Made by a program: the position numbers and the translations under genes | Notes under the pieces: generated by a model | Told to the model about the DNA's origin: nothing | Databases searched by the model: none | The model's input: the letters and a program-made list of their open reading frames with translations, nothing else | Assembly: GCA_023014335.1 (NCBI GenBank) | Contig: JAECYW010000012.1 | Location: 1,178,001 to 1,242,000 of the forward strand | DNA: 64,000 bases | Origin: Galerina marginata | Lineage: Eukaryota > Basidiomycota > Agaricomycetes > Agaricales > Galerinaceae | Direction: 5' to 3' | Shown: positions 1 to 64,000 of the stretch, in pieces | Layout of the letters: each line of letters opens with the position of its first letter | How positions within the stretch are numbered: the first letter of the stretch is position 1

Positions 1-111
1 ATTTACGTATTTAATATGTATTTGTTTAATAACAGTGTAAGTCTTAAGGCACTGCCTCACCCCAAAGTAAGAACTTGTTTTTGCCATGCGCAGCAATGGC
101 CTCTGACCAAG
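1..111 (+). mobile_element. 3' tail of a HINE-like non-autonomous Helentron (cut by window edge)
   Basis: Positions 67-111 match the 3' terminus of the non-autonomous elements described elsewhere in the window: GTAAGAACTTGT, then the hairpin GCCATGCGCAGCAATGGC, then CTCTGACCAAG followed by a host T. It sits inside the coding part of a Helentron copy, whose sequence resumes at 112. The first 60 bases do not obviously match the other copies and may be diverged element interior. The 5' part lies outside the window. Confidence 0.7.
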
Positions 112-348
112 TATATTAAAATTGAAAACCAAGACAAGAGTATAACTAGATTATCATTGAAAGGTATTATATATAGTGGAAGCAATCATTTTACATCAAG
201 ATTTATAGTTAATAATGAAATCTGGTACCATGATGGTATTTCTACTGGTGCTAAATGTATAAAACAAGGACAGTTAGATGATTTTGAAGGAGATTTATTA
301 TTTAAGTGCAAAAAGAAAGAAGCAGTGGTTGTTATATATGGAGTATAA
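112..348 (+). pseudogene. C-terminal remnant of a Helentron protein (USP-like peptidase end)
   Basis: The open frame from YIKIENQDKS to the stop at 346-348 is nearly identical to the last part of the Helentron helicase protein encoded on the minus strand at 43031-46822 (one K/E difference seen near the end). It contains the stretch SGSNHFTSRF and WYHDG, which I read as the His and Asp boxes of a ubiquitin-specific-protease-like (C19) domain. The upstream part of the gene is separated by a HINE-like tail (1-111) and lies outside the window, so this is a fragment of an interrupted copy. Confidence 0.75.
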
Positions 349-551
349 ATTGATAATAATTATACAGAGCTGATAATATACTGGTAGTTTGTAGAGTAAT
401 TTAGTTTAATTGCTAATTAGCTTTTTTCTAACTAATGTAGTTTAATTCAAACAGTTAAAAGGATATTTGTAACAAGTGTACTATTATAGATAAGAAGCAG
501 CAAAGAAAAAGAACTCGTTTTTGCCATGCGAAGCAATGGCCTCTAAACAAG
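112..551 (+). mobile_element. 3' end of a second Helentron copy
   Basis: From the C-terminal coding remnant the sequence runs through an AT-rich 3' UTR-like stretch to the hairpin GCCATGCGAAGCAATGGC (523-540) and the terminal CTCTAAACAAG (ending 551), followed by T. The same 3' end closes the large Helentron at 42824 in inverse orientation. A hairpin about 10 nt before the 3' end and insertion 5' of a T fit Helitron-superfamily biology. The hairpin loop differs from that of the HINE-like elements (GCGAAGCA against GCGCAGCA), so autonomous and non-autonomous ends can be told apart. Confidence 0.75.
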
Positions 552-1150
552 TTTAAAGCTATATTCCACTTCTATGATCGATCAATCAAATTCTCCTAGG
601 CTCGTAAAAAAAAGCTTTGTCACTTCCTTTTTAGGTGTAAGATCAATCTAGTCTTGTAGACCCTAGACGGTGTACCTTTAAAAATGGCGCTATATTCTTT
701 TTTATTTCAATATAGACTTGAAATTTTCCCATTCAGTTGCTAGGAACTTTGGAGTCGGACCGGAAATGTGTTAGGTCTGCTGACCGGACAAGAATCTAGA
801 ACCCTGTTTTTACATCTTGGCATTATCAAATCGGATCTTCTTTTCTATAACTAAATAGATGGTGATCTAGTTTCCAGACAACCTGTCAGGAACCCCACAG
901 TTAGAATTTGGCGGTTCTTGGTTTCTATGTCATTCAGAAGCTTTTTGTTATAGGGGCTCAATATATATTTGTACGTAACCCACCATAATTGATCTAAAAT
1001 GTATATCCATCCATACCCCAAAAAATCGGATCTTCTGTTTGATCCGATATCCATTTGGGAAGTCTGAGAGGTATAAGAAGCCACAGATTTCTTTCTGTCT
1101 ATCCAGTCGTTTTCCCTCAAATCTTTACTTTCATACACATTACACTCATT
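552..1150. other. Upstream region of the 1151-3707 gene, no gene seen
   Basis: AT-rich sequence with no convincing exon on either strand. It presumably holds the promoter of the gene starting at 1151. A short motif AATCGGATCTTCT occurs twice (around 829 and 1025), close to an inverted GATCCGAT; its meaning is unknown. Confidence 0.4.
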
Positions 1151-3707
1151 ATGCCACCTAAAAGAAAAGTCAAACAAGACTCCTCTTCAGAGGAAAATCA
1201 CAGGTAGATATTGAATTATCTGTTCTTCTTTGATATATGCTGAAAGTTATTGCTATTATTATAGTGCGAGTGAAAATGAAACCTCTGATGCTGCCTCTTT
1301 GTATGTTCTGCTTGTTGTATTTTACTTTTTTGAAGCTAAACAAACTTTCATTGCAGATCGGATCAGCCCCCACCTCCGTGCTTTTTTGCTTCTTTATCCA
1401 TGTTAAGATATTATGACACTAATACGGTTTTCTAGGGTTACTCCGAGAAGGTCTCAGAGAGTAGGGCCTCCTCAAGCAACTGCAGGAAGCCTGTGAGTAG
1501 TTAGTTCAGATATTTTGCCTCTTTTATTAATTATTCTATTAAACAGCTCCAAGTCTAAGAAGAAAAACATCGACACTGCTGCATTTACTCCAAGGTATTT
1601 TGGTCTTCATTTTTATGAACTTTATATTAAAGGCTATTTTAGTCCTGAACAGAAGTCACCAAAAAAACCTCGTCATACTTCTCAGTCAAAGCCTCCCAAC
1701 ACTCCTACGATGAAGTCTTCTGCCAAAAATTTGAAACTCAAATCACCTATTGTTTTGATTCAAACAAAGAGAAAGATTACCAATGCGATTAAGGAAGAGA
1801 CCGAATCAGAATCTGATATCATCAGTGAAGAGGAGGTTTTTGATAGTGATGATGCTGAAGTTGCAGAGGAAGATGAAGAAGAGGAGGCAGAAGATGAAAA
1901 AGAGGCAGAAGATGAAGATGAGGCAGAAGATGAAGAGGAGGAAGATGATGAACAAGATTCTGATGCTAATTTCATAGATGATGAAGCGTATGTTTTTTTT
2001 TTCCTTTTTCTTTTTGACTTTAAGCTAATTTTCCCTTTTCTGTTTTCCTTTTCTTAGGGAGGAGGATAACAGCTCAGAGGATGATAAGCTTCCTTTGAGT
2101 AAGTCCAAAGGAAAGGCTAAGACTAGGTGTGTATGGTATATTTTCTTCAGAATATTATTTAATCCAGTTTTTTTAGTAACAATCCTCAACGTCAGAAAAT
2201 CCTCAACACTGCCATGTATGTTCATTATTTTTGATTTCTATAATATGTTTACTTTGTTGACTTTTTCTGCCTTATAGAAAAAAGGCAAAGGAGGCTAAAT
2301 CGAAAGAAGAAAAGTCTTTTGCTAAGAGAAAAGATGATTTGAAAGATACTGGTGTTTATCTGGAGGATTTGATCACTAAAGATCCTCTTGAAAGGTATGC
2401 ATTTCTGTTGATTAATCAATTTTATTGCCTGATGCTATATATATACAGTCGTCCCAAGTTACGAAAATGCCAGATTTATGATAAAGACTTGGTTGATGTC
2501 TTCCTCGCCAAAACTTACAAGGATCTTCCCAAACTGCCTAGGTATCTACTTATTTACTGCCTATAGCTAATTGACTAACAATATTTCAGTGGATACACCA
2601 ACAATCGATATCTTCCTGCAGGTGAAGCACCGGAGCCTATGATGTATGTCTCAGAACTGCTGCCAAATTTGACAAAGACTAGCAAGAAGTAAACCGTTCT
2701 ATTCTATTTTGCTATTCTGTTTTAACTTTATTCTGATAGGTACTTGCTGGATTTGTTCACTTTTGTTTCGGACACAGGCACAAGCACCGTCAACTTGTCT
2801 AGGATTGAACCTTGTGACCTTATCGCCAAAAAACCAGACACTGGATCCATCTATCCTTTGATCACTTTACGAAACCAGAAAACTCCGGCTCTCTGTCTCA
2901 GTCTTATATGTGTTGATGAAGACTACACTCGTCATGCCAAGGATATTAATGGTTCATCGTACAAGATTCTAACGGGCGTAATTCAGACTATGGAATATGA
3001 AAGATTGGTTGCCACTCTCTGCTTGGTTTACAAGGTACCTGGTATCAAAACCCTGATGTCCAACAATCGCTGGTCTTTTTCATCCCGCCCCGGAAGCTCC
3101 AATAATAAAGCTCAAAGTATGTTTATTTGACTTTAATCATTTATTCATCTCAATAATGTTGCTAATAGATTCATATGGCCGCGCCGGTCCTTCTCGTCCT
3201 ATGGGCACCAAGAAGTTGAGTCCTGCCAATGCACAGCAGGCTCAATTCAAAAATTCAAAGTGGAAGCTGGGATATACCTGTGATGAGACCAGTGAGTTTC
3301 TCATTGATATCTTGTTTTTAAAGATATTAACTTGTTTATAACCAGTTCCTATCTTGGATGGGAGATCTCTTCAGATTGATCTTCCAAAAGGTCTACGCAA
3401 GGTTGCCGAAACTCTTCCTGTCTTTCCAGGAGATATTCCAACTGGATCTTTGACTCTTGTTGGATACACCACTTTGGGTTATAACTCGCAGAAGTCCCCG
3501 GATGAGCTTACGATTGGAACCAACATCTGTTGGGCTGTGGTTTTGGCAACACCAAAGGCGTAAGTGCAATAACCTTTTATACTTTTAAAAAACATATTAA
3601 TTAATAGGGTTTTATCAGGTAGAAGGATCTATGACTTTCCTCGATCTATGTGGCATGATGATCCCTTGTTTGATATGTTGAGACAAAGGTTATCAGAGCT
3701 TCATTGA
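1151..3707 (+). CDS. Hypothetical protein, acidic N-terminus, 15 exons
   Basis: I do not recognise this family. Exons read as 1151-1203, 1265-1300, 1357-1377, 1436-1492, 1547-1594, 1643-1987, 2058-2126, 2177-2215, 2278-2394, 2449-2541, 2590-2643, 2740-3116, 3169-3291, 3346-3559 and 3608-3707; each junction keeps the frame with GT-AG borders, although the small exons around 1300-1500 are less certain. The protein starts MPPKRKVKQDSSSEE and has a disordered basic/Ser-rich head, then a long Glu/Asp tract (residues about 95-190) and a Lys-rich linker. A probably globular C-terminal half follows, with phrases such as LLDLFTFVSDTG, LTLVGYTTLGYN and NICWAVVLATP. Basic and acidic low-complexity heads are common in nuclear proteins, so a nuclear role is a guess. 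Stop at 3705-3707. It looks intact and is not interrupted by the neighbouring elements. Confidence 0.7.
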
Positions 3708-3893
3708 GTCTTTCTTGTCATTTGGATGTTTTCATTGTTATTCAACTAACAATGTTCAACTCAATCTTGTCACATACTTGTATTCTCTCTGCATCTCATC
3801 ACACGCCACGCAATACTTTCTTGTATATATCTCATCAAATGGCTCTTGAATCACCGCTTGTAAAATGTCTGCATGTCAATATATTTTGTGTTA

Positions 3894-4278
3894 TTACAAG
3901 TTCTTACGTAGTAAAAGAACTTGTTTTCCGGCCTGCATAGCAGGCAGAAATGGTTCCTAACAAAACCAATGGAAATTCTCCCACTGCTATAGTGACCCTG
4001 CATGGTTTCTGTATCTCAGCCATTACTCAGCCAATTTTTATGATCTTGGTATCAAAAAATTCGTAAAAATCAGGGCCTTCCTGGTCACGTGACCAGGCCG
4101 TTTTAGGCTTGTTAGATCCGCCTTATTTTTCTGCTTTTTTTGAGTATAAGATCATCCCAATCGGTTCAGATTTGAGCGGACTATGCATTATTTACTCATT
4201 TAACCTTTATTTATAGTCGCACTTACCCGGAAAGTAAGAACTTGTTTTTGCCATGCGCAGCAATGGCCTCTGAACAAG
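3894..4278 (+). mobile_element. HINE-like element, minimal form (385 bp, n = 0)
   Basis: Starts TTACAAGTTCTTAC, followed by a GTTCTT/AAGAAC hairpin and then GCCTGCATAGCAGGC (6-bp stem). Ends with GTAAGAACTTGT, the hairpin GCCATGCGCAGCAATGGC and CTCTGAACAAG before a host T. ACAAGTTCTTAC at the 5' end is the inverse of GTAAGAACTTGT, which lies about 45 nt inside the 3' end: an asymmetric terminal inverted repeat, a hallmark described for Helentrons and their non-autonomous HINE derivatives. Internal palindrome CCTGGTCACGTGACCAGG at 4080-4097. No coding capacity. It lies between the end of the 1151-3707 gene and the 3' end of the SET gene. Confidence 0.8.
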
Positions 4279-4375
4279 TTTGCTCTCAGTATCAGAATGG
4301 CAAAATTTGACTGAATTTCAGGGTTATAAAAACATACAAAGAGGTCATAAAAGTGTCAATACAGCAGATGGTATG

Positions 4376-4708
4376 TTAATTTGGTCCCAGCTTGCGATTC
4401 TCTTTTTGTTTTGCTCTTTTGTTCTTTTTGGCTTTGTCTCTTTCCTCAATGTTAATCTGATCTTCTTCCTTCTTAGATACTTCTGCCTCCTCCTCCTCAT
4501 CTGGTATTTCCCTGCAATCTTCACATAAGCATTCAGCTCCATTCTCCTTGAAGTAGTCAACCCCATAGCAAAGCAAGATTTCTTCCTTGGCTTTGATATT
4601 CTTTGTTGCCATAATGGTAAAAGCATATGTGTTTCGAATAGCAATAAACTATCCAGATTTATTAATATTAAATACCTGTAAACAAGAATTGAAACTCACC
4701 TCAACATT
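4376..4708 (-). pseudogene. SET-domain gene, 3' part (split by the KDZ transposon)
   Basis: This is the end of the gene that starts at 27557. Reading on the minus strand from the KDZ border, AAT GTT GAG (4708-4700) finishes exon 2. An intron of 51 nt follows (4699-4649), then exon 3 (4648-4376) encodes FIAIRNTYAFTIMATKNIK, EEILLCYGVDYF and a post-SET-like Cys cluster ECLCEDC, ending in a Lys/Glu-rich tail. CYGVDYF corresponds to the conserved late SET motif that completes the cofactor and substrate site. With the transposon and one target duplication removed, the two parts give an uninterrupted 324-residue protein, so the only lesion visible is the insertion. Confidence 0.8.
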
Positions 4709-4716
4709 ATAAGAAA
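4709..4716. repeat. Target-site duplication of the KDZ element, left copy
   Basis: ATAAGAAA directly before the left terminus CACTTCAGGATCC; the same 8 bases directly follow the right terminus at 26814-26821. An 8-bp duplication is the length reported for KDZ-type elements. Confidence 0.9.
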
Positions 4717-5466
4717 CACTTCAGGATCCCAAATTGAAGTACCTCTTAGGTAGACAAAACTCCTATGTTAAACCATACCTAAGAGGTACAAAATAAAACA
4801 TTTTTGCTAACAATAAATTTACAGAAGGTATTGAAAACAATATTTTTAACAATACATTTCTTATGAACCCCCCTTCAAAAAAAAAAGATAAAATGTCTTC
4901 CATTAAGATATTTTTTAATATCTTTTAGAAATTAAAAACAATCAGGGTGTCCTGGGTCCAGGTTTCTACAAACATTTTCCCGGGCTTCTGGTAGGTTTTT
5001 ACAGTTGATTTATATATGCAGAGGCTGCATTTTTGAGCCATGTTCTGCACATCTATTGGCATCCTAAATCAAATAATATGATATAAATCCCCAGGAATTC
5101 ATTAGAATATCTGTATGCAATATATAGCCAGAACTAGCCAGAAATCAAGGATATAGTACAGCCATTTATCAGAATTTTTTCCCATATATATGGTTGGAAA
5201 TTTAAATAAATCCAGCCATAATTTTCCATATAAATTCCTAGGATATTCTGTATATATGCCAGAACTACTACATATATAGTCCAAGGATTCAAATAAATAT
5301 GCCTAGAATTTTCCATATATATGCCTAGGATTACAGCTAGGAAATCAAATAAATATGCCAAAAACTTTCCATATATATGCCCAGGATTACAGCTAGGAAA
5401 TCAAATAAATATGCCCAAAACTTTCCATATATATGCCCAGGATTACAGTTAGGAATTCAAATAAAT
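4717..5466. repeat. KDZ left terminal inverted repeat
   Basis: About 750 bp matching 26065-26813 in inverse orientation. The differences I saw are one base of a poly-A tract near 4885 and single substitutions such as near 5160. The repeat ends in the 56-bp tandem repeat region, where left and right diverge. A secondary inverted pair, ACCTCTTAGGTA and TACCTAAGAGGT (about 4740 and 4780), lies just inside the terminus. Confidence 0.88.
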
Positions 5467-5610
5467 ATGCCCAAAACTTTCCATATATATGCCCAGGATT
5501 ACAGTTAGGAATTCAAATAAATATGCCCAAAACTTTCCATATATATGCCCAGGATTACAGTTAGGAATTCAAATAAATATGCCCAGAATTTTCCATATAT
5601 ATGCCTAGCA
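5291..5610. repeat. 56-bp tandem repeat inside the KDZ left end
   Basis: Five to six copies of a 56-bp unit that starts AAATAAATATGCCCAAAACT and ends GTTAGGAATTC, the last ones degraded. About three copies in inverse orientation occur at 26065-26250, so the left end carries extra units. Candidate binding region for the transposase, by analogy only. Confidence 0.8.
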
Positions 5611-6179
5611 TTATGGATCTATGCCTGAAATTCTTATATATATGTCTATAGCCAGAATTTCAATCCAGGAATCAAGAGAAATATAAATATAATTTTCCAT
5701 ATATGTCCAGGATATTCCATATCTACAGCTGGAAATGTCTATGTGTATCACAAGAATATTTAACCTGCACCTTTAAAACAACCCCAAAAAAGTCTTTTTC
5801 AGCCCAGAATGGATTGAGAAATGGCTAATTATGTGAAATTCATCAAATTTAGCTGTATCTGAGTGATTTCTGAGCCATTTTGGGTGTTATTGGCTTGCTT
5901 TAAGTGGTAAATCTGTATAGGTAGTGGGTACAGGTCCTCATAGTACAAATATGGGTAGATGCCAGGTTTTCTAAGGCTTACTCATGCATTTGCCTACTAA
6001 CTTCTGGATCGTTATTAGGTGTGGCTAGTGTTTGAAAGTTCAGTCCTAAGACTAAAAAAAACTGAACAAGAACTGGACCAGGACCAAAAAAGACTGAATT
6101 GTACAGTCTGGTTTTTGATTTTTGAGATTGTAAGACCAGAATATCAGAGCAATGCCCTCAGTCTTATGAGCCTCAGAAA

Positions 6180-7350
6180 AAATGTTGTTAGAACATTCAA
6201 ATAAATTACAAAATTATCTTCAACAATGTTTTACAGGCTTGTAAATATGATGAAATTGTTTTCAGAACATTTTAAAGTCAAACCATTTGACAGTATCTAC
6301 TTCAAAATGAATTGTACTTTGGTAAGCCCAATAAATGATCTCTGAAAATGTTTTACAGGCTTATAACCAAGATAAAACATTTCCAGATTGTTTTTAAAGT
6401 AAATTCATTTCACAAAATCTTTTTCAAAATGTATTGCACATATTTGTAAGCAATTATCAAAAGAATTCTACAGGCTGGTCGCCGACATGAAAACATTGCC
6501 AGGACACTACCAAGTAAATTCACTTTATGAAATGTTTTTTAAAACATATTGTACATACACAGTCCAAGAAAACAATCTCCAACAATGTTTTACAGGCTTG
6601 AAAATGAGATCAAAAAATTCCCAGAACATTTCCAAAGTAAATTCATTTTTCAGAACCTTCTTCAAAAGGTATTGCCTATTTGTAAGCAATCATCAAAAAC
6701 ATTTTTCAGGCTGGTCAATAAGATGAAAACATTTTCAGAATACTTTCAAGTAAATTCATTCTATAGAATGTTCTTTAAAAGTGTATGGTACTCACATAGT
6801 TCAATAAAATGTTCTCCAACAATGTTTTGCAGGCTTGAAAGTGAGATCAAAAAATTCCTAGAACATTTCCAAGTAAATTCATTTTTCAGAACCTTCTTCA
6901 AAAGATACTGCCTATTTGTAAGCAATCATCAAAAACATTTTACAGGCTGGTCAATAAGATGAAAACATTTTCAGAATACTTTCAACTACATTCATTCTAT
7001 AGAATGTTCTTTAAAAGCATATGGTACTTATATAGTTCAATAAAATGATCTCCAACAATGTTTTACAGGCTTGAAAGTAAGATCGAAACATTTTCAGAAC
7101 ATTTTCAAAGTAAATTCCATTACAGAATCTTCTTCAAAATGTATTGCACATTTGTAAATAATCTCCAATAACATTCCACAGACTGGTCACCAAAATGAAA
7201 ACATTTCCAGAACATTTCCAAGTAAATTCATTTTATGGAACATTCTTTAAAAACATGTTGTATCTACAGAGTTCAATAAAATGTTCCAGAACTTGCAAAA
7301 AAAGTCTGCCACAATGTTCCAGGAAAATGATTTACAGTATAATCAGTCTG
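6180..7350. repeat. Degenerate subterminal repeat field of the KDZ element (left)
   Basis: Recurring anchors CAGGCTTG (about 6234, 6593, 6831, 7066) and CAGGCTGGTC or a variant (about 6473, 6707, 6945, 7179) alternate at roughly 120 nt, giving a composite period of about 238 nt with AACATTTTCAGAA-type cores. No coding sense. Similar ACATTTT-rich units lie inside the right end (25200-25800). Confidence 0.7.
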
Positions 7351-7359
7351 ACAAAATGA

Positions 7360-7834
7360 TCCTCAATCATTCATAAGGCATTAATGTACTCTAAATATGT
7401 ATCTGAATGTGCATTTCTATCAATGTGCCAAATCATTTTCAAAGCTATCCCAAAGATCAATCTGCTTGGTCACTGACCTGACAAAAAACATATTGCAAAA
7501 CAAATTACCAAGTCAAATGACCCCAAAAACATATCCCACACTTACCTGTTATCCAGTTTAAAAATTAGCTTAGGCAGAAACTTCCAGGTCAAGGAAATGA
7601 TTGTAAGTGTGGAGGTGCTAACCATAAAACTAAAATATGGTAGCTGGATCCACAATCCAAAGAAAATGAAAGACAAGATGCAGGAGTAAAGCAGGCATGA
7701 CTACTATGGGTATATACGAAATGAGAGTATTGCGAGTTGGCCAAAAGAATGACTGCAGTATAGATAGAAGGAGTTGGACCTGGTATCTAGCCTAAGACGA
7801 TCAAACACCCTAAAAATCAGCACTGAGAATCTGC
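7360..7834. other. Intergenic, 3' side of cargo gene A
   Basis: No exon or repeat is convincing here. It lies between the subterminal repeats and the stop of cargo gene A and probably holds that gene's 3' UTR. Confidence 0.4.
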
Positions 7835-10800
7835 TTACTCCTCCTGATCATCATCAGGTGAGGCATACCGAATGCGTTTGATCTGGGGCCTGTTCCGTGG
7901 AGGTGATGACATTTCTTCAATGGGAGAAGAACCCACCACCTGAGAGGGAATGCGATTGGTGGTGCGGTTAGAAGGTGGGCCTCGCATGATAGGGTTATAG
8001 AAGATATCTCGACCATCTGGCTTCACAGGAACAGAGTGAGAAGGTGGCCCAGAATAGGAAACCGCCTGGCGAGTAGGATTTGAAATGGCCTTGGATGACT
8101 GGCCAGAGTAAGATGCAGCCTGACGAGTAGCTGCTTTGGTAGTAGCAACATTGGACGATTGGGAAAGGTGGGAGTGGGGATTGCCATGGGAGTAAGTGAT
8201 GTGCGTGTACTGATTGCGACCCAAGTCACCTCGAGAATGCAAAAGTCTAGTATCTTGGATGAGTGAGTTTTGAAGGCCTTGCTGAAGGTCAACATCTTCC
8301 ATATCAACGTCAATTGGTTGTACTTCTTTAGCATTCCTTTCACGTAACTGTTTGAAGGTGTCAACCAGACTAGATCGATCACGTGGGTCACCAGTTGGAC
8401 GAGATGACCCCTGGACAAACTCATCCTCTCTCAAAGATGTATGATGAAAGAATGATGGAACAGCGGTAGGAGAGAGAGGACGGGTAGAAGGAATGTTTGG
8501 TTTGGCAATGAAGGATGTAGAAGGGCGTGAAGACTTGGTGGGTACCATTGGCTGCAATGAATCAACAGAGGAAACTTTCGATTCCTTAGGTTTAGCAATT
8601 GAAGTGTCCCGAGTCAGAGTATCCCTGATGGTGACCAACACAAGACCCATGTCAGAGACAACCAATGGGATCCTGTTGTACTGTGAAGAGCCACGTTGAT
8701 ATTCCATCTGATCTAAACAGCAAGTCAACAAAAGATTGCAAACATTCAGTCATAGAAAGCTTACCTTCAGTCCAAGGGTCAAGTTTGAACTTGAGGTCAG
8801 AAGTGTCTGCATCCTTTTTAAAGTGTTGAGGACCCAAGCCAGCAACCAAAGAGACCCAGTTCCTTGCAACAAGGGAGGTGACAAGAAACCCTGGAGCACC
8901 AGGGTGGATGAACACAGAAGAGGGCCAAGTAACAACAAATTGTTTTTTGACAGCCTCAGTACAAAGGATACTCCAAGGGAAGTTACCGCGACCAGAATTA
9001 AAACGACCTGATCCCAAATAAGTACAATCAAAACAAGAGATAACAAAGTCAGGAAACATACCATATTGATGAAGCGCCCATTTTCGGCCCAAAGCCTCAG
9101 GTGTTAGCAAAGGAAACTCAGGCTTAACAGCCGTTGAGGCACTTGAGGCTTTAACAGCAGTTGGATTCTTGGCCACTTTTGCAATCGTTGAAGTGCTCGC
9201 GGCCTGGGTAGACAGAAGACCACCGGACTTCATCTCATTACTACCAGACGCAACGTGGATGGCTGCATATTCCCCTCTGATATCACGCACCAAATGAGAA
9301 TCAACAAAAGAAACCAACAATTAAGATGCATACCTTGCCAGACCAGTTGCCCGATTAAGAAGTTGGTTCATTGGAAGCCGGCTCCTGGACACAGCATTCA
9401 TCAAGAGGCTCGACGAAAGGACACATTTACCCGGGAACTGGAGACCCAAAGGATCATCCCCAACATAGGACAACCCAGCAAAAATTTGGATCTCGGGATC
9501 CTCGGCAGTGATAGCATGGATCTAAACTTGGTCAGAGGCCATTGCTGCGCATGGCAAAAACAAGTTCTTACTTTCAAGGTGAGTCCGACTATAAATAAAG
9601 GTTAAATGAGTAAATAATGCATAGTCCGCTCAAATCTGAACCGATTGGGATGATCTTATACTCAAAAAAAGCAGAAAAATGAGGCGGATCTAACAAGCCT
9701 AAAACAACCTGGTCACGTAACCAGGAAGGCCCTGATTTTTACGATTTTTTTGAGACCAAGATCATAAAAATTGGCCCAGTAATGGCTGAGATACAGAAAC
9801 CATGCAGGGTCACTATAGCAGTGGGAGAATTTCCAACCATTGCGTTAGGAATGTTTTCTGCCTGCTATGCAGGCCAGAAAACAAGTTCTTTTACTACGTA
9901 AGAACTTGTAACAAGATTAATTATTAGACTACAATAAGAAACTTGTAACAAGATTAATTTATACGTCGCTTAGTTTTTATCAGATTGCCTTGAAACAAAA
10001 TGTGTAATTATCAGAAAAATCAGGGCTAAAATATGGTGTCACATGCGTATTGTCACATCTTCATGTGACTTCCCAAATGCGGAATATTGTTGAAAACACA
10101 GTAAATAAGCTATATTGAGAGATTTTAAAGACATTAAAATAAAATAAAAATACTGATAATGTTTTTTTTACCTAAGAGATGGTCTGTGCACACATATCAC
10201 ATGACATATCCCTGAGAATATTTTTGTCCAAGTTGGTGCATTACCAAATCCAAGGCAATTGCACAAAGTCCTGCTGTGAGTTTGATTATGTAAGCTTCTA
10301 GAACATTATTTCCATGTTATTTGGTCATGTTTTGCAATGTTTGGTGTGCCTTTTATGGGTTATCCAGTCAGTTTAACACCAATTTTGCGATTTTCACTGA
10401 GTTAAGCTGGCTGTTTGCCAGATTTGGACATCATGACATCATTGCAAAACATATGTAAATATTTGTACATTATTTTAGATTGGTCTGGGTAACATATTTT
10501 AGTATATCTAGCTCACTGAAATTCATTTTAAGTGTAAATTTACACAAATTTGCGTTTTTTGGGTCGTGTGAACAGGTCACATGACCTAATCAACCCTGGA
10601 TACACATGCCACATGAAAGCCCTGATTTTTACGATTTTTTTGAGACCAAGATCATAAAAATTGGCCCAGTAATGGCTGAGATACAGAAACCATGCAGGGT
10701 CACTATAGCAGTGGGAGAATTTCCAACCATTGCGTTAGGAATGTTTTCTGCCTGCTATGCAGGCCAGAAAACAAGTTCTTTTACTACGTAAGAACTTGTA

Positions 10801-13800
10801 ACAAGATTAATTATTAGACTACAATAAGAAACTTGTAACAAGATTAATTTATACGTCGCTTAGTTTTTATCAGATTGCCTTGAAACAAAATGTGTAATTA
10901 TCAGAAAAATCAGGGCTAAAATATGGTGTCACATGCGTATTGTCACATCTTCATGTGACTTCCCAAATGCGGAATATTGTTGAAAACACAGTAAATAAGC
11001 TATATTGAGAGATTTTAAAGACATTAAAATAAAATAAAAATACTGATAATGTTTTTTTTACCTAAGAGATGGTCTGTGCACACATATCACATGACATATC
11101 CCTGAGAATATTTTTGTCCAAGTTGGTGCATTACCAAATCCAAGGCAATTGCACAAAGTCCTGCTGTGAGTTTGATTATGTAAGCTTCTAGAACATTATT
11201 TCCATGTTATTTGGTCATGTTTTGCAATGTTTGGTGTGCCTTTTATGGGTTATCCAGTCAGTTTAACACCAATTTTGCGATTTTCACTGAGTTAAGCTGG
11301 CTGTTTGCCAGATTTGGACATCATGACATCATTGCAAAACATATGTAAATATTTGTACATTATTTTAGATTGGTCTGGGTAACATATTTTAGTATATCTA
11401 GCTCACTGAAATTCATTTTAAGTGTAAATTTACACAAATTTGCGTTTTTTGGGTCGTGTGAACAGGTCACATGACCTAATCAACCCTGGATACACATGCC
11501 ACATGAAAGCCCTGATTTTTACGATTTTTTTGAGACCAAGATCATAAAAATTGGCCCAGTAATGGCTGAGATACAGAAACCATGCAGGGTCACTATAGCA
11601 GTGGGAGAATTTCCAACCATTGCGTTAGGAATGTTTTCTGCCTGCTATGCAGGCCAGAAAACAAGTTCTTTTACTACGTAAGAACTTGTAACAAGATTAA
11701 TTATTAGACTACAATAAGAAACTTGTAACAAGATTAATTTATACGTCGCTTAGTTTTTATCAGATTGCCTTGAAACAAAATGTGTAATTATCAGAAAAAT
11801 CAGGGCTAAAATATGGTGTCACATGCGTATTGTCACATCTTCATGTGACTTCCCAAATGCGGAATATTGTTGAAAACACAGTAAATAAGCTATATTGAGA
11901 GATTTTAAAGACATTAAAATAAAATAAAAATACTGATAATGTTTTTTTTACCTAAGAGATGGTCTGTGCACACATATCACATGACATATCCCTGAGAATA
12001 TTTTTGTCCAAGTTGGTGCATTACCAAATCCAAGGCAATTGCACAAAGTCCTGCTGTGAGTTTGATTATGTAAGCTTCTAGAACATTATTTCCATGTTAT
12101 TTGGTCATGTTTTGCAATGTTTGGTGTGCCTTTTATGGGTTATCCAGTCAGTTTAACACCAATTTTGCGATTTTCACTGAGTTAAGCTGGCTGTTTGCCA
12201 GATTTGGACATCATGACATCATTGCAAAACATATGTAAATATTTGTACATTATTTTAGATTGGTCTGGGTAACATATTTTAGTATATCTAGCTCACTGAA
12301 ATTCATTTTAAGTGTAAATTTACACAAATTTGCGTTTTTTGGGTCGTGTGAACAGGTCACATGACCTAATCAACCCTGGATACACATGCCACATGAAAGC
12401 CCTGATTTTTACGATTTTTTTGAGACCAAGATCATAAAAATTGGCCCAGTAATGGCTGAGATACAGAAACCATGCAGGGTCACTATAGCAGTGGGAGAAT
12501 TTCCAACCATTGCGTTAGGAATGTTTTCTGCCTGCTATGCAGGCCAGAAAACAAGTTCTTTTACTACGTAAGAACTTGTAAAAAGAATTAGGACCTCTTC
12601 CATCCCAGGTAAACTACTAAAGGACTTACACACTGATAGACTGCTTTTTCAGCAGCCGCAAGCCTTGCACCAATTGATATCTTCGGCAACTCTTGATTGA
12701 GCTTGGCTGCCTTTGCCAAGGTTTCCTCCTTCCATTGTTCAAGACCAACGTCATCGAGGTTCTCAACAATCTTACGATAAGCGGCGCTACACTCCCTCGT
12801 GAAATCAACTAAAAGAAAAAAGGTTAGACATCTCACGTAGCACAAGCAAAATGATGTACATACCAGCCAATTGTCCCTTCGCCTTGCGTTCACGGTTATC
12901 GTGAGCATATACCTTCAGGAAAGCCATCCACGCAGAAGGAGCACGGTGAGCAGCCTGCAGTGGCACATAGCCAACATCCTTCTGCACCGTGGACATCTTG
13001 TGGTTGTGCTCCTCCGCAATGTAGTCAAGCCCAGCCTCGTAGGACATCGTCAACTTATTGCAGTCATTGAAATAAGCCTTCGAAGAACGGCCGCCAACAA
13101 GCTTATCAGTAGCGGGAACCGCGACGTCGACGTCGACATTGTCATTGCCGTCTTCGTTGGTGTCAACAGCCTTTCCTTTGCCTTTGTCAACGGCCTTTCC
13201 TTTGCCTTTGTCAACAGCCTTTCCATCGTCTTTGTCAACGGCCTTTCCCTTGCCTTTGTCAATGGTCTTCCTCTCAACAGCATTTGCACCGACTTTCCCA
13301 TTCTCCCCTCCTTCCTTCTTGCCACGGCTGGGATCTTCAATGACCACTTCACTCTCGTCACCATCACTATGGTCACCCTGAGGAGGTCCCCAAGGTAGTC
13401 CAAAGTCGGCAAGGAATTGCGTAGCCCGCTCACATTGGTTCTTGGCTCGGATAGGAACAATGTGGCCAGGGGGCACGGACCGAAACTCAGTCGTATCGGG
13501 AGCACACCACAAAGTCACTATCTCCACGTCGCCAGGTACACCAACCGCAGGAGGGACATTGGTATAGTAGACGAAGTCGAAAAACTTATACCTGTGCACA
13601 GGCAACCTATGATCCAGCCCAACCAGAGGGTGGTTATCGTCCTCTTCAGCGTCGGTTCCCACTCGGTCGATCGCGTCTTCCAAATTAAGTCGCTGCTGCC
13701 TGGGAGAGGGTTCAATCCACAGACTGACAGGCGCCGTTGCCTTTCGTGCCCTAGCAGCCGCACCCTTGCCAGTCGAAACCTTAGCCTTAATAGCAGCCTT

Positions 13801-14749
13801 TGCGGCGGCAGACTTCGCGGCGGGAACCTTTGCGGCGGCAGATTTCGCGGTGGGAGCCTTCGCGGCGGCAGACTTCGCGGTGGGAGCCTTCTTGGCGGCA
13901 GACTTCGCGACGGGAACCTTCGTGGTGCGAGCTTTCGCGGCAGGAGCTTTAGCCGCAGACACCTCCGCGACAGGAGCTCGGACAGGCGCTTTGACAGCAG
14001 ACGCGTTGGCAGCAGGTGCGGCAGGTGCTCGCGAGGGATAGCCTTTGGGAAGCCGGGGGACGAGGATATACGGCGTCCCAGGTCCGCCTAACCTGATAGT
14101 TGCCGGTGGGTCGGACGACGAGGAGCGTTCGGTGAACTTGCGCTTAACACCCGCAAGACGACCACGTTCAGTCAACGATTCCTTTCCGGCAGGCGACTCC
14201 TCTCCGGCAGGCGACTCCTCTCTAACAGGCGAGTCCTCCTTAGCAGGCGACTCCTCTCTAACAGGCGACTCCTCCCTAGCAGGCGACTCCTCTCTAACAG
14301 GCGATTCCTCCCTAGCAGGCGATTCCTCTCTAGCAGGCGATTCCTCCCTGGCATGCGCATCCTCCTCGGCAGGCGATTCCTCAGTGTCAGTGGATGAGTT
14401 GTCCGAAGAAAGCGAACGTTGTGCTAAGGACGAACGGGTCCGCGGTCGGCCTCGAGGCCTAGTAGCAAAGACGTCAGCGAACGAACAGCGGTACACCTCG
14501 CTAACACGAACCATGAAACGAAGTAAACATGGTTGTAGTCGAGACGAAGTCACAACTCAGAGGGAGACGATGTCAACCCTGTGTGCGAGGTGGAAATGTT
14601 GAGAGTGAATGAAAAACTTACACGTTATTGGCTTTCTGACGCTTGGAAGCGGTATACTCGGCAGTTGGAGACTATGCAGGCAGTGTTAGAGACCAGCACA
14701 CGAGAACAAATTGGTAGAAACTTACAACTTCGCGCTTTCTATTCGCCAT
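7835..14749 (-). CDS. KDZ cargo gene A: large AT-hook / Lys-Ala-rich protein of unknown function
   Basis: Seven exons on the minus strand: 14749-14726, 14671-14622, 14500-12864, 12808-12630, 9521-9334, 9276-8765 and 8712-7835. Together they make 3,468 nt, a frame of 1,155 residues. The third exon's acceptor at 14500 is chosen because it keeps frame; one at about 14451 would also fit. Start MANRKREVSPTAE. Residues about 37-46 hold RPRGRPRTR, an AT-hook-like core. Next comes a run of REESPA/REESPV repeats (about nine), then a long tract of AKSAAAKAPT-type repeats like histone H1 tails, then a middle part with HRYKFFDFVYYTNVPP and a Lys/Gly/Asp linker. The C-terminal half (FPDFVISCFDCTYLGSG, FVVTWPSSVFIHPGAPGF) is unfamiliar, and its tail is Ser/Pro-rich. 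The basic repeats suggest DNA or chromatin binding in the nucleus. A 3,055-bp HINE-like array sits in intron 4, five bases before the acceptor. Confidence 0.7.
9527..12581 (-). mobile_element. HINE-like array, n = 3 (385 + 3 x 890 bp)
   Basis: Read on the minus strand it begins at 12581 with TTACAAGTTCTTAC and ends at 9527 with CCTCTGACCAAG. Three 890-bp units each begin with the 5' terminus, followed by a 385-bp final unit with the 3' hairpin. The length, 3,055 bp, is exactly 385 + 3 x 890. The units look identical to each other but differ from units of other arrays (for example GAGACCAAG where others have GATACCAAG, and the palindrome reads CACGTAACC). No coding capacity. Inserted in intron 4 of cargo gene A. 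Confidence 0.85.
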
Positions 14750-15710
14750 GGTGGAGATGATGGAGGAGAGAAAGAAAGAGATATTTCAAACCCAGGAATA
14801 AAAAGAGATTGGTAAGTTTCGCTGGCAAGTTTCGCTGGCCTAAAGCTAGGGTCCTTGTGTGTCCTTGTAGTGGTCCAAGCCACTTGTAATTTAAGCGGGC
14901 GCCTTCGGCACCACGGCTATTCTCGTCCACTTTAGGAAGGAATTTCCTTCCTTGTCTAACGCTAGCGCTGTCGATCGTTCATTTAGGTCATTCATTAGAG
15001 CTTCCGACATATGTAATGTATTTTACTTCAGTCGCGTCCTTTACTTCCGCCAATAAGTGGGGTGGTCACATAGGGGTTGAGAAGGTCAGTTGTATGGTAC
15101 ATATGTTGACTCGCGACAGCCACAAGTCGCCCTCCATCCCCAAGCTCATGGTTGAATTGAAAAGTTGATGATGGAGATCTATTCGAAAGGCGCGGCCGTG
15201 CTAATAGTTGATAAATGTCTTGGGTGGCGAATACCGAACGCAAACAAGCAGAGGAAAATCTAAAGTCTCGTCAATAAATTGAAGGTAGGTTGATAACGTG
15301 AAACATACCAAGGGTGCATGGATCATCCATCGGCCCATCGTCCACCCATTCCGAAAACGTGTTGATTTGTTAATCCTTAGATCCAGAAACGCCGTCAGGA
15401 AAAGAAAAAGAACAGATCGAATCACTTACATGATCAGGCGTTGTGGTGTATCCCGTCGTTGGGAGGACTAAGGGCGGCTTTGGGCAGATGGAAATACGGC
15501 AAAAATGAGCCTTCGGACATTCACGACGGGACGGTGCTTGGGTGTTCGGGTGCTTGGGAATTCGGACGACCTTCGGTGTTCGGAAGTGCTTGGGTGTTCA
15601 TCGAATACATGAAACTTCTGAAGTTGAGAGCGGAGTCGATGCACGAGTGTGAGAGACGAGAGTCAACTCTAAGGATCGACGAAGTAAGTGAGAGACGAAG
15701 TCAATACACT
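14540..15710 (-). promoter_or_regulatory. Minus-strand cluster of the TGACTTCGTCTCTC-like motif
   Basis: On the minus strand, copies resembling GAGYTGACTTCGTCTCTC occur at about 14530-14550, 14563-14582, 15645-15668 and 15686-15706. They lie in intron 2 and upstream of cargo gene A and all point in its direction of transcription. The plus-strand clusters at 16.2-18.8 kb point the other way, with genes B and C. Function unknown; regulatory is an inference from placement. Confidence 0.45.
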
Positions 15711-17610
15711 TGGCGGGGGACGAAATCAGCCCGCAGAGGATAAAGGGGATTGTTGACGCTGCGTGCTTGTTAGTGTAAGTCCAGTGAACGAGAGAAAGTA
15801 AAGACATCACCTTAAGGAGGACCTCCAGAAGGGCGGAGACTAAGGACGAAAAGACGAACAAACCATGTCAGAGGGCGTAAGGAATGAGTTCAAAGATGAG
15901 AAGAACCAACGTGGACTGAGCCTGAGAACTAGATATCACGTGGTCAAGAACTGATCGCAATCTCTAAGTCCGCCCAACTTGATCCTTGAACACCAATCCT
16001 GATCTCCGTACCCTCTCACTGTCCAAGGAGCTAACTTCGTGTTCTCCTCGATTGAGCTGAATACATCTCTCGATTTATCCGTTAAATGTCTTTTCAGTCT
16101 CCAGCTTCTCAAACTCACGATCAAAGTCCATCGCCACAAGATCCATACGCTTTCGAACGCCGCCTAAAGTTATCCAACCTTTACCCCCTGCTTCGCACCT
16201 GTACCGAGCCTCAGAGTTGACTAAGTCTCTTTGACATTGACCTGAATTAATTAAGCAAAGGTGAGTAATGCTTCAAATTCAAGATTCCACCCTTTGCATC
16301 AGAACACCGCACTGAGAACGCCGGCCGATTTATCCAACCGTCGCCCTTACATTTTCATACCTAAACACCCTGTAGAGCTGACTGAGTCTCTCTGAACCAT
16401 GACTTATTTCTTATTTATTGTCCAGCAGCTGTAGAGCTGACTATGTCTCTCTTAATTTATTATTGCATGAGCTGACTTCGTCACTCTGTAAACTATACTG
16501 ATCTCTCCAAGTATCATTCGCCTATGTTTTCGGGTTTGGATCGTTCACGGTAGGCTCTATGTTTGTATTGCTCCGTACATACCTGACTACCTCTCACAGC
16601 CCAGAAGCCTCCGCACATCCCACTAACCACCCGTTCAAGTTAAATACCCGCTCAAGTTAAATACCTGTTCAAGTAGTATACCCGTTCAGCTTATAAGATT
16701 TTCTTGAATTGCGACGTGACGCACCTACTTTCTTCGAAACTCAAAGAGACATCGTTGAACTTCACGGTTTGCTCCCATGAAGTTGCTACGGCCTACTCTA
16801 TTCCGTCAGGCTGCTCGCTTACCCTTGAGGCGCCCATCTAACTCGTCACGATTTATGCCTCTGCAGCTCCTCAGAGAGATTACAATGACGACAGACCTGA
16901 ACGAGTCAAGCCAATACCAGATTCGCCTAGTTTTTACACCGCCCGAACGATGTATTACAACCAAATAACGCACTCGGGAAGGAGCAATTAAGTCATTTCT
17001 CCGAGACCATGACCTGCTACCGCTTCCCGTGTTTGCTAAAGCAGGCCTCCCACCTCTCCAGTCTGTATGGAAGAACCAACGAGAAATGGCTCTAGAATTC
17101 AAAACGAAGATGTCGACAACGCGATGCCGAAAGGTCACCGAGGGTTCGTAAGTTCCGCGATATATTATTTCTATCATGGATGCTGATGTCTGTCGACAGC
17201 ATACTTAGTTCAAGCGTTAATCTCCATAATTATCCCTGCTACCATTATCTTATGCGCTTTGAAGCCTGGAAACTCTGCTCATCACGGTTCAATTCACCTG
17301 ATCTTCTCCGATCTCCTTAGATCTATCCGTAGGTTGTTTTTTTTGTCATCTTTTCGACCGCCGCTCACCTCAAAGTACTTTCCCTTATGCGATGCGCGGT
17401 CATTAGGCAAATTCTCCATTGGAATGGCGGGCGCGGGCGAGCGGCGCGGCTGGCGCCTAAACCGAATCACTTCCCGATTTGGGTACACGCGGTGCACTTT
17501 GACCTTGACCGTATACTTCCTCGTCCCATTTATTCCATCCGCTCTTCAAAGTAAGTCTTCGCTCTTCTTATTTCGTTCTTATACTCAACCTGTCGTTTGT
17601 AGACTCGATC
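14750..17610. other. Divergent intergenic region between KDZ cargo genes A and B
   Basis: About 2.9 kb without a gene I can support. It contains GTGCTTGGGTGTTCGG-type short direct repeats (15535-15600), clusters of the TGACTTCGTC motif and CCGTTCAAGTTAAATA-like direct repeats (16634-16690). Open stretches at 15441-15743, 16777-16968 and 17259-17651 lack supporting splice or family evidence. It probably serves as a two-way promoter region. Confidence 0.4.
16208..16490 (+). promoter_or_regulatory. Plus-strand TGACTTCGTCTCTC-like motif cluster
   Basis: Four copies in sense orientation to genes B and C: CAGAGTTGACTAAGTCTC (about 16209), TAGAGCTGACTGAGTCTCTC (about 16373), TAGAGCTGACTATGTCTCTC (about 16433) and TGAGCTGACTTCGTCACTC (about 16468). 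Spacing is irregular. The conserved core is GAGYTGACTNNGTCTCTC. Confidence 0.45.
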
Positions 17611-18433
17611 ATGGCCGATTCTCAACACAATCTCGAACAGGCCGCGGGTAAGTCGATTTCTTTGCTGATCTTATCTCTCTTGATATTCACGGGTTCGTAC
17701 GACAGTTAAACGCGTGGGCGGCGAGTCCGATGGCTCCAAAGGTACGTACAATTCCCTCTCGAACGTTTCCGGGTGCTAAATCTCGTCCACCCGCTCAAGT
17801 TGAATGCGCCAACGGTACGCCTTATTGATCCGGGCTCTGTCGATATTGATCGGGGTGTTTTCAGCGTCGCCGACTATTGGAACCGCTCAAATTGTCGAAC
17901 CTGCGAACGGCGACGCGTCCACGACTGCGACTGAAGCCAATCAAAACGCCGGCGGCGGGGCAGGAGGTGGTGTTGAGCTCGAATGTGAGTTCCTTCTTTA
18001 TCTTTTATATCTTATTTTTGACTTCATTCTAGCCTTTCTCATACACGGCGGCACATTCGTCAATTGCCACTTCCACTCCAAGCAGGTGTACATCGCGGGG
18101 GGTACCTTTTACCAGTTTGTTGACGATTCAGGTTAGTTTCTAGTGTATCTTTTTTCTCTTTCATGCGCTGATGATATTATGCCAATTCTTTTCATTCATC
18201 TTACTTAAATTCCGGTTCATTATCTCCATTTAACGCGGGTCTTTCTATCTGCCCACTGGAAATTATTTAATCATGCCTTCTGCATGAATTAAAACAATTG
18301 CATTCACACAACCTACACCCTGATTAATATACATAAATACACCTACTGTGTACTAGCCAAAGATAAAAGAATCAAAGAGCTTGAAGAACTCGTCGAGCGC
18401 CTGTCGAAGAAAGACCGAGATTCAGAGATTTAA
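17611..18433 (+). CDS. KDZ cargo gene B: small protein with paired GGTF motifs
   Basis: Six exons (17611-17647, 17706-17741, 17800-17814, 17865-17984, 18033-18131, 18357-18433) make 384 nt and 127 residues; all five introns are phase 1. Start MADSQHNLEQ. A low-complexity Ala/Thr/Gly-rich head ends in NAGGGAGGGVELE. Then come two similar segments, FLIHGGTFVNCHFHSK and VYIAGGTFYQFVDDS (residues about 75-105), and a charged helix KELEELVERLSKKD at the end. Short GGxF-type repeats of this look are found at the N-termini of many Agaricomycete NACHT/NLR-like proteins and resemble two-repeat amyloid signalling motifs. That comparison is from memory and not tested. No enzymatic domain. It sits 468 bp before cargo gene C on the same strand. 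Confidence 0.65.
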
Positions 18434-18901
18434 ATAAGTCGTATTACTTAGTTTGTATCGGATCAAAGGCGGCTTGATCGGCATCAACGCCAAAACGGGT
18501 CTTTGTTTGCAGATGTTGTCCTGTGAGATTGATGCATCTGTTGATCGCTTCGTTCCTTCGTTCTTGAAGTCGTTCTTCTCGTTTTCGTCCAGCGTCTAGG
18601 TAAGTGCTTCTCATGCTATCTGTCCCAACCCCACTCCACGGAGCTGACTTTGTCTCTCCCGCAATTGACTTCGTCTTTTGCGATCTACCCCGACGCATGG
18701 AGTTGACATCGTCTCTCCGTGTATCACGATCTGACTGCGTCTATTCGTGTACGACGACTTGACTGTTGTCTGTCCTGCGCTCTGGCCTGGCCATTCCCCG
18801 AGTTGACTTCGTCGCTCGTTCCTATGGATCGTTCCTCCCTATCCTATATCCGACACGTCTCCTTGCCGGCCCAACAACTGACGCCCTTTCACAGTTCAAA
18901 C
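18434..18901 (+). promoter_or_regulatory. Leader of cargo gene C with a dense TGACTTCGTCTCTC-like motif cluster
   Basis: Between genes B and C at least six copies lie on the plus strand: GAGCTGACTTTGTCTCTC (18641), AATTGACTTCGTC (18663), GAGTTGACATCGTCTCTC (18700), ATCTGACTGCGTC (18730), ACTTGACTGTTGTC (18753) and GAGTTGACTTCGTCGCTC (18800). The cluster ends about 85 nt before the ATG of gene C. It could act in DNA as a factor-binding array or in RNA as a leader element; the sequence does not tell which. Confidence 0.5.
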
Positions 18902-21419
18902 ATGCCTCCTGTATACCCCCCCCACGGACCGCTTAGCTATCCATGTGAGTCGCGCTTGTTCGGATTATATCTATCTAACTTCGGGTCCATATAGACGGGA
19001 AAAAGGATTGCTACGGAATCGAACGGTTGGAGTCGGGTGCAGCAGTTTTCAGGTCGAATTGGGATGACAATGGTGCGTTCTTTTTTCTTGTTCAAATGGT
19101 CAATATCTGACTCTCATTCGATTCTTAGAAGGATGTTGGTTTTTGCATGCTTTTCGATAGGAGACCAATGCTGATCTATTATTTGGCAGTTGAATTGAAT
19201 GGTACAGATGCTTTCGTGATCGCGGAACTACCAAACTTGCGATACCGTGTACGTGGCCTGAAATGCGATGAAGATCGAGGCCTCCTGGAGACGGGGTACC
19301 GATGCCCAACCACATATTTCGTGACCTCCGGGAACATGGACTACATCCCCAATTTTGGCTGCGATACCACCACAGTCCGTCTTCGCGTAGATGGTCGCTT
19401 TGCCACCCATGATTTAATGCTCTGGCCTCAATGGTATTTCGAGAGCACCGGCTACCTACCCTATGTCTTAAAGAAGCCTCCTGCAGACAAACTCTCCACC
19501 CACGAGTACCGCCTGGCATGGTACGACCTCACGCCCAACGACTTTGAACTTGAGCCCGGTTCTATTTCGGACATTGGCATGATTTCTTTAAGTCTTAGAA
19601 GAGGAATCCATGAGCTCAAGTCAAAGCTCTACGAGAGGATTCGCGAATACTTGAAGGACAAATGCCTTTCTGAAAATAATGCGGAGGTTCGGGATCTCTT
19701 GCATTGCAACCTCCAGCAGCGATATGCATGCATTGCCCTTGAATCCTGCCCCCAGTCTTACCTCAACACCCTCATCACTTTCACATCCTTTCAGCGCCAC
19801 TTTCTTGAAGCCCTTGCCTGCCTGGATTTCTTTACAAAATGGCAAGAAATTGAACTGCGAGCCTCTTGTGGAGTCGACCTACCACTTAATACCGATATCA
19901 TTGGGTGCATAACGTCGGATCTTGTCCTTGCCCAGAAGTTTTTCGATATGGGAGTCCCATATTGGCTGGTCCGCCCGATCTCTGCATTTTCTCCGTATCT
20001 TCACATTGTAAACCCCGTCGAACGAACGAAGGCGGATATGGAAATGCAGGTTTGCGAAGAGATAGATATTGTGTGGGAAGGGGCTCCTTCCGCCCTTCGT
20101 AACCGGGCTTGTCAAACCCTCCGCATTGGCTACATTCGCATTGGACATTCTGCGAAGGATCCTCATCCTGGTGAAATCGAGTATCCTTCTGAACCTGGTA
20201 TGATTTGTTTTTGTTCGTGATTTATTTCGTTGACTTAATTGCTTGTTTACCAAATCAGCTTCTTCATCATCTCAAGCGTCTGCTGAGGCCCGTCGGCTTC
20301 ACCTGTTAAGCTCCGCGGCGGGCGACAATGGTGAGTAAATAGTCACCGATACAGCACAAGTTTTGACTGGTTTGATTAGCGTCTTCGCCATCCCGTCCTC
20401 TGTCGTCGTCGGCGCCTTCCTTACCTCGTTTCGGCGCACCATATGTTCCACGTTATCGAGTGAAGACGGGACGCCAGATCAACCTGGACAAGTTCAAGGA
20501 ACTGCCCTCGCCTAACTGTCCAGAGGCTTCTACCATTTGGGCCTTCGCTTTGAGGTCTGTTAACCCTGATTGGCATCTTGTTTGGGACCACCCCAGCCAG
20601 TCCCTTCTTCGGGGCTATCCTTTATTAGACCCGGCTGTGCTGACGGCTTCAAGCACTCGCGCCGAAGTCTATTTTCTTGCGTGGCTGCTCTTCCGTTCAA
20701 CTTGCCTCTCCCGAACCTTGGATGCTGGCTCTCGGTTGCACACCGCTACCACCAGGCGTGGGATGCCGAAACCAGGACCGCAGGAGTGGCGAGAGTTCCT
20801 GTGGCAGTTGGGTCGAGCCTTTTCGTTGAGAGAGGATGACGGCCCTCAGAGAGCTGCCAAGAAAGCGAAGATAGTGGACGATGTTGCGACGACTTTCGAT
20901 TTCCCAATCCCCGGGAGTGCCGTCGTCATGTCTGTCTTTTGGAACGGGTCACAGATCAAATCATCGTCTTCTATCGAAGCAGGTGATCGCACTTTGGATC
21001 AACGGACGCGTCAGCAAGTTGTGTGGGATCTCTATGAGCACAACTTTCGCCTGGAGCTTTTGGCTCTGGATTGCTGCATTTACCCCCGTGATATCATGCC
21101 CGATTCGGTGGCTGTGGCAAGGGATGAGATGGTGTTAGCGGTATTCCCGGATCAAAAAATCATTAGCATGCTCATCCCCTCTCGCGACGAGGGACTCGGG
21201 GCCAGAAGCTGGCGCGACAGGCTGCCATTCGTCGAAGCCTTCCGCAAGCTGCTGTCTTGGTGGCCTGGCAAAGAAGCAGCAGCGCTGAAGAAGATGTCAA
21301 TCGGATCGACGGAACAATCTGTCATGGAGGTCGAGAAATTAGCCTACGCCTTCTACTGTCGCACATTCTTCGAATTTTTCGGCCGAGCCCCTTGCACTCC
21401 GCACCGTCTACCGCAGTAA
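18902..21419 (+). CDS. KDZ cargo gene C: conserved-looking hypothetical protein, 746 aa
   Basis: Five exons (18902-18944, 18995-19072, 19190-20197, 20259-20330, 20380-21419) sum to 2,241 nt; introns are phase 1. The second intron (19073-19189, 117 nt) is chosen because nearer acceptors run into a stop. I do not recognise a named domain. The N-terminal half has a dense globular look: LPNLRYRVRGLKCDEDRG, WPQWYFESTGYLPYV, HEYRLAWYDLTPNDFE. A Ser/Ala/Pro-rich linker (residues about 375-440) separates it from a second half with NPDWHLVWDHPSQSL, a lysine-rich AAKKAKI patch and LVWDLYEHNFRLELLALD-like text. I have the impression that similar hypothetical proteins occur in other Agaricomycete genomes; this needs a search. 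Codon use and introns look like those of gene B, and it precedes the transposase by 368 bp on the same strand. Confidence 0.7.
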
Positions 21420-21787
21420 GTATGCCATATATATCATCATTGTCGTTTCTATTTGTTTTTCGTGAGTCGGTCTTTACTCCTGCTTGTTGATATACTGATC
21501 TTTGGTCACTTTAGTTGATGTATATATATATCTTCTTCGGTGAAATGCTGTGTGACGTTCTCTCGCCTGTCAGTTAATTCCGCCGCGCTCTCGCCGTTTT
21601 GTCTCTGCTGACCGCCTTACTCCCCCATCCAGATTTTTTGGCGTATTCTTGTACATACTTTGCCGAGTTGCCTTTGCGGGCTTCTCTCTATTTTAAATAA
21701 TGTGTTTGATTGTCTGTTTGATGCTGATAAGAAAGAGTCATTACGGTCTGTAAGTGCTTGTCTCTTCCTTTCCTTCCCTTGTTTGCT

Positions 21788-24700
21788 ATGCCTGCTGCTC
21801 GCTCTCGTATTCGCGCCCGGCCCAAGAGAAATGCAGTATCTGTGCAGCTGGGCCCTGGTGAATTGATTCATGAGAGTGACTGGGTTGCTCCTCGTCGGCC
21901 GCATGGTTTTTCAGCTGTTGGTTTTGGGCAGGAGGGCGGAATTCGGGCACCTGGGGGACTTTTCTATCAGGTTCCGGGTCTCGGTGGTTTTCCTTTTGGT
22001 GTAAACAACTTGGATACTCCAGATGGTGATGAGGCCATTGAATCTGATACTGGTGGGCCTGATGCTGAGGGTGATGAAGGGGGTGATGATCTGGGTGATG
22101 ATCTGGGTGATGATCTGGGTCCTGCAATAAATGAGAAGAAGAAACAGGACCCTGTGCAGACACAGAAGAGGCAGCGGCAATGGGCAAAGTGGTCTCAAGT
22201 TATCATCCCTAAGATGCTGGGGCCGTATGTGACCTTGCTTCAAGAGACTGAGTCATTACGAAATATGAGTGTAGTGGACTCTAGGGTCCTTTGCTCAGGT
22301 TGCCCTCATGGTAGTCTGCTTGAGGTCTCATCTGTTTATTTTGACAGTAAGATGTTCTTTGGTTACATATTTCACTTCAATGCTGATATATTATTGCAGG
22401 GATTGTGAAGATTCTGCTTTGTACTTGTAAGGAGCCTGCCCTTCAGCTGCTGTCACTTGGTCTCTTTCCTTGTGCTCCTACACGACCAAGCCTTGCGGTG
22501 GACCTGAGCATGCTGGAATTTGTACGAACACATTCCCAGAATGCTGCACCCAATACAACTGCATGGTGTGAGACACTTGAATCATTTCTTCGCAACAGGA
22601 AATTCAAGTTGACAACTCGAGTGAGTTATATTAGAATGTTCCTACATTGTTGCTTATCTTTTCTAGGATACTTTGCGCAAACGTTTTAGCAATGCCTTGC
22701 AGTGGTATGCTACATTACAGGACCTAAAAAACCTTACAATGCGTGATTTTCTTGATGATACTCGAGAAGTGTTGCACAACAAGACTGATCATGGTTTTGA
22801 TACGGAAGGTACGTAAATTGGTAAAAATATCACCTGCTCTAACTAATTATGTACAGATGATACTGGGATCAAGTTGACTGGGAATATAAATGAGGGTAGT
22901 GGGGGGCATGAAGGTTAGTCTATTTTCTGATATCTGAAAACCTTTATATAATAGAATACAAGATGCTGGCCATAGTTCACCAAGTGAAGCTGAGCAAGAC
23001 AGTAAAAGTCAGCTTATTATTTAGTAATATCAGATAGTTTGGCTAATGCAATGCAGATGATGTTGGCCTTGACCGACCTAGTGAATACTTAAGAGAAAGA
23101 TGTCCTTTGTGCTTTGGGGGATCCAATTGGCATCAGCCAGAGGAATTGTAGGTTATTGTTGTATGTATTCTTTGAAGTAAAGTTGATTTTTATTCATATA
23201 GGGTTGATGTTATCGTTTGTCTTGATGCTTGTTTCACGCAAAAAAGAAGGAAGTCCCAGGGAAATGCATGGACTGCTCCTCGTGAACATCCAGAGACTGT
23301 ATTTGTTCCTGAGGAGGATGTTAAGGTCATGGAAGCAATTGTTGAAGAGGCACGTCCTTCTCGGAAACAGAAACCATCAGGCAATAAGTATTATGAATCG
23401 GGCATGAAAGTCCCTACTGCAGTGTTGGATCAATGCCATGAGTCATTTATATCAGCTGACTCAAGTCGTGCTAAGGCTAGCACTCAGCTTTTTGCTGATA
23501 CTGGGTTCATGGGCCTTTTATGTCGCCATGACAGAGTTCTCTGGCTAGTCAATATGACTTCTGCTGGTGAAAAACAGTACTATGCACTGTGCCTTCTGGA
23601 CAAGTTTTTTGACCACATTCCTAAAGCTATGCGGGCTGGCATACTATATGATATTGGATGTCAACTTCACCGCAGCTGCTTGAAGTACGGCTTTCTTGAT
23701 GATGTTATGGACCGCATAACTTTTGGAATATCTGTTTTTCATGCCTATGGTCATCAATGGCCTTGCCAGATCATATATCACCCTCGCAAGTGTGTTGGCT
23801 TTGGACTAACAGATGGAGAAGGATGTGAACGGTTTTGGAGTTCAATCAAGTCTCTGATTCCCTCTTTACGTGTCTCTGGATATTATACTCGGCTGTATGC
23901 AATTGATACAAAGATCAAACATGTAGACCAAACATCGCTTATGGGAATGGGAAAATGGCTTCGGCGGAAGTGGATTGCAACTATGGACAGAAAAGCAGAT
24001 GCTATGGAGGCATTGGCTACTGTATATGATAATGGGATCAGTGAAGATATTATTCGGGCAGAGTGGGCTGCACAAGTTGAACAGCAAACAAAGCCTTTGG
24101 CTCGCCAGGGGAAAAATTTGGCGGATAAGGAGATATATGCAATTCTGATTTTGCAGGAACAACTCGATGCCTATACTAAGGACCAAGCTGTTTATCAGGA
24201 TATGTTGACAACTGGCAATTATGAGTCGGGATTGACCATTATTGAAGTTGAAGCATATCTCAATGATTTCCAGGCAAAGATAAAGAATGTTCTAAGGTCA
24301 ATTCAAAACAAAAAGGACAATCTATCAATAGATGATAAGGCAAATCTGAAGAGGCTCTTGGGCAACAAGTTTTTGCAAACTCGCATGAATGCTCTGGCTG
24401 TAAAACAGCGAATACGCGAAAGACTTTGCCAGCGCAAATTTGAACTTAATAGTCTTGAAAGATCTTACCGAAAAACCATCAATCGGATCAAGTTGGAAAA
24501 GCATGCCCAACAGCAGTTAAAGCGAAAGGAACCAGGTATTCAGGTTTTGGTTAAAAAGTACAATAAGCTTTGTGAAGAATTGGGGAAATTGATTAAAGGG
24601 AAAAGAGCTCCGAGAGGTGCAGTAGCACCTCTCATCATTGATACCAACAAGTTGTTTGAACTTGATGTGGATGATGATATATGGCAGGATGTTGGGCTGA

Positions 24701-25167
24701 CTGATGATCATGATGATCATGATACAATTCCTGGTTGGCTAGGCAATGATGATATAAGAGCTGGAATCAAAGCTCAATTGGAGCTTGATCGATGTGTTGA
24801 GGAGGAACGACGGCTGAAAAAAGAGAGAACATCAATGCAGCAATGGTTTTTGGAAGAATGGCATGTTATGGAAATGGCATATAACTCCTCAAGCAATGTT
24901 GATATAATCTACCAACTCCAACTGCATAAGGAATATTTGCTACAATTGTGTCTTACCTGGGAGACAATAGTCCGAGTGATTCCATGTTCCTTATCAGATA
25001 GCTGGGGCCCCACTGAAGAAGACTTATCAGCTGCTAAATTGCAAGAAGTAACAGAACAAGTTTACCATATAACAAATAAGGAAGATAGTGATGGTATATC
25101 TGATGAAGAGTCAGATGCTAGTGATGGTGCATCGGTTTTGGATATATTGGAAGAAACATTTTTTTAG
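21788..25167 (+). CDS. KDZ transposase (DDE type) with CxC-type zinc-binding head
   Basis: Seven exons (21788-22346, 22400-22620, 22667-22808, 22857-22913, 22963-23001, 23057-23147, 23202-25167) sum to 3,075 nt, 1,024 residues. It catalyses excision and integration of the element and acts in the nucleus. Visible parts: basic start MPAARSRIRARPKR, acidic GDDLGDDLG repeats, and a CSGCPHG...LLCTC cysteine cluster (about 175-200) as in CxC heads of KDZ transposases. RCPLCFGGSNWHQ follows. The catalytic core has VCLDACFTQKR (first Asp, about 377), ILYDIGCQLHRS (about 517) and GLTDGEGCERFWSSIK (Glu, about 576), matching the DDE arrangement of the family. The last 400 residues are a charged, probably coiled-coil region. 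No stop or frameshift was seen, so it may be active; the near-identical inverted repeats and perfect 8-bp duplication fit recent transposition. Confidence 0.88.
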
Positions 25168-26064
25168 TAGTTGAACAAATTATTTCTTCTGTTGGCAAAG
25201 GATAGTGTAGTACCAGTATGTTTGCTGCAAATGTTTTTCAAATTTGGACAAAAATTGAAAATGTTTTGGATAGAATATTTTACTAGGTTGATTAGACTGG
25301 AAAACATTTTGAAAACCTTTTTTTGAATATATTTTCTGGCTGTTGAGACTGGAAACATTTTGAATATCTTTTTTAGAACACATTTTGATGAAGACAAGCC
25401 AGCAAAACATTTTGAATAACCTGTCTGAAGAATGAAATGTTTTGGATAGAACATATTTCCAAATTGATTGGATTGGAGATCATTTTGGAGATCATTTTGA
25501 AATACATTTTTAAAACATATTTCCAGGCTGTCAAGTCTAGAAACATTTTACCATTTTGAGGGAGCCCAGACAACAAAACATTTTGAATAATCTTGCTCAG
25601 AACATTTTGAGTATCTTTCTCAGCAGATATTTTGAAGCTGATGAGAAAACAAAACATTTGGGATATTTTTTCATATTGTGAAACTGATTAGTGTATAAAT
25701 GTTTTCTGATGATTTCTTTTAGATCTGACTTGACTGCAAAACATTCTGCATGCTATTTTCAAAACATATTTCAACTTTTCAAGTTTGAACCTTTTTTGTT
25801 GTGTTGACCAGTTCAGGTTTTACTTTGCCTATTTTGGAAGCTATCTGAATTTGGGTTAATATAAGGTATAAAGGCATAGATAGACAATAGGTATATGAGA
25901 GAAATAGTCTGGAGTAGATAGGCCAATGACATTGGTGACCTATGAGATCTCAGCAACTACCAATACCCTGTTTGCACTTCATACCCATGGACCTATGCAG
26001 ATTTGCCAGTCAAATCAAGTCAAAAAACAGTCAAATCACCCTAAAAATATGTGAAATACAGTTG
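25168..26064. other. KDZ right subterminal region with degenerate repeats
   Basis: No gene. Units rich in AAACATTTTGAAT and AACATATTTCCA recur from about 25200 to 25780 with loose spacing; in style they are the inverse counterpart of the field at 6180-7350. 25800-26064 shows nothing distinctive. Confidence 0.5.
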
Positions 26065-26813
26065 ATTTATTTGAATTCCTAACTGTAATCCTGGGCATAT
26101 ATATGGAAAGTTTTGGGCATATTTATTTGATTTCCTAGCTGTAATCCTGGGCATATATATGGAAAGTTTTTGGCATATTTATTTGATTTCCTAGCTGTAA
26201 TCCTAGGCATATATATGGAAAATTCTAGGCATATTTATTTGAATCCTTGGACTATATATGTAGTAGTTCTGGCATATATACAGAATATCCTAGGAATTTA
26301 TATGGAAAATTATGGCTGGATTTATTTAAATTTCCAACCATATATATGGGAAAAAATTCTGATAAATGGCTATACTATATCCTTGATTTCTGGCTAGTTC
26401 TGGCTATATATTGCATACAGATATTCTAATGAATTCCTGGGGATTTATATCATATTATTTGATTTAGGATGCCAATAGATGTGCAGAACATGGCTCAAAA
26501 ATGCAGCCTCTGCATATATAAATCAACTGTAAAAACCTACCAGAAGCCCGGGAAAATGTTTGTAGAAACCTGGACCCAGGACACCCTGATTGTTTTTAAT
26601 TTCTAAAAGATATTAAAAAATATCTTAATGGAAGACATTTTATCTTTTTTTTTGAAGGGGGGTTCATAAGAAATGTATTGTTAAAAATATTGTTTTCAAT
26701 ACCTTCTGTAAATTTATTGTTAGCAAAAATGTTTTATTTTGTACCTCTTAGGTATGGTTTAACATAGGAGTTTTGTCTACCTAAGAGGTACTTCAATTTG
26801 GGATCCTGAAGTG
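26065..26813. repeat. KDZ right terminal inverted repeat
   Basis: Inverse copy of 4717-5466, 749 bp, ending in CAATTTGGGATCCTGAAGTG. It contains about three of the 56-bp units. It is one base shorter than the left repeat because of the poly-A/poly-T tract near 26645. Confidence 0.88.
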
Positions 26814-26821
26814 ATAAGAAA
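26814..26821. repeat. Target-site duplication of the KDZ element, right copy
   Basis: ATAAGAAA directly after the right terminus, identical to 4709-4716. On the minus strand these bases (TTTCTTAT) belong to codons of the SET gene. Confidence 0.9.
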
Positions 26822-27557
26822 CACAGCGATGGTTAATGAACCTAATAGGTCCAATCAAGAGTTTTTCTTCAAAGGAGCCATCATTGCGGTTGTTTTCATG
26901 AGGAGTGATTGTGGACAGATCAGTATACTTTTCAGCACGATCCTCTGGCATTAAACCAAGGAGTTCTTCGATGTATTCTCCTTGTACAATGTCCTTGTTG
27001 GCATAAATTGCAAAACCTTTTTGTTTAGCATGGCCAAGAGGTTTGACCTTAAGATGCACTATGGCTGCTGGATTAATAACCAAACTGTAGGCGGTGATGC
27101 ACCTGTGAGGCAATATTAATAGTATATAGATGGATAGATATCTTAAAACCCACCAAAATAGAGTTTCCAAACTTTCTTTTTTCTTGTTTTCCCAGACAAG
27201 GGCAGGATAATGATGAAGAATACTAGTTGCAAGCTTTTTCACAGTGGCTATATATCCGTGTGGATCTTGAAATTTAAGGTTGTGCTTGACCTTTTCAAAC
27301 ATAAACCAGATCATAGAGTGACTGAAAGGTTCCATATTTGTATCAAAAGAGATGGTTTGGATATTATGACTTCTGTTCTGGGATTTTTGCTTCTGTTGAC
27401 CAAAGAGAGCATTGACGATAAGAGGGTCGATATGTAGTATAGCCTGGGAAGGAAGAACAGAAAGGGACAAGTCATTTACAAGAGAGAATTTAATGGAATT
27501 TGCTGGATTCCAGGTAATAGCAGGATGAGAGGTAGAAGCAACTGCAGAGTCTGCCAT
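26814..27557 (-). pseudogene. SET-domain gene, 5' part (split by the KDZ transposon)
   Basis: Exon 1 is 27557-27154, the intron 27153-27103 (51 nt) and exon 2 27102-26814, continuing beyond the transposon at 4708. The start MADSAVASTSHP is the first Met of the frame. The first half is unfamiliar. The SET domain begins at about HLKVKPLGHAKQKGFAIYA, runs through GEYIEELLGLM, and reaches RFINHRC, the equivalent of the conserved RFINHSC motif that contacts S-adenosylmethionine. KDZ insertion follows five codons later. SET proteins are usually protein-lysine methyltransferases; the histone target cannot be told. The truncated frame reads a few residues into the transposon before a stop, removing CYGVDYF and the Cys cluster, so the allele should be dead. 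A 31-bp minisatellite lies about 70 bp upstream. Confidence 0.8.
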
Positions 27558-27629
27558 TGGAGTGAGTGAAAGAAATTAAAGCTCATTGTAGTATTCTGGA
27601 ATCTTATATAGACATACCCTCATAGGTTT

Positions 27630-28120
27630 AGGGCTGCGCGATACTAATCTCATAGCTTTAAAGGCTGCGCGATACTAATCTCATAGCTTTAAAGGCTGCG
27701 CGATACTAATCTCATAGCTTTAAAGGCTGCGCGATACTAATCTCATAGCTTTAAAGGCTGCGCGATACTAATTTCATAGCTTTAAAGGCTGCGCCATACT
27801 AATTTCATAGCTTTAAAGGCTGCACCATATTACTTTCATAGCTTTATAGGCTGTGCGGCACTACATGCATAGCTTTAAGACGGTGTGATGATACTTAGAT
27901 AGCTTTAATGACTGTGCAGTGCTATATGCATAGCTTTAATGACTGTGCAATGCTATGTATATGGCTTTAATGACTGCGCAATGCTATGTACATAGCTTTG
28001 ATGACTGCGCAGTGCTATATGCGTAGGTTTAATGACTGCGCAATGCTATGTATATGGTTTTAATGACTGCGCAATGCTATGTACATGGCTTTAATGGCTG
28101 CGCAGCACAGCACTATCCAT
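27630..28120. repeat. 31-bp minisatellite, about 16 copies
   Basis: The unit begins GGCTGCGCGATACTAATCTC and ends ATAGCTTTAAA. The first four or five copies (27630-27780) are nearly identical. Later copies drift step by step (GCGCCATACTAATTTC, then GTGCAATGCTATGTAT) in a directional gradient. It ends near GGCTGCGCAGCACAGCAC. It lies between the SET gene (minus) and a possible small gene (plus), so it may be part of a shared promoter. Length and unit size do not fit CRISPR: there are no unique spacers. Confidence 0.85.
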
Positions 28121-28270
28121 CATTTATTGTACTATTTTTGTCTTTCAACATCTTTATAAGCGACTGACCTGGGTGTGGATCAGTAGCAATTTCCGCAAGA
28201 CTCTCCACATCTGCTTATATCAACCTATATTCTATATTTCTTTGCCTACTTCCTTTCTCTATCACACAGA

Positions 28271-28565
28271 ATGGTCTTAATGACCTTCCATGCACCTGGT
28301 TTCCAGAGTTTAAAGGCTGAGGATGCAACTTTGTAAGTAAATTGGCAGTTATTTGTTACTTGTCTGATTCCTTTATCAGAAAACCTTGGAAACAGGGTGA
28401 ACAGCATTTTCCACACCTGGTTTTCATAGGTTAAAAGTCCAAAGTAAGTAAATCCACTATCATCTATTATATCACTTGTCTGATTGTTTTCATAGAAACC
28501 TTTGGAAGGGGGTCTCCCCCACAGATGAATCCCTTGCCTATCATCGGGCGAAGGAGATAGGGTAG
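28271..28565 (+). CDS. Possible small two-exon gene, 43 aa (weak)
   Basis: ATG at 28271 opens MVLMTFHAPGFQSLKAEDAT. A GTAAGT donor at 28333 and an acceptor CATAG at 28495 join in frame to LWKGVSPTDESLAYHRAKEIG and a stop. Within the intron a similar acceptor followed by AACCTTGGAAACAGGG looks like a duplicated, decayed second exon, and near 28612 the phrase CAGATGAATGGCTTGCCTAT repeats again. So this may be the head of a gene built from small repeated exons, or a decayed fragment. No family recognised. Confidence 0.3.
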
Positions 28566-28756
28566 AATAAATATATAGTCTGGGTTTTTGTAACTTAGTT
28601 ATCTCACAGATGAATGGCTTGCCTATTATAAGAGAAAGAAGACAGAGAAGGTTAATGAATTGTATTCTTATACAGCCACATGTCTATAGCTTTTTATGTT
28701 TTTTATAGTAACAGACGTGTTTCTAAGACTTTACAATTTTTGAGTGGCTGTGCAAC

Positions 28757-28798
28757 CTAACCCTAAGAGGACCGACGCGTCGGTCCTCTTAGGGTTAG
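28757..28798. repeat. 42-bp perfect palindrome with telomere-like arms, copy 1
   Basis: The left arm starts CTAACCCTAAGAGGACCG and the centre is ACGCGT; the right arm is the exact inverse and ends TTAGGGTTAG. The symmetry extends outward: GAGTGGCTGTGC on the left and GCACAGCCACTC on the right, with a four-base offset. Two more copies lie at 28856-28897 and 40104-40145. Confidence 0.9.
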
Positions 28799-28855
28799 CA
28801 CAGCCACTCACCAAGCGGTAAAAAGTAACTTTATATTTTTTGGTGGCTGTGCAAC

Positions 28856-28897
28856 CTAACCCTAAGAGGACCGACGCGTCGGTCCTCTTAGGGTTAG
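28856..28897. repeat. 42-bp perfect palindrome, copy 2
   Basis: Identical to copy 1 over 42 bp. The left flank TGGTGGCTGTGCAAC is shared with copy 1 but the right flank is not, so this copy seems to have lost its right outer arm. Confidence 0.9.
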
Positions 28898-29015
28898 CTT
28901 TAAAAGTACTGTCCAAGCTATATGTTCATTTTGCTTGCAACTATAAATTGAATAACATTTTTTATATTGTAAGCAAATACCTAACAGTTTAATCGCAGTA
29001 TTCAATCAGGTAATT

Positions 29016-32000
29016 CTACTCATTCCAGTAGTTATAGATTTCTTGATGACAGACCCGAACTTTCTGATACTTTCTAGCAGCTATATTGTTTTTCTTGGTT
29101 TCCGTTCTATGGTCGCCGTTGGAGACTCTGGGTGGCCTATCACCTCCACCATCACCACCTTGATCTCTTTGTCTAAGCTTCTGTTGACCACTATCTTGAC
29201 GTCTTTTAATTGTAATATCTTCTGGCCTTAAAGGCAGTGTAGAAGGTAGCATAGTTCCATGCATAGTGGATCCACTGAATGACCTAAAAAAACAAATATT
29301 AGTCAGAGGATCTAATCAGCTTAAAAATCAATACCATAAAGAGTTTGTCCTAGCCACCACATATTTCCGATAGTCACCGTAAATAAAAGAGTACTCCTTA
29401 AGGTCCTTTCGAGCTTGAAGCTGATATTGAGAACAAATTCCAGGAACAGTGTCGTTGTCCTTATGAAGGGGTGCAGTATAGTTGTTGCAGTGATATGTGG
29501 TGGCCCCTGAAGTGCCTAATCTGTCCCCTTCATTGCTTGCCTTATCAAGAGCTTTGAAATGATCAAAAGAAAATAATCTAGCAGCTTCCGAAAGAATCAT
29601 AGAGGTCTAAAAGAAAGGATATATGATCAGAGCCAAATACTTTAAATTAAAATAAGAGCAAAACCTCGGCATCGTTGAATAGTATATTAATTCCTTCACA
29701 ATCCAAAGCCTCCATTCCTGGATACATAACGTATGCATCTCCAGGAAGCCCTCCCATAGGAATTCGAGAACCTCTTGGAACCATAGTTCCTTGAGAATAG
29801 AATTCAAACTGAGATCCACGCTTGACACTTTTAAGATTGAGCTCTCGAAGACCTTCATGATTAGATAAAAGAATCTTGAAGATCTCATCTGGAAAAGGGT
29901 TATAGACCCAAAAATCCAGCTGTAATCCAATAAGATAGATAATTATTTGATTAAAAAAGACGTTATACCATTTTTGTAGGATTTTTCTGGTCATAAAACC
30001 TGAAAACTTGAGAGCCGCATCTTTGAATGACTTCTTCATCATACATAATCTCTTCCAGTTGTAACCTGCTATCAGAAGGATGCAGAATAGTGGGTTTCTG
30101 GCCACTTTTAAGGTTATTGCCCTACCAGAATAATCAGTAAGATTTCAAGACAATTAAAGTAATAAAGCAGACTGGAATGGCTTCAATCTGATCCTTTTTA
30201 TCTGCAAAAGAAACCCCAATGCCAGCCAGAGAAAGGTCCAACTTGTTATCTGTAGAGACATATATATTTCTTCGGCACTTTTTGTCGACATCCAAATCTT
30301 TACATTTTAGACAAGTAGCTTTGGCAGTCTGGAATAATATCAGTATCATATTAAAATTTTGAAAATTAAACCTACCGGACGTCCTTGAAGTATTTTATTG
30401 CCTAGTTCTTTCTTAATATCCCGAAAGATATCACTCCTACGCAATATGGTTTCTAGAGCAGGATTGTTATAATAATCAATAGCTCCACTCTTGATCTGTC
30501 CTTTGAGTTCACGCATAAGATCAGAATATAGCCAATGGATCATTTGGTCTTCTTTCAATCCGTTAAGCTATGAAAAGTTTAAACCGGTTTAAGAATAAAA
30601 TAAAATAAATAAAGACGCACATCATAGATATACTTGGCCTTGGTTTCTGATTGGTTTGCTTCATTTATGGCAAAGGCTAGCCACTGTTTGTAGGCTATCA
30701 AGAAGTTGTCCCGATTCAAAAGAAAATAGATAGAAGAAGGATAACTTTGTCGAGGAATCACGTCGGGATTTTTTTTGAGAAATTGTAGTACCTCGCTTGC
30801 TGTTAACTTTCTGGAGCCGTTCACCTACAATTTGTTAGATGTTATATTTTGATAGAGAACAACATGACTAACTGTAAACTCCGGAATTTTATCCATAGGC
30901 GTCCAAGTGAGGGTTTCTTCTTTACAAGTTCTTACGTAGTAAAAGAACTTGTTTTCCGGCCTGCATAGCAGGCAGAAATGGTTCCTAACAAAACCAATGG
31001 AAATTCTCCCACTGCTATAGTGACCCTGCATGGTTTCTGTATCTCAGCCATTACTCAGCCAATTTTTATGATCTTGGTATCAAAAAATTCGTAAAAATCA
31101 GGGCTTTCATGTGGCATGTGTATTCAGGGACGATTAGGTCATGTGATCTGTTCACACGACCCAAAAAGCGCAAATTTGTGTGAATTTCCACTTGAAACAG
31201 ATTTTAGTGGGCTAAATATGCTAAAATGTGTTGCCCAAACAAATCTAGAATAATGTACAAATATTTACATATGTTTTGCAGTGATGTCATGGTGTCCAAA
31301 TCTGGCAAACAGCTAGCTCAACTTGGTGAAAATCGCAAAATCGGTGTTAAACTGACTGGATAACCCATAAAAGGCACACCAAACATTGCAAAACATGACC
31401 AAATAACATGAAAATAATGTTCTAGAAGCTTACATAATCAAACTCACAGCAGGACTTTGTGCAATTGCTTTCGATTTGGTAATGCACCAACTTGGACCAA
31501 AATATTCTCAGGGATATGTCATGTGATATGTGTGCACAGACCATCTCTTAGGTAAAAAAAACATCATCTGTATTTTTATTTTATTTTAATGCCTTTAAAT
31601 CTCCCAATATAGTGTATTTCAAACAATATTCCGCATTTGGTAAGTCACATGAAAATGTGACAATACATATGTGACACCATTTTATAGCCCCGATTTTTCT
31701 AATAATTACACACTTTATTTCAAGGCAATCCGATAAAAACTAAGCGACGTATGAATTAATCTTGTTACAAGTTCTTACGTAGTAAAAGAACTTGTTTTCC
31801 GGCCTGCATAGCAGGCAGAAATGGTTCCTAACAAAACCAATGGAAATTCTCCCACTGCTATAGTGACCCTGCATGGTTTCTGTATCTCAGCCATTACTCA
31901 GCCAATTTTTATGATCTTGGTATCAAAAAATTCGTAAAAATCAGGGCTTTCATGTGGCATGTGTATCCAGGGTTGATTAGGTCATGTGACCTGTTCACAC

Positions 32001-35000
32001 GACCCAAAAAGCGTAAATTTGTGTGAATTTACACTTAAAACAGATTTCAGTGAGCTAGATATGCTAAAATGTGTTGCCCAGACAAATCTAGAATAATGTA
32101 CAAATATTTACATATGTTTTGCAGTGATGTCATGGTGTCCAAATCTGGCAAACAGCTAGCTCAACTTGGTGAAAATCGCAAAATCGGTGTTAAACTGACT
32201 GGATAACCCATAAAAGGCACACCAAACATTGCAAAACATGACCAAATAACATGAAAATAATGTTCTAGAAGCTTACATAATCAAACTCACAGCAGGACTT
32301 TGTGCAATTGCTTTCGATTTGGTAATGCACCAACTTGGACCAAAATATTCTCAGGGATATGTCATGTGATATGTGTGCACAGACCATCTCTTAGGTAAAA
32401 AAAACATCATCTGTATTTTTATTTTATTTTAATGCCTTTAAATCTCCCAATATAGTGTATTTCAAACAATATTCCGCATTTGGTAAGTCACATGAAAATG
32501 TGACAATACATATGTGACACCATTTTATAGCCCCGATTTTTCTAATAATTACACACTTTATTTCAAGGCAATCCGATAAAAACTAAGCGACGTATGAATT
32601 AATCTTGTTACAAGTTCTTACGTAGTAAAAGAACTTGTTTTCCGGCCTGCATAGCAGGCAGAAATGGTTCCTAACAAAACCAATGGAAATTCTCCCACTG
32701 CTATAGTGACCCTGCATGGTTTCTGTATCTCAGCCATTACTCAGCCAATTTTTATGATCTTGGTATCAAAAAATTCGTAAAAATCAGGGCTTTCATGTGG
32801 CATGTGTATCCAGGGTTGATTAGGTCATGTGACCTGTTCACACGACCCAAAAAGCGTAAATTTGTGTGAATTTACACTTAAAACAGATTTCAGTGAGCTA
32901 GATATGCTAAAATGTGTTGCCCAGACAAATCTAGAATAATGTACAAATATTTACATATGTTTTGCAGTGATGTCATGGTGTCCAAATCTGGCAAACAGCT
33001 AGCTCAACTTGGTGAAAATCGCAAAATCGGTGTTAAACTGACTGGATAACCCATAAAAGGCACACCAAACATTGCAAAACATGACCAAATAACATGAAAA
33101 TAATGTTCTAGAAGCTTACATAATCAAACTCACAGCAGGACTTTGTGCAATTGCTTTCGATTTGGTAATGCACCAACTTGGACCAAAATATTCTCAGGGA
33201 TATGTCATGTGATATGTGTGCACAGACCATCTCTTAGGTAAAAAAAACATCATCTGTATTTTTATTTTATTTTAATGCCTTTAAATCTCCCAATATAGTG
33301 TATTTCAAACAATATTCCGCATTTGGTAAGTCACATGAAAATGTGACAATACATATGTGACACCATTTTATAGCCCCGATTTTTCTAATAATTACACACT
33401 TTATTTCAAGGCAATCCGATAAAAACTAAGCGACGTATGAATTAATCTTGTTACAAGTTCTTACGTAGTAAAAGAACTTGTTTTCCGGCCTGCATAGCAG
33501 GCAGAAATGGTTCCTAACAAAACCAATGGAAATTCTCCCACTGCTATAGTGACCCTGCATGGTTTCTGTATCTCAGCCATTACTCAGCCAATTTTTATGA
33601 TCTTGGTATCAAAAAATTCGTAAAAATCAGGGCTTTCATGTGGCATGTGTATCCAGGGTTGATTAGGTCATGTGACCTGTTCACACGACCCAAAAAGCGT
33701 AAATTTGTGTGAATTTACACTTAAAACAGATTTCAGTGAGCTAGATATGCTAAAATGTGTTGCCCAGACAAATCTAGAATAATGTACAAATATTTACATA
33801 TGTTTTGCAGTGATGTCATGGTGTCCAAATCTGGCAAACAGCTAGCTCAACTTGGTGAAAATCGCAAAATCGGTGTTAAACTGACTGGATAACCCATAAA
33901 AGGCACACCAAACATTGCAAAACATGACCAAATAACATGAAAATAATGTTCTAGAAGCTTACATAATCAAACTCACAGCAGGACTTTGTGCAATTGCTTT
34001 CGATTTGGTAATGCACCAACTTGGACCAAAATATTCTCAGGGATATGTCATGTGATATGTGTGCACAGACCATCTCTTAGGTAAAAAAAACATCATCTGT
34101 ATTTTTATTTTATTTTAATGCCTTTAAATCTCCCAATATAGTGTATTTCAAACAATATTCCGCATTTGGTAAGTCACATGAAAATGTGACAATACATATG
34201 TGACACCATTTTATAGCCCCGATTTTTCTAATAATTACACACTTTATTTCAAGGCAATCCGATAAAAACTAAGCGACGTATGAATTAATCTTGTTACAAG
34301 TTCTTACGTAGTAAAAGAACTTGTTTTCCGGCCTGCATAGCAGGCAGAAATGGTTCCTAACAAAACCAATGGAAATTCTCCCACTGCTATAGTGACCCTG
34401 CATGGTTTCTGTATCTCAGCCATTACTCAGCCAATTTTTATGATCTTGGTATCAAAAAATTCGTAAAAATCAGGGCCTTCCTGGTCACGTGACCAGGCCG
34501 TTTTAGGCTTGTTAGATCCGCCTTATTTTTCTGCTTTTTTTGAGTATAAGATCATCCCAATCGGTTCAGATTTGAGCGGACTATGCATTATTTACTCATT
34601 TAACCTTTATTTATAGTCGCACTTACCCGGAATGTAAGAACTTGTTTTTGCCATGCGCAGCAATGGCCTCTGAACAAGTTAGGTATCCAAGAATATAGAA
34701 TCAAACTTAATGACTCAATAATCTTGTTTTTCCTTATAAGAGAGACCGCAAAAGGAGCCTTGCAGTGGAAAAGCATATAACGGCTGCTCCAAAGTTCAAC
34801 ACTTTTCGGTAATTCCGAGTCCTAAAGATACCAGTTAATCAGTTATTAAATTAAGGAAGATATTTTACCTTAATAGCCTTCTGCCATCCTGGAAGGGAAT
34901 AGATGCTACGCTTGACTTTCCGTATCTCTCTTAAGACTCCAAGAACCTTCTGATATTGTTCTTCATTGGATTCTTTGGATAAAGCAAGGTCCTGAGGTTT

Positions 35001-35624
35001 TATAAGATCAATAACGTCCAGGAAAATTTTAAATTAATACTTACTTTTCTAAGAGAGTAAGCTTCATCCAGTAAAGTCTTCCAGCTTCGACCTTTCATTT
35101 CCCAAAAGCTTGGATTGGCTTCTAGGATTTGATTCCATTGCGAAAGGTTGTTGGAAAGAATAGGCATCTTGTCAAAAGCCTCAAAAGTAGTAGAAGATAC
35201 GGAGGGGTTGACAGAAGTAGGGATTTGAGCTTTATTTATAGATTTTCGGGGCTGTTTTTGACGCTTTCAAGGCGGTGACTGAGGATCAAAAGGAACAGAC
35301 CCAGATTCAATATCTTCATAGTCGGAATCCTCATTCTCTTCCTCTCCAGAGTCTGAAATAAATTCCTTGGAGTCTACAAAGTCATGCCGGGTAATGTCTT
35401 CCAAGAAGTTCAGCTGATGGTGTTGAGGTTCGTTGGTTCCAAACTAGCAGAATTTAAAGATGATACCTTAAGTGGACTGTAAAAATCCTTACCTGCCTCT
35501 TATCCAAGAGGTGTTGAAGTTGGCCTAGATATTCTATAGCAACCTCTGGATTGTACTTCTGCAAAAATTGGTTTCCAACAAAAAATTGCAAGAGTTCAGA
35601 GTCTGAGAGGTTCTTTACTTCCAT
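29016..35624 (-). pseudogene. TET/JBP-like 2-oxoglutarate/Fe(II) dioxygenase gene, decayed
   Basis: Multi-exon gene on the minus strand; main exons about 35624-35493, 35443-35047, 34991-34869, 34821-34679 continued at 30921-30874, then 30830-30610, 30568-30375, 30330-30180, 30120-29970, 29920-29665, 29610-29335 and 29285-29016. Junctions are phase 0 or in frame. The C-terminal exons carry CNNYTAPLHKDNDTV (HxD) and ARTNSLW, then SGSTMHGTMLPS with a second His. I read these as the Fe(II)-binding triad of a TET/JBP-like DNA base oxygenase, a family known to accompany KDZ elements in basidiomycetes. Another 2OG oxygenase type is possible. A CLKCKDLDVDKKC cluster lies mid-protein. Two lesions: TGA at 35269-35267 inside a basic PP(stop)KRQKQPRKS stretch, one C-to-T step from CGA, and the HINE-like array 30922-34678 inside an exon. 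Removing the array restores frame (SWIP / KEETLTW). Confidence 0.6.
30922..34678 (+). mobile_element. HINE-like array, n = 4 (385 + 4 x 843 bp)
   Basis: 5' termini TTACAAGTTCTTAC at 30922, 31765, 32608, 33451 and 34294 (exact 843-bp period), with a single 3' terminus ending CTCTGAACAAG at 34678. Units 2-4 are essentially identical and unit 1 shows scattered changes just after the 5' segment (for example near 31130 and 31190). The 843-bp unit lacks a 47-nt stretch, present in the 890-bp units, that itself begins like a second 5' terminus. Inserted in an exon of the TET/JBP-like gene, 5' of a T on the plus strand. Confidence 0.88.
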
Positions 35625-35719
35625 AGAAATGCTCCTCCTGAGCCAGGTTTTAATAGATGGAATCTTAGATCATTTAGAATCTTCTCTGTGGCCTATATAG
35701 AGTTCAGCAGGGTACTTAC

Positions 35720-35884
35720 AAATTTGGCTTGATCAGCCACAATCTTGGACAGCATTTTCTGCTCCCACAAGACACTGGTAACCTTATCAATTGGTTTCCC
35801 CTCTAGCTCTGCAAAAGAGGCTGTCAAAAGGTTACCCAGTTCTAAAGAAGAAATAGGGAGAAGAACAGGAGTGTGGCTGGACAT
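35720..35884 (-). pseudogene. Possible first exon of the TET/JBP-like gene
   Basis: MSSHTPVLLPISSLELGNLL to DQAKF, followed by a good GTAAGTACC donor at 35719. The nearest acceptor (35638) enters the next exon in the wrong frame (a stop follows LRL). Either the gene really starts at the Met at 35624, or a small indel has broken this junction, or the exon belongs to something else. Its spacing and strand make it the natural first exon. Confidence 0.35.
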
Positions 35885-36109
35885 GATGAAGGTTGATAAC
35901 AAGAAGACTAACATCCAGATGTCACAAGACTTCTTAAAAAGGCGTCACAAGCTATCAAAGCTAACCTAGAGGCTGTAACTACTAAAATCGCAGTTCCAAA
36001 CCTTGGTAGCATACTTATATATGATTTACCAAGGATCAATCAAGCAATACAGGTTACAATAGAGACCTTGAGAGAATAGAGAAAATTAATATACTAAAGT
36101 ATTATAAGG

Positions 36110-39100
36110 TCAATTAAAGTTAGCTAAAGAGTCATGAGTTGAGACAAAGCCAGGCAAGATTAATATGAGGCAAGATTGGCGGTGAAACGAATCACAGCGG
36201 CGACAGCGGTGCAGGGAGGTTGGGGATAGATAGGTTGGGGGTTGAAGGGGAGGATAGTTGGGTATCGGAAAAGGAAAGCGCTGGAGCAGTTTGCGACAGC
36301 GGCGACGATGGCGACAGCGCAGGGTAAGATGGGACACACAGTTAAGAGAATTGAAGAATTGAGAGGCGAGGAGAGGGGAGGAGCTGAGAGGCGATGCGAG
36401 AGGAGAGGAGCTGAGAGGCGATGCGAGAAGAGAGGAGCTGAGAGGCGATGCGAGAGGAGAGGCGACGCGGGAGGAGAGGCAATGCGAGAGGAGAGAGGAG
36501 AGGGGAGGAGAGAGAAGAGGGGAGGAGAGAGAATTGAGAGGGGAGGAGAGGGGAGGAGCTGAGAGGCGACGCAAGAGGAGAGATGACGCAAGAGGAGAGG
36601 CGACGCCCCACGCCGCAGTAGACGAGGGCGTGACGATGAGGAGACGGAGGGCGAGTACGAGGGATTGAGGTGCTCGCATTCGGGTCGTGAGTTCTCCCGT
36701 TCCCCTCCTCAGCCAGGCCCGAGATTCCGTCGTGAGCAGGCGCAGGCGTGTTCGTGTTCGTGCTCGTCGGCCTTGCTCCCGCGGCTGTTCGTTGAGTGGA
36801 TGGAACAGCGCAGGCTCGTTGTCTGTGCCTTGACGTCGCGAATGGTTCAACGCTAAACGACCGGCTGCACGCGGGGTGGGTCCTGCTGCTGCTGCTTCTC
36901 GAGTCGCCGGTGCTTGGAGGTGCAAGAGTCTTCGTGGACCGTGCTTCCCGCGGCTGTTTGTTGGAACAGCGCCAGCTCGTTGTCCGTGTTTTTCTGGGGA
37001 TGTCGAGGCGGACCCATGAAACGACGACGGAGGCGAAAGAAAGGACAAGGGGGCAAGCTGGCGAGGGAAGGCGACGGCAGGCAAGGCAAGGGACAAGGCG
37101 AGTGGCGGAGGCGGGAAAGGAGGCAGTAAATCGGGTGGCATGTAGGCTGTAGGGCGTTGAATAAACTTAAGTAAAAGAAAAACTTTAAGAACATACCTAG
37201 GAGAGCTTCATGCACAGGAAGCACGAACAGCGATGAGGCGACGTCGGGACGACAACGAGGCAGGTGACGCGAGCCGAGTCGAGCATGATGGTGAGGGTGC
37301 AGCAGATGGAGGCTAGGCGAGTCCACCACGACGACGAGGCAGGTGACGCGAGCCGAGTCGAGCATGATGGTGAGGGTGCAGCAGATGGAGGCGAGGCGAG
37401 TCCACCGGACTGCCGACGTGGCCAGCAAACCGTGATGGAGGCGACCGGAGGAGAGGCGAGATGGATATGTGGCCAAGGAGGCGGCGGATCGAGGGCCACG
37501 TAGACGACAGGGATCGTGTTGGATCGCGTGTGATCGCGTGTATCTGCCAGCAACCTGTGGGTTGGGGAATAAACTCAAAAAGTAAGTAAAAAAGTAAGAA
37601 GAACTTACTTGGTGAACGGTTGGTGCGCAGGAACCGCGAAGGCTAACAGAGGCGACATCGGATGGCCGTCACAGCCAGAGCCTTACGCCTCCGAGTCGCC
37701 TTCGCGGACAGAAAAGCCAAGAAGAAAAAAAACAAAAGAAGAAATAGAAGAAATAGAAACAGCGTGGCACCCCCCCCGATGGGGGATGCGCTATCGGCCT
37801 ATCCGGGCGGATTCGCTGGAGAAGAGAAAAACGGAGGCGAAGGTTTCAAGCCAACGCCTCGAGGAGAGAGGAGAGAAGGAGGGAGGCGATGACTTTAAGT
37901 CAACGCGAACTGTCACGCAACACGTAACATCAGGTGACGTTCAAGACGCACCTGACTTTCAAAGTCGTACGACTTTGTTTCTCGCCGCACTTCCCCTGCT
38001 ATCCCCGTTCGCCTTAGCCCTCCCCTCCCGGGCCCTCCGACTCTTGCCCTTACCCATCACCACTGTCTCTCGCCACACCGCCTCCACCTCGTCGGCCCTG
38101 CCGTCGCAGCTCCTGCACCTGCCGCCTACACTAACATCAACGTCAACCACCACCCCGTCGCCTCCCTCGCTCGTCCGCTCGCCAAATGCTTCAAGACACA
38201 CATTGTACGTGACTTTAGAGTGTGATTATGTACATTTAAACTAATTTCTCAACTTTTTACAGCTTTTTAGGCCTTGCAAGGCACGAACCAACACGACATA
38301 TCGCGTCGCCACGTTGCGAGCCCCCCCTCCAACCCGAGGGCTGTGGGCCGACGTCTGGACGGTGGGACTGGGTTAGCGGGGTGACGAATACGAAGGGGAG
38401 ACCCGTGAAATGGGAGACCTACCAGGTGTGTCGTGAAACGAGTCGCAAGGCTCGTTTCGCTGTTCTTTTTCTGCCCTCACCCCACACCTCACCAACTGCC
38501 TCCAGGCCAACCCCTTACCTCGTAGAGGGTGCATACACCCGCCCACTCCTTACCCTCTGCACAGGCACGAGCGGCTCCGTCAGCTACACCCTCCCACCAT
38601 CCCCGCCTCTCGAAACGCCCGACCGCGAGCAGCAGCCTGACAACCGCTGCTGCTGTCATGTGCGTTGGCGAGCAACGGCAGCGGAAGCGATGCCGCCGTA
38701 AGCACACCCACCACATTCCCCTCCCCACTGCGCTAACCCACCAACAGGTTGCGCAGCAGCCCGTTCCGGCCACGCCGACGACGACGGGCAACGATTAGCC
38801 CAAACGCTCGCCGTTGGTGACGCGGTACCCCCCCACCCCCCCCATCTCGCCTGCCACTTTACGGCGAACACAGGCATTCGCAGCGCCGTCACTGCCTTCT
38901 CGTAGGTTGACCCAACGCCCACGCACTAGCAAGCGGGAGCCCGACGCCGATGCATTGACCCTCCCCCAACTCGCCCCTCATCCTTTCGTGCCCGCGAATC
39001 CCATTCGCGGCCGCCCGCCCACGCACTCGCATCTAGGGACTCGACGCCTGTGCATCGAGCCTCTTGCGGGCCCGCCCATTTGCTTGCAACAGGGCTGCCG

Positions 39101-39940
39101 GCTAGTCGCCCCGCTCGACCCAGGCCCCGTACTCGTATTCGGGGATTCGGGGGCTTGTGCGTCTGGCCTCCCGCGGCCATTGCTCTCCCCCATCGTTTGG
39201 CACCCGCGTCGCCGGTATCCAACGCCCACCTACTTGCATTCGCGACCCGCCACCTGTGCGTCGGGCCTCCCGCGCCGCCGGATTTAATGCCCACTCACCC
39301 GCGTTCAAACCGTATCTCGTCCCCCCAGTCTTCCTCCCTCTTCCGGGTCCCAAGGCTGCGACCTGAACCAAACCGACGGCTATCCACCACAACACCTCGC
39401 ACCACCGATTCCTAGCCGCAACCCGAGGACCATCCGAATCATCATCCTGGCTGGGTTACGCTCAGGTAGGTCTATCCGCGGAGATTCGTTCGGTCTTCGT
39501 TGACCAATTTCCTTTGCAGTATGCGTGATCATACTTCGGTGCATCACAGCCTAAACACGACGAACGCGGCGTCAGCACGAAGAAAATAGGAACGATTGGC
39601 TTACTTACGGCCGCAGCGTGGGTGGGGGTTGAGAACCAGGTACGTCAAGTCCCTTGGGGTGCGTTTGGCGCTTCGTTGACGGATTTCATTTGCAGTGGTT
39701 GGGGCTATGTGTGATGATACCTATTCAAGGTATCATTGCTCAGGGCACACATGTGGCTCAAGCTCGCGGTTGGCAATGGTGATGGGAATCACGGTGCGGG
39801 GCTGCGGGAAGGCTCAACAATTCGAAGGCTGCGGGTTCTGAGGAAACCGGCACGGCTTGGAGCAGGGTGCGGACCCGCTCGCTGGCGTGTAGTAGGCTAG
39901 ATTTGTAGTAGGACTGTTTAAGTTAGAAGTCTACGTTAAT
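36110..39940. other. GC-rich low-complexity island, no gene I can support
   Basis: Base composition changes sharply near 36.1 kb. The island contains GAGAGGAGAGGCGATGCG-type purine-rich tandem repeats (36355-36620) and two copies of an about 80-bp repeat (GACGACGAGGCAGGTGACGC, 37255-37410). Long open frames here (for example 36110-37141 minus and 37609-38244 plus) are Pro/Ser/Arg-rich and look like composition artefacts. Intron-like AT-rich inserts with good borders occur on the minus strand near 37135-37200 and 37560-37605, and on the plus strand at 38209-38262. Some real exons may therefore be hidden, but I cannot assemble one. Confidence 0.4.
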
Positions 39941-40103
39941 ATATTTTTTAGGCTTTACAGCCACATGTCTTTGGGTCTTCTGTAGTTGATAGTTTTACCT
40001 TCAACTATGGTTTAATTAGTTAGATAAAGATATCATTATTTATATATTCAAAAGCCACCGTTTGCATAAGTGAACTTTCAGGCGGTCGTGCTAGAGTACA
40101 GTC

Positions 40104-40145
40104 CTAACCCTAAGAGGACCGACGCGTCGGTCCTCTTAGGGTTAG
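40104..40145. repeat. 42-bp perfect palindrome, copy 3
   Basis: Identical 42-bp core to the copies near 28.8 kb, followed by CACAGCCACATG on the right but lacking the left outer arm. It lies about 110 bp upstream of the ATG of JmjC-like copy A. Confidence 0.9.
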
Positions 40146-40254
40146 CACAGCCACATGCCTGACCCAAGACGCATGTTGAAGTTGATTTCTTTCGCCTCCT
40201 ACCGTCAATCTCAACCTCAACTTCCCTTTACAACTCTTGCTTCTTTTTTCAAAT

Positions 40255-42823
40255 ATGTCTACTAATGCTTCTTCTTCTTCTCAGCCCCTCTCTCAGGGTA
40301 TTATTTCAAACCATTTACGGAACTAAAAGCCTTGTTGATTCAGTTGTTTCTTAGCTCCAGCTCCAGCCACAGCAGCTGATTCTCCTAGAGCCAACTCTTT
40401 GCTGCTTGCAGCATTCCCATGGGATACTGATAGCTTAACTGAGCCAGTTCTTGCAGATGTTTTCCAGGGTTCCAGTACTTTAGACAAGTTGCTGAAGGTA
40501 CGGTTCAATTTAAGGGTTTTAAAACCTTATTCTTATCTGGGGTTTCAATCTGAAGCACTTTGGTAACTCCATGGATATGTTTGAAAAGCGCTTTGGAGCA
40601 CACCGCATCACGGGGGATAGTGGACTTCGCCAGCACCTGCGTATTGAGGGCCCAGACATGGAAACTGGCGAGCCTGCCTCCCGCAATACTGTGGTAGCCT
40701 ACAAAAAAGGCAAGAAACCTGTCAAAGTCAACAACGACCTTGCCATTTTGGTCTGTTCATATCGCGTTTTGGATGTTGCTGCCTGGTTACTTGGCAGGCA
40801 ATCCACAATACTGGTTCCACAGCATCCCAAACTCCCTCTTCCTAAATTGAGCTTACGCGTATGTTTCTTTTTATATTATTTAAGTCTTTTATTCTGAATA
40901 TTTGCAGAGGTTATCACTGGTGAATGATTGTCGGTCTATACTGCTAGACGCACGGGCAAATTTCAGGAGCCAAGATACCCTGCAAACTCCTTACGCCACT
41001 AACAATATACACCTGAGCACGCTCAAGTTTTTATGCAACGTCGAGGCCAATAGCGGCTCCTTGCAAACTCTATGGAATTTACAACTCGCCGCCATGCATC
41101 TTAGGCATTTGTTGACGATGGAATACACTCCGGACAGCTATAGTATACCGGATGTTCCAAATGATCTAAATGACTTGTTTTTCCCTTCCGAGGAGTAAGC
41201 AGATTTATATTATATATATCCTTTATCTTTAATCATCAACTTTACCTTTATAGAGTCAGTAGTTCCTTAACACCGGCAGAAAAGGCCATATTCACCAAGC
41301 TTACCGAGGACTATAAACATGCTGGCTTCTGGCTTTCTCTTCAGATAGCTTTACTGGTTTCTCCGATTATGTTGCTTAGCGACCTTAAGCTATGTTCCTT
41401 TTCCTGGGATAAAGCGGAGATGATTGGTGTAAGTCTTTATTTTCAATTTAACTTTTGAAGCAATATTCTTACTAGAAATTTCAAGTTTTCCAAGGCTTTG
41501 GGCAATCAAAAGCCTGAAATCATCAAGCGCATCGAAAGGATGATCTGGTTGACTTTATTCGGTATAGCTGAAGGATCTACTCAGCCGTATCTAGCCATGC
41601 AATATCTGGCTACTGAGCTACCTTGGAGTGATATCGAAAACATGACTGACTCTGAGATTGAATGGTTCAAGCCAGGTATTATTGATGTACTTGATTGATC
41701 TTCTGTGATATACTAACACTTCTTCGCCTTTAGATCAGAATCTGAAGACTGCTTTGCCTTCTACTAGTGAGGTTACGATTGTAGGGCCAATTTCGGAAAG
41801 TTGGCCTATGGCTTCAGTTCTGCGCTCTCTACTTCCAGGCTTGATTGCTAGTGCATCTCAGCAAGGGCCTAGTGGAAACCCTGATGGTGAAGAAGATGGT
41901 GAAGGTGATTCTGCAGGTGCAGGTGCAGGTTCAGGTTCAGGCTCAGGCTCAGGCGCAGCCTCAGGTTCAGGCTCAGGCGCAGCCTCAGGTTCAGGCTCAG
42001 GTTCAGGCTCAGGCGCAGCCTCAGGTTCAGGCTCAGGCGCAGCCTCAGGTTCAGGCTCAGGCGCACCAGCTCCTGAACCAGAAGGTAAATTAATATCTAT
42101 CTAAATGTCCTTTCTCTAGATTTAACCTGATAGTTTATATAGATACTACTGGAGATGCGCCTGCTGACCAGTCAGCTCCTGGAACTCAAGGTAAGTAAAC
42201 CAATATTCATTTATATGTTGCTAGCTTTAACTTTAGTTTCTATAGATCCTCTGGAAGAGCAGGAAACTGATGCTAATGAGCCTGTAGCTCCTGGTGATCC
42301 ACCCGCATTGAATACCGAAGGTGAATTTAAATTTTATTTTAAGTGTATTGATTCTAATTCTAATCTTATTTAGACCTGGGGAGGAAATTGCGTGAGCGCG
42401 GTGAAAAACGCCCTCTCCCAGTTCCAGAGCCCATCGTCAAGAAGAACCCCAAGCGCAATACTCAGTCAAAGGGAAAAGGAAAAGCCAACCCAAAACTCCT
42501 CACGTACTCGCCGCTTCCTCTCTTCAACGTGGAAGAAGACCAGAAAACCTACGTTCCTCAGCAGGACATTGAAATGTCCTTTCCAGACGCTAAATTGGAT
42601 GTGGTTACAAATCCACCCGAGGTAAGAATATATTTACATTTAAGCTACTTTTACTAAATCCTCTGAGATAGAGAGTCAAGATGTATGATGAAGTGAAGGC
42701 TGCCGATGTCAATGACGCAGTTCTTTATGATGCTTTTGGCCGGCCCACTGTTGTCCATCCAACCTTTCACGTAAGTCTCATTTCTGGTAATATAACCGAA
42801 GATATCTGACTATGGAATTATCA
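40255..42823 (+). pseudogene. JmjC-like gene, copy A (truncated by the Helentron)
   Basis: Exons about 40255-40297, 40355-40497, 40556-40858, 40908-41194, 41254-41430, 41496-41687, 41734-42084 and four to five small exons up to about 42770, parallel to copy B on the opposite strand (54522-60363). Shared landmarks: SLLLAAFPWDTDSLTEP, LWNLQLAAMHLRHLLT, LALLVSPIMLLS-like text, EIEWFKPG, RGEKRPLPVPEPIVKKNPK and RVKMYDEVKAADVNDAVLYD. Copy A has a Gly/Ser/Ala repeat ([10 protein letters not shown]) where copy B has Pro/Glu/Ala repeats. The Helentron 3' end cuts copy A at 42824 inside the intron after HPTFH. The remaining exons, which hold the JmjC-like oxygenase core in copy B, are not found anywhere beyond the Helentron, so this copy lacks its catalytic part. 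Confidence 0.75.
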
Positions 42824-43030
42824 CTTGTTTAGAGGCCATTGCTTCGCATGGCAAAAACGAGTTCTTTTTCTTTGCTGCTTCTTTCTTATTTATAATAGTA
42901 CACTTGTTACAAATATCCTTTTAACTGTTTGAATTAAACTACATTAGTTAGAAAAAAGCTAATTAGCAATTAAACTAAATTACTCTACAAACTACCAGTA
43001 TATTATCAGCTCTGTATAATTATTATCAAT

Positions 43031-46000
43031 TCATACTCCATATATAACAACCACTGCTTCTTTCTTTTTGCACTTAAATAATAAATCTCCTTCAAAATCA
43101 TCTAACTGTCCTTCTTTTATACATTTAGCACCAGTAGAAATACCATCATGGTACCAGATTTCATTATTAACTATAAATCTTGATGTAAAATGATTGCTTC
43201 CACTATATATAATACCTTTTAATGATAATCTAGTTATACTCTTGTCTTGGTTTTCAATTTTAATATATTTACTTATAATCTTTTTAACCTCCAAACTAAA
43301 ACATATAAAACTTGGTGAAATAGTAAAATATCTTGTGATACAAACTTTTTTAGTACATAGTCCACAATATTTCTTTTGGTTTTGCCAGTGTTTAAAGTTT
43401 GACTGAGTAGATTTATGTGAAGAACATGTAATAAATATTAAAGATTGAGATTGAATTTGAGAAGTTGCTTCATAATTACAATCACTGCACTTTTCATAAC
43501 TGATATCTTTCTGATTGGGCTTTTGGAACATTGATTGTAAAAGATCACGGATATCAGTTCCTGTATGCCCTATAGGGAATTTATCTGGTTGAGATGTTTT
43601 TAATTCATGTCTAACCAAATCTCTAACTGCAGATAATGTTTGAGATCCAGTTTGAACATTTTTATATCCCTTTACCAAAGTTTGTGTAAATTCTCCATAT
43701 TGATTAAGCTCTTTGGTCCATTGTTTTTTGTTTTGAGACCATAAATTGAACAATATTGTAAATAATGAGTCATAAGAACAGCTATAATTGACTGAATCCC
43801 ATTTTAAGCCTTGAAGTTCAATATCATAAGTAATTTTGGGTTTTTTGGTCTTAATTATTTTCTTAGCCTCTAATGGAACTATAGGTATTTCAGTATCCTC
43901 TATTTTTCTCTTTAAATTGTTTACTTTAACTGGGATTGAACCTTTGGCAGGCTGAAAATGTTGTGCAACAAATGTTTTAGCTTTTGAAACCACAGGCTTC
44001 TTATTGATAATAGTCCATGGACTATCTTTAACAGCTGCTGTATTTTCCATTGGCTTTTCTTTAGACCATTGTAGTGCTTTATCTATACAAGGTGGACAAT
44101 AACCTGTGCCTTTGATTTGTTGATACTGTCTTATTATGATATTTCTAAGTTTTCCAGTAATTGAAGTAGGAAGTTGATCAAGATATTTGAGTCTAGTAAT
44201 TTCATCTAATAACTCAAGTTCTCTGAATTCTTGTCTTAGATAACCAGATATACCACATGTAATTTTATGATCATCAAAGCCTTGAAGAATAATAGTGCCT
44301 TCTGCAGTTGAACCTCTAGATAATGCAGTGTAATAAGCCATATGACTTCTACAACTATTCAAATTTACAACATTGTATTCTCTTGTTTTTCCTTGTGAAG
44401 CATAATCAGTCATTGCAAAATTTGGAAGCACAGAAACTTGAGATCTATTAATTGAAATAGGAGATTTTAAACCTGAACAAAGAACACTCTTGCTAGAGCG
44501 AGTTAAAGGAACAACATTTTGAGGAAGACCTTTGAGTTGAATTGTCTTAGCTGGTGAATCAAGTTTGACAAATAAAACATCAAGAACCAAATGATTTTCA
44601 GCACCTTTTGAAGCTTGCCAGCCTACAACATGAGCTTCTTGACCACGTGTGATACATAATTCTGTAGCATCATTATTGCGGATCATAACTGGCATTCCAA
44701 AACATAAAGACAATTTTCCAGGAACAGTTTCAGTCATTGAATATCTCATATTCCATAGAATATTTTGAAGTTTTGAAGGAAGAGAGACTTGTTTTTTTCT
44801 GATTGTTTTAGCCTGAGGATTTTTTCTTTTTAAAAGTCTAAGTGTTTCAGGTGGAACACTTTCACCAATAGTATCCACAGAATAAAAATCAGTTAAAGTC
44901 TGACCAGTGTCTTTTGCAAACCTTTGACATCCTAGATCATTGATTTTGTCCTTTTCAGAATTTAAACCTAGAATGATTGAGACATTGCGGAATAATGAAC
45001 TAGCAATATTGGGCTGATCTTTTCTTTTTCCAGCTATTCTTGTTCTGAGAAACTGAATATCAGAAGCTGTACAGGCTGCGTAGCGCATATTTTCTAAAGC
45101 AGTGCGAAGTTTAGTATCTGCAGGAGATTGGAATCTTTGTCTCATGTTTTGTCGCAAAATCACAACTGTAGTTATCTGATGCCATAAAGCTTTGCCTATT
45201 GCAGTTTGTTGGCCAGGTTCTGTCATAGCAGCATTAATTGTAGTACCAACTCCTCCACTGTAAAGAGAAGCACCTTTAACAGGTGCTAATTGAGCAAAAT
45301 CTCCAGCAAAAATCATATTCATACCACCAAATGGATTATCAACAATATTTTTAAGTTTAGCAAGCTGAGCACTGATTTTATAAAGATCAAGACATGATAA
45401 CATTGAAACTTCATCAAGAAAAATATATTCAACACCTTCAAGTCTAGCATAAACCTGAGCTAAATTGGTTTGTTCATTTTTTTTCATTGCCTCTGTTTGA
45501 ATACCTAGAGCTGAATGATATGTAGATCCTTTGAGTAAAGCAGCTGCTGAACCAGTAGGAGCCAGAATCATAATGCGATGTTTTTCTTTTCTTAGTTCAA
45601 AAAAAGCAATTAAAGCTTTAATAACCTGAGATTTACCAGTTCCACCCATTCCACCTAGATACATTTTAAGAGGTTCAGTTTTATGAAGAGTTGCATGATT
45701 AGCCACAATGCAGAATGCACGCTCTTGTTCTGTATTCAAACTAAATTTACTAACAGTATCATCAATGAATTTCTGTTCATTCAATTTCTCAGCCTGGAAA
45801 TCCTTATTAATATATGATATATCTGATACTACAACTTCATTATGAGACTCATGGTTATCAGTAGATTTATTAATACCTGATGGCAGATCCTTCATTCTTT
45901 GAGCAATAACATCTTTTTTAGCAGCATCAACTATAGAATTCCATTCACTGCTATTGAAATTCTCAGTAGGTTTAAAAGTGCTATCAGGTTTTATAATATT

Positions 46001-46822
46001 GTCTTTGGAGCTATCCAGCCAGCCTATATTTTGAACTACTTTTTCAATCTGAGCCATTTCTTCAGTTTTAGCTGCATCATTGATAAGAAGTTCAGACATG
46101 TCTTGTTCATTATCAAAAGATGCTAGTGGACCATCATCAGTATAGTCCAATGCTGTCTGATCTAGTTCATTAAGAGTTTGTTCATTATCAATCCAAGATC
46201 CAAATATACTATTCTTTTGAGCTGCACCTTTTTTCAATTTAGCAGAATAATCATCTCTGGCATCATTGCATTCATATCTTAAATTGAAATTCTTCATCAA
46301 CTGGTTTTGATGTTTAGCAAATTTAAAAGCATTAAAAGCTTCATCCCAGGTTTGATTTTCAAGCTTAAGATCTCTTCCAGTTCTCCATGGTTTAAAAAGT
46401 GTTAACATTGTTGAACAATAATATTCTCTATCACCTTGATCACTTCTAGGAAGAATGCCACCTAAAAACACTGGAACTACTAAGGGATCATTGGTTTTAT
46501 AAACTACCTCATGTGTTCTATACAGAGGATGACCAGGTAAGAAGTTATACTTTATATTAAGACTTGTTTCAGCAGATTTATTGATAGTACTATTTTGAAT
46601 ATTTAATTCATCATCTGACTGGCTGGATTTGCCACCACCAACTTGTGAAATAATATCTAGCTCATCATTTGAATCCAGCTGCTCATCTAATTCTTCTTCT
46701 TCAATATTATCAAGCTGTCCATTAAGTATATCTTGTAAAGAATCAAATTTTTTCAAGTTCTTTTTTGAGCGCCTTGTAGTTTCTGATCTGCGAATCCATT
46801 CATATAAAGTAATATTTTTGTG
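43031..46822 (-). pseudogene. Helentron protein, C-terminal part: Pif1-like helicase and USP-like peptidase
   Basis: The frame runs from HKNITLYEWIRRSE (46822) to the stop at 43031. Pif1-family helicase motifs: LGGMGGTGKSQVIKAL (Walker A, about 45640), YIFLDEVSML (Walker B, about 45415), FAGDFAQLAPV and LRQNMRQR. Motif-like TDYASQGKTREYN and YTALSRGSTAEGT follow towards the end of the helicase. C-terminal to it is NYSCSYDSLFTILFN with a Cys box, then two CxxC pairs (KCSDC, YCGLC) and NHFTSRF...WYHDG. I interpret these as a ubiquitin-specific-protease-like (C19) domain, a known kind of extra domain in Helitron proteins. The helicase would unwind the single strand during rolling-circle transposition. 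Separated from the Rep part by the insertion 46823-48987, whose removal restores frame. Confidence 0.85.
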
Positions 46823-48987
46823 TTACAAGTTCTTACGTAGTAAAAGAACTTGTTTTCCGGCCTGCATAGCAGGCAGAAATGGTTTCTAACGCAATGGTTG
46901 GAAATTCTCCCACTGCTATAGTGACCCTGCATGGTTTCTGTATCTCAGCCATTACTGGGCCAATTTTTATGATCTTGGTATCAAAAAATTCGTAAAAATC
47001 AGGGCTTTCATGTGGCATGTGTATCCAGGGTCGATTAGGTCATGTGACCTGCTCACACGACCCAAAAAGCGCAAATTTGTGTAAATTTACACTTGAAATG
47101 GATTTTAGTGAGCTAGATAGGCTAAAATGTGTGGCCCAGACCAATCTAAAATAATGTACAAATATTTACATATGTTTTGCAATGATGTCATGGTGTCAAA
47201 TCTGGCAAACAGTCAGCTCAACTTGGTGAAAATCCGAAAATTGGTGTTAAACTGACTGGATAACCCATAAAAGGCACACCAAACATTGCAAAACATGACC
47301 AAATAACATGAAAATAATGTTTTAAAAGCTTACATAATCAAACTCACAGCAGGACTTTGTGCAAATCCCTTGAAATCAGTTGAGGCACCAAGTTAGACCA
47401 AAATATTCTCAGGGATATGTCATGTGATATGTGTGCACAGACCATCTCTTAGGTAAAAAAAACATTATCAGTATTTTTATTTCATTTTAATGCCTTTGAA
47501 ATCTCTCAATATAGCTTATTTACTGTGTTTTCAACAATATTCCGCATTTGGTATGTCACATCAAGATGTGACAATACGCATGTGACACCATCTTTTAGCC
47601 CTGATTTTTCTGATAATTACACACTCTGTTTCAAGGCAATCCGATAAAAACTAAGCAACGTATAAATTAATCTTATTACAAGTTTCTTATTGTAGTCTAA
47701 TAATTAATCTTGTTACAAGTTCTTACGTAGTAAAAGAACTTGTTTTCCGGCCTGCATAGCAGGCAGAAATGGTTTCTAACGCAATGGTTGGAAATTCTCC
47801 CACTGCTATAGTGACCCTGCATGGTTTCTGTATCTCAGCCATTACTGGGCCAATTTTTATGATCTTGGTATCAAAAAATTCGTAAAAATCAGGGCTTTCA
47901 TGTGGCATGTGTATCCAGGGTCGATTAGGTCATGTGACCTGCTCACACGACCCAAAAAGCGCAAATTTGTGTAAATTTACACTTGAAATGGATTTTAGTG
48001 AGCTAGATAGGCTAAAATGTGTGGCCCAGACCAATCTAAAATAATGTACAAATATTTACATATGTTTTGCAATGATGTCATGGTGTCAAATCTGGCAAAC
48101 AGTCAGCTCAACTTGGTGAAAATCCGAAAATTGGTGTTAAACTGACTGGATAACCCATAAAAGGCACACCAAACATTGCAAAACATGACCAAATAACATG
48201 AAAATAATGTTTTAAAAGCTTACATAATCAAACTCACAGCAGGACTTTGTGCAAATCCCTTGAAATCAGTTGAGGCACCAAGTTAGACCAAAATATTCTC
48301 AGGGATATGTCATGTGATATGTGTGCACAGACCATCTCTTAGGTAAAAAAAACATTATCAGTATTTTTATTTCATTTTAATGCCTTTGAAATCTCTCAAT
48401 ATAGCTTATTTACTGTGTTTTCAACAATATTCCGCATTTGGTATGTCACATCAAGATGTGACAATACGCATGTGACACCATCTTTTAGCCCTGATTTTTC
48501 TGATAATTACACACTTTGTTTCAGGGCAATCCGATAAAAACTAAGGGACGTAAGAATTAATTTTGTTACAAGTTTCTTATTGTAGTCTAATAATTAATCT
48601 TGTTACAAGTTCTTACGTAGTAAAAGAACTTGTTTTCCGGCCTGCATAGCAGGCAGAAATGGTTTCTAACGCAATGGTTGGAAATTCTCCCACTGCTATA
48701 GTGACCCTGCATGGTTTCTGTATCTCAGCCATTACTGGGCCAATTTTGATGATCTTGGTATCAAAAAATTTGTAAAAATCAGGGCCTTCCTGGTCACGTG
48801 ACCAGGCCGTTTTAGGCTTGCTAGAATCGCCTCATTTTTCTGCTTTTTTTGAGTATAAGATCATCCAAATCGGTTCAGATTTGAGCGGACTATGCATTAT
48901 TTACTTATTTAACCTGTATTTATAGTCGGACTCACCTTGAAAGTAAGAACTTGTTTTTGCCATGCGCAGCAATGGCCTCTAACCAAG
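46823..48987 (+). mobile_element. HINE-like array, n = 2 (385 + 2 x 890 bp), inside the Helentron gene
   Basis: 5' termini at 46823, 47713 and 48603 (exact 890-bp period) and one 3' terminus CTCTAACCAAG ending at 48987; 2,165 bp = 385 + 2 x 890. Orientation is opposite to the Helentron gene. The host frame is ...DDYIYRPNI joined to HKNITLYEWI, in frame when exactly the element is removed, so no target duplication was made. Confidence 0.88.
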
Positions 48988-50773
48988 TATGTTTGGGCGA
49001 TAAATATAATCATCAACTTTAGAAAGACCAACATAGTCTCCAAGATTCTTATCAAGAACAACTTTTTCTGGACTTTCTTCTTTATCATTATCACCCCATG
49101 CATCTCTGACTTTGCGGACATAGAGTCTCCAGTAAAACTTTATAAATTTGTGCTGAGTATAATGATCTGGATTTCCTAATAGATATAAAGATGCCATTGG
49201 ACTTCCTATTTCCATTTTAGATGTAAGTGAGTTGACCATTTTAGTCATCAAAGCTCTAGCAGTTTCTTGGCGGCTACTGCTACCACCTAGTAACTCTGAA
49301 TTTTTAGAGAATATTTGGCGCACTGTATCAAAGATTGAATAAGTTGTAAGACCTGGTTTAGTAACATAATCTGTAACATAAGCAACAACAGCTTTGACTG
49401 AAGTTCCAGACAAAAGACTTGTTACATCTGTATTTGCTCTAATAAGATAAGACAGAGCTGGTGTAAATGTATTCATCCAACTTTCACCTTTTTTCAATTT
49501 TAGAGCACCTGTAAGAGGTTCAACCATAGTATTCTCAACAATATCTCTAGGAAATCTTGCTTTACATTCACCTTTGCTATTTTTGCAGCCTTTTCTTACA
49601 GATCTACCATCTTTGGTTTCAATATCAGTTCTACAGTCATGTCTATTAGATCTTGCAAGTATATCATTGGTCTCTTCTTCAAATTTAACCCACCATTCAT
49701 TTAATTCCTTGCATTTAGAACAATCTGTACAATTTTTTGATTTACATAACTCTGGTGGAGGTTTTGGCATTGTTTTTGTTGGATCTGAGTAACCAGTCTG
49801 TTCTTGCTTAGATTTGAAAGATGCAAGGATATCAGCTAATGGCTTTTCATTTAACAATTCACCTTGATGAACACTTTCCAGATATTCAACCATTTGTTTT
49901 TGAAAGTCAGAAGTACTATCCATGATGCGATCTCTGATCTCCTGAGGTGAAAGTGAATTTTTAATCCATAATAGCAGATGTAGATGCAAAGTTAGACGGC
50001 CTTGTTGTTCAACTGTTCCATAATAAGCATTTGTTTTACCATACAAGCCTGGAGAGTTATTGCCAACACCCAATACATGTTTAATAAAGGTTTCACACAT
50101 AAAATGAAAGAATCTTGCAGCTGCCACAGGGTTTTGAGCAACAAGGCGGTAAGCTTCATCAGGCAGGCAAATCTCAGGTTTGAACTCAATATCCTTATCA
50201 GCAAAATAAAGACAGATTGGATGTTTACTATCTGCAGGAGAAAGTGTAATAAACCAAGAAGGTGCACCTATATAGGAAATCAAAGACCATATTTCATTGC
50301 GCATAGACTTTTTACCTGCTAAAGAACCTTCAACATGACCGCCAATTGTATCCAAGTCTTGTATGACTTTATAGCATAGTTTTTCCTCTTCAGTTTCAGG
50401 TTTTACACGCTCACCAAGAGAGAGGCGCTTGCTAATATTAGATAACACTGAATGATTAAGGTTTAATAGGCGATTAGCCATTTCAGAAAAATAAGATCTC
50501 TGTACTACTAATCTTCCTCGACTGGTGCTTTGAGAAATCTGTTCATGATTAAATGCAATCAAAGGAAAATTAGGATCAGTTTGAAACCTTTTATCATGGT
50601 ACATTAATAAATGTCTTTTCTGGACCAAAGGTGAATGGATTTTGTTCATTATTGATTGACCTATACCACCATGACCATATGGAAAAAGCCATGGAAGCAT
50701 AGAAGGAAACAACTGAGGATTTTTAAATATTGAGCAAGGTTTTTCAGAATGGCCAGCAAATAAAATTTTTCCA
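48988..50773 (-). pseudogene. Helentron protein, middle part: Rep endonuclease (HUH, two Tyr)
   Basis: The frame runs from GKILFAGHSEKPCS (50773) through FPSMLPWLFPYGHGG, typical of the Helitron_like_N region, to DDYIYRP next to the insertion at 48987. The metal-binding HUH motif is in GRLTLHLHLLLW (about 49990-49960). The catalytic Tyr pair is in VAYVTDYVTKPG (about 49390-49355). WFITLSPADSKHP and a GTVEQQGRLTLH phrase match the family. The protein would nick the donor strand and join ends during rolling-circle transposition. No stop occurs between the two insertions, so until these hit, the protein was probably functional. Confidence 0.87.
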
Positions 50774-52048
50774 CTTGGTTAGAGGCCATTGCTGCGCATG
50801 GCAAAAACAAGTTCTTACTTTCAAGGTGAGTCCGACTATAAATACAGGTTAAATAAGTAAATAATGCATAGTCCGCTCAAATCTGAACCGATTTGGATGA
50901 TCTTATACTCAAAAAAAGCAGAAAAATGAGGCGATTCTAGCAAGCCTAAAACGGCCTGGTCACGTGACCAGGAAGGCCCTGATTTTTACAAATTTTTTGA
51001 TACCAAGATCATCAAAATTGGCCCAGTAATGGCTGAGATACAGAAACCATGCAGGGTCACTATAGCAGTGGGAGAATTTCCAACCATTGCGTTAGAAACC
51101 ATTTCTGCCTGCTATGCAGGCCGGAAAACAAGTTCTTTTACTACGTAAGAACTTGTAACAAGATTAATTATTAGACTACAATAAGAAACTTGTAACAAAA
51201 TTAATTCTTACGTCCCTTAGTTTTTATCGGATTGCCCTGAAACAAAGTGTGTAATTATCAGAAAAATCAGGGCTAAAAGATGGTGTCACATGCGTATTGT
51301 CACATCTTGATGTGACATACCAAATGCGGAATATTGTTGAAAACACAGTAAATAAGCTATATTGAGAGATTTCAAAGGCATTAAAATGAAATAAAAATAC
51401 TGATAATGTTTTTTTTACCTAAGAGATGGTCTGTGCACACATATCACATGACATATCCCTGAGAATATTTTGGTCTAACTTGGTGCCTCAACTGATTTCA
51501 AGGGATTTGCACAAAGTCCTGCTGTGAGTTTGATTATGTAAGCTTTTAAAACATTATTTTCATGTTATTTGGTCATGTTTTGCAATGTTTGGTGTGCCTT
51601 TTATGGGTTATCCAGTCAGTTTAACACCAATTTTCGGATTTTCACCAAGTTGAGCTGACTGTTTGCCAGATTTGACACCATGACATCATTGCAAAACATA
51701 TGTAAATATTTGTACATTATTTTAGATTGGTCTGGGCCACACATTTTAGCCTATCTAGCTCACTAAAATCCATTTCAAGTGTAAATTTACACAAATTTGC
51801 GCTTTTTGGGTCGTGTGAGCAGGTCACATGACCTAATCGACCCTGGATACACATGCCACATGAAAGCCCTGATTTTTACGAATTTTTTGATACCAAGATC
51901 ATAAAAATTGGCCCAGTAATGGCTGAGATACAGAAACCATGCAGGGTCACTATAGCAGTGGGAGAATTTCCAACCATTGCGTTAGAAACCATTTCTGCCT
52001 GCTATGCAGGCCGGAAAACAAGTTCTTTTACTACGTAAGAACTTGTAA
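50774..52048 (-). mobile_element. HINE-like element, n = 1 (385 + 890 bp), inside the Helentron gene
   Basis: On the minus strand it begins at 52048 (TTACAAGTTCTTAC) and ends at 50774 (CTCTAACCAAG); 1,275 bp. It has the same orientation as the Helentron. Its sequence is very close to the array at 46823-48987, including the CTCTAACC 3' variant. Host codons ...HLMSN and GKILF join in frame once it is removed. Confidence 0.87.
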
Positions 52049-54423
52049 TTGCTCATAAGATGTTCCAAAGCTTTGGCTTTTATAGTATCAATAGAAAGCT
52101 CTGAAAACTCTTGTCCTGTAAGACCTTGAACAGTAAATGAGCAAGGACCTGATTCTACACCATCTTCTTCTTCATTATCATGTACACTAGTGGCTTCTGG
52201 ATCTTTATTTATAATAGACTCCCTATAGTCAATAACAACAGGACAGTCACTTTCAGGATATTGCATTAAGTTGTCTTTTGAGATTCCGACATCAGAATAA
52301 TCAGCATGATTTAATTTAAGCCAATTTAAAGCATTAGCTACATGGTTGCGACGAACAAGTAAAGGAGTGCGTTTAATATCATCTTTGGTGGGTCTGCAAG
52401 GTCCAGTAAATATAAATGCAAGAACTTCATCAAGCTCTTTTACTGGAGGTGGTAAAACATCATATATTTTTGGGACTGGATTTTGAAAGGTAATAGCATT
52501 GGCTCTCATTTTATATCTACCTGATGCCACTTTGACTATGCATCTGTTGTGTCTTACACGTGCAATTAAAAGCTTTTCAACATAAGTCAGATTTTTAAGC
52601 ACATCTGGTATTTCACCGACCCAAAAACCTGAAGCTAAAGCAAATGAGGGTATTTTGTTTTTCTTCAAACTAGCACAACAGGTTTTACATGCATGAGTAC
52701 ATTTTGAATCAATAATTGGACCAGTAATATCAGAAATAGGATCTTCAGGAGTTTTTCTTTCTTTGCGAGTAATACCTGGATTTACTAATATCTTTAATTT
52801 ATTCTTTATTTCACCTAAAGGTATCAGATTTTTGAATGGTGTTAATCTTCCACAAACTGCACAGCCTGCTTCTACAAATTGAGAAGGACTTGTATCCTGT
52901 ATAAAGCCTGAAATGATTTTATGAAGAAGACTTTTAGATGGTGGCTGAGGAGGAAATACTTTATTTTTTTTTTCAAAGTGGAGCATATCTTTCTGTTTCT
53001 TCAAGTTTTTTTGAGTTATTTTATTGGCAATAAGATTGGCTTTTTCAATTTTATCAAGTTTGTCATACCATTTACTTTGACGTTCAGCAGCTGCTGTTAA
53101 GGTAGATGGTGGAAGTACAAAAATAGTACAAAAGCCAGTACAGTTTCCAACACATTGATGAGAAGATAATACAGTCATTAATGCTGGTAAAGTGTGCTTG
53201 CTTACTTTTCCAATATCATGACATTTTGCAATAGCACGGGCTTGACTTACAGTAATTTTATCACATAACAGTTCCAAAGGTACGCGTGCTAAAAAAACAT
53301 CTTTCTTATTAGTATATTTATCCAATGCTTTCTTAAATGGCATATGGCTTTTAAATTTTAATTCTGTATTATCTTGAGTGATTGGTGTACTTTGAAAAAG
53401 AATATATTTTGAAATAGCAGCGTATGTTAGAGTTTTATTAGTACCAGCCCCAAAGAAAGCAGAGTTATCAGGTTGAAGAATACAATCACTTCCATCCCAA
53501 TTATGTGCTGTTAAACATTTTAACTGGTTTATAAAATGTTTGGAACAAGAACTAACTGTACAGAAATTTGATAGAGGTTGTTGATAATTATACCACCACT
53601 GCATAGATACTTTCTCTTCATGTAGATAAAGCATTGGAATTCTAGCCAAAACAAAAGTCTGAATTGCAGAAGATACTAATATTGGAGATACGTCGTAAGT
53701 AAATAAAGCCAGCTGATGCAGGGCCAACTGAGAAGATTTAGTGTTAAACCTCATAAAGTTTGAATATTCATGTTTTAATAGAAGATTTCTGATAAGTTGT
53801 AGATATGCTCTGTGGATCTGATAAAAGATATTAGACTCTAATGAAGCCATATATACATAGGACAATAGCTTGTTTAGAGAACAGCTGGTCAAATAAATAT
53901 ATTCTACAAAAGCATTAAATATAGGCATGTAGAGACTGTAAGCTTTGAATTTGCTAACTAGGTAACCAATGTCATTATCAGAGATATTCCATTTATAAAG
54001 GATCTTGGTTGTAGATATATCAAATATGTGTTGGACAAGTTTAAGTTGGATGCCAGAAATATTAGGTGTACGTTGAATGCTAATGTCAGAAATATCAAAA
54101 GTATGACGCGGAATGCCAATGCCAAAAATGCCAGATGAGGTTTGAATATCATGTGTGTTATAAAAGCAAGTAGTCTCTTGCAAGAATAAGGTGTCAGCTT
54201 TTAAAGTCAAAAGGGTCAGTTTTGAGAACTCAAAGGGTATTAAAGGCATACCTAAAGCCAAGCTTTGCAAAGAGCGAGATAGAAAGCTAATTTGATTGAG
54301 CTCTCTTGGTATAAGAGAAAAGAAGACTAATAAGACAAGGAATAACTTCATTGGAGCTGGAGATAGAGTTGATAGGTGGTGGTAAGGAGCAAGAAGGATG
54401 GACGTCCAAAGTTCAACTTTCAA
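52049..54423 (-). pseudogene. Helentron protein, N-terminal part (DUF6570-like)
   Basis: The frame starts MKVELWTSILLAPYHHL at 54423; a Met 24 residues later could also serve. The first about 330 residues are Leu/Ile-rich and unfamiliar. From about residue 480 there are Cys/His features (SSHQCVGNCTGFC, VEAGCAVCGRL, CTHACKTCCASLKK). FWVGEIPDVLKNLTYVEKLL and ARVRHNRCIVKV then match what I know as the DUF6570 region preceding Rep in Helitron proteins. It ends at LMSN by the insertion at 52048. Adding this part to the other two gives 7,953 nt, exactly 2,651 codons including the stop. The whole protein was thus one open frame of 2,650 residues without introns. Confidence 0.8.
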
Positions 54424-54521
54424 CTTTGGTTGATATTTGTTTGTTTGGATCTGATGTCATGTATAAATAATTGTCAAACAAAGAAAATTATATACAAGTC
54501 GTGATAATACAAATGCGGTAG

Positions 54522-57500
54522 CTATACTTCAGGCGATACGGAATGTGAGGCTGGAGGGGAAGGTATGATGTTTGTCTTGCGGCGCTTTGAAGGTCTTACA
54601 GGTACCTCTGGCTCTTCCTCTTCCTCTGGCTCTGGCTCTTGCTCTTGCGCATCTTGATCCACTGGCTGCTCAGGTTCCATATCGCGAGCGGTCAAGTAAG
54701 CCTCTTCCATAGCTTCAGGTGAAAGTGACCACCCTTTGATATCACCCAAGTGAAACTTTCTATCACCTTCAGTTGCACCCCACTTGAAAGGATCGCGTCG
54801 GACTAGAAATACAACTTATCAATATAATTTAAATATAAAAAGATAGTATGGACTCACGTAAAGCAGACTTCAAATCATCTCGTAGTGTGGCCTTATACCT
54901 ATGTGGCTCCAAGAATGTGAAAACTTCACATTTAGCTTCAATAGCAGCATTCACAGGCTCTTCAAGATAGGACTCCTGAAAACAAAGCAGGATCTGACGC
55001 TTAAGAGTTGCTGGCGTACATCCTTTGGCACCTTTGAGTTTATCCTGCTCGGCTTTGTTCTTGTAAACGAGAAGAGCTGAAGCCTGCTGAGCGATATATG
55101 GGATCCATAAAGAAGTACGAGGATCCTCGACAGGCTGCTTGGTTTGAAGATCGATGATATCAACCGCCTTAAAAAGCCAGTCGATAAGAGCGTAAGCCTG
55201 GCCTCTAGCATTTTGATAGCGCATGCGATCCTTTGGAGGAACCGAGTTGTGGTCGAAGGCTTCGATAGCTGCGAGACGTTCTTGAGAGAGGTGCTTGATA
55301 TCATTGACCGCGATATATTTGTTGAACATGTAGGTTTGGAAGTCGAGGACGTTGATGAAAATAATAAGATTGCAGAAGGCCATCAGGTCAAGGACGGAAG
55401 CAAAGCTTTCAAAATCAAAAAGGTGGGCATGCGTGACCTCTGTAATTAAAATGATATTAAGCAGAGAAAAAAATATAAACTGAAAGGCTAACCATATCGC
55501 TTATACTTCTTCTTTACCAAACCTTGATAATAAAGCGAGGCAAGCCGGCAAAGCAGGATGCGAGTGGGCGTATGGTTGGTGTTGGAAATGTAGCTATCCA
55601 ACATGAAAGCGTGAATGAGACCAATCATTGTATCCTGGATAGTTGAGGAAGCTATATAGTGACCACCTGAGCAGATAGTGTGAAATGGGGTATAAACCCA
55701 GTGAGGGCAGTCAGGACCCATTACCCTAGAAATCTGGGGTCAATAAACAAGTTATAGCTAAATAGAGAAAAACTTACAGGCGAGTTTTGTGAGTCAACAA
55801 TATGCCTTCCAAAATCCAGTAATCCAAATTGGGTAACTCCAAAGCGAATTGAAGAAAGAGATTGACGTTTGCCAGTTCTAATAAAGCCGCGGCTCGATCT
55901 GCTTCTGGGTTTTCACTGATCTTCGCAAGTTCTTTCCTTGTGGCCTTCATCCAAAACTTGGCGCCGTCCCGGTTCCTGACCTCAATAACAGTACCCTGGC
56001 CATCACTATCAATGTGGCCAAGATGTAAGGCGCCGCTAAGACCAATGAGATACCACGACATATCGCCATTAGGGAAGTGCTCGGTTTGACGATGGCAGAA
56101 AAGATCAGAGCCAGTAGCATTCCAAGCTATAAGCTCAGAAGAGTACCCGGTAATTGGAAGAGGAGCGGTGGTGTTGGGAATGTCCAAGACGTTCAAGATT
56201 TTACCTTTATCACCCTGGTCAATGCAATCCAGGATCTGCTGCAGGTTTCCGGTGTGATGACAATCGTTAGGATTCTTGCTAACGACCGAATGATCTAACA
56301 AATAGTTAGTACTTGTTCAACCAGAAAGATCATTGAGCTTACCGTGGATACAAAGTGGTGAGGAGAGAGAGCCTATGGTGCTGAGAGAGCGCTGGGTAAA
56401 TTCGATGTCTGACATCTCGCAATTAGTCAGAACTAGCTGTTTGTGGCGAACTCGATCCTGGACAGCTTCTGGCTCCAATTCCTTGTACTCCTTTTCATCC
56501 ATGATAAGGAAGTTACTATAGACTCCTTTCTGCGTGTGTCGAGGCTTGCCATTGACATAACAAGACTCCACAGCTTTCAGAAGCCCATAAAAGTTCTGAG
56601 CGTCAGTTTTGTTCTGAAGTGATAATTCCATAGTCAGATATCTTAGGTTATATTACATGAAATGAAACTTACGTGAAAGGTTGGATGGACAATAGTGGGC
56701 CGGCCAAAAGCATCATAAAGAACCGCATCATTGACATCTTCAGCCTTCACTTCATCATACATCTTGACTCTCTATCTCAGAGGATTTAGTAAAAGTAGCT
56801 TACATGTAAATATATTCTTACCTCAGGTGGATTCGTAATCACATCCAATTTAGCTTCAGGAAATGACATCTCGATCTCCTCCTGGGGAACATACGTCTTT
56901 TGATCCTCATCCAAATTGAAGAGTGGAATAGGCATGTAAGTGAGCAGTTCAGGTTGGCCTTTGCCTTTGCCTTTTCCCTTTCCCTTTCCTTTAGACTGAG
57001 TATTGCGTTTGGGGTTCTTCTGCTTGGGGTTCTTCTTGACGATAGGCTCTGGAAGAGGGCGTTTTTTACCGCGCTCATGCAATTTCCTCCCCAGGTCTAA
57101 ATAAGACTAGACTCAGCATCAACAACCTTCAAATGAAACTTAAATTTACCCTCAGCATGCGACGCCGGTGGATCAGCAGGAGCCGCAGGGTCCTTATCCG
57201 CGGTTTCAGGAAGATCTATAGAAAGTAAAGTTAAAGCTAGCGACATATAAAAGAATATTGGTTTACTTACCGTCAGCTCCTAGAGCTGACTGGTCAGCAG
57301 GCCCTGCAGGTGCATCTCTGGTAGATTCTATATAATCTAAGGTTAAATCTAGAGACATTTAGATAAGTATAAATTTACCTTCTGGCTCAGGAGCAGGCTC
57401 AGGAGCAGGCGCGGGCTCAGGCGCGGGCTCAGGCACGGGCGCGGGCACCTCAGAATCAGGATCTGCATCATGTTCAGCATCTTCTTCTCCATCTTGGTTT

Positions 57501-60363
57501 TCATTATGCCTTTGCTCAGATCCACTGGCAATAGGGCCAGGAAGTAGAGGCCGTAGAGCTGATGCCATAGGCCAGTTTGGTGAAACTGGGCCAACAATAA
57601 AGTTATGACCAGTGGCGGGCAACTCTGCATTAACGGATTCTTAAGATGAAGAAACATTAGGGTATAATCAAAAGTTCATAGAGTAGATCAATAATACCAG
57701 GTTTAAACCATTCAATCTCTGAAGCGGTCATATCTTCAATGTCCGTCCAAGGCAATTCCATGACCAGGCGTCGCATAGCTAGGTAAGGTTGCGTAGAACC
57801 TTCAGCTATATCGAATAGAGCTGTCCAGATCATCTTCTCGACGCTGGATATGACTTCAGGCTTTTGATTTCCCAAAGCCTTGGAAAACTTGAATTTTCTT
57901 GTAAGAATATAGCTTCAAGGGTGGATTTGAAGTTAAACACTTACACAAAGCAGTTCTTCTTTGTCCCATACCGCGGAAACCAGCTTGTGGCTACTAAATA
58001 AAAAAATTGGTGATACCAGCAAGGCTATCTGGAGGGGTAGCCGAAAGCCTGCAGGTTGGGTGTCCACCGCAACCTTGTTGAACAATTCCTTTTCCTCTTC
58101 AGTTAAAGCATTATTGACGCTATAGAGGTAGAGTTGAAGATCAAAAGTAACTTGTATATAAATATAAATTTACTTACGTCTCCGAAGGAAAAAACAAGTC
58201 CTGCAGATCTTCTGGAAGATCTGGTATAGCCTTTTTTGAGGTGTACTCAGTAGTCAAAAGGTGTCTCAAGTGCATAGCTGCAAGTTGTAGGTTCCATAGG
58301 GTTTGAAACCCACTTGCGGTCTTTGCCAGACGACCTAGGAACTGCATGGAGTTTACGTGGACGTTATCCGGGGAATAAGGTTGCTCCAGCTGAGCTTGGC
58401 TCTGAAAATTCACGTGCGCAGCTTGGAGAATAGTTTGACAGTCATTCAGCAAGTTTTTCTGTAAATATTCAGAATAAAACTTAGGAAAAATACAAAGGAG
58501 ACTCACTCTAAAGGTCAATTTAGGCAGGGTGGGTTTGCGGTGCTGTGGAACTGGAACATTACATTGGCGCTCCAGCAACTTTGCACCGATGTCTAAGATC
58601 CGGTATAAACAGAGCAAAATGACGATATCGTTATAGACTTTGATGGTTTTACGCCCTCCGCTTTTATAAAGTACCAAGGCCTGGCTAGGAGCGGTGACAG
58701 CAGAATTGGGATCCTGTATAAGAAGATGGCGGCGAAGAAGGGCATCTCCTGTAATCAAATGTTCGTTGAAGTTGATTTCAAAATTGTCAAGAGTTTGCGC
58801 TAGATGCTACTTGGTCAGAGGCCATTGCTGCGCATGGCAAAAACAAGTTCTTACTTTCAAGGTGAGTGCGACTATAAATAAAGATTAAATAAGTAAATAA
58901 TATGTAGTCCGCTCAAATCTGAACCGATTGGGATGATCTTATACTCAAAAAAAGCAGAAAAATGAGACAAATCTAACAAGCCTAAAACGGCCTGGTCACG
59001 TGACCAGGAAGGCCCTGATTTTTACGATTTTTTTGATACCAAGATCATAAAAATTGGCCCAGTAATGGCTGAGATACAGAAACCATGCAGGGTCACTATA
59101 GCAGTGGGAGAATTTCCAACCATTGCGTTAGAAACCATTTCTGCCTGCTATGCAGGCCGGAAAACAAGTTCTTTTACTACGTAAGAACTTGTAACAAGAT
59201 TAATTATTAGACTACAATAAGAAACTTGTAACAAGATTAATTCTTACGTCCCTTAGTTTTTATCGGATTGCCTTGAAACAAAGTGTGTAATTATCAGAAA
59301 AATCAGGGCTAAAAGATGGTGTCACATGCGTATTGTCACATCTTTATGTGACTTACCAAATGCGGAATATTGTTGAAAACACAGTAAATAAGCTATATTG
59401 AGAGATTTTAAAGGTATTAAAATAAAACAAAAATACTGATAATGTTTTTTTACCTGAGAGATGGTCTGTGCACACATATCACATGACATATCCCTGAGAA
59501 TATTTTGGTCCAAGTTGGTGCATTACCAAATCCAAGGCAATTGCACAAAGTCCTGTTGTAAGTTTGATTATGTAAGCTTCTAGAACATTATTTCCATGTT
59601 ATTTGGTCATGTTTTGCAATGTTTGGTGTGCCTTTTACAGGTTATCCAGTCAGTTTGACACCAATTTTGCAACTTTCAGCAAGTTAAGCTGGTTGTTTGC
59701 CTGATTTGGACACCATGACATCATTGCAAAACATATGTAAATATTGGTACATTATTCTAGATTGGTCTGGGCAACACATTTTAGCATATCTAGCTCACTG
59801 AAATTCATTTCAAGTGTAAATTTACATAAATTTGCGCCTTTTGGGTCGTGTAAACAGGTCACATGACCTAATCGACCCTGGATACACATGCCACATGAAA
59901 GCCCTGATTTTTACGATTTTTTTGATACCAAGATCATAAAAATTGGCCCAGTAATGGCTGAGATACAGAAACCATGCAGGGTCACTATAGCAGTGGGAGA
60001 ATTTCCAACCATTGCGTTAGAAACCATTTCTGCCTGCTATGCAGGCCGGAAAACAAGTTCTTTTACTACGTAAGAACTTGTAACCAAAGCAAACATCAGA
60101 GAAAGTCCAAGCTTTAGACCTTCTAGACTGAAACATACCCTCAAAGACCTATTTAAAGAGCCTTGCCCTTCAAAAACATCAGAGAGACTAGGCTCAGTCA
60201 GGCTATCTGTGTTCCACGGGTAAGCGGCAAGCAGCAAGGAGTCCACCCTAGGTGAATAGGAAGGGTTGGTTTGACCTAAACAATAAAGGAATTAGGAGCC
60301 ATTTTAGTTAAGCAATAGAGTTGAAATACCCTGAGAAACAGGTGCAGAAGAAGTTGATTGCAT
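54522..60363 (-). CDS. JmjC-like 2OG/Fe(II) oxygenase family gene, copy B
   Basis: About 16 exons; the first seven are 60363-60330, 60275-60139, 58806-58507, 58458-58178, 58119-57945, 57878-57698 and 57639-57379. Later exons lie at about 57340-57285, 57215-57150, 57095-56822, 56773-56693, 56625-56342, 56294-55777, 55724-55496, 55441-54857 and 54804-54522. All junctions I tested keep frame; the protein is roughly 1,250 residues. Start MQSTSSAPVSQG. Middle: Pro/Glu/Ala repeats and a Lys-rich GKGKGKG stretch. The core has SWYLIGLSGALHLGHIDSDG (HxD of the Fe site), GAKFWM, then PHWVYTPFHTICSGGHYIASS with the distal His, as in the many JmjC-like proteins of Agaricomycetes. Such enzymes may demethylate proteins, but no substrate is evident. 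The tail is acidic, ending in a basic RPSKRRKT patch. A HINE-like element lies in intron 2, three bases before exon 3. Confidence 0.75.
58810..60083 (-). mobile_element. HINE-like element, n = 1 (385 + 889 bp), in intron 2 of JmjC copy B
   Basis: On the minus strand it starts TTACAAGTTCTTAC at 60083 and ends CTCTGACCAAG at 58810, 1,274 bp. The host T that follows is part of the acceptor TAG of exon 3, so the element supplies the whole region where a polypyrimidine tract and branch point would lie. It is more diverged internally than the other copies (for example around 59640-59720). Confidence 0.87.
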
Positions 60364-60475
60364 AGGTATCGTCAAGAAAAGAAGCAGGAAGGTAAGAGGC
60401 AAAACCAACCAACCAACCAACGTGAACACACGCCATACGTCTGGCAGGTGGCGGTGTGGCACCCGGAATATCCGG

Positions 60476-60505
60476 GCCGGAGCAGAGTCGCGACTGTGCT
60501 CCGGC
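60476..60505. repeat. 30-bp near-perfect palindrome upstream of JmjC copy B
   Basis: GCCGGAGCA and its inverse TGCTCCGGC enclose a TCGCGA centre, with one mismatched pair. CCGGAATATCCGG, another palindrome, lies immediately before. It starts about 110 bp upstream of the ATG at 60363, a position like that of the 42-bp palindrome before copy A, but the sequence is different. Confidence 0.7.
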
Positions 60506-60639
60506 GTGCCCCGGCCCGCCACTTCCCTGGGTACGATCGTAAACCACACCAAAAAAAGACTTACAACTTCACTTCTGGAATCCTAGAACCAATATAATAT
60601 AGTATAATATTGATATTTAACTTTAAACATTATCATTTC

Positions 60640-63600
60640 TGTTCCCTAACTAATTCTAATAATTAATAGCTAAGTTATGCATCAGTTACAGTGACATGAG
60701 ACAGGAGGCACGGGGAGTTGGAGGGCGGGTGCGAAATGGGTTGGTGGTTTGGTGTAGCGGGTCGGGAGGTGACCGCTAAACGACAAGGGCGAGGGCATAG
60801 GAGGCCGACACACAAGCATCGAGTCTGAACAACGAGGGCGAGCACGTAAGAGACCGACGCACGGGCAGCTGGGCGGGCGGGCGTGAGGTGTCCGGAGAGG
60901 CGTGAGGTGGCGACGAGCCGGGAAAACCCCAGGGAGGCGGGCATGGGGGAGACAACAGCAAATCGGGTGAGGGTAGGTGAAGGAGACGAAAATTGTCTCC
61001 TTCACCTTCCTCATATCCGAGCAACAGCAGCTGAAATGCTGCTGCTGCGCTGTCGGCAGTATACCCCAGCTGCAGCAACAGGGCGAATACTGTTGCTGCT
61101 GCTGCAGCTCCCCTCGTCCTCGCTGTCCCCGTACTGTGCTTGAGCGACAGCGGTATGTTTTGACCGCACCGTGTTCGACCGACACCGGCACTGCTAGGAG
61201 TCCCAGCACATGCGGGACGTTGGGAGTCCAAGGGTAAGCTGGGGGGTACGAAACGGGCGGCCGCGGGAGTCCTGACACATGGCGTTTGGCGGGTCGAGGC
61301 GATGCGAATGAGGTCGCGGGAGATAAGTAATCCGGGTGTGGCCATTGTCTGCAAAACGGATGGCTGTAGGGAGTTGGAAGGGAGCCAACGGGCAGTCGCG
61401 GGCTCCCAGTGGCGTGACGGTATGCGAGAGGGCGGTGATGGGCTGCGGAATGCAGGGGGTTTGGGCTGCTCGTTGGGCGTCACCGTCGACCAGGCAGGAA
61501 TTGGCACCAGCGGCGCCTGTGGTTTGGTTAGCGAACCGGTGGTGGGGACAATACGATGGGCGTATTACCTGCTGTTGTGTAGCGAGGCATGCAGTGGCGA
61601 CAAACAGGGCAAAGCCGAGGGAGGCAGGCACAGGGAGACGATGGCGAATCAGGCGAGGGTAGCTGAGGGAGACGAGGTTTTCGTCTCCTTCCCTTCCTCG
61701 TCTTGCTCTGCTGCCGTCATAACCCAGCCTGCTGCTCGTCTCCACGCCGTGATCGAGCCGATGCTGCTGCTGCCCCAGTCGTCCTCATCCCCGCGCCGTG
61801 TTCGAGTAACAGCAGCACCGGTGACGTTGCTGCTGCTGCTGCTGCTGCCCTCGTTTGACCGCGCCGTGTTCGAGCGACAGCGGCACCGGTGCTGCTGCTG
61901 ATGCCGCTGCTCCTCCGTGTGCTGATGCCGCTGCTCCTCCGTGTCGTCGTCACTGCGTCGTGTTCGAGTGACGGTGCTGCTGCCCCAGGTCATCGTCATC
62001 CAGGTTGGGGGAAGGAGAACAGTTGACGGGCGTTCGAGGCGAAAGCGGTGAGGTGGAGGGGCTAGTAAGGGATTGGTGAGCGGGGAGCGGATGGGGAAAT
62101 GAGACCAGCAGAACGAGTCGTTCTGCGACGCACCATCCGGGTCTCCCTCACTAGGGTCTCCCCTTGCCGCTTTCCCCCCCCTAACCAACCCAAACCCGTC
62201 AAACTTCCCATATCCCTCAAAGGCTGAAGGGGGCCACTTGACGTACCGCGAGTCGTTTGCGCTGTGTGGGACCCTAAGATGAGACAAGGTGAGTGAAAAA
62301 ATGAAAAAGTATAGTAATAAAATACTTACAAAGCATCGGAAGTCGGCCTACATCCTTCAACGAGGGGAGAGGCACGCGACTGGTGGGGCAAGTTATCATA
62401 CAGGATCTAAAACCTTAGTTAGTTTATAAAGTAAAATTAAAAAAAGAAAATACTCACAAGGATTGTTGAAGGTCGCCATAGGGTTAGATTGGGTGAGCGC
62501 GGGGCGGTGGAGGTGGAAGCGAGACGGTGTGTGAAATCCTGGAAGTGATTTCCTCGATTTCACACGGTCCGTGCGTGAGCTTTGCGAAATGGCAAGTTGA
62601 AGTTCAACATTCGCGATTGATCAACGGCCCGTCGATCACGTGTATGTTGAACTTCGAGCCGCATTTCCCTCGATGAGGGACTTCGGTCTTGTCCTCACCC
62701 CACCACCCCCCTTCTTCCATTTCCCTCGCGTCCATCGATTGCGCCCAAGGCCGTCGACGCTGTTTGTAGCCACCGCCATCACGACCGTGAACACCCCCCA
62801 GGGCCGTTGCCGCGCCCTCCTCCCACCTCCACACGCCTCTCAAACGGCGTTGAGCACCGTCGATGTCGACCGCCACGATGCAAGGGCGAGGAGGCGAGGG
62901 AAAGCGTCAGGTACGTAGCCACCCACCACCCAAGCACACCACTAACCACCGCTGTTTTCACCCTTCTCCCCCCACAGATTCCATCTCCTCGCGGATAACA
63001 GCCCCCTCGGCGTCGCCTTCGACCAACAGCACGTCTCCGCTCTGCCTTATCAAACGGCATCGAGCTTGGACGACGGTTCCCTCGCCCTGCCACATCAACT
63101 GGCGCCGAGTGCTGGGCATGCCGCCCCGTTCGCTCTCTTCTGCCACATTGCCGACGTTGGCTCCCTCTGCCCTGCGATGTCGGCTGACATTTGCCCCAGG
63201 CCGTCCGCTCTTCCCCTGCCTCCTCTGTGTATGCGGCCGCCATCACGTCCGCCACCAAATCTGCCCCCGAAATGCCTAGCAGGATCGATGGAGGCGACGA
63301 CGCGAGCCCCGTCCCGTACGAAAACATGTTGGACCAGCGAGAGTAGGCGCTGCCGCGAAATTGGGAGGAAATGCCCGACACCGACGGGAAGAGTACGGGG
63401 TTCTGGACCACCATGTAAGTCACCCCCCGTCCTCCTCCCATCTCCACGCTCAACGCCTCAACTCTGTATGTCAGCCACCCCATCCCGAGTAAGAACCGCG
63501 TGATGATGGGGATGGCGGTGGCGTGTCCAAGAACGCGAATCCTGCAAGCACAGGCGATGTGCACCACAGGCGCCCAATGCTCAGAGCGAGTGTGAGCCCG

Positions 63601-63660
63601 GCTGGGTCCCGGGCCCTAGCGAGAGAAAGGTAGAGCCCCAGAAGGTGGTGCCGACGCTGA
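60640..63660. other. GC-rich low-complexity island with CAG/CTG runs and hairpins
   Basis: Contains CAGCAG/CTGCTG-rich segments (61020-61110, 61760-61960) and several short hairpins: GTGAAGGAGAC with its inverse (60980-61010), GGAGACGA/TCGTCTCC (about 61670-61693), CAGAACGAGTCGTTCTG (about 62108) and GAAGTTCAACAT with its inverse (about 62598-62655). The long open frames on both strands are Arg/Pro/Ser/Ala-rich and mutually overlapping, and I do not accept them as genes. It resembles the island at 36.1-39.9 kb in style. Confidence 0.45.
62062..62479 (-). CDS. Possible small three-exon gene in the GC-rich island (weak)
   Basis: Exons 62479-62458, 62413-62330 and 62273-62062 sum to 318 nt (105 residues) with two AT-rich intron-like inserts. 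Donors are GTGAGT and GTAAGT; the first acceptor would be AAG, which is unusual, and the next AG leads to an early stop. The product begins MATFNNPC, is Arg/Gly/Thr-rich and has no recognised motif. Offered only because both inserts look like real fungal introns in length and borders. Confidence 0.25.
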
Positions 63661-63663
63661 CCA

Positions 63664-63776
63664 TGGTAGCTACTGGTAGCTATTAGAATAGATTAAGAAC
63701 AAATAGATATATTATTTGAGTTGCTGGTAGCTATTAGAATAGATTAAGAACAAATAGATATATTATTTGAGTTGTA
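63664..63776. repeat. Tandem duplication of about 53 bp
   Basis: GCTGGTAGCTATTAGAATAG... and its AT-rich continuation to ATTATTTGAGTTG occur twice in direct succession at the edge of the GC-rich island. Nothing else is recognisable from 63780 to the window end. Confidence 0.8.
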
Positions 63777-64000
63777 TCATATAGTTTGAATTGAATAAAC
63801 ACTTAATTAATATCAACGAGCCCGAGTCAGACGCGACGCGACGTGTTTTGATGTGCATGATCTGCGCGAGCACCTGACAATTTTGATCACATGACATGTT
63901 GACTTGACGTGGCAAGTTCAACTTCACCTTCAACCCCGACCCCCACCACCCGCCCTCGCCCTGCCCGTGAGCCCCTCCTCTCCCGATGTGGGCCGGGTCT

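Follow-up and report, generated by a model that had tools for sequence, protein, structure and literature searches.

A 22-kb KDZ transposon in Galerina marginata with two companion genes that look like inherited parts of its lineage

Boundaries and ends of the element

The analysed window, 64,000 nucleotides of contig JAECYW010000012.1 of Galerina marginata, contains a KDZ element, E1, at 4717..26813 (22,097 bp). It is flanked by a perfect 8-bp target-site duplication, ATAAGAAA, at 4709..4716 on the left and, in identical form, at 26814..26821 on the right. The left terminal inverted repeat (4717..5466, plus strand), which begins with CACTTCAGGATCC, is paired with the right one (26065..26813, minus strand), and the two arms agree in 748 of 750 aligned columns, differing by one substitution and one 1-bp gap. 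The duplication, the inverted repeats of about 750 bp and the matching ends given in a preliminary description of this DNA were all borne out at 4717-26813. The near-identical arms also fit the recent movement that it proposed; however, gene conversion can homogenise arms as well. The 13-bp end motif CACTTCAGGATCC occurs 14 times in the 69.3-Mb genome, against one occurrence of its reversed control.

A palindrome at 4739..4789, with 14-bp halves (4739-4752 and 4776-4789) that are perfect in E1, lies in the left arm and is also present in the right one. In E2 and the 3.5-kb copy (see below), its centre is changed relative to E1 with both halves altered to match, and one outer base is changed without a matching change in its partner. 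Tandem-repeat detection revealed a left subterminal array (5251..5605, plus strand) of seven TATATATGCC copies, mostly spaced at 56 bp, of which four lie within the terminal repeat and three past its inner edge. The right subterminal array (26094..26280, minus strand) holds four copies in inverted orientation, all within the terminal repeat. E1 has no further TATATATGCC in the orientation of the left array, and the remaining 41.9 kb of the window contain none.

Target gene and empty sites

The insertion of E1 split a SET-domain gene of a repeated kind, the 5' part of which lies outside the mobile unit at 26814..27575 (minus strand) and the remainder to the left of 4716. The joined flanks match the SET profile with an E value of 2.3e-9, compared with 0.014 and 0.010 for the separate halves. 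Searching the joined flanks against the same genome gave 33 matches, two of which are E1's own flanks; 18 of the 33 span an empty site along the whole query, with identities of 95-99% in 13 and 78-79% in five. At each of the three empty sites inspected base by base, ATAAGAAA is present as a single copy. These sites are paralogues of the split gene within this genome rather than the same locus in another strain, and in this form they passed the empty-site check proposed for a single mobile unit. E1 is a real mobile DNA unit, as its long inverted repeats, the 8-bp duplication of its target and the empty sites show.

Gene content

The KDZ transposase gene (21788..25167, plus strand, six exons) encodes 1,011 aa in a model that was spliced by hand and has no internal stops. 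Pfam analysis of this model identified the KDZ domain (PF18758; E 4.5e-61, 206.7 bits, cut-off 26.6) and a CxC1 cysteine cluster (E 3.7e-6, 27.5 bits, cut-off 26.9), while CxC2 remained under its cut-off of 27 at 21.9 bits. The transposase is apparently intact, as had been described, but at 1,011 instead of 1,024 residues, a difference that presumably comes from another choice of introns. Among the ORFs of E1 scanned, only the transposase gave Pfam matches above the curated cut-off.

Two minus-strand stretches, 7838-9521 and 12591-14587, appear to be two genes. They are one gene, AC (7838..14514, minus strand): its exons are contiguous in E2, while in E1 an intron holds a nested tandem repeat element of 3,062 bp with an 890-bp unit (9525..12586). 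Since E2 lacks this repeat at the matching place, it is foreign to the original unit. The earlier count of three multi-exon genes besides the transposase therefore holds, but their composition differs, as the two stretches merge. The AC protein has a low-complexity N-terminus of basic and acidic residues, an AT-hook-like motif (PRGRPR) and a conserved C-terminal part, and an HMG-like stretch falls below the Pfam family cut-off (E 0.11). AC looks like a DNA-binding protein. Its homology across diverged families reached a profile probability of 95.3%, against at most 0.3% for the controls (six shuffles and one reversal).

Gene B (18902..21419, plus strand) encodes 746 aa in five exons (18902-18944, 18995-19072, 19190-20197, 20259-20330 and 20380-21419). 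No credible relative of B was found in Pfam or PDB, and the best PDB profile matches (E 0.19 and 0.88) were dismissed as chance. Single-sequence fold prediction of one B exon gave a mean pLDDT of 34.6, too low for use. Sub-threshold Pfam matches, namely an FKBP-like family on one of 11 pieces of B (E 0.0037), Extensin_1 on AC (E 0.0012 and 0.0015) and other, weaker ones, were taken as chance or low complexity. These searches detected no catalytic domain in B or AC.

The small gene D (about 17611..18433, plus strand) was placed by collinear matches, and its splice model is tentative; its protein ends in a charged, helix-like C-terminal stretch. D matches are collinear in E2 and in B-containing units on C22 and C40, and D was not found in the stretches of C4, C39 and C1 that were read. 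The C22 and C40 units have edges in common, and a search there for inverted repeats yielded none that was convincing.

Sister element and short copies

A sister element, E2, lies on another contig (C6:1770354-1849321; 78,968 bp). Its ends are those of E1, and it has a perfect 8-bp duplication of its own, CATTCTAA, on both sides. Nested repeats aside, the order AC, D, B, KDZ is collinear between E1 and E2; the E2 transposase gene is interrupted. Further nested elements were observed within the 79 kb of E2. E1-type ends also bound short copies of 3.5, 3.7 and 8.4 kb. E1, E2 and the 3.5-kb copy have duplications of 8 bp, and those around the other two short copies measure 7 bp; KDZ-type duplications are of 7-8 bp.

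Two of these five paired-end copies contain AC, D, B and KDZ, while none of the KDZ, B and AC matches listed for the genome falls in the three short ones. None of the five encloses the transposase alone, the arrangement that the preliminary description had named as telling against its reading. Having the same genes and the same ends, E2 supplies the second full copy that had been sought as a check, and together with the empty sites it supports a single large cut-and-paste unit that has moved.

Distribution and evolution of B and AC

Around the 20 best KDZ matches by score in this one genome, B lies upstream on the same strand in all 20. At 19 of these loci AC follows, farther out than B and on the opposite strand, the exception being C10:193672, where no AC match was found. 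The gap between the B and KDZ matches is 1,518-1,790 bp at 17 loci and 2,551, 8,135 and 11,282 bp at the other three. Among the AC matches, two with weak E values (0.016 and 0.017) were counted mainly for their position, and at two of the loci AC lies 40 and 53 kb from KDZ. The relative orientation of the three genes is kept across diverged families. The two KDZ matches ranked just after the best 20 have neither B nor AC. The 20 loci are not fully independent: two C4 copies lie inside one long duplication, and the C1 pair resembles the third copy on C4. The boundaries of the C4 family were not found, as the duplication that holds the two compared copies extends beyond the 18 kb that were read. 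B also occurs without KDZ, as seven of 29 B loci have no nearby KDZ match by eye, and for three of the AC matches there is no B-KDZ partner.

Between E1 and E2, dN/dS is 0.096 in the longest KDZ exon, 0.117 and 0.156 in B exons 3 and 5, and 0.21-0.41 in four AC exons. KDZ, B and AC thus evolve under purifying selection, AC being the fast one. Over the exons compared, dS is 0.86-1.52 and similar among the genes, which is a weak test because values near or above 1 approach saturation. Since B and AC accompany the KDZ lineage in the genome, they look like inherited parts of it, that is, components and not passengers. The proposal that the additional genes are cargo therefore did not hold for B and AC; D, seen in the same-genome comparison only in the E1/E2 subfamily, is the exception, and for it host capture is possible.

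Proposed mechanism and alternatives

E1 is probably a KDZ cut-and-paste transposon of the autonomous type, whose lineage encodes several proteins. We further suggest, giving it slightly less than even weight, that this lineage is a multi-protein system in which two obligatory, so far unnamed families, the fast-evolving AC and B, whose sequence reveals no recognisable fold, would join the transposase, bind the arrays and assemble ends 20-80 kb apart. It would be the only multi-subunit KDZ machine known to us. The transposase with its CxC1 cluster would cut the CACTTCAGG...CCTGAAGTG ends and join them to the target with an 8-bp stagger. AC may recognise the subterminal TATATATGCC arrays or the arm palindrome and so bring the distant ends together, and B could support the transposase within the end complex, either structurally or as a regulator. 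These helper roles in end binding and complex assembly are inferred from architecture. The model gives no role to D, a gene of this subfamily.

The conserved unit could also exist with AC and B serving anti-silencing or target choice in place of end synapsis. Fast evolution of AC is what an arms race would lead one to expect, and TET/JBP enzymes on fungal transposons are proposed to counter silencing (PMC12730594); however, the profile searches found no catalytic domain in B or AC, which tells against this function, and the subterminal arrays suggest dedicated end-binding proteins. We consider it less likely than not. It is improbable that E1 instead carries captured host genes in the fashion of Starships. 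The large coding share besides the transposase, the confinement of D to one subfamily and four alike loci where B lacks KDZ (D being present at both of those read on the upstream side) would suit such a carrier, as would the captured TET/JBP genes of other fungal KDZ elements (PMC12730594), but the near-constant company of B and AC with the best KDZ matches, their KDZ-like dS (near saturation) and the lack of Pfam matches over cut-off beyond the transposase in the ORFs scanned speak against it. A small KDZ element that received insertions of unrelated genes or repeats, its ends merely enclosing them, would account for the 3-kb repeat in AC and the nested elements of E2, but hardly for a gene order shared by E1 and E2 or for AC, B and KDZ recurring in fixed relative orientation in diverged families, so that we hold this to be very improbable. 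That the arms are two short non-autonomous copies around unrelated DNA has next to no likelihood: short copies do share E1-type ends, but a single duplication lies outside both arms, the empty sites match it, and E2 is arranged alike with another duplication.

Significance

Fungal KDZ transposons, in the parts of the literature considered here, consist of a transposase, at times with a captured TET/JBP gene. Two conserved companion families together with subterminal arrays make a multi-protein KDZ complex a testable model, and AC and B are two protein families to characterise. If real, a multi-subunit KDZ machine would explain the continued mobility of such large units. The system is tractable, as one genome offers related copies together with short relatives and empty sites. 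More generally, the distribution of genes within a large fungal transposon should be checked before they are called cargo; here, comparison within the same genome recast cargo as core.

Comparison with known systems

KDZ1, KDZ2 and KDZ3 of Cryptococcus neoformans have a KDZ and CxC1 transposase and terminal inverted repeats, and their insertions into a reporter gene were observed; duplications are 8 bp for KDZ1 and 4-8 bp for KDZ2 and KDZ3 (PMC12810828, in part). They measure about 9-11 kb with repeats of 139-241 bp, whereas E1 has 22 kb and 750 bp, and the text passages of PMC12810828 mention no companion proteins, in contrast to AC, D and B of E1. The portions considered of PMC8290104 and PMC12062965 likewise contain nothing on companion genes of KDZ. 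In Agaricomycetes, according to sections of PMC12730594, Kyakuja and Zisupton transposons of the KDZ superfamily resemble E1 in carrying an extra gene beside the transposase; theirs is a TET/JBP dioxygenase gene, while E1 has AC, D and B. The same sections give duplications of 8 bp for Zisupton, and of 7 bp without inverted repeats for the Kyakuja families described, so the long inverted repeats and 8-bp duplication of E1 argue against Kyakuja as defined there. None of the 18 TET/JBP (PF12851) matches listed for the genome falls inside E1 or E2, and by eye none adjoins the 20 B-KDZ loci; the three strongest each have, at a distance of 3.6-4.4 kb, a lower-scoring KDZ match that lacks B.

Starships of the Pezizomycotina move true cargo with a DUF3435 tyrosine recombinase. 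E1 is, like them, a large fungal mobile unit with several genes, but it differs in its KDZ transposase, long inverted repeats and lineage-conserved genes. The likeness to Starships drawn at first was not supported: B and AC recur with the KDZ lineage rather than varying as host-derived cargo does. A DUF3435 search gave no match in the genome or the scanned ORFs of E1, and none in the control genomes either. CACTA/EnSpm (TnpA and TnpD) and MuDR are two-gene elements of a transposase and a helper, the helper binding subterminal repeats. They belong to another transposase superfamily and have another duplication length; a division of labour between transposase and helper in E1 would parallel that of TnpA and TnpD in CACTA.

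Structure and copies of the KDZ element

The element E1, at window positions 4717-26813 (22,097 bp), is flanked by two perfect copies of ATAAGAAA, and its terminal arms are identical to each other at 748 of 750 columns. A hand-spliced model of its transposase comprises 1,011 aa with no internal stops, in which Pfam searches detect the KDZ domain at E 4.5e-61 and also CxC1, at E 3.7e-6. By the domain, the cysteine cluster, the repeats and the duplication, E1 is a KDZ element, and a real, mobile one from a multi-gene lineage. Beside its transposase gene lie D and B, on the same plus strand, and AC, on the minus strand. The host was inferred to be a fungus from its transposons. The genome compared comprises 69.3 Mb in 43 contigs (numbered with C below), the window being C4:1178001-1242000, and all copy counts are within this one genome of one species.

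The sequence CACTTCAGGATCC from the element end occurs 14 times in the genome, against once for a reversed control; ten of these occurrences make five pairs, and four ends are unpaired. Besides E1 itself, the paired copies include E2 (C6:1770354-1849321, 78,968 bp) and a 3.5-kb copy (C6:1908253-1911779), with perfect 8-bp duplications of CATTCTAA and CCAGATAT, respectively. In the 8.4-kb copy (C12:3436048-3444462) and the 3.7-kb copy (C34:2669106-2672830), seven bp of the duplication match and the eighth base differs, which fits the 4-8 bp duplications reported for KDZ2 and KDZ3, though not strictly 8 bp. Among the matches listed, from searches that score best candidates only, no KDZ, B or AC falls within the three short copies.

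E2, of which 40 kb out of 79 kb and both ends were examined, is collinear with E1: AC, D, B and KDZ are arranged and oriented alike in both. The preliminary description regarded E1 as one mobile unit whose genes should recur between the same ends, and E2, a single further copy, bears this out. Repeat arrays are nested close to both ends of E2, and its transposase gene is interrupted by insertions of ~9 kb and ~0.4 kb, so that E2 probably no longer makes a working transposase.

The E1-E2 substitution analysis took in exons of KDZ, B and AC. For KDZ, dS in the longest exon is 1.08; two exons of B give 1.09 and 0.86, and four of AC give 1.13-1.52. Comparable dS is expected under co-descent, although at around 1 and higher it approaches saturation, which makes the result support rather than proof. 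The dN/dS ratios are 0.096 for the KDZ exon, 0.117 and 0.156 for the B exons and 0.21-0.41 for the AC exons, AC being the fastest evolving of the genes compared.

Target gene and empty sites

E1 is inserted within an exon of a SET-domain gene. When joined, its flanks match the SET domain at E 2.3e-9, versus 0.014 and 0.010 for the separate halves. The gene split by E1 (window 4117-4716 and 26822-27575) has 18 full-length matches elsewhere at 78-99% identity. An empty site in another strain had been proposed as a check on mobility; the search was run in the same genome with 470 bp of joined flanks and returned 33 matches, of which 18 span the whole query (13 at 95-99% identity, five at 78-79%), two come from the flanks of E1 itself and the others are partial. 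A base-by-base reading of three uninterrupted copies showed a single ATAAGAAA in each. Since the SET gene is repeated in the genome, these are related sites in paralogous copies rather than the same locus in another strain. This repetition, together with a copy within E2 (C6:1800930), indicates that the SET gene itself probably rides on another mobile element.

Association of AC and B with KDZ

PF18758 (KDZ) gave 135 matches in the genome, and 37 exon matches to B were grouped by hand into 29 loci. Co-occurrence was assessed at the 20 best of the 135 KDZ matches (at least 210 bits). At 20/20, B is on the KDZ strand and upstream of it; the gap measures 1,518-1,790 bp at 17 loci and 2,551, 8,135 and 11,282 bp at the other three. 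Two more B loci adjoin lower-scoring KDZ matches (C6:1892017 and C10:442004). Counting E2, known from separate searches, AC is found on the expected side and strand within 60 kb at 19 of the 20 loci, and within 17 kb at 17; the distance is 40 kb at C39:692625 and 53 kb in E2, the matches at two loci are weak (E 0.016 and 0.017), and only C10:193672 has no AC match. Three AC matches are without a B-KDZ partner (C39:1128823, E 4.9e-5; C42:1918779, E 0.008; C23:2808946, E 0.0099), and neither B nor AC was found at the KDZ matches ranked 21st and 22nd.

The 20 loci are not independent, as two C4 copies share a duplication of more than 18 kb and a third C4 copy and a C1 pair look alike in searches; even so, with nine others compared having 58-89% KDZ identity to the C4 copy, they span several diverged families. 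Within this genome, the reading of AC and B as variable cargo is therefore not supported, B accompanying 20/20 and AC 19/20 of the best KDZ matches.

C4:748001-766000 and C4:889001-907000 share, at 99.98% identity, a region of 17.9 kb or more that includes AC, B and KDZ, and a third copy near C4:1017526-1029985 matches in gene searches.

In E1, the minus-strand frames 12591-14587 and 7838-9521 resemble two genes. The same exons are contiguous in E2, and AC is one gene; in E1, a 3,062-bp repeat (9525-12586) begins a few tens of bases within the predicted intron separating the frames. An AC-like gene was first spotted in the diverged C4 family, beyond B on the opposite strand. It shares motifs with E1 AC and 31% identity across the aligned C-terminal part. 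BLAST matched one exon (E 2e-5 to 4e-5, restricted to that stretch; best control hit 0.019), and in a profile comparison the probability was 95.3%, whereas six shuffled sequences and a reversed one reached 0.3% at most. The C4 protein yielded 29 exon matches in the genome at E up to 0.05 and recovered E1's own AC at only E 0.0036; AC of other families is hard to recognise because it evolves fastest.

Gene D matches E2 and B-containing units at C22 and C40 and was not found in the stretches read at C4, C39 and C1. It is thus a subfamily gene, which could conceivably have been captured. Seven of the 29 B loci lack a KDZ partner by eye: C34:3304052, C39:1054691, C3:1486496 and four free copies (C12:1896421, C17:434324, C22:268114 and C40:3091333). 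The free copies are 89.7-98.6% alike and have a common 3' edge, differing flanks and no KDZ match nearby. D accompanies B at C22 and C40, the two where the upstream side was read, and no convincing inverted repeats were seen there.

Ends and proposed mechanism

AC carries what we take to be an AT-hook-like motif, and its HMG match in Pfam is below threshold (E 0.11). Each E1 end contains a palindrome. In the two further copies read, its centre differs from that of E1 by a change matched between the halves; one outer base differs between copies without a matching change. E1 has an array of TATATATGCC, with seven copies at the left, partly past the terminal repeat, and four in inverted orientation at the right; the 41.9 kb of the window outside E1 contain no copy of the motif. 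A shorter motif, TATATGCC, occurs ten times in 1,884 bp at the right end of E2; the left ends of E2 (which holds a nested repeat) and of the 3.5-kb copy have two copies apiece. These subterminal arrays suggest a dedicated end-binding protein, for which AC would be the best candidate. For B, neither the single protein nor its alignment found a credible match in Pfam or the PDB, and the alignment has many invariant positions in both halves; we propose that B may be a partner of the transposase. The KDZ transposase would be expected to cut and paste; for KDZ1-KDZ3 of Cryptococcus, insertions into a reporter gene have been observed (PMC12810828).

Other repeats in the window

A Helitron-like element (~42822-54456, minus strand) has PIF1 helicase, Helitron_like_N and DUF6570 frames. 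Repeats in which one edge is fixed and the 843- or 890-bp units vary in number lie at 3875-4280, 9525-12586, 30922-34680, 46823-48988, 50773-52048 and 58808-60084, that at 46823-48988 interrupting the Helitron-like element. Their fixed edge has ~44 bp in common with the edge of a Helitron-like element, and they are possibly non-autonomous Helitron relatives.

Comparison with known systems

The likeness to Starships, the cargo-carrying elements of ascomycetes, was not shown: neither AC nor B is variable cargo, and a search for DUF3435, the Starship tyrosine recombinase, gave no match in the genome but gave none in control genomes either. E1 also differs from KDZ transposons with a captured TET/JBP dioxygenase gene, as by eye none of the 20 B-KDZ loci adjoins any of the 18 TET/JBP matches listed in the genome. 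Lower-scoring KDZ matches that lack B (C3:1336006, C10:915502 and C39:263804) are the neighbours of the three strongest TET/JBP matches, which stand on the opposite strand at a distance of 3.6-4.4 kb, and the known TET-KDZ association is thus present in this genome.
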